Source of the DNA: Saccharothrix sp. S26
GTDB lineage: Bacteria > Actinomycetota > Actinomycetes > Mycobacteriales > Pseudonocardiaceae
Assembly: GCF_021390395.1 (NCBI RefSeq)
Contig: NZ_JAJUWT010000005.1
Coordinates: 186,001 to 250,000, forward strand
Direction: 5' to 3'
Length of the DNA: 64,000 nt
A program made the position numbers and the translations under genes. Of this stretch, positions 1-64,000 are shown one piece after another. Every line of letters begins with the position of its first letter. Positions within the stretch are counted from its first letter, which is position 1. The notes under the pieces were generated by a model, which was not told the origin of the DNA, made no database searches, and saw nothing but the letters and a program-made list of their open reading frames with translations.

Positions 1-568
1 CGCCGGCGAGCGCGCCCTTCGCCCAGTACCGCCGCTTCGGCTCCAGGAAGATCACCGGGTCGGGCGAGTCGATCGAGTCGCGCAGCAACCGGTAGGCGTC
101 GTCGGGCGTGCCCGGCGTGACGACCCGCAGGCCCGGCGTGTGCGTGTAGTACGCCTCCGAGGAGTCGCAGTGGTGCTCGACCCCGCCGATGCCGCCGCCG
201 TACGGCACGCGGATCACCACCGGCAACGACACCCGGCCGCGCGTGCGGTTGCGCAGCTTGGCCAGGTGGCTGGTGATCTGCTCGAACGCCGGGTAGGCGA
301 ACGCGTCGAACTGCATCTCCACCACGGGCCGCAGGCCGTTCATCGCCATGCCGATCGCGGTGCCGACGATGCCCGACTCGGCCAGCGGCGTGTCGAACAC
401 CCGCTCCTCGCCGAACCGGGCGGCCAGCCCGTCGGTCACCCGGAACACGCCGCCGAGCGCGCCGACGTCCTCGCCGAACACCAGCACGGTCGGGTCGGCG
501 GCCAGCGCGTCGCCCAACGCCCGGTTGAGCGCGCCGGCCATCGACACCTGGGACTCGACCGTCGTCAT
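1..568 (-). CDS. bkdB: Branched-chain 2-oxoacid dehydrogenase E1 beta subunit (3' end cut by window edge)
   Basis: This is the beta subunit of a thiamine-dependent E1 component that decarboxylates branched-chain 2-oxo acids (or pyruvate), feeding acyl-CoA starters for branched fatty acids. The visible N-terminal 189 residues contain typical E1-beta blocks: VFGEDVG near residue 31, FDTPLAESGI, MQFDAFAYPAFEQI and RVPYGGGIGGVEHH. The gene runs off the left end, so the C-terminal transketolase domain is not seen. Its ATG overlaps the stop of the E1-alpha gene by ATGA, showing translational coupling. Branched-chain rather than pyruvate specificity is inferred from the split alpha/beta arrangement and the divergent Lrp-type gene. 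Confidence 0.9.
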   Translation of the reverse strand, partial: MTTVESQVSMAGALNRALGDALAADPTVLVFGEDVGALGGVFRVTDGLAARFGEERVFDTPLAESGIVGTAIGMAMNGLRPVVEMQFDAFAYPAFEQITSHLAKLRNRTRGRVSLPVVIRVPYGGGIGGVEHHCDSSEAYYTHTPGLRVVTPGTPDDAYRLLRDSIDSPDPVIFLEPKRRYWAKGALAG

Positions 569-1638
569 GCCAGCTCCTCCCGCAGCGCTGCGGCCTGGTC
601 GCGCAGGTGGCGGGGCGTGGTGGCGTAGACGTGCTCGAACAGCTCGTCCGGCGAGGGCACGACGTCGACGTTCAGCTTCGCCCGCACGGATGCCGCGAAC
701 TCCTCGGCCTCGGCCGCCACCGCCGCGCGGCGCGCGTGGTCCAGCAGGCCCCGCGCGCTCAGGTACGCCTCCAGCCGGTCCACCGGGTCGCGGTCCAGCC
801 ACGCCGCGACCTCGTCGGACGTGCGGTACCGGGTGGCGTCGTCGGCGTTGGTGTGCGCCTCGATGCGGTAGGTGATCGCCTCGATCAACGTCGGCCCGCC
901 CGACTCCAGCGCCTCGCGCACGACCGCGTACACGGCGGCCACGTCGTTGCCGTCCACCAGCACGGACGGCACGCCGTACCCGATGCCCTTGTGCGCCAGC
1001 GAGGGGGCGGCGTTCTGCTTGGACATCGGCACGCTGATCGCGTAACCGTTGTTCTGCACGAGGAACACCACCGGGGCCTTCCACACGCCGGCGAAGTTGA
1101 GCGCCTCGTGCGTGTCGCCCTCGGAGGTCGCGCCGTCACCGAGCAGCACGAGCGCCGCGGTGTCCTCGCCCTTGAGCCGGGCCGCGTGCGCGAAGCCGAC
1201 GGCGTGCAGCGTGTTGGTGGCCAGCGGGGTGCACTGGGGGCCGACGCGGTGCTCGTAGGGGTCGTAGCCGAGGTGCCAGCCGCCTTGCAGCAGGGTCAGC
1301 GTCTCGGCCGGGTCGACGCCCCGGGTGACCAGCGCGACCGAGTCGCGGTAGGTGGGGAACAGCCAGTCGGTGGGGCGCAGCGCGAGCACCGAGCCGACCT
1401 CGCACGCCTCCTGGCCGCGTGAGGACGGGTAGACCGCGAGCCTGCCCTGCTTGGTCAGGGCCGTGGCCTGGGTGTCGAAGCGGCGGCCGACGACCATCCG
1501 GCGGTGCAGCTCGACGAGCACGTCGTCGTCGGGCATGGACAGCGGCGAGTCGTCCACCGGCGTGCCGTCCTTGCGCAGCAGCGACAGCGGTTCGTCGCTG
1601 GGCAGCAACGTCCGCTCGGGCGCGCGGGTGCGGGCCAT
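565..1638 (-). CDS. bkdA: Branched-chain 2-oxoacid dehydrogenase E1 alpha subunit
   Basis: Thiamine pyrophosphate-binding alpha subunit of the branched-chain 2-oxoacid dehydrogenase E1, about 357 residues, the usual length. The TPP-binding motif GDGATSEGD leading to NFAGVWKAPVVFLVQNNGYAIS is intact, and the phosphorylation-loop-like region RIEAHTNADDATRYR follows. The start is placed at 1638 because a GGAGGAG ribosome site lies five bases upstream; an in-frame upstream start at 1659 would bury that site. It is the first gene of the bkdAB operon and is transcribed away from an Lrp-type regulator 123 bp away. Branched-chain specificity is family knowledge plus context, not shown directly. Confidence 0.92.
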   Translation of the reverse strand: MARTRAPERTLLPSDEPLSLLRKDGTPVDDSPLSMPDDDVLVELHRRMVVGRRFDTQATALTKQGRLAVYPSSRGQEACEVGSVLALRPTDWLFPTYRDSVALVTRGVDPAETLTLLQGGWHLGYDPYEHRVGPQCTPLATNTLHAVGFAHAARLKGEDTAALVLLGDGATSEGDTHEALNFAGVWKAPVVFLVQNNGYAISVPMSKQNAAPSLAHKGIGYGVPSVLVDGNDVAAVYAVVREALESGGPTLIEAITYRIEAHTNADDATRYRTSDEVAAWLDRDPVDRLEAYLSARGLLDHARRAAVAAEAEEFAASVRAKLNVDVVPSPDELFEHVYATTPRHLRDQAAALREELA

Positions 1639-1761
1639 GGGCTCCTCCGGGTGTCTCAAGGGGCGAGATGGAGGGCATGGTCCAGCTCACACCGGCCAAT
1701 CTTCCAGATCCGGGCCCGGAATCCGGACGAATGGCCGCGCGGGCGGGTTATGGTCGGCCAC
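1639..1761. promoter_or_regulatory. Divergent promoter region of bkdAB and bkdR with a perfect palindrome
   Basis: This 123-bp gap separates the divergent bkdAB operon and the Lrp-type gene. At 1709-1720 it contains the perfect 12-bp palindrome TCCGGGCCCGGA, flanked by GA and AT-rich bases. Lrp/AsnC proteins commonly bind palindromes in the region shared with their target operon, so this is a candidate operator. No convincing -35/-10 pair was identified. Confidence 0.4.
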
Positions 1762-2253
1762 ATGACGGCACGGGCTGGACATTCGGCACCGCTCGACGCG
1801 CTCGACCGGCGCATCGTGGAGGAGTTGCGCGCCGACGGGCGGATGTCGATGCGGTCGCTGGCGGAGAAGCTGCACATCTCGCGGGCCAGTGCGTACTCGC
1901 GGGTGGAGCGGCTGCACCGCGACGGCGTCATCACCGGGTACTCGGCGGTGGTCGACCCGGAGCGCTACGGCTTCGGCATCTCCGCCTACGTCTACCTCAA
2001 GATCAGCCAGCACTCGTGGAAGGCCGTGCGGCAGCGGGTCATGGAGATCCCCGAGGTGTGGCACGGCGCGCTGGTGTCGGGCGACTACGACCTGGTGCTG
2101 CTGGTGCGCGCGCCGGACGCGCACAGCCTGCGCGACCTCGTGCTGTCCCGGTTGCAGACGATGCCGGACGTGACGTCCAGCCACACCGTGCTGGTCCTGG
2201 ACGAGCTGCCGGCGGGCGGGTCCGACCGCGACGGTCACCAGCCGAAGTTCTGA
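1762..2253 (+). CDS. bkdR: Lrp/AsnC-family transcriptional regulator, probable bkdR
   Basis: Predicted DNA-binding regulator of 163 residues. The N-terminal helix-turn-helix is visible in LDRRIVEELRADGRMSMRSL followed by AEKLHISRASAYSRVERL, and the C-terminal RAM/ligand-sensing domain includes SGDYDLVLLVRAPDAHSLRD. Lrp/AsnC proteins bind amino acids and often control the adjacent catabolic genes. The divergent placement against the branched-chain keto-acid dehydrogenase genes is the classical bkdR arrangement, so control of bkdAB is inferred. An in-frame ATG at 1750 is an alternative start; neither has a strong ribosome site. Its 3' end overlaps the convergent CAP-domain gene by 19 bp. Confidence 0.88.
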   Translation: MTARAGHSAPLDALDRRIVEELRADGRMSMRSLAEKLHISRASAYSRVERLHRDGVITGYSAVVDPERYGFGISAYVYLKISQHSWKAVRQRVMEIPEVWHGALVSGDYDLVLLVRAPDAHSLRDLVLSRLQTMPDVTSSHTVLVLDELPAGGSDRDGHQPKF

Positions 2254-2948
2254 GTCCAGTAGATGCCGTAGGAACCGCCGCGCGCCATGCCGACGCCCAG
2301 CGCCTTGAGCTTGCAGTTGAGGATGTTCGCGCGGTGGCCCGGCGAGTCCATCCAGCCCTTGACCACGGCCTCGGCGGTGCGTTGACCGGCGGCGATGTTC
2401 TCCGCGCCGGGCGCGGGGTAGCCGGCGGCCTTGACCCGGTCGACGAAGCTGCGCCCGTCCTGGGAGACGTGGTCGAAGTAGTTGTTGGCGGCCATGTCGG
2501 CGCTGTGCGCGCGGGCGGCGGTGGCGAGCCGGTCGTCGGCGGCCAGGGCGGGGCAGCCGTGCGCGGCGCGTTCGCCGTTGGTCAGCTCGACCACCCTGGC
2601 CTCGGCCGACTCGACCTCGGTCCTGGTCGGGGTCGTGGACGCCGGTGCGGGTGGCACGGCGCGCGTCTGCGGGGCCTTCGCCGGTTCGGTCCTCGGCGCG
2701 GCGGTCGTGGTCGTGGTGGCCGGAGCCGGAGCGGACGTCGTGGCGGCGGGCGTGGCCGGGGTGGTGTCCGGTGTGGTCGTCGCGGTGGTCGGCTCGGCGG
2801 TCGGCCCGGCGTCCGGCTGGGGCGTGGTGCGGGCCGCGGCGGTGGCGCTCGCCGCGATCAGGGCCATGCCGTCCGGGTGCTCGCACCCGGCCAGGGCCAG
2901 CCCCGCGAGGACGACGGCGACGGGCAGCACACTGCTCTTGCGCGACAC
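2235..2948 (-). CDS. CAP-domain (SCP-like) lipoprotein
   Basis: Predicted exported lipoprotein with a C-terminal CAP/SCP domain. From the GTG at 2948 the protein begins with a basic N-region, a hydrophobic stretch and the lipobox LAGC, so lipidation at that Cys is expected. A long Ala/Thr/Pro-rich linker follows, typical of cell-wall-spanning spacers. The last 115 residues carry CAP signatures: NGERAAHGCPAL, ARAHSADMAANNYFDH, GRSFVDRVKAAGY, PGAENIAAG, GWMDSPGHRANIL. The biochemical role of bacterial CAP proteins is not well defined. GAGG eight bases upstream supports 2948; an in-frame ATG at 2969 is an alternative. Confidence 0.82.
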   Translation of the reverse strand: MSRKSSVLPVAVVLAGLALAGCEHPDGMALIAASATAAARTTPQPDAGPTAEPTTATTTPDTTPATPAATTSAPAPATTTTTAAPRTEPAKAPQTRAVPPAPASTTPTRTEVESAEARVVELTNGERAAHGCPALAADDRLATAARAHSADMAANNYFDHVSQDGRSFVDRVKAAGYPAPGAENIAAGQRTAEAVVKGWMDSPGHRANILNCKLKALGVGMARGGSYGIYWTQNFGW

Positions 2949-3099
2949 GCGGAAAACCTCAATCTGCATTCGGCGGCTTTTCGGGCGCGGCGGCCGCCGT
3001 GCGCTTCTTCGCAGGGTAAGCGCACGCGGCCGCCGCACCGGAGGGGGAATCGGGCGGACCGGGCAAGGGGGGAGAGCGCTGCGGTCGACCCCGATTCCG

Positions 3100-3115
3100 T
3101 GGATAACCTTATCCA
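3100..3115. promoter_or_regulatory. 16-bp inverted repeat in the gap before the kinase/lipoprotein genes
   Basis: The sequence TGGATAACCTTATCCA has 7-bp arms around a CC centre. It sits in a relatively AT-rich patch (3090-3180) between the start of the CAP lipoprotein and the 3' end of the histidine kinase, about 150 bp upstream of the lipoprotein. Each arm resembles a DnaA box, but there is no origin context. An operator for the lipoprotein gene is the simplest reading, with low certainty. Confidence 0.3.
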
Positions 3116-3192
3116 GGAATGCGAAACTGTCAACGACGAATTATTTAAGGAACATTTAAAGGTCGCATCAGGCGCGGAAAAGGCGGACCCGG

Positions 3193-4473
3193 TCAGGCCG
3201 GCTCCTCCGCGCGGCCCAGCCGGAGCTGGACCCGCGTGCCGCCCAGCGGTCCGCGGTCGACCACGAGCGAGCCGCCGGTGGACTCCGCAGCCCGGCGGGC
3301 GATGTCCAGGCCCAGGCCGGTCGAGCCCGCGCCGCTGCTGCCCCGCCGCATCGCCGCCTCCAGGTCGGCGATGCCCGGACCGGCGTCCTCGATCACGATG
3401 ACCACGCGTTCGGGCTGGTGGAACAGCGCGACGACGAAACCGACGCCCTCGGGGGTGTGCCGGAAGACGTTGCCCAGCACGGCGTCCATCGCCGCGGCGA
3501 GGTCGCTGCGGGTGAGCGGGACGAGGGCGCGGCGCTCGGTGCCGCGCAGGTTCCACAGCCGCTGCTGGTCGTCGGCGAGGGCGGACCAGAAGACCAGGCG
3601 GTCGTGCACGACCTGGGCGGCGTCGCACCGGCCGCCGTCGGGGTCGTCCAGCTCGCGGCGGGCGGCCCGGATGAGTTCGTTCACCTCGCGTTCGAGCGCG
3701 TGCACTGCCTGGCGGACCCGGTTGGCGTTGGGATCCTGGCCGAGCGTTTCGGAATCGAGCCGCAACGCGGTGAGCGGGGTGCGCAGGCGGTGCGAGAGGT
3801 CGGCCAGGATTTCGCGTTCGTTCGCCACCAACTGGCCGATGCGATCGGCCATCCGGTTGAACGCGACGCCGGCGTCGAGCAATTCCGGCGGTCCGCTCGG
3901 CGCGACCCGCGCGGTGAGATCGCCCTGACCCATTTTGCGCGCGCCGTCGGCGAGCTCGGCGCTGGCCTTGACCACCCGCGCGCCGAGGCGGTCGGCGACC
4001 AGCACGGAGCCGAGCACCAGGGCCAGGGCGACACCGCTGAGCGCGAGCCACGCCTCCCGCACGCCGCGCGACAGCTCCGCGCGCGGCACGAACGCCTCCA
4101 CCACGGCCACCCGGCCCTCGCCCAGCAGCACGGGTTGCAGGTGCACGAGACCGGCCGGGATGAGCTCGGTGAACGCCAGGCCCTGCTCCCGGGCGGTGCG
4201 CAGCTGCGCGTCGGTCGCCACGGGCACGCCGACCACCTCGCCGTCGGCCAGGTGCACCGCGACCCGGCCGGCGGTGCTGGTGAGCGCCTGGCCGATCGAC
4301 GCCGGGTCGGAGGTGATCACCAGGACGGGCGTGAGCGCGCTCGCGAGGCGTTCGGCGTCATTGCGCGCGCTGTCCTCGGCGAGCTGGCGCACCACCAGGG
4401 CGAGCGGGATCAGGAACGCGAGCGCGACCATCGAGGTGACGGCCAGCGAGACGAGGGCGAGCGACCTCCTCAC
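3193..4473 (-). CDS. Two-component sensor histidine kinase
   Basis: Membrane sensor kinase of 426 residues. It has an N-terminal membrane segment (about residues 4-27), an extracytoplasmic region of about 120 residues, a second membrane segment (AWLALSGVALALVLGSVLVA), and a HAMP region. The HisKA phospho-acceptor reads DLSHRLRTPLTAL, and the ATPase domain has an N-box-like GNVFRHTPEG, then EDAGPGIADL and GSTGLGLDIA. The GTG start overlaps the stop of the response regulator gene by GTGA, so the two are translationally coupled. The stimulus is unknown. No neighbouring gene points clearly to a target. Confidence 0.93.
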   Translation of the reverse strand: MRRSLALVSLAVTSMVALAFLIPLALVVRQLAEDSARNDAERLASALTPVLVITSDPASIGQALTSTAGRVAVHLADGEVVGVPVATDAQLRTAREQGLAFTELIPAGLVHLQPVLLGEGRVAVVEAFVPRAELSRGVREAWLALSGVALALVLGSVLVADRLGARVVKASAELADGARKMGQGDLTARVAPSGPPELLDAGVAFNRMADRIGQLVANEREILADLSHRLRTPLTALRLDSETLGQDPNANRVRQAVHALEREVNELIRAARRELDDPDGGRCDAAQVVHDRLVFWSALADDQQRLWNLRGTERRALVPLTRSDLAAAMDAVLGNVFRHTPEGVGFVVALFHQPERVVIVIEDAGPGIADLEAAMRRGSSGAGSTGLGLDIARRAAESTGGSLVVDRGPLGGTRVQLRLGRAEEPA

Positions 4474-5150
4474 TCGGCCGCCGTGAGCTTGAACCCGACA
4501 CCGCGCACGGTGTGCAGGTAGCGGGGCTGGGCGGCGCGTTCGCCGAGCTTGCGGCGCAGCCACGACAGGTGCACGTCCAGCGTCTGGTCGTCGTGCCTGC
4601 CGGGCAGGTTCCACAGGTTGGCCAGCAGCTCGGCGCGCGGCACCACCTTGCCCTCGCGTGCGGCGAGGTAGGCCAGCAGGTCGAACTCCTTGCGGGTCAG
4701 GTTGAGCTCGCGGCCGTCCAGGCGGGCCTCGCGGCGGTCGGGGTCGACGGTGAGGCGGCCGATCCGGAACGTCGTCGGCGCGGAGTCCTTGCGCGCGCGG
4801 CGCAGCACGGCGGAGAGGCGGGCGGCGAGGTGCTCGCTGGAGAACGGCTTGACCACGTAGTCGTCGGCGCCGGCGTTGAGCAGCCGGACGATCTCGGCCT
4901 CGTCGTCGCGGGCGGTGGCGACGATGACCGGTACGTCGCACACGCCGCGCATCATCCGCAACGCGTCCGCGCCGTCCATGTCGGGCAGGCCCAGGTCGAG
5001 CACGACGAGGTCGAACCCGCCGCCGGTGATCTCCCGCAACGCCTCCAACGCCGTGCCGACCGGCAGCACCGCGTGCCCCAGACCGGTCAACGCCCGGCTC
5101 ACCGCCGACCGCACCACCGGGTCGTCCTCGACGAGCAGCACCGACACCAT
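4470..5150 (-). CDS. OmpR/PhoB-type response regulator
   Basis: Response regulator of about 226 residues. The receiver domain has the acidic pair VEDD, the phospho-acceptor Asp in VVLDLGLPDMDG, the Thr in IVATARDDE, and the switch Lys in DYVVKPFSSEHL. The C-terminal winged helix has LTRKEFDLLAYLA and QTLDVHLSWLRRKLG, with the terminal RGVGFKL typical of the OmpR class. It is the upstream partner of the coupled sensor kinase. Start chosen at the ATG at 5150; an in-frame GTG at 5159 is possible, and neither has a clear ribosome site. Confidence 0.94.
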   Translation of the reverse strand: MVSVLLVEDDPVVRSAVSRALTGLGHAVLPVGTALEALREITGGGFDLVVLDLGLPDMDGADALRMMRGVCDVPVIVATARDDEAEIVRLLNAGADDYVVKPFSSEHLAARLSAVLRRARKDSAPTTFRIGRLTVDPDRREARLDGRELNLTRKEFDLLAYLAAREGKVVPRAELLANLWNLPGRHDDQTLDVHLSWLRRKLGERAAQPRYLHTVRGVGFKLTAAE

Positions 5151-5200
5151 GGCGCGCACCGTAACGCGATCGGGTGAACGGCCGGCCCGCTCCCCCGGCG

Positions 5201-5752
5201 CTACCGCCGCACCGCGCGCTCCGGTTCCGGGAGGAACAACCCGTCCAGCAGCACGGGGATCGCGCGGTGCGGGTCGGGCGTCAGGTCCACGGCGGCCTGG
5301 AGCATGGTCAACACCACGAGCACGTCGTCGAGCACGATGTCGTGGCGCAGGTGGCCCGCCGCCCGCGACCGGTCGAACGGGCCGCGCAACGCGTCCAGCA
5401 GCCGGCGCACCTGCCCGCGCCGGTCGGGTTCGGGGAACCGGCGCAGCTCCTCGACCAGGGGCCGCATCCGCACCTGGTAGGCCATCACCGCCCGCAGCAG
5501 CGCGCGGAACGCGGCGGGGTCGTCGGCGGTGCGCTCGGCCGCCTCCACCAGCAGCCCCAGGTGCCCGCGCGCCACCGTGAGCAGCAACGCGCGGCGATCG
5601 GGGAAGTGCCGGTACACCGTCGCCTGGCCGAGGCCGGTGAGGCGGGCGATCCCGGCCGGTGACGGCGTCGTGCCGCGAACCACCAGCTCCTCGGCCGCGC
5701 GCAGGATCGCCGCCCGGTTCCTCAGGGCGTCGCGGCGTCGCGGGACGGTCAT
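5201..5752 (-). CDS. TetR/AcrR-family transcriptional regulator
   Basis: Predicted repressor of 183 residues. The N-terminal TetR helix-turn-helix is visible: NRAAILRAAEELVVRG, SPAGIARLTGLGQATVYRHFPDRRALL. The variable C-terminal ligand domain gives no hint of the inducer. It lies between a two-component system and a secreted esterase transcribed the other way. The 138-bp region it shares with the esterase is the obvious place for its operator, so control of the esterase gene is possible but unproven. The ATG at 5752 is the start that begins just before the HTH. Confidence 0.88.
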   Translation of the reverse strand: MTVPRRRDALRNRAAILRAAEELVVRGTTPSPAGIARLTGLGQATVYRHFPDRRALLLTVARGHLGLLVEAAERTADDPAAFRALLRAVMAYQVRMRPLVEELRRFPEPDRRGQVRRLLDALRGPFDRSRAAGHLRHDIVLDDVLVVLTMLQAAVDLTPDPHRAIPVLLDGLFLPEPERAVRR

Positions 5753-5890
5753 GGCGGCACCCCGGCGGAACGGTCGGAGGTTACTCGCAGGTAATGAGAA
5801 TAGCACCGGCTGTGATCCCTCGGAACGCCTTCGTAACGTCGGCGACCTGCCGCCTTCACCCAGTGATCTCCTCCGAGGAAGGGACCGGAC

Positions 5891-6664
5891 GTGCGCGGAC
5901 GTCTTCTCCGGGTCTTGAGCGCGGCGCTGCCCGCCGCCCTGGCCGTGATGCTGACCTCGACCCCGGCGCGGGCCGCCGCCGCGGTCGACTACGTCGCCCT
6001 CGGCGACTCGTACTCCTCCGGCACGGGCGCGCCGCCGTACCAGAGCGGCTCGTGCTACCGCAGTTCCCGCGGGTACCCGCAGCTGTGGGCGGACGCGCAC
6101 GACGTGTCGTCGTTCAAGTACGTCGCCTGCGGCGGGGCGACCACGCAGAGCATGACCGACCAGTTCGCCGCGCTCGACGCGGGCACGGACCTGGTGTCGA
6201 TCACCATCGGCGGCAACGACGTCGGGTTCGCCAACACCATGATCACCTGCGTCACGGGCAGCGACGCGAGCTGCGTCAACGCCGTGAACACCGGCATCGA
6301 GGCCGCGCGCACCACGTTGCCCGGACGGCTCGACGCCACCTACGCCACCATCCGCACCCGCGCGCCGAACGCCACCGTGGTGGTGCTGGGCTACCCGCAC
6401 CTGGTCGAGCCGGACGGCACGTGCATGAGCGCCACCAAGCGCACGGCGCTCAACCGCGGTTCCGACGAGCTGCACGCGGTGATCTCGGCCCGTGCCGCGG
6501 CCGCCGGCGTCCGCTACGTCGACGCCCGCGCGGCGTTCGCGGGGCACGGCGCGTGCGGCCGCTCGCCGTGGATCAACCAGTTCTCCCTGTTCCGCCTCGT
6601 GGAGTCCTTCCACCCCAACGCCACGGGCTACGCCCAGGGCTACCTCCCCCTCCTAACCCCCTAA
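5891..6664 (+). CDS. Secreted SGNH/GDSL-family esterase or lipase
   Basis: Exported hydrolase of 257 residues in the SGNH family, like actinomycete secreted lipases and esterases. A Sec signal peptide (MRGRLLRVLSAALPAALAVM then ARAAAA) precedes block I, YVALGDSYSSGTG, with the catalytic Ser. Block III is IGGNDVGF and the C-terminal Asp/His block reads SFHPNATGYAQGYLP. Paired cysteines suit an extracellular, disulfide-bonded fold. The GTG at 5891 is preceded by a GAGGAAGGGA ribosome site. The substrate cannot be told from sequence. The gene ends directly at a large inverted-repeat array. Confidence 0.92.
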   Translation: MRGRLLRVLSAALPAALAVMLTSTPARAAAAVDYVALGDSYSSGTGAPPYQSGSCYRSSRGYPQLWADAHDVSSFKYVACGGATTQSMTDQFAALDAGTDLVSITIGGNDVGFANTMITCVTGSDASCVNAVNTGIEAARTTLPGRLDATYATIRTRAPNATVVVLGYPHLVEPDGTCMSATKRTALNRGSDELHAVISARAAAAGVRYVDARAAFAGHGACGRSPWINQFSLFRLVESFHPNATGYAQGYLPLLTP

Positions 6665-6830
6665 CGCGAGAGTCCTACGTTCCCGCCGCGAGAGTCCTAC
6701 GTTCAGAACCACCGTGTCCTACGTTCAGGACCCCTGAATTCAACGTTCAGCCACCTACCGCTCGTCGTGAGCGTTGAATTCGGGGTGCCTGAACGTAGGA
6801 CTCTCGCGGCCTGAACGTAGGACTCTCGCG
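6665..6830. repeat. Array of five copies of an 18-bp motif in direct and inverted orientation, able to form a long hairpin
   Basis: The motif CGCGAGAGTCCTACGTTC occurs at 6665-6682 and 6687-6704, with a partial copy GTCCTACGTTCAGG at 6716-6729. Exact inverted copies lie at 6791-6808 and 6813-6830. Nested inside is a second inverted pair, GAATTCAACG (6736-6745) and CGTTGAATTC (6772-6781). The array fills the gap between two convergent genes, so it can fold into a large cruciform or a bidirectional terminator. The exact repetition of the motif suggests a dispersed intergenic repeat family rather than a simple terminator. Confidence 0.85.
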
Positions 6831-6840
6831 GGGGTGTGGG

Positions 6841-7572
6841 TTAGCCGATGGTGCGGCCGCCGTCGGCTTGGAGCAGTTCGCCGTGGACGTAGGAGGCACG
6901 CGGGGAGGCCAGGAACACGATGGCCTCGGCGATCTCACGCGCCGTCGCCGCACGGCCCAGCGGCGACTTGCGGCCCACCTCGGCCACGGAGTCGGCGGCC
7001 AGGGCCAGCGCGCCCTCGGTCTGGGTAGCACCGGGCGCGATCGAGTTGAACCGGACCCCGCTGCCCCCGAACTCCACGGCCCACGTCCGCGTCAACGACT
7101 CCAACGCCGCCTTGGTCGCCGAGTACGCCGCCCCGCCCGGCAACGCGAACCCGGTCGCGGACGTCGACACGTTCACCACGCTGCCCCGGCCACGCGCCAC
7201 CATCCCCGGCACGAGCGCCGCGGTCAGGAAGAACGGCGCCCGCACGTTCACGTCGAACAGCCGCTGGAACCCCTCCACGTCCTGCTCCACGGTCGGCGCG
7301 AACGGGAAGACGCCCGCGTTGTTCACCAGCACGTCCACCTCGCCGGACGCCTCCGCCAACGCCCGCACGGACCCCAGGTCCGCCAGGTCCGCCGCGACGA
7401 ACTTCGCCCGACCCCCGTCGGCCTCGATCGCCGCCACGGTCTCCGCACCGCGCGCCGCGTCCCGCCCCGTGACGATCACCGTCGCGCCCCCGAGCGCCAG
7501 CAGCCGCGCGGTCTCCCGGCCGATGCCGAGCGTGCTCCCCGTGACCAGCGCGACCTGCCCGTCAAACTCCAT
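6841..7572 (-). CDS. Short-chain dehydrogenase/reductase
   Basis: SDR-family NAD(P)-dependent oxidoreductase of 243 residues. It has the cofactor motif VTGSTLGIGRETA, then NNAG at about residue 81, the catalytic Ser in VVNVSTSATG and the YSATK catalytic pair. The C-terminal block is SPRASYVHGELLQADGG. The start at 7572 has the ribosome site GAGGTGGGG just upstream. It is divergent from an ArsR-type gene, and two copies of the same palindrome lie between them, so ArsR control is likely. The substrate is unknown. Confidence 0.92.
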   Translation of the reverse strand: MEFDGQVALVTGSTLGIGRETARLLALGGATVIVTGRDAARGAETVAAIEADGGRAKFVAADLADLGSVRALAEASGEVDVLVNNAGVFPFAPTVEQDVEGFQRLFDVNVRAPFFLTAALVPGMVARGRGSVVNVSTSATGFALPGGAAYSATKAALESLTRTWAVEFGGSGVRFNSIAPGATQTEGALALAADSVAEVGRKSPLGRAATAREIAEAIVFLASPRASYVHGELLQADGGRTIG

Positions 7573-7584
7573 GATCCCCACCTC

Positions 7585-7649
7585 GTTCGATGTTCGCTGA
7601 ACATCGAACAACCTACTCCTCCCAGTTCGATGTTCGCAAAACTTCGAAC
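7585..7649. promoter_or_regulatory. Two tandem palindromic operators between the SDR and ArsR genes
   Basis: Operator 1 at 7585-7609 has perfect 11-bp arms GTTCGATGTTC and GAACATCGAAC with a 3-base spacer. Operator 2 at 7625-7649 has the same left arm and AAACTTCGAAC on the right (two mismatches) with the same spacer. The two start exactly 40 bp apart, about four helical turns, which fits cooperative binding by a dimeric winged-helix repressor. They occupy the whole gap between the divergent starts. Confidence 0.8.
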
Positions 7650-7664
7650 GAATAGACTGGACCC

Positions 7665-8024
7665 GTGCGCCACGCCGACCAGAACCCGGACGTCGACCAG
7701 CTGACCCTGACCGACGTCCTCGCGGCGCTCAGCGATCCCCTCCGCGTCGGCCTGGTCCGCCTGCTCGCCGACGGCGAGGAGCACAACTTCGGCGACTTCG
7801 CCGTCCCCGTCGCCAAGTCCACGCTCAGCCACCACCTCAAGGTGCTCAACACGGCCGGCCTGACGTGGCGGCGCGAGGAGGGCACCCGCTGCTACATCCG
7901 GCTGCGCCGCGACGACGTCGACGCCCGCTTCCCCGACCTGCTCGACACCGTGCTCTCCGCCGCCGACCGCGACGACGTCGGCGGCCACGTCACCACGCCG
8001 GGCAAGCCCGCGGCCGAGTGCTGA
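7665..8024 (+). CDS. ArsR-family winged-helix regulator
   Basis: Small regulator of 119 residues. The winged-helix domain is seen as LTDVLAALSDPLRVGLVRLL, VAKSTLSHHLKVLNTAGLT and RREEGTRCYIRLRRDDV. Metal-binding Cys pairs typical of ArsR/SmtB metal sensors are absent from the recognition helix, so it may sense something other than a metal. The GTG start at 7665 follows two palindromes also serving the divergent SDR gene. Autoregulation and repression of the SDR gene are the likely arrangement, by inference. Confidence 0.9.
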   Translation: MRHADQNPDVDQLTLTDVLAALSDPLRVGLVRLLADGEEHNFGDFAVPVAKSTLSHHLKVLNTAGLTWRREEGTRCYIRLRRDDVDARFPDLLDTVLSAADRDDVGGHVTTPGKPAAEC

Positions 8025-8061
8025 GGTCCCGCCGGGCCGGTCCCGCCGGCAGGATGTCCGG

Positions 8062-8607
8062 GTGACCAGGGGCCTGCAGTACTTCGCCGCGTGGTCGGCG
8101 TCCACGGCGGTCGCGGTGGCGCTGTCCTGGCTGGGCATCCGGTTCGTGCTGGACGCGGGCGCGCCCGAACGGCCGCTCGTCGTCGCCGGGCCCACGCAGT
8201 CGTCCGCGATCGCCCGGACGACCACCACGACCACCACCACCGCCGCGCCCACCACCACGACCACGTTCGCGGTGATCGCGACGGTCGCCCCCACGACGAC
8301 GGTCGCGCCGACCACCACCACGACAACGACGACCCAACCCCTGCCGTCGGAGAACGGCACGTGGACCGAGCGCGACGGTCGACCGGTCTACCTGCGCAGC
8401 TTCCGCCTCCAGGGCGGGGTGGCCGCGGTCAGCTTCTCCGCCGAGGACATGGAGCCCATCTCCGCCACCCCGCGCCAGGGCTTCGCCGCCACGGTGGAGC
8501 AGCCCGCGGACGCCGTCGTGGTCGAGTTCACCGGCGCGGGCCACCGGTCCCGGCTGGAGGCCACCTGGGTCGGCGGACCGCAGTGGCGGATCGTCGAAAC
8601 GGGCTGA
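8062..8607 (+). CDS. Membrane-anchored protein with a Thr-rich linker, function unknown
   Basis: Protein of 181 residues that I do not recognise. One N-terminal membrane segment (about residues 6-30) acts as an anchor or uncleaved signal. Residues about 52-93 are a low-complexity Thr/Ala/Pro/Val linker with runs of seven or eight Thr. A compact C-terminal domain of about 85 residues follows (GTWTERDGRPVYLRSFRLQ onwards), rich in beta-type residues and without catalytic motifs. Topology suggests an extracytoplasmic domain held off the membrane by a glycosylatable spacer. A GTG start is used. Confidence 0.7.
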   Translation: MTRGLQYFAAWSASTAVAVALSWLGIRFVLDAGAPERPLVVAGPTQSSAIARTTTTTTTTAAPTTTTTFAVIATVAPTTTVAPTTTTTTTTQPLPSENGTWTERDGRPVYLRSFRLQGGVAAVSFSAEDMEPISATPRQGFAATVEQPADAVVVEFTGAGHRSRLEATWVGGPQWRIVETG

Positions 8608-8867
8608 TCGCACCGAACCGGATCCGCGAGGCGGCCCAACGGGACGGGCCGTTCGACCGGCGGCCGACCCGCCCGCCCGATGCGCCGAACGGCGGCACCG
8701 GGGAAGCGACGTCGCCGCCGCACCCCGGTCGACCACCGGCCCCCGATTCGTCAGCCAGGAGTGGATCACCCGCGCCCGCGGCCCCGGCAGCCTCCCGCCT
8801 GTCCAGCCCTTCACCCGTTCGCGGCCGGACCTCCACCCGATAGCCGAGTGGTGGTTCGATCACGGTC

Positions 8868-9572
8868 ATGACGCACCCCGGCGAACCCCACCGCGACGAC
8901 CTCTCCGGCCGGCTCAACTGGCTGCGCGCCGGCGTCCTCGGCGCCAACGACGGCATCGTGTCCACCGCCGGCCTCGTCGTCGGCGTCGCGGGCGCGACGA
9001 CCGACCGCACCGCGATCCTGGCCGCGGGCGTCGCCGGCCTCGTCGCGGGGTCGCTGTCCATGGCGGGCGGCGAGTACGTCTCGGTCAGCACCCAGCGCGA
9101 CACCGAGAAGGCCGCGTTGAAGCTGGAGGAGCGCGAGCTGCGCGAGATGCCCGAGGAGGAGGAGCAGGAGCTGGCCGGCATCTACCGGGACAAAGGGCTG
9201 TCGGAGGAGCTGGCCGCGCGGGTGGCCCGCGAGCTGACCGAGCAGGACGCCTTGCGCGCGCACGCCGAGGCCGAGCTCCAGATCGACCCGGACAACCTGA
9301 CCAGCCCGTGGCAGGCCGCTTGGGCGTCGCTGGCGTCGTTCGCGGTCGGGGCGTTGATCCCGCTGGTGGCGATCGTGCTGCCGCCGACCGGGTGGCGGGT
9401 GTGGGCGTGCGCGGTGGCCGTGCTGGTCGGGCTGGTGCTCACCGGCGTGATCAGCGCGCGGCTCGGGTCGAGCCGGGTGGGCCGCGCGGTGCGCCGCAAC
9501 GTGGTCGTGGGGTCGCTCACGATGATCGTCACGTACTACGTCGGTCTCCTGTTCGGCGTAACGATGGGCTGA
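8868..9572 (+). CDS. VIT1/CCC1-family transporter
   Basis: Integral membrane protein of 234 residues of the VIT1/CCC1 family, whose characterised members move Fe2+ or Mn2+ out of the cytosol. The family opening is clear: LNWLRAGVLGANDGIVSTAG, followed by SMAGGEYVSVSTQRDTE. A charged central helix region (about residues 80-135, rich in Glu) matches the family's metal-binding cytoplasmic domain. Three C-terminal membrane segments complete the fold. The metal is not determinable here. The gap from 8608 to 8867 upstream holds no gene. Confidence 0.9.
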   Translation: MTHPGEPHRDDLSGRLNWLRAGVLGANDGIVSTAGLVVGVAGATTDRTAILAAGVAGLVAGSLSMAGGEYVSVSTQRDTEKAALKLEERELREMPEEEEQELAGIYRDKGLSEELAARVARELTEQDALRAHAEAELQIDPDNLTSPWQAAWASLASFAVGALIPLVAIVLPPTGWRVWACAVAVLVGLVLTGVISARLGSSRVGRAVRRNVVVGSLTMIVTYYVGLLFGVTMG

Positions 9573-9711
9573 CGTAGTCACGCTCCGTGCACACCCTCGG
9601 GGGTCGGCGGAAAAAAGTCCACCCCGACAGGTGTGAAGTACGCAAAGTGCGGGTACCCGCAGCCGACTTGTCGCCGTCGAGCGCGACAGGCCAGGACTGG
9701 AGGTGCACACC

Positions 9712-9924
9712 GTGACCCACCCGCCCACCTCACTGCTCCTCCGCGGCGGACAGAAGGCCGAACGCCGGCTCTGGGCGCTGCTGACCGCACTGTTCGCGCT
9801 GGTCGCGGGCGTCAACGTGATCCTCGCCGTGAGCGAGGCCGCGTGGTGGCAGGGTGCCCTCGCGGCGCTGTGCCTCGCCGTCGCCGCGGGCTGCGCGCGG
9901 GAGTCCAAGAGAGCCTCCCGCTGA
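9712..9924 (+). CDS. Small two-helix membrane protein, function unknown
   Basis: Seventy-residue protein with two hydrophobic segments (about residues 22-42 and 48-63) and a basic C-terminus ESKRASR. I do not recognise a family. The GTG at 9712 is chosen because GGAGG lies eight bases before it; a GTG at 9703 overlaps that site. The gene's stop codon is the first arm of an inverted repeat that may be its terminator. Confidence 0.6.
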   Translation: MTHPPTSLLLRGGQKAERRLWALLTALFALVAGVNVILAVSEAAWWQGALAALCLAVAAGCARESKRASR

Positions 9925-9945
9925 CTTCACCTCCGGCTGAAGTCA
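9922..9945 (+). terminator. Inverted repeat overlapping the stop codon of the small membrane protein gene
   Basis: TGACTTCA (9922-9929) and TGAAGTCA (9938-9945) are perfect 8-bp arms around an 8-base loop. The first arm contains the stop codon. No T-run follows, as is usual in high-GC actinomycetes. Confidence 0.5.
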
Positions 9946-10308
9946 CGAAAGCGGGCGAAACTCTGGTCCGACCGGGTGTACCCCGCTGGTCGGAACGGCG
10001 TCAAGTGGGGGTGTGATTCACCACGACGCCCTGTCGGACTAGAGCCATAACCGCGAATTCACACTATCGTCACAAGACCCCGGCAATCCCGGTGCACCGC
10101 CAAGCGTGCCCACGCGGCCCCATCCGGCCGCCAAGCGCGCGCACAAGGAAGTGCAGTTCTCCCGCACAACGGAGTGCGGTCCCCACGCCGAAGATCTCTC
10201 GGGCGTGGATCCACAGCCAGTACCTGCAGGCCGAGTTGTCCGCGTAAAGCCGCGCGCGGGCGTTCGGCCGTCTCCGTATGCCCGGACGACGCCACGGGAG
10301 GGCCCGTT
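9946..10308 (+). promoter_or_regulatory. Leader/promoter region upstream of gltB
   Basis: This 363-bp non-coding stretch precedes gltB. It holds one further hairpin, TCCGACC (9967-9973) with GGTCGGA (9988-9994), and an AT-richer patch around 10040-10075. A strong GGGAGGG ribosome site lies at 10296-10302. No riboswitch or named operator was recognised. Confidence 0.4.
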
Positions 10309-14794
<4,486 letters not shown>

Positions 14795-14802
<8 letters not shown>

Positions 14803-16246
14803 CCCCCGTGGGTTCCTCACCACCGAGCGTGAGACCCCGCGCAGCCGTCCTGTTTTCCTGCGCCTGCGCGACTGGCGCGAGGTCTACGAGGAGTTCGAGC
14901 GGCCCAAGCTGGAGAAGCAGGCCGGTCGGTGCATGGACTGCGGCGTGCCGTTCTGCCACCAGGGCTGTCCGCTGGGGAACCTGATCCCCGAGTGGAACAA
15001 CCTGGTGTGGGGCGACGACTGGCGCAAGGCGGCGGAACGGCTGCACGCCACCAACAACTTCCCGGAGTTCACCGGGACGTTGTGCCCGGCGCCGTGCGAG
15101 GCCGCGTGCGTGGTGGGGATCAACGGCGATCCCGTCACCATCAAGCGGGTCGAGATCTCCATCATCGACCGGGCGTGGGACGAGGGCTGGGTCACGCCCC
15201 AGCTCCCGCCGACGCGCACCGGCCGCAAGGTGGCCGTGGTGGGCTCCGGGCCCGCGGGCCTGGCCGCCGCGCAGCAACTGACCCGCGCCGGGCACGACGT
15301 GACCGTGCTGGAGCGGGCTGACGCCATCGGCGGGTTGCTGCGCTACGGCATCCCCGAGTTCAAGATGGAGAAGTGGCGGCTGGACCGCCGGCTGGAGCAG
15401 ATGCGCGCCGAGGGCACGCGGTTCGAGACGAACGTGAACGTCGGCGTGGACGTCACGGTCGAGCGGCTGCGCGAGTCCTACGACGCGGTGGTGCTGGCCG
15501 GTGGCGCGACGGCGTGGCGCGACCTGCCCGTGCCTGGCCGGGAGCTGTCCGGGGTGCACCAGGCGATGGAGTACCTGCCGGGGGCGAACAAGGTGGCGCG
15601 CGGCGAGCTGGACGTGCCGCCGATCACCGCGCAGGGCAAGCACGTCGTCGTCATCGGCGGCGGCGACACCGGCGCGGACTGCGTGGGCACGGCCCACCGG
15701 CAGGGCGCGTTGTCGGTGACGCAGCTGGAGATCATGCCCCGGCCGCCGGAGAAGCGCGCCGAGGCCCACCCGTGGCCGACCTACCCGATGCTGTACCGGG
15801 TCACGTCGGCGCACGAGGAGGGCGGCGAGCGGCTGTACTCGGTGTCCACCGTGGAGTTCCTGGGCGACGACCAGGGTGCGGTGCGGGCGTTGAAGCTGGT
15901 CGAGGTGGAGGCGTCCGGTGGGCGGTTCGAGCCGGTGCCCGGCACCGAGCGGGAGATCCCGGCGCAGCTGGTGACGTTGGCGATGGGCTTCGTCGGCCCG
16001 GAGAGGGACGGCCTGCTCACCGAGCTGGGCGTCGACCTCGACGCGCGCGGCAACGTGGCCCGCGACGAGTCGTTCGCGACCTCGGTCGACGGCGTCTTCG
16101 TGGCGGGCGACATGGGCCGCGGCCAGTCGCTGATCGTGTGGGCCATCGCCGAGGGCCGCTCGGCCGCCGCCGGCGTGGACGCCTACCTGACCGGGCGCGC
16201 GGTGCTGCCCAGGCCGATCGACCCCACCGACCGGCCGCTCGTGTGA
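14795..16246 (+). CDS. gltD: Glutamate synthase (NADPH) small subunit
   Basis: GOGAT beta subunit of 483 residues, carrying electrons from NADPH through FAD and iron-sulfur clusters to GltB. The N-terminal Cys-rich region reads [16 protein letters not shown] and later [12 protein letters not shown]. The FAD dinucleotide fold is [17 protein letters not shown], the NADPH fold is [17 protein letters not shown], and the C-terminal FAD motif is [19 protein letters not shown]. Co-translated with gltB through an 8-bp overlap and followed by a strong terminator. Housekeeping nitrogen assimilation, not part of the peptide cluster as far as can be seen. Confidence 0.97.
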
Positions 16247-16249
16247 CTC

Positions 16250-16287
16250 GTCGTGGCGGGCGGCCGGTGCTGTCCGCCCGCCACGAC
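16250..16287 (+). terminator. Perfect 14-bp stem-loop after gltD
   Basis: GTCGTGGCGGGCGG (16250-16263) pairs fully with 16274-16287 around a 10-base loop, three bases after the gltD stop. It is a GC-rich terminator of the kind used without a U-tract in actinomycetes. Confidence 0.85.
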
Positions 16288-16387
16288 GTCCCCCTCGGGG
16301 CCCTGTCGCGCCCCCGGCCGGCCGGGGTTTCGTCGCCACGGGGAATCCTTGAATCCCACCGTCATCCCCCTTTGGTGGTGCTATCCA

Positions 16388-16418
16388 GGTGAGGCACGCC
16401 GCACGAGCGTGCCTCACC
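16388..16418 (+). promoter_or_regulatory. Stem-loop directly before the ribosome site of the Tat-exported protein gene
   Basis: GGTGAGGCACG (16388-16398) and CGTGCCTCACC (16408-16418) form a perfect 11-bp stem with a 9-base loop. It ends right at the AGGGGGA ribosome site of the gene at 16432, so it lies in the 5' untranslated region and could act as an operator or as a structure affecting translation. Confidence 0.5.
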
Positions 16419-16431
16419 CAGGGGGATTGTG

Positions 16432-17451
16432 ATGTTGAGAAGAAGAGACGTGCTCCGGTTACCGGCCGTGGCGGCGCTGACGACGGCGGCGCTGAGCGAC
16501 GCCGCACCGGCCCACGCCGAGCCCGGCACGCTGCACGTCCCGGGGGAAGTGCACCTGGCCACCATGGGGACCGCCGGCGCCACCGGCGTGGCCCACACGA
16601 CTCGCCGCGCTGACGGCACGTGGACCGGGTTCAGCTACACCGGCACGCAGCACTCGCCGCACGCGCTGGTGTCGGCCGTCGTGAACGACGAGCAGCACCT
16701 GCTGTTCGAGGACGCCTCCGGTCTGCCCAACCGGCCGTGGCTGCACCACAGGATCGGCCGCTCGGACGGCTCGTGGTCGGAGGTGTCCGGCCCTCCCGAC
16801 TCCTCGGGGTGGACCGCCTACCTCGCGGTGGCCGGTGTCGCCGGCGAGTTGCACCGGATTCGGCGCAGCATCGACGACGCCCGCCTGACGCACCACGTGC
16901 GGCACGCCGACGGCACGTGGTCGAGCGCGACCATCGTCCCGGCCGCGAGCACGGCGAACACCGACGTGGGGCTCGCCGGGGTGGGCGGCAACCTGCGCCT
17001 GGTGATCAACGACACGGCCGGCGGGCGGGTCCTGCCCTCCTACCTCCGCTACCCCGACGGGCAGTGGGTGCAGACCTCCGACGTGCCGTTCACCCCGGCG
17101 GCGGCCGAGGTGACCGCGGTCGGGGTGCGGCTCGCGCAGGTCGGGTCGGAGTTGCACGCCGTGGTGTACGGCAGCGACCGGAAGGTCTACCACGCGGTGC
17201 AGCGCTCGACCGGGGAGTGGACCACCTTCCACGACGTCGCCTCGCAGACGGGTGCGCCGGGGAGCCCGGTGAGCGGCGTCTCGATCACCGCGTCGCTCGG
17301 CGCGCTGCACCTGGCGGTCTCCACCCAGGACAACAGGCTGCTGCACACGATCCGCTTCGCCGACGGGCGCTGGCTGCCGTTCGGGGACGTGCTGGCGGTG
17401 ACCGGATCACCGGCGAGCGGCCCGTTCGGGGTTGTCATCACCGGTAGCTGA
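16432..17451 (+). CDS. Tat-exported repeat protein, probable beta-propeller
   Basis: Protein of 339 residues with a twin-arginine signal (MLRRRDVLRLPAVAALTTA, cleavage after AHA). The mature part has at least six irregular repeats of about 45-50 residues, each centred on a strand-turn-strand of the form H-x2-R-x2-DG-x-W: HTTRRADGTW, HHRIGRSDGSW, HHVRHADGTW, YLRYPDGQW, HAVQRSTGEW, HTIRFADGRW. This pattern fits a lectin-like or tectonin-like propeller, a structural inference only. ATG at 16432 has better spacing from the ribosome site than the GTG at 16429. No catalytic motif was seen. Confidence 0.7.
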   Translation: MLRRRDVLRLPAVAALTTAALSDAAPAHAEPGTLHVPGEVHLATMGTAGATGVAHTTRRADGTWTGFSYTGTQHSPHALVSAVVNDEQHLLFEDASGLPNRPWLHHRIGRSDGSWSEVSGPPDSSGWTAYLAVAGVAGELHRIRRSIDDARLTHHVRHADGTWSSATIVPAASTANTDVGLAGVGGNLRLVINDTAGGRVLPSYLRYPDGQWVQTSDVPFTPAAAEVTAVGVRLAQVGSELHAVVYGSDRKVYHAVQRSTGEWTTFHDVASQTGAPGSPVSGVSITASLGALHLAVSTQDNRLLHTIRFADGRWLPFGDVLAVTGSPASGPFGVVITGS

Positions 17452-17556
17452 AGGGTGTCCCGATCGGCGTGGGAGTGCTCGTCACCACTGCGACAGGTCA
17501 CCGCAGGAATTGTCTACACCGTTGCTTAATGTGTGATTCACCTGGTCCGACAACGA

Positions 17557-17602
17557 CCTGGGGCCGGGTACGCCGAAATACTCGGCGTGACCCGGCCCCA
17601 GG
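17557..17602. terminator. Bidirectional terminator hairpin between convergent genes
   Basis: Outer arms CCTGGGGCCGGGT (17557-17569) and 17590-17602 pair perfectly, and an inner stem ACGCCGA/TCGGCGT (17570-17576 with 17582-17588) extends it, with one bulged G. The 331-bp gap it lies in, 17452-17782, shows no gene. Confidence 0.8.
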
Positions 17603-17782
17603 GCTCGACCTGCGGTTTCAACAGGGCCCGAGGATCCACGGCCAGTCCAGCACATCACTGGACGGGCGCGGGGTGAGAGGGGTTTGCAGGGGCGCGGCGT
17701 GCGGTGCGGACAGCATGTGACCATCCTGTGTCGACACGCGCGTCCCGCACAACGGGTCTGCCCAAAGCGGCAAATGCGCGTC

Positions 17783-18316
17783 TCAACCTTGATTTGCCGA
17801 ATGCGATCCGGGATCTTGCCGTCGGCGTGCGAAACGCAGGGTCGCCACCCCTAGAAGGACACCCCACAGCAGGAACCAGGGGTCCCACACGAACAGGTGC
17901 CAGTAGAACGCCACCGGGTCGAACGACGACGCCCGCGGCACCACGCCCACGGCGATCAGGGACTGCGCGACGACCAGCACGCCCCCGTAGAGCACGAGCA
18001 CGACGGTCGCACCCCACGACGCGGTGAGCAGCAACCACCGCGGCACGCGCCGGCCCCACGGTTGGACCAGCGCCAATCCCAGTACCGCGCCCACGAGCTT
18101 GAGCACCACGGTCGACCACACGATCACGATCAGCTGCGGGTCGCGGGCCCTGGCCATCTCCGCGAGCGCGCCGCCGAGCGTGTCGAGGCCGGCCGTGCCG
18201 CCGACGGCCCAGTAGGCGCTCACCACCGCGTACAGCGCTCCCACGACGAACACGGCCCAACCGAGCCACCGTCCCCCCTTGGTCGTGCGCGGTGACGCCT
18301 GCGCGGACCTCGTCAT
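17783..18316 (-). CDS. Four-helix membrane protein of the DUF3995 type
   Basis: Integral membrane protein of 177 residues. Four hydrophobic segments are visible: WLGWAVFVVGALYAVVSAYWAV, an Ile/Val-rich stretch around VIVWSTVVLKLVGAVLGLAL, LLLTASWGATVVLVLYGGVLVV, and HLFVWDPWFLLWGVLLGVAT. The order and the WDPWFL block resemble DUF3995 proteins, which have no assigned function. The ATG at 18316 has GAGAGG upstream. It lies 95 bp beyond the end of the peptide cluster operon and reads the same way; there is no sign that it belongs to the pathway. Confidence 0.65.
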   Translation of the reverse strand: MTRSAQASPRTTKGGRWLGWAVFVVGALYAVVSAYWAVGGTAGLDTLGGALAEMARARDPQLIVIVWSTVVLKLVGAVLGLALVQPWGRRVPRWLLLTASWGATVVLVLYGGVLVVAQSLIAVGVVPRASSFDPVAFYWHLFVWDPWFLLWGVLLGVATLRFARRRQDPGSHSANQG

Positions 18317-18411
18317 GCTGTTGTGCCTCTCCCCCGGGCCGGTCGGACGACACCAGTCGTATCGGTTCAGCCGCGGAGCCGTCAAACGGCCCCACGGGAA
18401 GCGGAACAGCG

Positions 18412-18966
18412 TCACACCCGCTCCGCTCGACGCGCGGTGGCGCCCAGCAGGTCGTGCCGGATCAGCCCGCTGCCCGCCCGCACCAGCAGCCAGTACGGCC
18501 GGAACGAGCGCCGCGCGGCGTCGTCGGTGCCGTGCACCCGGGTCTCGGTGGACAGCAGGGTGCCCGTGCCGTCGGCGTCGAGGCGGAAGTTCATCACGAC
18601 CTTCGACCAGCCGGGCTCGGTGAAGCCGGTGAACGCGTCCCGGTCGCCCCGCGGCAGATCCGGGCGCGCGGGCACCAGGGAGGTGTAGCGGGCGATGTCG
18701 GCGAGGACGACCTCACTCGGCGGGTCCTGGGCGACGGGCTTGGGTGCGAACGAGTCCAGCACGAGCGTCCCCGGCGGCGCTTGCACACCCCGCAGCCACG
18801 CGAGAGGGCCGCCGCGCAGGCGGAGCAACAGCATCGTCCAGCTCAGGTCGCAGACCCGGAGTGCGGTCAAGGCGGCCCAGACGCGCTCGGGCGGGGCGTC
18901 GACGTGGCGGGCGTGGTGCTCGCGGTGCTGCCACTCGGGCAGCAGGTCGTCGATCAGGGTGGTCAC
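18412..18966 (-). CDS. SRPBCC-fold (DUF2867-like) protein coupled to glutamate mutase genes
   Basis: Protein of 184 residues resembling SRPBCC/START-like helix-grip proteins that bind hydrophobic ligands. It opens with HREHHARHVDAPPERVWAAL, typical of the first strand and helix of the fold, followed by LDSFAPKPVAQDPPSEVVLADIARY and GWSKVVMNFRLDADGTGTLLSTETRVHG. The GTG start overlaps the stop of mutE by GTGA, so it is the last gene of the PKS/mutase operon. Its role is unknown; ligand binding, cyclisation or tailoring of the acyl chain are possible. No catalytic residue can be assigned. Confidence 0.65.
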   Translation of the reverse strand: MTTLIDDLLPEWQHREHHARHVDAPPERVWAALTALRVCDLSWTMLLLRLRGGPLAWLRGVQAPPGTLVLDSFAPKPVAQDPPSEVVLADIARYTSLVPARPDLPRGDRDAFTGFTEPGWSKVVMNFRLDADGTGTLLSTETRVHGTDDAARRSFRPYWLLVRAGSGLIRHDLLGATARRAERV

Positions 18967-20219
18967 GACAGCACCGCCGCGGGGGTGCCGTCGGTGAGGA
19001 CCGGGTGGTCGTAGCGCTGCTCGACGCGGTGCAGGTAGCCCAGCAGCGCGCCGCTGGTGACCGGCCGGAGGTCCTGGTCGGACCGCGCGATGGGCATGGA
19101 GCCCACCGCCGACCAGCGCAGCCGGCCGCTGCCGTCCACGTGCGCGCGGGACCGCCCGGCGTTGTCGGCGTGCAGGCAGTAGGGCACGTCCAGGACACCG
19201 GCGGAGAACGCGCGGACGAGTGCCTCCCCGACGTCCTCGTGCAGGTCGAGCACGGCGGCGATGAGCGTGCGCGCCTCGGCCTCGACACCGCTGTCCTCGA
19301 CCGCGGGCTCCTCGGGGCCGACCGTGCGGGCGACGGCGGCGGCGTGCTCCAGCGACGACACGTTCTCCGCGATGGTCGGGATGCGGTGCGCCTCGGCCGG
19401 GGTCTTCACGATCAGCCGGGCCGCTCCCCCGCGCACCGCGAGCCGCGCCGCGTCGGCCAGCAGCGCCAGCGAACCCGCCTCCGTGCGCGGGTGCACGCCC
19501 ATGTAGGCGTAGACCACGATGTGGTGGTCGACGTCGTGCAGCAGGTCCGCGGCGATGCGCCGCAACGCGTGCAGCGCCTCGGCGTCCTGCTCGGCGCTGG
19601 TCTGCTGGGTGAAGCTCAACGACAGGCTGGCGATGCCGCGCCGGCGGAAGAACAGCCCCTCCAGGATCGTCAGCGCGATCAGCAGGCTCGGCGGGCAGAG
19701 CTGGCCCAGCATGCAGCCGCCGAAGCTCTCCAGGTGCGGCTCGCCGGGCGCGGCGGCGAACGCCTCCACGGACCGCGACCACGCCGTGACCGACTCGCGC
19801 AGGGGCACCCGGCTGTAGGGCAGGCAGTACGACACCGGACCGCCCTCGGTGGCGTCCAGGCCGAGCGCGACGAGCGCGTCCACGATGTCGCCGGGCAGCG
19901 GCGAGCCGTGCCGGACCTGGACGGGGAAGCCGTGCCGGGCGGAGTCGGAGAGGACGTGCCGCGTGGTGGCGTCGTCGGTGGTGACGATCGGGTAGCCGTT
20001 GAGCGGTGTCCCCTCGGCGGCGGCTGCCAGCACGGCCGCGTAGTCGCCCACCCGGGTGTAGCTGTCGAGCGTGACCGTGCCGACGGTGGTGGCGTGCGCG
20101 CGGCGCGTGGCGACCAGGCCGGCGCGCATCAGGGCGGGGTCGCTGAAGCCCATGCGGGGCTGCACGACCAGGTGACCCGCGGCGTGCGCGGCGCGGACGA
20201 ACGTCGCGAACCCGGTCAC
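18963..20219 (-). CDS. mutE: Glutamate mutase (methylaspartate mutase) epsilon subunit
   Basis: Large subunit, 418 residues, of the B12-dependent mutase that converts L-glutamate to (2S,3S)-3-methylaspartate. Family blocks are visible: VVQPRMGFSDPALMRAG, TTDDATTRHVLS, HGSPLPGDIVDALVALG, ESFGGCMLGQLCPPSLLIAL, SLSFTQQTSAEQDAEAL and VYAYMGVHPRTEAG. It is coupled to the small subunit by a GTGA overlap. In friulimicin and skyllamycin producers the same gene pair supplies methyl-Asp for an NRPS. Here the last NRPS module has an Asp/Asn-type pocket, which fits. At 418 residues it is somewhat shorter than clostridial GlmE (about 480). Confidence 0.92.
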   Translation of the reverse strand: MTGFATFVRAAHAAGHLVVQPRMGFSDPALMRAGLVATRRAHATTVGTVTLDSYTRVGDYAAVLAAAAEGTPLNGYPIVTTDDATTRHVLSDSARHGFPVQVRHGSPLPGDIVDALVALGLDATEGGPVSYCLPYSRVPLRESVTAWSRSVEAFAAAPGEPHLESFGGCMLGQLCPPSLLIALTILEGLFFRRRGIASLSLSFTQQTSAEQDAEALHALRRIAADLLHDVDHHIVVYAYMGVHPRTEAGSLALLADAARLAVRGGAARLIVKTPAEAHRIPTIAENVSSLEHAAAVARTVGPEEPAVEDSGVEAEARTLIAAVLDLHEDVGEALVRAFSAGVLDVPYCLHADNAGRSRAHVDGSGRLRWSAVGSMPIARSDQDLRPVTSGALLGYLHRVEQRYDHPVLTDGTPAAVLS

Positions 20220-20671
20220 GGCGCAGCGCCTTCGAGCGAGCGCCGCTCGCGCGCGGTGGACACGAAGCGGTTGAACCCGGACAGGTCCGCGCCCTCCGCG
20301 AACACCGCGTCGAACCCGGCCTCCACGAGCTCGCCCGCCCGGTCGACGTCCGCCGCGCCCGCGATGCCGAGCTTGCCGCCGATCACGACCGGCAGCGTGC
20401 GCAGGGCGGGCTCGCGGCGCAGCTTCGTGATCAGCCGCTTGCCGTCGGCGTGGCCGTGACCGTTGACCGTGCTGATGACGAGCAGGTCCGGCCGGTCACT
20501 CAGGCACCGGGCGACGACGAGGTCGTCCGGTGTGCACGAGCCGAGGTTGGTCACGTCGTGGCCGTGTTCCTCCAGCAGCAGTTGCAGGAACACGAGGTTC
20601 CAGGTGTGCGAGTCGGAGGACACGGTGCACAGCAGCACGCGCCGTCCCTCGTCACGCAGGTGGTTGAGCAC
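20216..20671 (-). CDS. mutS: Glutamate mutase sigma (B12-binding) subunit
   Basis: Cobalamin-binding small subunit, 151 residues. The B12 motif normally DxHxxG appears as DSHTWN (Asp20, His22), so the axial His is kept but the usual Gly is Asn. The later motifs are present as LVISTVNGHG and VVIGGKLGIAG. The start is set at the GTG at 20671 because AGAGGAGG lies just upstream; a longer reading from 20731 has no support. It is followed by mutE with a GTGA overlap. Upstream is the carboxylase pseudogene, so mutSE is downstream in the long PKS operon. Confidence 0.9.
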   Translation of the reverse strand: MLNHLRDEGRRVLLCTVSSDSHTWNLVFLQLLLEEHGHDVTNLGSCTPDDLVVARCLSDRPDLLVISTVNGHGHADGKRLITKLRREPALRTLPVVIGGKLGIAGAADVDRAGELVEAGFDAVFAEGADLSGFNRFVSTARERRSLEGAAP

Positions 20672-20702
20672 GAGCCCTCCTCTTTCGACAGCGGAATGAC
20701 TG

Positions 20703-21202
20703 CTACTGCGGGATCTTGTCGTGCGCGCCACGGCCCGTCGGCGCCGCTGTACGCGTCACCAACGTCACCCGCGGCACCACGGCCTCACCGAACGCGTCGC
20801 ACATCCGCACCAACCGCGCCGCCTTCTCCGCCGACAGCGAGTCCGGACACCCGCCCTTGCGGATCGGGACGTTCGCGGCCACGCCAACCAACGGCCCGAC
20901 GTCGTAGGCCCGCCGCGGCCGCTCCGGCAGCAACGCCCGCAGATCCTCGCCGTCGGGCACCGAGTGCAGGTCGAACACACCGGGCCGCGCGAACAGCCCG
21001 GTGATCCGCCGCGCCCGCCGGCAGGCGTCCGGCTCGTCGTCCGCGATCACGTGCACCGGAGTGCCAGACGCCGATCACGGGTGTGCGCTCACGCACCGCC
21101 GGACCCCAGGTCGAGCAGCTGCGCCAGCCGGGCCTCCGGGTCGCGCGGATCGGTGTCGACCGCCTCGGGAGCGGTGACAGGACGCTCCCGCAGCAGGGTC
21201 AC
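20703..21202 (-). pseudogene. Decayed acyl-CoA carboxylase carboxyltransferase (beta) subunit gene
   Basis: A relic of an AccB/PccB-type carboxyltransferase, which would make malonyl- or methylmalonyl-CoA with a biotin subunit. It starts at a GTG (21202) coupled to the isomerase stop, giving RLAQLLDLGSGG and then a stop at 21089. In another frame VREGT-like VRERTPVIGVWHSG follows. From about 21056 a third stretch reads HVIADDEPDACRRARRITGLF, LLPERPRRAYDV, VGVAANVPIRKGGC, SAEKAARLVRMCDAFG and VPRVTLVTRT. All match the order of the family, but about 1 kb is missing as several deletions and there are two frameshifts. Intact genes are about 1.5 kb. No function is expected. Confidence 0.82.
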
Positions 21203-21921
21203 CCGCAACCACCCGCCGTGTCGTGGTCGGCCCCGCCCACACGTTCCAGCACGGGCACGGGCACGTCGTCCAACGTCGTCGCCGCGGGCACGGGCAGTTC
21301 CTGCAACGTCGGCAGCAGCACGTCGAGGTAGGCGTCGAGCCGGTCCAAGCCCCAGAAGCGGTGCCGGCCGACCTTGAAGTAGGGGATGCCGAAGATGTCG
21401 TCGTGCCACGCCTGCACCAGCGCGTCGAGGCCCTCCTCGCGGATAGCCGGGTCGTCCACCGCGGATACCAGCGGCTCCGGGTCCAGCCCCGCCTGCTCCA
21501 AGGCCGCGCTCAGCACGTCGACCTCGCAGATGTCCTCGCCGCGCTCCCACCGCGCCCGGGTGACCGCGTCGTAGAACACGCGGTCCTGACCCAGGTGGCG
21601 GGCCTTGATCCAGGCGAGGTGCGGCAGCTCCCACCACGGGTCCACGTCGATGGGCCACGCCATGCGGTGACCGTGCTCGGCGACCAGGCGCTTGGTGTCC
21701 TGGAGGATGTAGAGGTGCTTCGCCTTGCTCATCTGGGTGTAGTGGAACCCGGCGTCGCGCTCCTCCAGGCCGGCCGCCGTGATCGGGTCCGGATCCCAGT
21801 AGGGCACGAACTCGATGATCTCCCGCGCCTGCGGGAGGCGTTCCTCCAAGCGCCGCAGGGCCAGCCAGCTGAACGGGCTGCGGAACGAGAAGTACAGGCG
21901 TGGCGGCTTCTTCACCCTCAT
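21199..21921 (-). CDS. DsbA-fold isomerase, 2-hydroxychromene-2-carboxylate isomerase-like
   Basis: Protein of 240 residues in the thioredoxin-fold HCCA isomerase/DsbA group. The family opening is RLYFSFRSPFSWLALRRL, where SPFS replaces the redox CxxC, as in the glutathione-using isomerases rather than disulfide oxidases. Other blocks are FVPYWDPDP, DVDPWWELPHLAWI and FGIPYFKVGRHRFWG. In cinnamoyl-lipid type II PKS clusters an isomerase is proposed to turn a polyene double bond to the cis form before ring closure; the same role is inferred here. Its ATG overlaps the stop of the double-hotdog gene by ATGA. Confidence 0.82.
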   Translation of the reverse strand: MRVKKPPRLYFSFRSPFSWLALRRLEERLPQAREIIEFVPYWDPDPITAAGLEERDAGFHYTQMSKAKHLYILQDTKRLVAEHGHRMAWPIDVDPWWELPHLAWIKARHLGQDRVFYDAVTRARWERGEDICEVDVLSAALEQAGLDPEPLVSAVDDPAIREEGLDALVQAWHDDIFGIPYFKVGRHRFWGLDRLDAYLDVLLPTLQELPVPAATTLDDVPVPVLERVGGADHDTAGGCG

Positions 21922-22862
21922 TCGGCACCCCCGAGCAGCGCGGCGCGGGTGTCGGCGTCGAACTCGGCCAGCGATCCGGACTTCTCGCCGCGGCTGACCG
22001 CGTAGCCGTGGACGATCGACGCGGTCGCGGTGTGCACGAGCACGTCGCCGCGGCGGACGTAGGTGTCCATGCGGGCCGTGTACATGACGTCCTTGATGAC
22101 CTCGCCGACGGTGAAGACGGTGTGCAGCGTCTCCTCCATGTGCGCGTCCGCGAGGAGCTGCACGCGGGCGCGGGACACGACGGGGATCCAGCCACGCTCC
22201 TCCAGCAGCTTGCCGATGCCCAGGCCGCGCTCGTGCAGGAACCGGTCCACGACCTCCTCCAACGCGCGGGTGTAGCCCGAGTGCTGGAGCCGGTGCGAGT
22301 AGTGGCAGTAGAAGTACGGGATGCGCCAGGACCACAGGAACGCGTTCGAGCCGGACGGGGTCAGCACCTCGGTGACCTCGCCCGGGCACGCGAGGTCGAC
22401 GCGCGCCTTGCTCTCCAGCTCCGCGACACCGCCGACGACGAACGGCACCAGTTCCACCGGTACCGGCTCGTGCCCCGGTGCGTCCCGCTCGGCCACCAGG
22501 GCGACGCGGACCTTGCCGGTCAGGATGGTGACCTGCGCGCCGTCGCGCCGCACGGTCAGGCGGACGGTGAAGGCCGCGCCGTGGCCGGGTTTCGCGGGCG
22601 CGGTGGTGACGACGGCGGTGACCTCGTCGTCCACCAGCAGGGTCGCGGGGAGCTGGATGGAGGTCTCCACGAACTCGATGCCCAGGCCGTGGACGTGGTA
22701 GAGCACGTCGGGGCCGGCGCCGCGGTCGCGGAAGTGCTGGAGCACGGCTTCCTCGAGCAGGTACGTGAAGTGCTTGAAGCCGATCCACGTGCGGATGTTC
22801 GCGCCCTCGTACCGGGGACGTCCCACGTACGTCGTGGGGCTCGCGTCGAGCGTGGTGGTCAT
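21918..22862 (-). CDS. Double-hotdog acyl thioesterase-like protein
   Basis: Protein of 314 residues with two hotdog halves. The first (about residues 15-150) has RTWIGFKHFTYLLEEAVLQHF and VETSIQLPATLLVDDEVTAVV; the second (about 190-305) has VSRARVQLLADAHMEETLHTVFTVG and RRGDVLVHTATASIVHGY. Hotdog proteins of this kind act on acyl-CoA or acyl-ACP, usually as thioesterases. In this operon it may edit or release polyene chains from the ACP or act as an extra dehydratase; sequence does not decide. Coupled by ATGA to the isomerase. Start at ATG 22862, with GAAGGAG 11 bases upstream. Confidence 0.72.
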   Translation of the reverse strand: MTTTLDASPTTYVGRPRYEGANIRTWIGFKHFTYLLEEAVLQHFRDRGAGPDVLYHVHGLGIEFVETSIQLPATLLVDDEVTAVVTTAPAKPGHGAAFTVRLTVRRDGAQVTILTGKVRVALVAERDAPGHEPVPVELVPFVVGGVAELESKARVDLACPGEVTEVLTPSGSNAFLWSWRIPYFYCHYSHRLQHSGYTRALEEVVDRFLHERGLGIGKLLEERGWIPVVSRARVQLLADAHMEETLHTVFTVGEVIKDVMYTARMDTYVRRGDVLVHTATASIVHGYAVSRGEKSGSLAEFDADTRAALLGGAE

Positions 22863-22937
22863 GGCGGTTGTCGCTCCTTCAGGCACGCGCACCGGGTAGG
22901 CGGTGCGGCTTCGTTTCGGCAACGGCGGGGCCGGTGC

Positions 22938-23777
22938 TCACCGGATCGGGTGCAGCGCGGTCAGGGGGGTGGCATTCGTCTCGAAGCCGACGCGGTCCAG
23001 GAACTCGCCCAGGTCGGCCGCCACGTCGTCGGCCTGCTCCACGTGGCAGAAGTGGGAGTAGTGGGGGCGGATGCGGAAGCGGGCGATCGGCAGGGCGGTG
23101 GCCAGGGCGGTGGCGCGTTCGCCGCTCAGCGCCTCGTCGTCCCGTCCCGCGACGACCAGGACCGGTATGTCCACATCGGACAGCCACAGGGTGGTGGAGG
23201 CCGCGAAGCTCTGGAAGAACGCGCCGAAGCCCACCGGGCCGATGCGGTCGACGACCGTGGCGGCCATCGCGGACAGCAGGTCGTCGTCCAGGTCCGCCGC
23301 GCGGGAACCCAGGCGCAGGCGCAGACCGGCGGTCATGATCCGGCGGACGCCGGCCAGGGCCGCCGTGTGCAGCGCCCAGTCCACCTCCAGCGCCGGGGGG
23401 CGGAAGAACGGGGCCACGAGCACCACCGCCTCGACGCTCGCGGGCAGCCCGCGTTCGGCGAGCAGGTGCAGCACGGCGTTCGCGCCGAACGAGTGGCCGA
23501 TCACCACCCGCGGCGCCTCGGGCACCAGGGCCAGGCCCCGGCTCAGCCAGTCGGCGGGTGTGCCGCGGTGGCACCAGGTGTCGGTGCTGCCCGCGCGCCA
23601 CGGCAGGTCCAGCGCGTAGCACGCGCGGTCGCCGAGTTCGGCCGCCAGCGGCAGCCAGCCCGCCCAGCCGTCCTGGAGGCCGTGCGCGAGCACGACGGGC
23701 GGGCCCGTGCCGGAACGGCCCCACAGCACGGCGGCGTCCCCGCGGGCGACGACCCGCCACCTCTCGCGCTCGCCCAC
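22938..23777 (-). CDS. Alpha/beta-hydrolase
   Basis: Alpha/beta-hydrolase fold protein, 279 residues. The oxyanion region reads VVLAHGLQDGWAGW, the nucleophile elbow is GHSFGA, the acid residue is in LVVAGRDDEAL, and the catalytic His is likely in RPHYSHFCHVEQADD. It follows the short KS-like gene by only two bases and belongs to the PKS operon. It could hydrolyse aberrant acyl-ACP (a type II thioesterase role) or act on the final product. The motif and size do not show which. Confidence 0.8.
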   Translation of the reverse strand: MGERERWRVVARGDAAVLWGRSGTGPPVVLAHGLQDGWAGWLPLAAELGDRACYALDLPWRAGSTDTWCHRGTPADWLSRGLALVPEAPRVVIGHSFGANAVLHLLAERGLPASVEAVVLVAPFFRPPALEVDWALHTAALAGVRRIMTAGLRLRLGSRAADLDDDLLSAMAATVVDRIGPVGFGAFFQSFAASTTLWLSDVDIPVLVVAGRDDEALSGERATALATALPIARFRIRPHYSHFCHVEQADDVAADLGEFLDRVGFETNATPLTALHPIR

Positions 23778-23779
23778 GG

Positions 23780-24625
23780 TCAGATCCCCCGCACGCTCAG
23801 GTGGACGGCCGCGTGGCCGTCCGCCGGGCCGCCGCACACGACGCCGGCGCCCGCACCCGGCTGCCCGCCGGCCCGCAGCCACGCGGCGGCCAGCGCGACC
23901 TGGAGCACGCCGCGCGCGCCGGACGTGGGCCCGACGTGGTCGTCGATCTCGGCGGTGTCGAGCAGCAGGTCGTCCACGTGCTCGGACCGGTGCACCCGAC
24001 CCAGCAGCACGCCCGCGCGCCCCGGTTCCGAACGTTCGAGCACGACGCACGCCGCGAGCGCGCGCAACGGGCCCGCGATGGACGTGGCGGTGTCGTCGTC
24101 GGGTTCGACGCCGACCACGACGACCCGGTCCGCGCGCCCGGCGCGCAACGCCAGCGCGCCCAGGCCGACCGCGTCCAGACCGGACGTCTCACCCGAGCAC
24201 ACCGTCAGGTTGGGCCCGGTGAAGCCCCAGCGGATGGCGATGGTGCTGGCCACGACGTTGCTGGAGGCGTTGGGGCTGTTGAGCGGGCTCACGTCGCGGC
24301 CGGAGCCCGCGCGTTCCTCGCGCACGACGTCGGCGACCGTGGCGACGTTGCCGTAGTTGGAGCTGACGACCACGGCCGTGCGGTCCGCTCCCGGTAGCGG
24401 GAGGGTCGGCTTGCCCTCGGGCAGCCCGAGCGCGCGGTGCACGGCGCACAGCGCGAGCCGGGTGGACGGCTCCTTGTAGAGCAGGCCCTTGCGCCCCAGC
24501 AGGAGGTGCGCCTGGTCCGGTCCGACGGCCGGTCCGGCCGCCAGCAGCGCGAGCAGGGGATCCTCCGGCGAACCGGGACCGGGCAGGTGCACCGCCTGGG
24601 CGGTCACCAGCACCCCGGCGGTCAC
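23780..24625 (-). CDS. Short ketosynthase-like protein with Glu at the nucleophile position (second CLF-like subunit)
   Basis: Ketosynthase-fold protein of only 281 residues, against about 370-420 for its neighbours. The region that normally reads GPNLTVSTACASG is FTGPNLTVCSGETSG, so the aligned nucleophile is Glu146; a Cys lies three residues earlier. The C-terminal HGTGT and GHT motifs are absent. It is coupled by GTGA to the intact KS upstream, so a KS/CLF-like heterodimer is the likely arrangement. Two KS/CLF pairs are known from cinnamoyl-lipid PKS clusters. Catalytic activity of its own is not expected. Confidence 0.75.
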   Translation of the reverse strand: MTAGVLVTAQAVHLPGPGSPEDPLLALLAAGPAVGPDQAHLLLGRKGLLYKEPSTRLALCAVHRALGLPEGKPTLPLPGADRTAVVVSSNYGNVATVADVVREERAGSGRDVSPLNSPNASSNVVASTIAIRWGFTGPNLTVCSGETSGLDAVGLGALALRAGRADRVVVVGVEPDDDTATSIAGPLRALAACVVLERSEPGRAGVLLGRVHRSEHVDDLLLDTAEIDDHVGPTSGARGVLQVALAAAWLRAGGQPGAGAGVVCGGPADGHAAVHLSVRGI

Positions 24626-25737
24626 GGGTTCACCTCGATCACGCACACCGCGTTCACGCCGCCGAAGCCGAACGCGTCGACCTGCACGACCGCGTGCCCG
24701 CTGATCGGCGCGGGCTCGTCCACGACCAGGCGCAGGCCGGCGGCCTCGTCGATCGCGGTCCGCAGCCCCGCGTTCGGCGGGACCCACCCGGCGCGCACCG
24801 ACTCGACGGCGAGCACCAGGCTGGTCAGCGCCGCCGCGCCGGAGGTGTGGCCGATGGCGCCCTTCACGCCGGTGACGAGCGGCTGCTCGGCGACGTCGGC
24901 GAACACCTCGGACAAGGCGGAGGCCTCGGTCGGGTCGTTCAGGGCGGTGCCGGTGCCGTGGGCGAGCACGAGGTCCACCTCGTCGGGGGTGATCCCGGCG
25001 CGTTCGTGGGCGTCGCGCATCGCCGCCACGATGCCGCGCACGTCCGGCGCGGTCTCGTGGTGGGCGTCGCAGGACAGGCCGACACCGAGCACCAGGGGCC
25101 CGTCGCCGCGGGGCTGGACCACGACCGCCGCCGCGCCCTCGCCGAGCAGGACGCCGGTGCGGTCCCGGTCGAACGGGCGCACGGAGGTCGTGGGCTCCTC
25201 GCCGACGCGGCCGATCATCGTCAGCATGCTCTCGGTGGTGGCGTCGCAGCCCGCGACGACGACCGCGTCCGCCTCGTCGGCGGCGAGCAGGTCGGCGGCG
25301 ATGGCCAGCGCGTGCCCGGAGGCCGAGCACGCGTTGGACACCGTGATCACGTCCGCGACTCCGGGCAGCGCGGCCCGCACCGCCGCCGCGAAGTGCAGCT
25401 CCTCGGGGAGCACCGGGACACCGTCTGCGGTGAACCGCTCCACCGACCGCAGCTCCCGCAGACCGGTGCCGACGATCGCCGTGACCCGCTGGGTCGTGGC
25501 GTCGAGCCCGGCCTGCGCCGCGGCGGCGGCCACGCACTCGGTGAGCCAGCCGGCGGCGCGGCGCGGGCGTTCCACGTCGCCGTCGTCGATCTGGTAGCCG
25601 TGGGTGACGTTGAGCTTGGCGGTGTCGTGGAAGCGCAGGGGCGACACCCCGCTGACGCCCTCGACGAGCGCCTTGAACGTCGTCGTCGTGTCGCCCAGGC
25701 AGGTGCGGATCTCGGCCCCGGTGATGACGCTAGGCAC
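24622..25737 (-). CDS. Ketosynthase (second KS of the type II PKS)
   Basis: Beta-ketoacyl-ACP synthase of 371 residues with a complete active site: Cys137 in VSNACSASGHA, His260 in LAHGTGTALND, Lys292 in VKGAIGHTSGA and His297. It should catalyse Claisen condensation with malonyl-ACP. It starts at a GTG that overlaps the CLF stop by 8 bp and is coupled to the truncated KS-like gene downstream. Its sequence is clearly different from the first KS, pointing to a distinct chain-length window or step. The exact division of labour is not readable. Confidence 0.9.
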   Translation of the reverse strand: MPSVITGAEIRTCLGDTTTTFKALVEGVSGVSPLRFHDTAKLNVTHGYQIDDGDVERPRRAAGWLTECVAAAAAQAGLDATTQRVTAIVGTGLRELRSVERFTADGVPVLPEELHFAAAVRAALPGVADVITVSNACSASGHALAIAADLLAADEADAVVVAGCDATTESMLTMIGRVGEEPTTSVRPFDRDRTGVLLGEGAAAVVVQPRGDGPLVLGVGLSCDAHHETAPDVRGIVAAMRDAHERAGITPDEVDLVLAHGTGTALNDPTEASALSEVFADVAEQPLVTGVKGAIGHTSGAAALTSLVLAVESVRAGWVPPNAGLRTAIDEAAGLRLVVDEPAPISGHAVVQVDAFGFGGVNAVCVIEVNP

Positions 25738-26839
25738 GGGCGTACCCCCGGATCACGGCCGCGCCGACCGCGCCGTCGGCCGAGACCGACGTGACGACGC
25801 CGACCCGCCCGTCCAACGCCTTGTCGCCGCGGTGGTGCGCGAGCAGCGCGGACACCTGGAGCGCACCGGAGGCCGCGTGGCACTCCCCGGTCAGCTCCTT
25901 GACGCGCACGCGTCGCGGGCCCGTGCCCAACGACAGCGCGACGCCCAGGGACTCCAGCCGGTCCAGCCGGTCGTCCCCCGTCTCGCCGGTCGCGACGGCC
26001 CACACGTCGTCCACGTGGACGCCGGCCCGTTCCAGGGCCCGGCCCACGCAGCCGGCGAGGCCGTCCGCGGTGTCGCCGGTCGGGCTGGAGCCGATCTCCA
26101 CGGACAGCACCTCCGCGTCGACCGCGCGCCCGGCGGACCGCGCCACGTCGGGGTTCTCCGCGACGAACACCGCGGATCCCTCCCCCAGCGGGACGTGCGC
26201 GCCGATCCGCTCGTGCACGTTGTGCGTGCCCCAGGCGGTGTGCGGGCTGAACTCCTCGACCGCGCCGACCAGGGCGCCGTCGACGTAGCCCCGGCGGACC
26301 GCGTTGCGGGTGTAGCGCAGCGCGTTGAGGCCGGCGAGCTGGCCGCCCGCCACGGTCGCGTTGACGCCCTTGAGCTTGTGCCAGATCGCGGCCTGCCCCG
26401 CGGCGCAGTTCATCACGGTGTTGGGGAACAGCACCGGGTTCACCAGGTACGGCTTGTCCTGCACGAGGGTCTCGCGGCTGTAGTCGCTGGTGGACTTGAA
26501 GCTGCCCGCGGTGGTGCCCAGGACGATGCCCAGCCGGTCGCGGTTGGTGTCGTCCACGACCAGGCCGGTGTCGGCCAGCGCGAGGTGGCAGCCGACGAGG
26601 GCCAGCGCCGTGCTGCGGTCGAGGAACGCTGTTCCCTTGCGCCCCACGTAGTCCCGGGCGTGGAAGCCGACCAGCGCGCACGCCTTGGACTCGGGCAGCT
26701 CGTCGTCGAACGCGCCCTCGACGTCGACCAGGCCGCCCCGGCCCTCGCGGACCGCGGCGCTGAAGTCGTCGGCGCCGATGCCCGTGGAGGTCAGCACTCC
26801 CCAGCCGGTGATGGCCAGCGTGTCCGGTGCGGTGCTCAT
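25730..26839 (-). CDS. Chain length factor (KS-beta)
   Basis: KS-like protein of 369 residues in which the nucleophile is Gln167 (VNATVAGGQLAGLNAL), the hallmark of chain length factors of type II polyketide synthases. The usual His motifs are replaced (AVATGETGDD in place of HGTGT). CLFs pair with the KS and set chain length. The ATG overlaps the KS stop by ATGA, as expected for a heterodimer made in equal amounts. Confidence 0.93.
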   Translation of the reverse strand: MSTAPDTLAITGWGVLTSTGIGADDFSAAVREGRGGLVDVEGAFDDELPESKACALVGFHARDYVGRKGTAFLDRSTALALVGCHLALADTGLVVDDTNRDRLGIVLGTTAGSFKSTSDYSRETLVQDKPYLVNPVLFPNTVMNCAAGQAAIWHKLKGVNATVAGGQLAGLNALRYTRNAVRRGYVDGALVGAVEEFSPHTAWGTHNVHERIGAHVPLGEGSAVFVAENPDVARSAGRAVDAEVLSVEIGSSPTGDTADGLAGCVGRALERAGVHVDDVWAVATGETGDDRLDRLESLGVALSLGTGPRRVRVKELTGECHAASGALQVSALLAHHRGDKALDGRVGVVTSVSADGAVGAAVIRGYARA

Positions 26840-28044
26840 GCCACCCGTCCCAGGATCGTGATGGCGTTGTTGCCACCGAAGGCGAAACCGTTGTTCTGCA
26901 CCACGTCCAGGCGTGCCTCGCGGGCCGCGTTGGGCACCGGGTCGATGCCGACCAGCTCGGGGTCGGGCGTGGTGTGGTTGGTCGTGGGCGGCAGGAAGCC
27001 CTGGTCGATGCCCAGCGCCGAGGCGATCGCGCCGAAGCCGCTGGCCGCGCCCATCGTGTGGCCCAGCATCGACTTGATGGAGCTGATCGGCGGCGGGGTG
27101 GGGCCGAAGACGTCCAGCACCGCCTTGGACTCCACCGCGTCGTTGGCGGGGGTGCCCGTGCCGTGGGCGCAGATGTAGTCCACGTCGGACGCCTCGATGC
27201 CCGCGTTGCGGTGGGCGCGGCGCATGCACTCGGCGATGCTGTCCTTGTCCGGGGCGACCATGTGGTTGGCGTCGCAGTTGAGGCCGTAACCCAGCACCTC
27301 GGCGTAGACGTGCGCGCCCCGCTGCTCGGCGGACTCCAGGGTCTCCAGGAACAGCGCCGCGCCGCCCTCGCCGGTCAGGATGCCCGACCGGTTGGCGTCG
27401 AACGGCGAGCACACGTGCTCGGTGAGCGCCCCGAGGCGGAAGAACCCCGCGTGCGCCCAGCGGCACACCGAGTCCGCCCCGCCGGCGACCATGTAGTCCG
27501 CGTCGCCGGTGGCGATCTGGTCGTAGGCGTAGCCCAGCGCGTAGTTGCTGGCCGAGCACGCGGTGGACAGGGTCATGGCCTCGCCGGTCAGGCCCAGCTC
27601 CCGGTTGACGGCGACCGCCAGCCGGGAGGCCGGGGCCTGTCGGACGAGGTCCGGGGTGATCGACGGCATCCCGTCCTCCACCCACTGGGCGGTGAGCTGC
27701 TCGACGACCTGGGACTCGCCGCTCGTGGTCCCGATGCTGGACCCGGCGCGGGAGCGCGCCAGGAGCGCCGGGTCGATGCCCGAGTCCTCCACGGCGAGCC
27801 GGCCCGCCGCGGCGGCGAACAGGCTCGTGCGCCCCCACTCGTCCGGGGACAGCGAGCGCACCAGGGCCTTCGGGTCGAAGTCGTGCACCTCCCCCGCCTT
27901 GAAGTGGGGGAAGCCCGAGGCGTCGAAGCTCGCGATCGGCGAGATGCCGCTGCGGCCCGCGCGCAGGGCGGCGCCGAAGTCCTCGGCGCCGATCCCCACG
28001 CTCGACACGGGGCCGAGGCCCGTGATCACGACACGGCGGTCCAC
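26836..28044 (-). CDS. Ketosynthase (KS-alpha) of the highly reducing type II PKS
   Basis: KS of 402 residues with the full catalytic set: Cys163 in LSTACSASNYA, His294 in ICAHGTGTPAND, Lys324 and His329 in SSIKSMLGHTMGA. It is the main elongating KS, pairing with the CLF encoded next. The GTG at 28044 lies two bases after the ACP stop. Context with a ketoreductase and two dehydratases but no enoyl reductase means each cycle should leave a double bond, so the product is a polyene chain. Confidence 0.93.
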   Translation of the reverse strand: MDRRVVITGLGPVSSVGIGAEDFGAALRAGRSGISPIASFDASGFPHFKAGEVHDFDPKALVRSLSPDEWGRTSLFAAAAGRLAVEDSGIDPALLARSRAGSSIGTTSGESQVVEQLTAQWVEDGMPSITPDLVRQAPASRLAVAVNRELGLTGEAMTLSTACSASNYALGYAYDQIATGDADYMVAGGADSVCRWAHAGFFRLGALTEHVCSPFDANRSGILTGEGGAALFLETLESAEQRGAHVYAEVLGYGLNCDANHMVAPDKDSIAECMRRAHRNAGIEASDVDYICAHGTGTPANDAVESKAVLDVFGPTPPPISSIKSMLGHTMGAASGFGAIASALGIDQGFLPPTTNHTTPDPELVGIDPVPNAAREARLDVVQNNGFAFGGNNAITILGRVA

Positions 28045-28046
28045 GG

Positions 28047-28313
28047 TCAGTCCTGCCAGTCGGCGTACTGCGCGAGCACGGTGTAGACGGCGCGCAGGTT
28101 CACCATGTTCGGCAGCTCGGCCTGCGGGATGGACACCTTGTACTTCTTCTCGATGCGGGCGAGGATCTCGATGGCCCGCAGCGAGTCCGCGTCGTGCTCC
28201 TCGGCGAAGTCGCTGGTCTCGGTGATCTCCTCGGGCTCGATCTCCAGCACCTCGGCGACGATCTCGCGCAGGTCGTCGAGCCGCTGCGGCTCGGTGGTCA
28301 GGGCCTTGGTCAT
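28047..28313 (-). CDS. Acyl carrier protein
   Basis: Discrete ACP of 88 residues. The phosphopantetheine attachment Ser44 is in EEHDADSLRAIEIL; the usual DSL core is kept. Acidic helix II surface is normal for FAS/type II PKS carriers. The ATG has GAGGAG upstream. It carries the growing polyene and should hand it to the starter C domain of the NRPS. No phosphopantetheinyl transferase gene is in the window, so a host enzyme must activate it. Confidence 0.95.
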   Translation of the reverse strand: MTKALTTEPQRLDDLREIVAEVLEIEPEEITETSDFAEEHDADSLRAIEILARIEKKYKVSIPQAELPNMVNLRAVYTVLAQYADWQD

Positions 28314-28382
28314 CGTTGCTCCTCAGGGTGTGCGCCATCGCCCGGCGTGCGCCGGTGGCGGGGGTGGTGCGAGGGGGGTGGG

Positions 28383-28877
28383 TCAGTTGCCGTCGAGGGC
28401 GTCGGTCTCGCGGATCACGGCCAGCACCTGGCCGATCGTGGCGACCAGCCGGTCGCCCGCGTGCACCTCGCCGGACATGAACGCGTTGGGGCCCGTGATG
28501 GTCTCGATCCTCACCCGGTGGGTGAGGACGTCGCCGGGGTACGCGCGGTCGTGCACGACGACGCCGCGGGCGGCGCCGAAGATCAGGGTGCCGACGGGCC
28601 GCTCGTCGTCGGGCGTGCCGACCAGCCACAGCACCGCGCCCGCCTGCCCGAACGACTCCACGATCAGCGAGACCGGGTAGGCGTAGGCGGAGTCGGGCAG
28701 GCCGTCGGCCAGGCCCGCGTAGCACGGCTCGGAGCCGGTGACGGCCTTGGTGGCGGTGATGGCGACGCCCGGCTCCAGCTCCAGCACGCTGTCCACGAGC
28801 AGGACGGGGTGCCGGTGCGGCAGCACGCGGGTGATGTCGGCGTGGCTGAGCAGGGGACGCGTCAACTGCGCGGTCAC
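28383..28877 (-). CDS. FabZ-like hotdog dehydratase subunit
   Basis: Hotdog-fold protein, 164 residues. The FabZ-type motif is ITRVLPHRHPVLLVDSV with the catalytic His, and the partner Glu is in LIVESFGQAGAVLWL. It should remove water from 3-hydroxyacyl-ACP. It is coupled by GTGA to a second hotdog gene, suggesting a heterodimeric dehydratase as described for polyene type II PKSs such as the ishigamide system. Confidence 0.88.
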   Translation of the reverse strand: MTAQLTRPLLSHADITRVLPHRHPVLLVDSVLELEPGVAITATKAVTGSEPCYAGLADGLPDSAYAYPVSLIVESFGQAGAVLWLVGTPDDERPVGTLIFGAARGVVVHDRAYPGDVLTHRVRIETITGPNAFMSGEVHAGDRLVATIGQVLAVIRETDALDGN

Positions 28878-29287
28878 GGTGCCTCCTCCGGGTGGACGCG
28901 CAGTACCAGGGTCATCTTCGCCGCGACGACGTCGTCGGAGCGGCGGCACAGGGCCTTCACCCGCACCAGGTCCTCTTCCGCGGTCGGCACCCGGTCGGCC
29001 TGCACGCGCAGGACGTCACCGGGCAGCAGCGGCGCGCTCAGCGACACCGACACGATGGTGTCGATCTCGGTGCGCACCCAGTCGCCGCGCTCGGCGGCCA
29101 CCATCCGGCGGACCGCCTGGTGCACCGACTCGATGGTGAAGACACCGGGGTAGATCGTGAAGTGCGGGTAGTGCCCGGCCAGGTAGGGGTCGTGCGCGAC
29201 GACGTCCTTCTCGGCGCGGACGCCCTTTCCGGGCAACACCTCGGCGCGGTCGACCGCGGTCAGCGGTGCGGCGTACGTGCGTTTCAC
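28874..29287 (-). CDS. Second hotdog dehydratase subunit
   Basis: Hotdog-fold protein of 137 residues. The segment HDPYLAGHYPHFTIYPGVFTIESVHQA has the GHYP-type His39 and an acidic Glu53, as in FabA/FabZ-like enzymes. Shorter than its partner and probably part of a heterodimer. The GTG at 29287 has AGGAG seven bases upstream. It sits between the ketoreductase and the FabZ-like gene. Confidence 0.85.
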   Translation of the reverse strand: MKRTYAAPLTAVDRAEVLPGKGVRAEKDVVAHDPYLAGHYPHFTIYPGVFTIESVHQAVRRMVAAERGDWVRTEIDTIVSVSLSAPLLPGDVLRVQADRVPTAEEDLVRVKALCRRSDDVVAAKMTLVLRVHPEEAP

Positions 29288-29317
29288 GGGAATTCTCCTG
29301 GATCGCCGGACATGGCC

Positions 29318-30058
29318 CTAGATGACGATTCCGCCGTCGACCTGGAGCACCTGGCCGGTGATGTATCCGGCTTTCTCCGAGACCAGGAACGACACGAGGT
29401 CCGCCACGTCCGAAGCCTCGCCGAAACGACGCATCGGAATCGTCTTCTTCGCCTTGTCCCGCACCTTGTCGGGCAGTTCGGCGGTCATGTCGGTCTCGAT
29501 GAAACCGGGTGCGACGACGTTGACCCGCACGCCGTAGGGGGCGAGTTCCTTGGCCAGCGCCCGGCTCATGCCGTTGATGCCGGCCTTGGCCGCGGAGTAG
29601 TTCGTCTGGCTCGCGGTGCCGTAGACGCCCGCCACCGAGGACAGGTTGACGATCGCGCCGGACCGCCGCTTCATGAACCCGAACGCGACCGTGCGGCAGA
29701 AGTTGAACGTGCCGGTCAGGTTGGTGTCGATGACCGCGTTCCAGTCCGCGTGCGGCATCAGCACCATCGGGTTGTCGCGGACGATCCCGGCGGAGTTGAC
29801 CAGCGCGTCGACCTCGCCCAGCTCCTCCTCGGCGGCCTTGACGAACGCCTCGACCGCCTCGGCGTCGGCGACGTCGCACGGCGCCTGGTACACCGCGACG
29901 CCGCGTTCGCGCAGCGCCGCCTCGGTCTCCGCCGCGGCGGCGACACCGCCGCGGTAGCAGAAGGCGATGTCGAACCCGTCGTCGGCCAGCGCGAGGGCGG
30001 TGGCCCGGCCGATGCCCCGGGAACCCCCGGTGACGATGGCGCTTCGTTTCGCAGACAT
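29318..30058 (-). CDS. 3-oxoacyl-ACP reductase (ketoreductase, FabG-like)
   Basis: SDR-fold ketoreductase, 246 residues, reducing 3-oxoacyl-ACP to 3-hydroxyacyl-ACP with NADPH. Motifs: VTGGSRGIGRATA (cofactor), NSAGI at about residue 88, NLSSVAGVYG with the catalytic Ser, and YSAAK with Tyr and Lys. The tail GYITGQVLQVDGG is FabG-like. It is the first gene of the leftward PKS operon. The promoter should lie in 30059-30223, where I saw no recognisable operator. Confidence 0.95.
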   Translation of the reverse strand: MSAKRSAIVTGGSRGIGRATALALADDGFDIAFCYRGGVAAAAETEAALRERGVAVYQAPCDVADAEAVEAFVKAAEEELGEVDALVNSAGIVRDNPMVLMPHADWNAVIDTNLTGTFNFCRTVAFGFMKRRSGAIVNLSSVAGVYGTASQTNYSAAKAGINGMSRALAKELAPYGVRVNVVAPGFIETDMTAELPDKVRDKAKKTIPMRRFGEASDVADLVSFLVSEKAGYITGQVLQVDGGIVI

Positions 30059-30223
30059 GGCACTTCCCGTCGCGGTGACCTGATTAACGGTGAATTTCCT
30101 CGGGAATCCGGAGCCCGGCTTCGCCGGACTTCTTCAGATTTTTGATTCCCTGCCGTGCGACCAACATAGTCGGCGCCCGGCGGCGCGCTCAACGGTCCGC
30201 GCCCCGATTGCCTGAACTTGCAG

Positions 30224-30243
30224 GCGCCCCGCGCGGGGGGCGC
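30224..30243 (-). terminator. GC hairpin directly after the mbtH stop
   Basis: GCGCCCC (30224-30230) pairs with GGGGCGC (30237-30243), touching the stop codon of the MbtH gene. It could end the NRPS transcript, or only reduce read-through into the PKS operon, which lies in the same direction about 185 bp on. Confidence 0.5.
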
Positions 30244-30458
30244 TCACGCGCCGGATTCGGCCATCGCCGCGACGAGGCTCTTGGGCCGCATGTCGGTCCA
30301 GTTCTCCTCGACGTGGCGCAGGCAGGCCTCGCGGCTGTCCGGGCCCAGGGTGGTGGTCCAGCCGTCGGGGACCCGGGCGAACGCGGGCCACAGGGAGTGC
30401 TGGCCCTCGTCGTTGACCAGCACGAGGTAGCTCAGGTCGTCGTTCTCGAAGGGGTTCG

Positions 30459-30462
<4 letters not shown>
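30244..30462 (-). CDS. MbtH-like protein (canonical)
   Basis: MbtH-family partner of NRPS adenylation domains, 72 residues. The family signature is complete: [23 protein letters not shown], then the L-x6-WTD-x-RP block [14 protein letters not shown]. Such proteins bind A domains and are often needed for their folding or activity. The GTG start overlaps the stop of the large NRPS gene by GTGA, so it is made together with it. Confidence 0.96.
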
Positions 30463-54322
<23,860 letters not shown>

Positions 54323-54627
54323 GTCGTGGTCCTCGCTCTGCGGCGGCTGGAGGTCCGCCGTGGACTGGTGCGGCGGGAAGCGGACGCCACAGTCTTGGAC
54401 CGCCGAAAAGGCGAGGTCAACGCGCCTGCAACATCATGCAGGGACCGCCCGGGACGCCCGGTCCGGTCAAGCCGTCTGCACCATCCTGCAAGGGTTTCCG
54501 GCGGTCGAGGGCAGTTGTTGCAGCGACGGGCCCACGTCGTCCCGCGCCGTCTAGCGTCGTTCGCGCACGACGTCCGTGCATGTCCGTGGCGCGTGTCGGC
54601 GCCATGTTTCTCCCTGAGGAGTGGCGC
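54323..54627. promoter_or_regulatory. Divergent control region of the NRPS and ABC exporter operons with two matched palindromes
   Basis: This 305-bp gap has no gene. It drives the NRPS leftward and the exporter/precursor genes rightward. Two 14-bp elements of the form TGCA-N6-TGCA occur 50 bp apart: TGCAACATCATGCA (54427-54440, extended to CCTGCA/TGCAGG) and TGCACCATCCTGCA (54477-54490). Near-identical spacers and a five-turn spacing make them a candidate operator pair. Which regulator binds is unknown. Confidence 0.6.
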
Positions 54628-55587
54628 GTGGAACCAGCGATCCGAGCCGAAGGGCTCTACAAGAGGTACGGCGACCACGAGGCGCTGCGCGGCGTCGACG
54701 TGACGGTCCCGGCGGGCGAGGTGTTCGGTGTCCTCGGCCCCAACGGGGCGGGCAAGACCACGACCGTGCGCATCCTGTCGACGTTGCTGGTGCCCGACGG
54801 CGGCCAGGCGTTCGTCTCGGGGCACGACGTGGTGCGCGACCCGCGCGCGGTGCGCCGGGCGATCGGCCTCGCGGGCCAGTACGCGGCCGTGGACGAGAAG
54901 CTGACCGGCCGGGAGAACCTGCGGCTGATCGGCACCCTGTACCGGATGGGCAGGCGCACCGCGAAGGCCCGCGCCGACGAGCTGCTGGAGCGCTTCTCCT
55001 TGCGGGACGCGGCGAACCGCGTCGTGAAGACCTACTCCGGCGGGATGCGCCGTCGGCTGGACCTGGCGGTGAGCATCATCGCCGAACCCGCGGTGATGTT
55101 CCTCGACGAGCCGACCACCGGCCTGGACCTGACCAGCCGGCTCGCGCTGTGGGAGATGATCCGCGAGCAGGTGGCCCGCGGCGCGACCGTGCTGCTGACC
55201 ACGCAGTACCTGGAGGAGGCCGACCAGCTCGCCGACCGGATCGCGGTCATCGACGGCGGCCGGGTCATCGCCGAGGGCACCCCCGACGAGCTGAAGGCCA
55301 AGGTCGGCGGCGAACAGCTGGAGGTCACCGTCGCGCACCACCGCGACGTCCCCGCCGTCACCGCGCTGCTGGGCCGGCTGGTCGTCGCCCCGCCGACCAC
55401 CTCCGCCGACGGGCTGACCGTCTCGGTCCCGCTGCACGACGGCTTCGGAGGTGTCGCCGACGCCGCGGCGGCGTTGCGCCCGCTCGGCGCGGCCGTCACC
55501 GACTTCGGCACCCGCCGACCGTCGCTGGACGACGTCTTCCTCGCGCTGACCGGCACGACGGCGACCCCTGAGAGGACGACCCCATGA
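54628..55587 (+). CDS. ABC exporter ATP-binding protein (DrrA-like)
   Basis: Nucleotide-binding subunit of 319 residues in the drug-resistance (DrrA) group. Walker A is GPNGAGKTTT, the signature is YSGGMRRRLDLA, Walker B is PAVMFLDEPTTGLD, and the His switch region has VLLTTQYLEEADQLADR. The C-terminal tail (about 95 residues, ending RRPSLDDVFLALTG) is the usual DrrA extension. GTG at 54628 has GAGGAG six bases upstream. It overlaps the permease by ATGA. Export of, and self-resistance to, the lipopeptide is inferred from position. Confidence 0.94.
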   Translation: MEPAIRAEGLYKRYGDHEALRGVDVTVPAGEVFGVLGPNGAGKTTTVRILSTLLVPDGGQAFVSGHDVVRDPRAVRRAIGLAGQYAAVDEKLTGRENLRLIGTLYRMGRRTAKARADELLERFSLRDAANRVVKTYSGGMRRRLDLAVSIIAEPAVMFLDEPTTGLDLTSRLALWEMIREQVARGATVLLTTQYLEEADQLADRIAVIDGGRVIAEGTPDELKAKVGGEQLEVTVAHHRDVPAVTALLGRLVVAPPTTSADGLTVSVPLHDGFGGVADAAAALRPLGAAVTDFGTRRPSLDDVFLALTGTTATPERTTP

Positions 55588-56420
55588 CCACGATCACCAG
55601 CACGCCCCTGGTCCCCGTCGCCCCGCCCGCCCTGGCCGGTGCCGCGAGCGACACGGCCGCCCTGTTCGCGCGGCACGTGCGCCACATCGCGCGCACACCG
55701 GAGAAGCTGCTCGGCGTCACGCTGATGCCGGTCGCCTACGTGGTGATCTTCGGCGTGCTGTTCGGCGCGGCGATCGCACTGCCCGGCGGCAGCTCGTACG
55801 GCGAGTACCTCATGGCCGGCATCTTCACCCAGACCATGCTGTCCACGGTGTCCAGCACGGCGCTGGGCGTCGCGGACGACCTGGGCAACGGGCTGGTCGA
55901 CCGCTTCCGCTCGTTGCCGATGTCGCAGGGCGCGGTGCTCCTGGCGCGGACGGCGTCGAACCTGGTGCTGTCGCTGGTGTCCATCACGGTCATGGCGCTG
56001 GTCGGCCTGCTGATCGGCTGGCGGGTGTCGGCGGGTGCGGCGGCGGCGCTGGGCGCGGTGGGGCTGCTGCTGCTGTTCGGGTTCGCGATGTCGTGGCTGG
56101 GCGCGTTGATCGGCCTGGTGGTGCGCGGCGCGGAGGCGATCAGCGCGGTGGCGTTCCTGATCGTGATGCCCTTGACGTTCCTGTCCAACGCGTTCATCCC
56201 GCTGAACGGCCTGCCGGCGTGGCTGCGCGCGGTGTGCGAGTGGAACCCGATCAGCTCGGTCGTGGCAGCGTGCCGCGAGTTGTTCGGCAACCCGGCGCCT
56301 GCGGGCGACTCGTTCCCGGCGGCGCACCCGATCCCGATGGCCGTCGCGTTGACGCTGGCCGTGCTGCTGGTCACCGCACCGCTCGCGGTGCGCGCCTACC
56401 GCTCGGCGGTGGCCCGATGA
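55584..56420 (+). CDS. ABC-2-type exporter permease (DrrB-like)
   Basis: Membrane subunit, 278 residues, with six hydrophobic segments and the ABC-2 features VTLMPVAYVVIFGVLFG, GEYLMAGIFTQTMLS and VAFLIVMPLTFLSNAFIPLNGLPAWL. It pairs with the coupled ATP-binding protein to form a DrrAB exporter, probably carrying the peptide product. The N-terminal cytoplasmic stretch contains ALFARHVRHIARTPEKL, a family-typical coupling region. Confidence 0.93.
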   Translation: MTTITSTPLVPVAPPALAGAASDTAALFARHVRHIARTPEKLLGVTLMPVAYVVIFGVLFGAAIALPGGSSYGEYLMAGIFTQTMLSTVSSTALGVADDLGNGLVDRFRSLPMSQGAVLLARTASNLVLSLVSITVMALVGLLIGWRVSAGAAAALGAVGLLLLFGFAMSWLGALIGLVVRGAEAISAVAFLIVMPLTFLSNAFIPLNGLPAWLRAVCEWNPISSVVAACRELFGNPAPAGDSFPAAHPIPMAVALTLAVLLVTAPLAVRAYRSAVAR

Positions 56421-56448
56421 CACCGCGGACACCCACCGGGGCGGGGCG

Positions 56449-57741
56449 ATGGTCGAGCTGAGGCTGGGTCGCGCGCCGGCTGCGCCGCCGTCGTCGCCGT
56501 TGGCGGCGGTCGCGGCGGCGGGCGCGCAGTGGCTGGCCGAGGACGACCCGCGACTGCACGCCCTGCTGGTCGCCGAGCACGGTGAGCGCGAGGAGAACCT
56601 CGTGCTGCGCGCGCCCGGCCCGGCGCCGGACCCGACCGCGACGGCGTGCGGCGCCGTGCTGCCCGCCGACCCGGTGTCCGGTGTGGACGGTGGCCCGGTC
56701 GAGCGGCTGGCCCTGGAGCGGGCGCGGTCGGTGTTCGGCGCCGAGTACGCCGACGTGCGACCGAACTCGGGCGCCGAGGCGCGTTCGCTGGTGCTGGACG
56801 CGGTGCTGGGCCCGGACGAGGTCGTGCTGGACGCGCGACTGGGCACCCGACCCCGCGACGGGCGCGCGCACCGGACCGTGGAGCACCTCCTCGCCGTCGG
56901 CGAGGGGTTCGACCACGACGGCCTGGCCGCCCGCGCGGCGCGGGAGCGGCCGGCGGTGCTGCTGTGCGGCGGCGAGCCGCACCCGCTCACCCCGGACTTC
57001 GCCCGGCTGCGCGCGATCGCCGACGGTGTGGGCGCGCTGCTGGTCGTCGACATCTCCCACGTCGCGGGGCTCGCGGCCACCGGCCTGCTGCCCAGCTCCG
57101 TCGACCACGCCCACGTGACCACGCTCGACGTGGCGACCGGCCTGCCCGGTGCGCGCGGCGGCGTGGTGCTGTGCGGGCGTGACGCGCGGACGCCCGTGCG
57201 CGGCACGCCGCTGGCGGACCTGCTCGCGGCCCGCACCTCCCGGGAGCGGCGGGGCACGCCCGACCTGGCCGTCCTGGCGGGCACGGCGCGGGCGCTGGAC
57301 GTGGTCCGCGGTGACGACTTCCGCGAGGAGGTCCTGCGCACCGCGCTGGGCGCGGCGGAACTGGCCGCGGAGTTCGCGCTGCTCGGCCACCGCGTCGTCA
57401 CCGGCGGCACGGACAACCACGTGGTGTTCGTCGAGCTGCCGGCCGACGTGGGCCCGTACGCGGTGGACGTCCTGCGCGAGGTCAACCTCGTGGTCGACCG
57501 GGTGCCGGGACCGGATCCGGTCATCGCGCTGGACGTGACCTCCGCCGGTCGGCGCGGGTTCGACCGCAGCGAGATGAGGCACGTCGCGCAACTGGCCGAC
57601 GAAGCGCTCAAGGGCGCGCGGACCGGGGACCGGCTCGACCGCTTCACCCGGCTGTCCGTCCGCGACGAGGTGCTGCGCCTGCTCTGGCAGTTCCCCCTGC
57701 CCCGGCACGTCCCGACGACCCGATGGAGGACCCACCCGTGA
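56449..57741 (+). CDS. Serine hydroxymethyltransferase-like protein lacking the PLP lysine
   Basis: Protein of 430 residues clearly related to SHMT: VRPNSGAEARSLVLDAVL aligns with the ANVQPHSGSQAN block, VDISHVAGLAATGLLPS aligns with DMAHVAGLIAAG, and GARGGVVLC with the GPRGG block. Between them the family has TTTTHKTLRGPRGG with the PLP-binding Lys; here the stretch is VTTLDVATGLPGARGG, with Thr230 at the Lys position and Ala for the preceding His. Other substrate-loop residues are also lost. Normal SHMT chemistry is therefore unlikely. It is the gene before sbnA, whose GTG overlaps its stop. A scaffold, a binding protein or an altered activity are all possible. Confidence 0.8.
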   Translation: MVELRLGRAPAAPPSSPLAAVAAAGAQWLAEDDPRLHALLVAEHGEREENLVLRAPGPAPDPTATACGAVLPADPVSGVDGGPVERLALERARSVFGAEYADVRPNSGAEARSLVLDAVLGPDEVVLDARLGTRPRDGRAHRTVEHLLAVGEGFDHDGLAARAARERPAVLLCGGEPHPLTPDFARLRAIADGVGALLVVDISHVAGLAATGLLPSSVDHAHVTTLDVATGLPGARGGVVLCGRDARTPVRGTPLADLLAARTSRERRGTPDLAVLAGTARALDVVRGDDFREEVLRTALGAAELAAEFALLGHRVVTGGTDNHVVFVELPADVGPYAVDVLREVNLVVDRVPGPDPVIALDVTSAGRRGFDRSEMRHVAQLADEALKGARTGDRLDRFTRLSVRDEVLRLLWQFPLPRHVPTTRWRTHP

Positions 57742-58724
57742 GCGGACCGGACCTGCTGCGCCGGCTGGAGGCGATCCGGCGGTCGATGCCGGAGACGCCG
57801 GTGGTCAAGCTGGCCGACGACACCGTCGACCTGCACGCGAAGCTGGAGTTCAGCAACCCCAACGGCAGCTCGAAGGACCGCTCGGCGCTGTGGATCCTCA
57901 AACGCGCCGTCGAGCGGGGCGACGTGACCGAGGGCTCCACGATCGTGGAGTCGTCCTCGGGCAACTTCGCCATCTCCCTCGCCTCCTTCTGCCGCTCGCT
58001 GGGGGTGGACTTCATCCCGGTGCTCGACCCGAACGTGAACGCCTCCACCGAGGCGTACCTGCGGCAGGTGTGCCGGCGGGTGGAGAAGGTCACCGAGCGC
58101 GACGCCAGCGGCGGCTTCCTGAGCACCCGGTTGGCGCGCGTGCAGCAGCTACGCGGCGAGCTGCCCGACGTGTACTGGCCCAACCAGTACGCCAACACCG
58201 ACGCCGTGCTCGCGCACTACCGGCTCACCGGTGGCGAGATCTGCCGCGCGTTCCGGTCGGTCGACCACGTCTTCGTCGGCACGAGCACGGGTGGCACGAT
58301 CGCCGGGCTGTCCCGACGGGTCAAGGAGACGTGGCCGCACGTCCGCGTCGTCGGCGTGGACGCGGAGGGGTCGGCGATCTTCGGCGGCGCGCCGCGCACC
58401 CGGCACATCCCCGGCCTGGGCTCCTCGATCACCCCGCCGCTGTTCGACCACGCGCTGATCGACGACGTCGTGATCGTGCCCGAGCGCGACACCGTGCGCG
58501 GCTGCCACGAGTTGCTGCGGCGGCACGGGCTGTACGCGGGCGGGTCGACCGGGACGGTGTACGCCGCGATCAACCGCTACTTCGCCGACCACACCGGGCC
58601 GCGGCCCACGGTGCTGTTCCTGTGCGCCGACCGCGGCACCGGCTACGCCGACACGATCTACAACCCCCGCTGGGTCGCGGAGGTCTTCGCGGAGCAACCC
58701 GCCGCCGACATGGTGCCCGCCTAA
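57738..58724 (+). CDS. sbnA: SbnA-like N-(2-amino-2-carboxyethyl)-L-glutamate synthase
   Basis: PLP-dependent cysteine-synthase-fold enzyme, 328 residues. By homology to SbnA it joins O-phospho-L-serine and L-glutamate, the first step to L-2,3-diaminopropionate. The PLP Lys is in FSNPNGSSKDRSALWIL, the substrate loop is ESSSGNFAISLASF, and the phosphate loop is GTSTGGTIAGLSR. The GTG at 57738 overlaps the upstream stop by GTGA and has GGAGGA seven bases before it; ATG 57723 is an alternative. With sbnB next, the pair is the standard diaminopropionate route. Confidence 0.92.
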   Translation: MSGPDLLRRLEAIRRSMPETPVVKLADDTVDLHAKLEFSNPNGSSKDRSALWILKRAVERGDVTEGSTIVESSSGNFAISLASFCRSLGVDFIPVLDPNVNASTEAYLRQVCRRVEKVTERDASGGFLSTRLARVQQLRGELPDVYWPNQYANTDAVLAHYRLTGGEICRAFRSVDHVFVGTSTGGTIAGLSRRVKETWPHVRVVGVDAEGSAIFGGAPRTRHIPGLGSSITPPLFDHALIDDVVIVPERDTVRGCHELLRRHGLYAGGSTGTVYAAINRYFADHTGPRPTVLFLCADRGTGYADTIYNPRWVAEVFAEQPAADMVPA

Positions 58725-58806
58725 CGCCACGACGCCTTACCTCGACCTCGGTCCGCCACCGGGCGGGACCGGCCCGTCCCCACCCCTACACACGAAACGG
58801 GACCAC

Positions 58807-59826
58807 ATGCCCGACATCCCACTGCCGTCGCTGCGGATCGTCACCGCCGAAGAGGTCTCCAAGCAGGTCGACGCCGACCGGGAAGGCGTGCTGACCGCGG
58901 TCCGCGACGCCTACCTCGCCCACGACGCGGGCACGACCTCCAATCCGCACAGCAGCTTCCTGCGCTTCCCCGACCGACCACGCGACCGGATCATCGCGCT
59001 GCCCGCCTACCTGGGCGGGCCGCGCGAGGTCGCCGGCATCAAGTGGATCGCGAGCTTCCCCGCCAACACCGCGGTCGGCAAACCGCGGGCTTCGGCCGCG
59101 CTGATCCTCAACGACCTGTCCGACGGCTACCCCTACGCGATCATGGAGTCGTCCATCATCTCCGCCACGCGCACCGCCGCGTCCGCCGTGCTGGGCGCGG
59201 AAGCGCTCGTGGGCGGACGGCGCGCGGGCCGGATCGGCTGGATCGGCACCGGGTTGATCGCCGAACACGTCCGCCGGTTCTTCCGCGACCTGGGTTGGGA
59301 GGTCGGCGGCCACCGGCTGTTCGACCTCGACCCGGCCGCGGCGCGGCGCTTCGGCGCGGCGCTGGAGTCCGACGGCGCGCCGGACGTTGTGGTCGCCGAC
59401 GCGGCCGCGGGCGCGTTCGACGGGTGTGACGTCGTGGTGATCACGACCGTCGCCGGCGAGCCCCACCTGCACGACCCGGCGCTGCTCGCGGGCGCGCCGG
59501 TCGTGCTGCACCTGTCGTTGCGCGACCTGGCCCCGGAGCTGGTGCTGGCGTCGTTCAACGTGACCGACGACGTGGACCACGCGGTCCGCGAGCGCACGTC
59601 GCTGCACCTGGCCGAGCAGCTCACCGGTGGGCGGGACTTCGTCGCCGGGACCATCGGCGACGTGCTGCGCGGGCGCGTCACGCGCGACCCCGGGCGGGCG
59701 GCGGTGTTCTCGCCGTTCGGCTTGGGGGTGTTGGACCTCGCCGTGGGTTCCTGGGTGCACGACCGGGTGGTCGACCAGGGCGGCGGGCAGATGGTGCCGG
59801 ACTTCTTCACGGGAGCGGTGGGCTGA
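58807..59826 (+). CDS. sbnB: SbnB-like dehydrogenase forming 2,3-diaminopropionate
   Basis: NAD-dependent enzyme, 339 residues, of the ornithine cyclodeaminase/mu-crystallin family. SbnB oxidatively cleaves the SbnA product to 2-oxoglutarate and L-2,3-diaminopropionate. Features: SNPHSSFLRFPDRPRDR, the substrate-binding IKWIASFPANTAVGKPRASA, and the dinucleotide motif RIGWIGTGLIAEHV. It is 82 bp after sbnA. Together with an NRPS module that has an acidic A-domain pocket, it suggests a diaminopropionate residue in the peptide. Confidence 0.92.
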   Translation: MPDIPLPSLRIVTAEEVSKQVDADREGVLTAVRDAYLAHDAGTTSNPHSSFLRFPDRPRDRIIALPAYLGGPREVAGIKWIASFPANTAVGKPRASAALILNDLSDGYPYAIMESSIISATRTAASAVLGAEALVGGRRAGRIGWIGTGLIAEHVRRFFRDLGWEVGGHRLFDLDPAAARRFGAALESDGAPDVVVADAAAGAFDGCDVVVITTVAGEPHLHDPALLAGAPVVLHLSLRDLAPELVLASFNVTDDVDHAVRERTSLHLAEQLTGGRDFVAGTIGDVLRGRVTRDPGRAAVFSPFGLGVLDLAVGSWVHDRVVDQGGGQMVPDFFTGAVG

Positions 59827-59827
59827 C

Positions 59828-60013
59828 ATGGACGAGGTCAAGGTGGTCGTCAACGACCTGGGGCAGTACTCGACGTGGCCGGTGCGCCGGCCCAACCCGC
59901 TGGGGTGGCACGACTGCGGTGTGGCCGGCACCCGCGAGGAGTGCCTGGAGCACATCTCGCGGGTGTGGACGGACCTGGCGCCGCTCCCGGCGGGCCTGCG
60001 CGTGCAGGACTGA
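59828..60013 (+). CDS. Short, divergent MbtH-like protein
   Basis: Sixty-one residues, shorter at the N-terminus than the usual 65-72. It keeps VVVNDLGQYSTWP, PLGW and RVWTDLAPLPAGL, matching the N-x-E/L-x-Q-x-S-x-W-P, P-x-G-W and WTD blocks of MbtH proteins, but the glutamate of NDEGQ is Leu and the RP after WTD is AP. It is the last gene of the exporter/diaminopropionate unit. Two different MbtH genes in one cluster suggest division of labour between A domains, or a specialised or degenerate copy. Confidence 0.82.
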   Translation: MDEVKVVVNDLGQYSTWPVRRPNPLGWHDCGVAGTREECLEHISRVWTDLAPLPAGLRVQD

Positions 60014-60050
60014 ACGGCGGCTCACGCGCTCCAGGACCGCGCTGCGCCAC

Positions 60051-60095
60051 AACGAGGAGAGCCACCTCCCGATCGGGGAGGTGGCTCTCCTCGTT
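60051..60095. terminator. 20-bp perfect stem-loop ending the rightward unit
   Basis: The arms 60051-60070 and 60076-60095 are exact complements over 20 bp with a 5-base loop GATCG. It lies between the convergent short mbtH gene and the LuxR-type regulator and should stop transcription from both sides. Just beyond it GCCTGGTGGGCG is repeated at 60101 and 60123. Confidence 0.92.
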
Positions 60096-60134
60096 CCGGC
60101 GCCTGGTGGGCGCTTGGAGGACGCCTGGTGGGCG

Positions 60135-61091
60135 TCAGAGCAGACCGAGCTGGGCGGCCCGCACACCCGCCTGGAAGCGGCTGCGGGCGTCCATGCCGGC
60201 CATCGCGGAGGCGACGTCGTTGCGCACGGTCCGCACGCTGACCCCGATCCGGTTGGCCACCGCGTCGTCGGTCAAGCCCTCGGCGAGCAGCCGCAGGACG
60301 ATCTCGTAGCGCCGGCGCGGTGCGTCGACGGGCGTGCCGGCCACCGCGTCGTGCGCGGGCCGCCCCTGGGTCCACAGGGCGGTGGCGGTGCGGTGCAGGG
60401 GTTCCACGGCCCGTGAACCGCGCAGGACCTCCATGCGCATCTCGCGGTTGACGACCAGCGCCGTCGAGCCGTCCACGATGACGGCGCGGACGCACGAGCC
60501 GGCGGTGGTGCGGGCGGACATGCCGCGCTCGGCGAGCCACCGCGCGTGCGGGACGACGGCGGGTGACATGGTGAACTCGTCGGACCAGACGCAGCGGAAC
60601 TGCGCGCCGCGGCGGTGCACGGCCTCGGCGATCAGCGGCGAGAACTCGTACGAACCCGGCGAGTAGGTCGGGACGACGACGAGGACCTCACGGTTCGCGG
60701 ATGCGGCGAACCGCTCCACGAGGACGGCCAGGTCGTCGAACCCGACGCCCTCGCGGCGGCCCGGGACGACGTCCGAGGCGCGCTCGTGGGCGGCCACGAA
60801 GCGATCGACGGCGGCGGCGCCCGGCACACCGCCGCGCGGGCCGTCCTTGAGCCTGCGGGCCGCCAGGACCGGCAGCGCCAGCCGGGGTTCCACCGCGCGC
60901 ACGGCGCTCGCGTCGTCGGCGGACTCCACCAGGAAGCCCAACGTGCGCAAGTCGCCCATGACCTCCCGGGTGCCGATCTCGTCCCAGCCCAGCTCGCGCA
61001 CGAGGTCGGAGAAGCGCCAGCGGACGCGGCGGAGCATGGTGCGGTAGACGAAGTCGGCCGTTGTGCCGAGCCCCAGTTCGGATGTGATCAT
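60135..61091 (-). CDS. LuxR-type HTH regulator with an N-terminal winged-helix-like/TrmB-like part
   Basis: Regulator of 318 residues. The C-terminal 65 residues form a LuxR-family helix-turn-helix: YEIVLRLLAEGLTDDAVANRIGVSVRTVRNDVASAM. The N-terminal 80 residues resemble a winged helix (ELGLGTTADFVYRTMLRRV, SDLVRELGWD), and the middle has EVLVVVPTYSPGSYEFSPLI and FRCVWSDEF, as in TrmB-like/phospholipase-D-like sensor regions of actinomycete regulators. The start at 61091 has GGAGG six bases upstream. It is next to the cluster and a plausible pathway regulator. Confidence 0.82.
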   Translation of the reverse strand: MITSELGLGTTADFVYRTMLRRVRWRFSDLVRELGWDEIGTREVMGDLRTLGFLVESADDASAVRAVEPRLALPVLAARRLKDGPRGGVPGAAAVDRFVAAHERASDVVPGRREGVGFDDLAVLVERFAASANREVLVVVPTYSPGSYEFSPLIAEAVHRRGAQFRCVWSDEFTMSPAVVPHARWLAERGMSARTTAGSCVRAVIVDGSTALVVNREMRMEVLRGSRAVEPLHRTATALWTQGRPAHDAVAGTPVDAPRRRYEIVLRLLAEGLTDDAVANRIGVSVRTVRNDVASAMAGMDARSRFQAGVRAAQLGLL

Positions 61092-61424
61092 CGCGCGCCT
61101 CCGCTCATGCCCGTGGCGGTAACGGCGCCGGGTGCGGTAACACCCGTCCTGTCTCGCCATGACCCGTCATGTGGACCCCAGGCATCGTGTGCTTACTCCA
61201 GTAAGGGAGAAAGTAACGGAGGTAAGCACGGAACGACAAGGAGTCATCCACACCGGACGATCGACCTGTGACTGCCGGGATCAGCGCCATCCTGCCGGTC
61301 AGCGGAAGTCATGCGTCCTTCGGCGCAGCGCGGGCCGTCGAACCGGGTAGCGGGAACTGGTGCGGACGGAGGCTCAAGTCACGAACAGGTCACGCAACGG
61401 CAAAGCGTATTTACTCGAGAAAAG
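61092..61424. promoter_or_regulatory. Upstream region of the LuxR-type gene with nested palindromes
   Basis: This 333-bp gap carries no convincing gene. At 61192-61205 CTTACT-CC-AGTAAG is a palindrome, nested in a wider pair GTGCTTAC (61189-61196) and GTAAGCAC (61222-61229). The same half-sites recur upstream of the XRE gene, so this may be a shared operator about 100 bp before the regulator start. Confidence 0.5.
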
Positions 61425-62708
61425 TCAGGTGTTCAACTCGGCGAGTTCGCGCCAGAGCTGCGCGGCCATCCGGTAGGCCTCGACCTCGTCGCACAGCACC
61501 GCCGCCGCCCGGATCTGGACGGCCGCCTCCTCGACCCGCCCCAGTGCCTTCAGCGCCCGCCCACGCGCCCGGCGCAGCCGCGCCTGCTCCACGCCGACCA
61601 GGTCGGTGGCCCCCTGGTCGATGAAGTCGCTGAGCCGCACGGCCCGCTCGTAGTCGCCGACCAACAGCGCGTACCGGCACTCCAGGCTCGCCAGCTGCAC
61701 GGACTCCTTGCCGCTCTCGGTGATGGCGGACGCCGCGCGGGCCGCTTCGAGGTGGACCAGCACCTGGGCGGGATCGGCGCTGGCCTCCAGCAGCGCCGAC
61801 GTGGCCGCCCGGGAGAACCGGGCCCAGTCCTGCACGGACGTCGCGGGCACGGCGAGCAGCTCGCGCGCCTGGTGCACGTGGCTCGCGGCCAGGTCCGACT
61901 TGCCGAGCCGGCCGAGCGCCACGGCGGCGACCCAGTGCGCCCGACCGCTCAGCGGGGGGCTGGCCAGCGCCTCGGCGATCTCCATCATCTCCCCGACCAG
62001 CCGGGAGATGTCCCGGAAGTCGCCCGAGTCGCAGCGTATGGAGATCAGCACGCCCAGGGTGCGCACGTGCTCGCCCGTCCCGGCCAGCGCCGTCGCCCCG
62101 ATCGCCGACACCGCCTCCTCCGCGAGGTCCAGCGCCTCCACCATGTGCCCGGCGTCACGGGCCGCCGCGGCGCGGTCCACCTGCACGCGCACGACCGCCT
62201 CGGGGGCACCCAGGCGCTCGGCGACCTTCGCCAGCTCGTCCAGCAGCTCGCGGCGGGCGGCGGTCTCCCCGAGGCGGACCAGCACGTCCTGGAGGTCCAG
62301 TCCGTAGGAGAGTGCCTCGACCAGGTCGTTGCGGCCCAGCGCGTGGCGGTAGGTCTCCCCGAACCGCTGACGGGCTTCGGCGAGGTCGCCGGACTCGTAG
62401 GCGTGCCGGGCGAGCAGGTCGCGCACCAGCCGTTCCTCGGAGCCGCCCCGCGCACCGGACGTGGGCGCGACGGCCGGCTCGACGGGCGGGACCGCACCCT
62501 CGACCAGCTCACCCAGCCCGACGCCGAGCACCCGGGCGAGCTGGATCGCGACCTCCAGGGTGGGCACGCGCGACCCCGACTCCAGCAGCGAGATGTAGCT
62601 GGGGTTGACCACGCCCACGGCCAGGTCGCGCTGCGACAGGTCGCGGTCCAGGCGCAGCCGCCGCAGCCGCCGTCCGAACTCAGGCTGCTGAATGTTCGCC
62701 ACGCCCAT
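61425..62708 (-). CDS. XRE-family regulator with a TPR-like sensor domain
   Basis: About 427 residues. The N-terminal XRE helix-turn-helix is FGRRLRRLRLDRDLSQRDLAVG followed by NPSYISLLESGSRVPTLEVAIQLARVLGV. The remaining 330 residues are all-helical with repeated Ala/Leu/Arg-rich pairs, consistent with tetratricopeptide-type repeats that sense a peptide or protein. Such regulators are common near actinomycete secondary-metabolite clusters. The start is ATG 62708 or the adjacent GTG 62711; no clear ribosome site was seen. Several TTACTC half-sites lie upstream. Confidence 0.85.
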   Translation of the reverse strand: MGVANIQQPEFGRRLRRLRLDRDLSQRDLAVGVVNPSYISLLESGSRVPTLEVAIQLARVLGVGLGELVEGAVPPVEPAVAPTSGARGGSEERLVRDLLARHAYESGDLAEARQRFGETYRHALGRNDLVEALSYGLDLQDVLVRLGETAARRELLDELAKVAERLGAPEAVVRVQVDRAAAARDAGHMVEALDLAEEAVSAIGATALAGTGEHVRTLGVLISIRCDSGDFRDISRLVGEMMEIAEALASPPLSGRAHWVAAVALGRLGKSDLAASHVHQARELLAVPATSVQDWARFSRAATSALLEASADPAQVLVHLEAARAASAITESGKESVQLASLECRYALLVGDYERAVRLSDFIDQGATDLVGVEQARLRRARGRALKALGRVEEAAVQIRAAAVLCDEVEAYRMAAQLWRELAELNT

Positions 62709-62719
62709 CACTCGACCCC

Positions 62720-62765
62720 ATTACTCGGAGGACCATCGACCGTTACTCTACTAACTGGAGTAAAC
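62720..62765. promoter_or_regulatory. TTACTC/GAGTAA half-sites upstream of the XRE gene
   Basis: TTACTC occurs at 62721-62726, and GTTACTC (62742-62748) faces GAGTAAAC (62758-62765) in an inverted arrangement with a 9-base spacer. These lie 12-57 bp before the XRE start and suggest autoregulation. Confidence 0.5.
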
Positions 62766-62915
62766 ACCAAGACCGCTGACTCGCTTTTCCCGGATTCGTC
62801 GGGCCGCCCACCGCCCGCTCACGAAAGGAGCAGCGTGGGGGTCGCCAGATACCCTGACGGGCCCCGGTGTCGGCACCGTCGACCCGAAGCTGAGAACACG
62901 CCGGGCTGTCATCAG

Positions 62916-62930
62916 GTTACTCTGAGTAAC
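62916..62930. promoter_or_regulatory. Perfect GTTACTC-T-GAGTAAC palindrome
   Basis: Seven-bp arms GTTACTC (62916-62922) and GAGTAAC (62924-62930) around one base. It is the most symmetric copy of the motif family seen in this region, and lies just before a possible small gene starting at 62938. Confidence 0.55.
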
Positions 62931-62937
62931 GGAGTCC

Positions 62938-63150
62938 ATGAACGCGGATCCGCCCCCTTCCGGTTCGGCCCTGCTCGGGACAGTATGTGAGAAGATCTCA
63001 CGCACTGTCGATGCCCTTGCCGGTTCAGGCAGCGAACCGACCCCGGTCCGCCGAGGGGATCTTCGAAGCGTGCACGAAGTGCAAGAAGATGCCCGTACCA
63101 TTACCGGTAAGGGCTGGTCAGGACGATCCGCACGGTCGATGAGTTACTAA
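62938..63150 (+). CDS. Possible small protein directly after the palindrome, unrecognised
   Basis: An ATG at 62938 opens a 70-residue reading frame preceded by GGAG three to six bases upstream, a short spacing. The product has no recognised family, no membrane helix, and is fairly polar. The perfect TTACTC palindrome ends seven bases before the ATG, which would suit a regulated small gene. Codon bias in this short frame is weak and the opposite strand is also open, so it may be non-coding. The larger gap, 62709-63235, holds otherwise only the motif copies described. Confidence 0.3.
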   Translation: MNADPPPSGSALLGTVCEKISRTVDALAGSGSEPTPVRRGDLRSVHEVQEDARTITGKGWSGRSARSMSY

Positions 63151-63183
63151 TTCACACCTTGACTGGGCTTATTAGTAAATAAG
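63144..63183. promoter_or_regulatory. AT-rich nested inverted repeats downstream of the MarR gene
   Basis: TTACTAAT (63144-63151) and ATTAGTAA (63171-63178) are perfect arms with a 19-base spacer. A second palindrome CTTATT-AGTA-AATAAG (63168-63183) overlaps the right arm. It could be a terminator of the leftward MarR gene or a binding site; the low GC contrasts with the surroundings. Confidence 0.45.
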
Positions 63184-63235
63184 CGACGAACGCGGGGGCG
63201 CGGCGCATTGCGCGAAGTCCCGCGCCGGAGCCGGG

Positions 63236-63754
63236 CTACTTCGGGCGGGCGGCGACCACCCGACGGATCAGCTGCACCATCTGGGCGCGTTCCTCGGAGT
63301 CCAGCACGGCGAACCAGCGCGCCTCCCGCCCGTTCTGCCGGGGGAACACGCGCGCGACCGCCTCCCGGCCCTCCTCGGTCAGCGCCACGAACACCACGCG
63401 CCGGTCCTGGCCGTCCCTGGTCCGCTCGACCAGCCCCGCCCGCTCCAGCGTGTTGATCAGGTTGGACATCGCCGACCTGGTCGTGCCGGACAGGTCGGCC
63501 AGTCGCGCGGGCTGCGTCGGCCCGAGGATCCACAGCTTGAACATGAGCCGGAACCCGGGCATGGTCCACCCCTGCTCGCGGTGCACCAGGGCCTCGTAGT
63601 CCGTGATCATCATGTACGCCAGGTGCAACACGTTGTAGGACAGGCCGAACGCGTCCGCGTCGCCACCCAGCTCGGCGATCCGGCGCCGGGCGAACCGCTC
63701 GTACTCCTGCTCCGTCGTCACCTCGTCGGCGAGGGGAACCTCCTGCTCTGCCAC
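63236..63754 (-). CDS. MarR-family regulator
   Basis: Winged-helix regulator of 172 residues. The DNA-binding core is LADLSGTTRSAMSNLINTLERAGLVERTRDGQDRRVVFVALTEEGREAV, with the DxRxx wing as DGQDRR. Dimerisation helices flank it. The GTG at 63754 was chosen for GAGGATC upstream; the frame stays open further upstream without a better start. It is divergent from a membrane-protein gene at the window edge. A link to the peptide cluster is not evident. Confidence 0.9.
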   Translation of the reverse strand: MAEQEVPLADEVTTEQEYERFARRRIAELGGDADAFGLSYNVLHLAYMMITDYEALVHREQGWTMPGFRLMFKLWILGPTQPARLADLSGTTRSAMSNLINTLERAGLVERTRDGQDRRVVFVALTEEGREAVARVFPRQNGREARWFAVLDSEERAQMVQLIRRVVAARPK

Positions 63755-63813
63755 CCGCTGATCCTCGCAGGGCGACCCGGCCGGCGGCACCCGAATGCGG
63801 CACACTGACCGAC

Positions 63814-64000
63814 GTGATCGGGACGAGGCGGTTCGCCATCACGGCCGCGGTCGTGCTGGTGCTGGCCACCGCCGCGTCAGTGGCCGCCGGCTTCGACGTC
63901 GTCCAGGGCGACGCCGCGGTGGCCCTCGACGACCTCGCCCAGCTCGCCACGGGCCTGTTCGCGACCGGGTGCTGCTGGTGGACGGCACGCCGGACGACCG
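63814..64000 (+). CDS. N-terminus of a membrane protein, cut by the window edge
   Basis: A GTG at 63814 opens a frame that runs off the window. The 62 visible residues contain two hydrophobic segments (about ITAAVVLVLATAASVAAGF and LATGLFATGCCWWTA), separated by an acidic stretch. The pattern would suit a multi-helix sensor or signalling membrane protein, but the family cannot be named. It is divergent from the MarR gene with 59 bp between them. Confidence 0.55.
   Translation, partial: MIGTRRFAITAAVVLVLATAASVAAGFDVVQGDAAVALDDLAQLATGLFATGCCWWTARRTT

What the first reader, a model, noticed from the sequence alone, without database searches (positions are those of the whole stretch)
18412..60013. 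Hybrid cluster: highly reducing type II PKS feeding a hexamodular NRPS with methyl-Asp and diaminopropionate supply
One region combines a polyene-type II PKS (KR, two DHs, ACP, two KS/CLF-like pairs, no ER), a starter-C NRPS of six modules, glutamate mutase, and SbnA/SbnB. The skyllamycin-type logic (type II PKS acyl group plus methyl-Asp) is known; the combination with diaminopropionate and a Ser-Val hexapeptide is not one I can match to a named product. Predicted scaffold: polyenoyl or cyclised acyl - D-X - D-Ser - D-hydrophobic - Val - Dap? - MeAsp?, released or cyclised by the TE.
Basis: partly seen in the sequence, partly recalled or inferred. Interest (0 to 1): 0.85.

Follow-up and report, generated by a model that had tools for sequence, protein, structure and literature searches.

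The report
Coprisamide-type cinnamoyl peptide gene cluster
This stretch of an actinomycete genome carries genes for a cyclic six-residue peptide capped with an alkenyl-cinnamoyl group, and it closely resembles the known coprisamide family, so the cluster is real but belongs to a natural product that already has a name.

Summary
A cluster of about 43 kb (17.8-61.1 kb) holds a highly reducing type II PKS (two KS/CLF pairs, KR, two DH, ACP), glutamate mutase E/S, SbnA/SbnB, MbtH, an ABC exporter and a two-protein, six-module NRPS: C-A-PCP-E, C-A-PCP-E / C-A-PCP-E, C-A-PCP, C-A-PCP, C-A-PCP-TE. The claim that it matches no named product does not hold. MeAsp, Dap, D-Ser, D-Leu, Val and an alkenyl-cinnamoyl cap is the reported make-up of coprisamide C (table in PMC13192320; MIBiG BGC0002378 per PMC12837462). 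Streptomyces rugosispiralis, whose cluster antiSMASH scores 95% to coprisamide C/D (PMC10525797), has the same six-module order and the same A-domain codes bar one residue. The core set recurs in a same-genus relative and in Prauserella, Actinokineospora and Rhodococcus. The acyl group is most likely alkenyl-cinnamoyl, because the cis-trans isomerase gene is present. Residue 1 is not settled. What remains odd is an SHMT-like gene that lacks the PLP lysine: it is kept in the window's and two relatives' clusters and missing from the other six examined. New member of a known kind.

The parts
17783..18253 (-). DUF3995 protein, probable left edge of the cluster
   Evidence: PF13160 3.8e-22; homologue beside or inside the related clusters of G002 (83%), Prauserella, Actinokineospora, S. 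rugosispiralis, SCUT-3, Micromonospora and Actinoplanes; no match in the Rhodococcus stretch
18412..18966 (-). SRPBCC/cyclase-like protein, unknown role
   Evidence: Only a weak Polyketide_cyc2 hit, 0.015; next to mutE in G002, Prauserella, S. rugosispiralis, Actinokineospora, Rhodococcus and SCUT-3
18963..20219 (-). glutamate mutase E subunit (3-methyl-Asp supply)
   Evidence: PF06368 8.7e-81; TIGR01503 153.8 bits, below that model's cut-off of 390
20216..20671 (-). glutamate mutase S (B12-binding) subunit
   Evidence: PF02310 1.9e-11; methylaspartate mutase S 6e-14, below cut-off
20703..21056 (-). short stretch like an acyl-CoA carboxyltransferase, probably a gene remnant
   Evidence: PF01039 1.1e-05 over 37 residues; a longer homologous stretch at the same place in G002 (PF01039 4.7e-51)
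21199..21921 (-). DsbA-like polyene cis-trans isomerase (role by analogy)
   Evidence: PF01323 2.9e-16; of 80 kept relatives, 76 have a KS1 match within the locus
21918..22862 (-). 4HBT hotdog-type protein, unknown role
   Evidence: PF13279 8.8e-07; in 68 of 80 isomerase loci
22938..23777 (-). alpha/beta hydrolase, possible type II thioesterase
   Evidence: PF12697 9.8e-16; in 69 of 80 isomerase loci
23780..24625 (-). chain length factor 2 (Glu in place of active Cys)
   Evidence: PF00109 1.3e-14; alignment
24622..25737 (-). ketosynthase 2
   Evidence: PF02801 6.4e-28; Cys/His/His kept
25730..26797 (-). chain length factor 1 (Gln in place of active Cys)
   Evidence: PF00109 9.4e-14
26836..28044 (-). 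ketosynthase 1
   Evidence: PF00109 2.3e-38; Cys/His/His kept
28047..28313 (-). acyl carrier protein
   Evidence: PF00550 1e-13
28383..28877 (-). dehydratase subunit (FabA-like)
   Evidence: PF07977 6.3e-07
28874..29287 (-). dehydratase subunit (FabA-like)
   Evidence: PF07977 1.2e-08
29318..30058 (-). ketoreductase (FabG-like SDR)
   Evidence: PF13561 5.4e-68, PF00106 5.8e-60, PF08659 KR 1.6e-25
30244..30462 (-). MbtH-like protein
   Evidence: PF03621 2e-28
30459..45233 (-). NRPS2: C-A3-PCP-E, C-A4-PCP, C-A5-PCP, C-A6-PCP-TE; codes DALLVGAVA (Leu-like), DAYWWGGTF (Val), DIWEMTADD (diamino acid, Dap), DLTKLGMVN (Asp type, MeAsp)
   Evidence: substrate names by recalled codes
45230..54322 (-). 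NRPS1: starter C-A1-PCP-E, C-A2-PCP-E; codes DVFSVAIVY (not assigned), DVWHISLVD (Ser)
54628..55587 (+). ABC exporter ATPase (DrrA type)
   Evidence: TIGR01188 360.9 bits, above cut-off 312
55584..56420 (+). ABC exporter permease (DrrB type)
   Evidence: PF01061 4.1e-29
56449..57741 (+). SHMT-fold protein without the PLP lysine
   Evidence: PF00464 5.3e-36; Thr at the Lys site
57738..58724 (+). SbnA (diaminopropionate biosynthesis)
   Evidence: TIGR03945 397.6 bits, above cut-off 350
58807..59826 (+). SbnB (diaminopropionate biosynthesis)
   Evidence: TIGR03944 385.2 bits, above cut-off 327
59828..60013 (+). second MbtH-like protein
   Evidence: PF03621 2.3e-17
60135..61091 (-). LuxR-type regulator, probable right edge
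   Evidence: PF00196 2.8e-05; homologue next to the cluster in G002, Prauserella, Actinokineospora and Rhodococcus

Best explanation
It is a coprisamide-type cinnamoyl-containing nonribosomal peptide (CCNP) cluster. The iterative PKS (KS1/CLF1, KS2/CLF2, KR, DH pair, ACP) builds a polyene. The DsbA-like isomerase sets one cis double bond so that the chain can close by 6pi-electrocyclisation to an ortho-alkenyl cinnamoyl group. The starter C domain of NRPS1 passes this acyl group to residue 1. Six modules then add residue 1 (D), D-Ser, D-Leu-like, L-Val, Dap and MeAsp, and the TE closes the ring, probably through the D-Ser oxygen, leaving residue 1 outside the ring. MutES makes 3-methyl-Asp from Glu, SbnA/SbnB make Dap, and the ABC pair exports the product. 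Shown by sequence: genes, domain order, active-site residues, codes, conserved gene set. Inferred: the chemistry of each step, ring closure and the identity of residue 1.
For: Domain order and active sites. C2-C4 start LPLS(P/S)LQ(E/K)G (DCL type by recalled motif) after the three E modules; C5 and C6 start (I/V)P(M/L)S..QRRLWFL (LCL type). Make-up of coprisamide C: D-Ser, D-Leu, Val, Dap and beta-MeAsp in the ring, one Val outside, 2-alkenyl-cinnamoyl cap (PMC13192320 table and footnote); two reviews class it as a cyclic depsipeptide, which fits closure through Ser. S. rugosispiralis RCU-064 cluster 1 is 95% 'coprisamide C/D' by antiSMASH (PMC10525797); in that genome the best isomerase hit (66%) lies beside the PKS, MutES, SbnAB and a two-gene NRPS with the same order of domains, 57% and 63% identical to ours. 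Codes: A1 identical in 9 of 9 clusters, A6 in 8 of 8; S. rugosispiralis differs from the window only by Ile to Leu in A2.
Against: The two coprisamide papers (Um 2015; Shin 2021) are not held, and I compared with no coprisamide cluster sequence directly. The link is one antiSMASH line, and antiSMASH similarity counts genes with hits, not sequence identity (recalled). The A1 code DVFSVAIVY is not a Val code that I recall, and module 1 has an intact E domain, while the table writes the exocyclic Val as L. A review calls coprisamides cyclic heptapeptides (PMC4778507), against six modules here. Streptomyces clusters have SbnA/SbnB only about 40/47% identical to ours, placed differently, and no cluster SHMT. 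No aromatising oxidase was seen in the scans of the cluster genes.
Confidence: 0.9

Rival explanations
1. A new scaffold: the same precursors are assembled into a peptide that is not coprisamide-like.
For: The A1 code is unassigned; this cluster carries an extra SHMT-like gene; the S. rugosispiralis synthetases are only 57-63% identical.
Against: Codes at all six positions are the same or nearly so in clusters from several genera, including the one reported as coprisamide-like; the order of A and C/E domains is identical in 6 of 6 relatives with a complete, unbroken NRPS pair.
Confidence: 0.06
2. The acyl cap stays a linear polyene (ishigamide or colabomycin type) and never becomes cinnamoyl.
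For: No aromatising oxidoreductase was seen in the scans. PMC9321520 also reports no ring-closing homologue in the epoxinnamide cluster, whose product does have the ring.
Against: An isomerase is present in the sky and cal clusters but was not observed in the other type II PKSs compared in PMC6510318, and YsfG of youssoufene is called a glutathione-dependent cis-trans isomerase (PMC9381841). Of 80 isomerase loci, 62 also hold 4HBT, hydrolase and KS1 matches. That our DsbA-like protein is the same kind of isomerase is inferred; I compared it with no named isomerase.
Confidence: 0.06
3. A calcium-dependent acidic lipopeptide (friulimicin or malacidin type) that shares MeAsp and diamino acids.
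For: MeAsp supply and a diamino-acid module are shared features (recalled).
Against: Only one Asp-type A domain out of six, so no Asp-X-Asp-Gly motif (recalled hallmark), and no Gly code that I recognise; the acyl group comes from a type II PKS.
Confidence: 0.01

Closest known systems
Coprisamides (coprisamide C/D, MIBiG BGC0002378)
   Same: MeAsp, Dap, D-Ser, D-Leu, Val and 2-alkenyl-cinnamoyl (PMC13192320); six-module order and codes by way of the S. rugosispiralis cluster
   Different: Different host group; SbnAB of another lineage than in the Streptomyces clusters; extra lysine-less SHMT gene; exact acyl chain unknown
Skyllamycin and other CCNPs (WS9326A, kitacinnamycin, epoxinnamide)
   Same: Same kind of PKS with isomerase (PMC6510318), two KS/CLF pairs as described for epoxinnamide (PMC9321520); TE closest in the PDB to 7crn/7dxo, 'Non-ribosomal peptide synthetase 4', which I recall as the skyllamycin TE and whose numbering (W96, S97, L98, D124, Q125) fits that paper
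   Different: Shorter peptide, Dap, no P450 seen; Ser where Gln125 of Skyxy-TE sits, so epimerising cyclisation is not expected
Youssoufene / globisporamic acid cinnamoyl compounds
   Same: Isomerase-dependent polyene elongation by several KS/CLF pairs (PMC9381841, passages)
   Different: Products are cinnamoyl lipids or acids, not hexapeptides, and those clusters have three KS/CLF pairs

Membership tests
Cinnamoyl-containing nonribosomal peptide (CCNP) clusters | Type II PKS with KS, KR, DH, ACP and isomerase next to NRPS genes (criterion of PMC6510318) | tested here: met
   the isomerase assignment is by family and context, not by comparison with Sky27
Cinnamoyl-containing nonribosomal peptide (CCNP) clusters | Ortho-alkenyl cinnamoyl cap on the product | not testable with these tools
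   needs the compound
Coprisamide clusters | Supply genes for both beta-methyl-Asp and 2,3-diaminopropionate | tested here: met
   MutE and MutS score below NCBIfam cut-offs, SbnA and SbnB above
Coprisamide clusters | Six-module NRPS with D-Ser, D-Leu, Val, Dap, MeAsp at modules 2-6 | tested here: met
   codes and E domains; substrate names rest on recalled codes and on the supply genes
Coprisamide clusters | Module 1 loads the exocyclic Val | tested here: inconclusive
   code DVFSVAIVY unassigned, E domain present; same code in S. rugosispiralis
Coprisamide clusters | Close match to BGC0002378 itself | not testable with these tools
   sequence not held; proxy is S. rugosispiralis, 95% by antiSMASH
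Bifunctional (epimerising) CCNP thioesterase | Gln or Glu at the position of Skyxy-TE Gln125 | tested here: not met
   Ser in the window; Ser or Ala in the 7 of 8 relatives of this type that gave a TE (Actinoplanes is cut)

The most novel reading that the evidence does not exclude
The Pseudonocardiaceae-type coprisamide clusters use a lysine-less SHMT pseudoenzyme as a working part, for example a serine- or PLP-binding partner of the Dap enzymes or of a Ser/Dap adenylation domain. It would belong to a wider family of NRPS-associated SHMT pseudoenzymes, and the product would be a coprisamide congener not yet isolated.
Probability: 0.15. Interest if true: 0.5.

Novelty: new member of a known kind. 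Interest (0 to 1): 0.27.

Why it matters
It shows that the coprisamide assembly line occurs well beyond the two producers named in PMC9321520 (Streptomyces SNU533 and Micromonospora UTJ3), with binding-pocket codes nearly fixed, so the hexapeptide is probably under selection (inference). It gives a set of related clusters for testing chain length and ring closure. It also turns a claim of a new scaffold into a known family.

Tried and rejected
Tried: direct look-up of the two coprisamide papers (not held). A first automatic code reader picked wrong residues in some domains; I replaced it with alignment-based codes. A search for SHMT pseudoenzymes with nonribosomal peptides found no paper (all three terms required, open-licence library only). 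A search for cinnamoyl with methyl-Asp, Dap and type II PKS (three of four terms) gave one review, not opened. 'Saccharothrix' with 'coprisamide' gave one review, not opened. (ring closure, youssoufene) led only to PMC6510318, PMC9321520 and PMC9381841, of which I saw passages or parts of sections. PMC12915310 holds coprisamide only in its reference list.

Rejected: friulimicin/malacidin type (one Asp-type module of six); epimerising TE (Ser at the Gln125 site); an active SHMT or alpha-methylserine synthase in this cluster (the Lys is Thr).

Limits: the Micromonospora and Actinoplanes stretches as fetched show no KR, DH, ACP or MutES, and the Actinoplanes NRPS2 is cut at the fetched edge. SCUT-3 NRPS2 reads as broken frames and no A4 was found there. 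Loci have at most 10 kb of flank, so its co-occurrence counts are low estimates; one search kept 80 of 119 relatives and finds only what its two peptide patterns reach. In relatives, E domains were placed by position and not by motif, and PCPs were not sought in G002 and G089. Substrate codes, Stachelhaus positions and C-domain type motifs are recalled rules, not tool output. The host genus is inferred: G023, same genus as the window, has a contig of 141134 bases with the match at the same place as Saccharothrix obliqua NZ_JAHXGQ010000014.1.
Full report
WHAT IS THERE. Gene calls by codon-position GC and family scans give one compact cluster. The synthetic genes lie on the minus strand from 17.8 to 54.3 kb, the exporter and Dap genes on the plus strand from 54.6 to 60.0 kb, and a LuxR-type regulator follows on the minus strand to 61.1 kb. 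The PKS part has KS1/CLF1 and KS2/CLF2; an alignment of the four shows Cys, His, His in both KS and Gln or Glu in place of the Cys in both CLFs. There are one KR (FabG-like; its best Pfam model carries an enoyl-reductase description but is a general SDR model), two FabA-like DH, one ACP and no separate ER. The NRPS pair carries six A and six PCP domains, nine C/E domains and one TE.

MODULES. Order: C-A1-PCP-E, C-A2-PCP-E on NRPS1; C-A3-PCP-E, C-A4-PCP, C-A5-PCP, C-A6-PCP-TE on NRPS2. All three E domains keep HHxxxDG. The C domains that follow E modules look like DCL and the last two like LCL (motif rule recalled). Nine-residue codes: A1 DVFSVAIVY, A2 DVWHISLVD (Ser), A3 DALLVGAVA (Leu-like), A4 DAYWWGGTF (Val), A5 DIWEMTADD (acidic pocket for a diamino acid), A6 DLTKLGMVN (Asp type); substrate names are recalled. 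With MutE/MutS and SbnA/SbnB in the cluster, A6 is best read as MeAsp and A5 as Dap.

MATCH TO COPRISAMIDES. A 2016 review says coprisamides are cyclic heptapeptides with beta-methyl-Asp, Dap and a 2-heptatrienyl cinnamoyl chain (PMC4778507, passages). A 2026 review table gives coprisamide C as a cinnamoyl cap, a ring of D-Ser, D-Leu, Val, Dap and beta-methyl-Asp, and one Val outside it (PMC13192320, passages). Coprisamide C is MIBiG BGC0002378 (PMC12837462, passages). The Streptomyces rugosispiralis genome paper lists its cluster 1 as 95% similar to coprisamide C/D (PMC10525797, one table passage). In that genome the isomerase has three matches; the best (66%) lies on contig 1, beside the PKS, MutES and SbnAB genes and a two-gene NRPS with the same domain order, 57% and 63% identical to ours. 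That this is the paper's cluster 1 is my inference from contig number and gene content.

SPREAD. The isomerase profile found 119 relatives in the collection of one genome per species, and 80 were kept. Of these 80 loci, 76 have a KS1 match, 68 a 4HBT match and 69 a hydrolase match. Within at most 10 kb of flank, MutE occurs in 11 of 80 and SbnA-like genes in 11 of 80, both in 5 of 80; the SbnA-like count includes weak matches near 40% identity. I fetched wide neighbourhoods of 13 relatives. Complete six-module pairs were seen in 6 of 8; SCUT-3 NRPS2 is broken as read, and Actinoplanes is cut by the fetched edge. MutES was seen in 6 of 8 (not in the Micromonospora and Actinoplanes stretches). 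The A1 code is identical in 9 of 9 clusters including the window, and A6 in 8 of 8; A2-A5 differ only by conservative changes. G002 matches the window at 60-92% per protein in the same gene order, apart from a 53% carboxyltransferase stretch, and also carries the SRPBCC-like (75%) and DUF3995 (83%) genes past mutE. The other five fetched relatives (G023, G081, G171, G161, G027) share the PKS block but show no MutES, no SbnAB and only low partial matches to the NRPS pair.

HOW IT PROBABLY WORKS. Published work on related systems assigns an isomerase to the cis bond that allows 6pi ring closure (PMC6510318, passages; PMC9321520, two of three parts of one section; PMC9381841, passages, which calls YsfG a glutathione-dependent cis-trans isomerase). 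Two KS/CLF pairs probably divide early and late elongation, as proposed for epoxinnamide. The TE resembles PDB 7crn/7dxo, recalled as skyllamycin TE, but has Ser at the site (Gln125) that PMC9321520 ties to epimerisation; the 7 of 8 relatives of this type that gave a TE have Ser or Ala there. So ring closure without epimerisation of MeAsp is expected.

AGAINST. Residue 1 is not settled: its code is not a Val code I know, and its E domain conflicts with the L-Val written in the review table. Coprisamides are called heptapeptides in one review, against six modules. I had no coprisamide sequence or original paper. The Streptomyces SbnA is only about 40% identical to ours, though its S. scopuliridis relative passes the SbnA model cut-off, so the Dap genes were probably exchanged at some point. 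MutE and MutS score below NCBIfam cut-offs. No enzyme for aromatisation was identified.

THE ODD GENE. The SHMT-like protein (430 aa) has Thr where SHMTs have the PLP lysine; orthologues in G002 and G089 have Thr and Arg. A search of 298 related genomes at 1e-41 or better gave 20 places in 18 genomes. Of these, 15 of 20 keep Lys, and 14 of those 15 have NRPS matches within the short locus; 5 of 20 lack it: the window, G002, G089, L173 (Gln) and L169 (residue depends on the alignment). A copy from Actinoplanes fetched separately (L175) has Arg. L173 and L175 sit beside a similar small MbtH gene, and both genomes carry a Lys-bearing copy about 40 kb away on the same contig (L158, L176). In the tree the window group and the L173/L175 pair are split from the rest, while L169 groups with Lys-bearing copies; L159 (G089) is a long branch. 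In the six other relatives of this type, no SHMT match at 1e-20 lies in the cluster: matches are on other contigs, or more than 0.5 Mb away in SCUT-3. Pairwise dN/dS with G002 is 0.49, close to the hydrolase gene (0.50), against 0.21-0.41 for the other seven genes tested. It looks constrained, but less than most of its neighbours, so a decaying relic is not excluded. Function not shown.

VERDICT. A coprisamide-type cluster with the expected parts in place; known chemistry in a new host; low to moderate interest.

Noticed in passing
56449-57741 (+); L156, L159, L173, L175: SHMT-fold protein without the PLP lysine (Thr, Thr, Arg, Gln, Arg), kept in three coprisamide-type clusters and found in two other loci beside a short MbtH gene.
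   Followed up: partly
20703-21056 (-): Short stretch like an acyl-CoA carboxyltransferase between mutS and the isomerase, probably a remnant; a longer homologous stretch lies at the same place in G002.
   Followed up: partly
57738-59826 (+) against L056-L060: SbnA/SbnB of the Streptomyces coprisamide-type clusters are only about 39-49% identical to the window's and, in S. rugosispiralis and SCUT-3, lie between PKS and NRPS: the Dap genes seem to have been replaced while the Dap module code stayed.
   Followed up: partly
L105, L131: Two Rhodococcus loci carry the PKS block with glutamate mutase; Rhodococcus sp. 1168 has the full six-module pair with SbnAB and nearly the same codes.
   Followed up: partly
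10309-16246 (+): Glutamate synthase large and small subunit genes (gltB/gltD type) lie just left of the cluster; probably housekeeping, though they make the mutase's substrate.
   Followed up: no
   Followed up: partly
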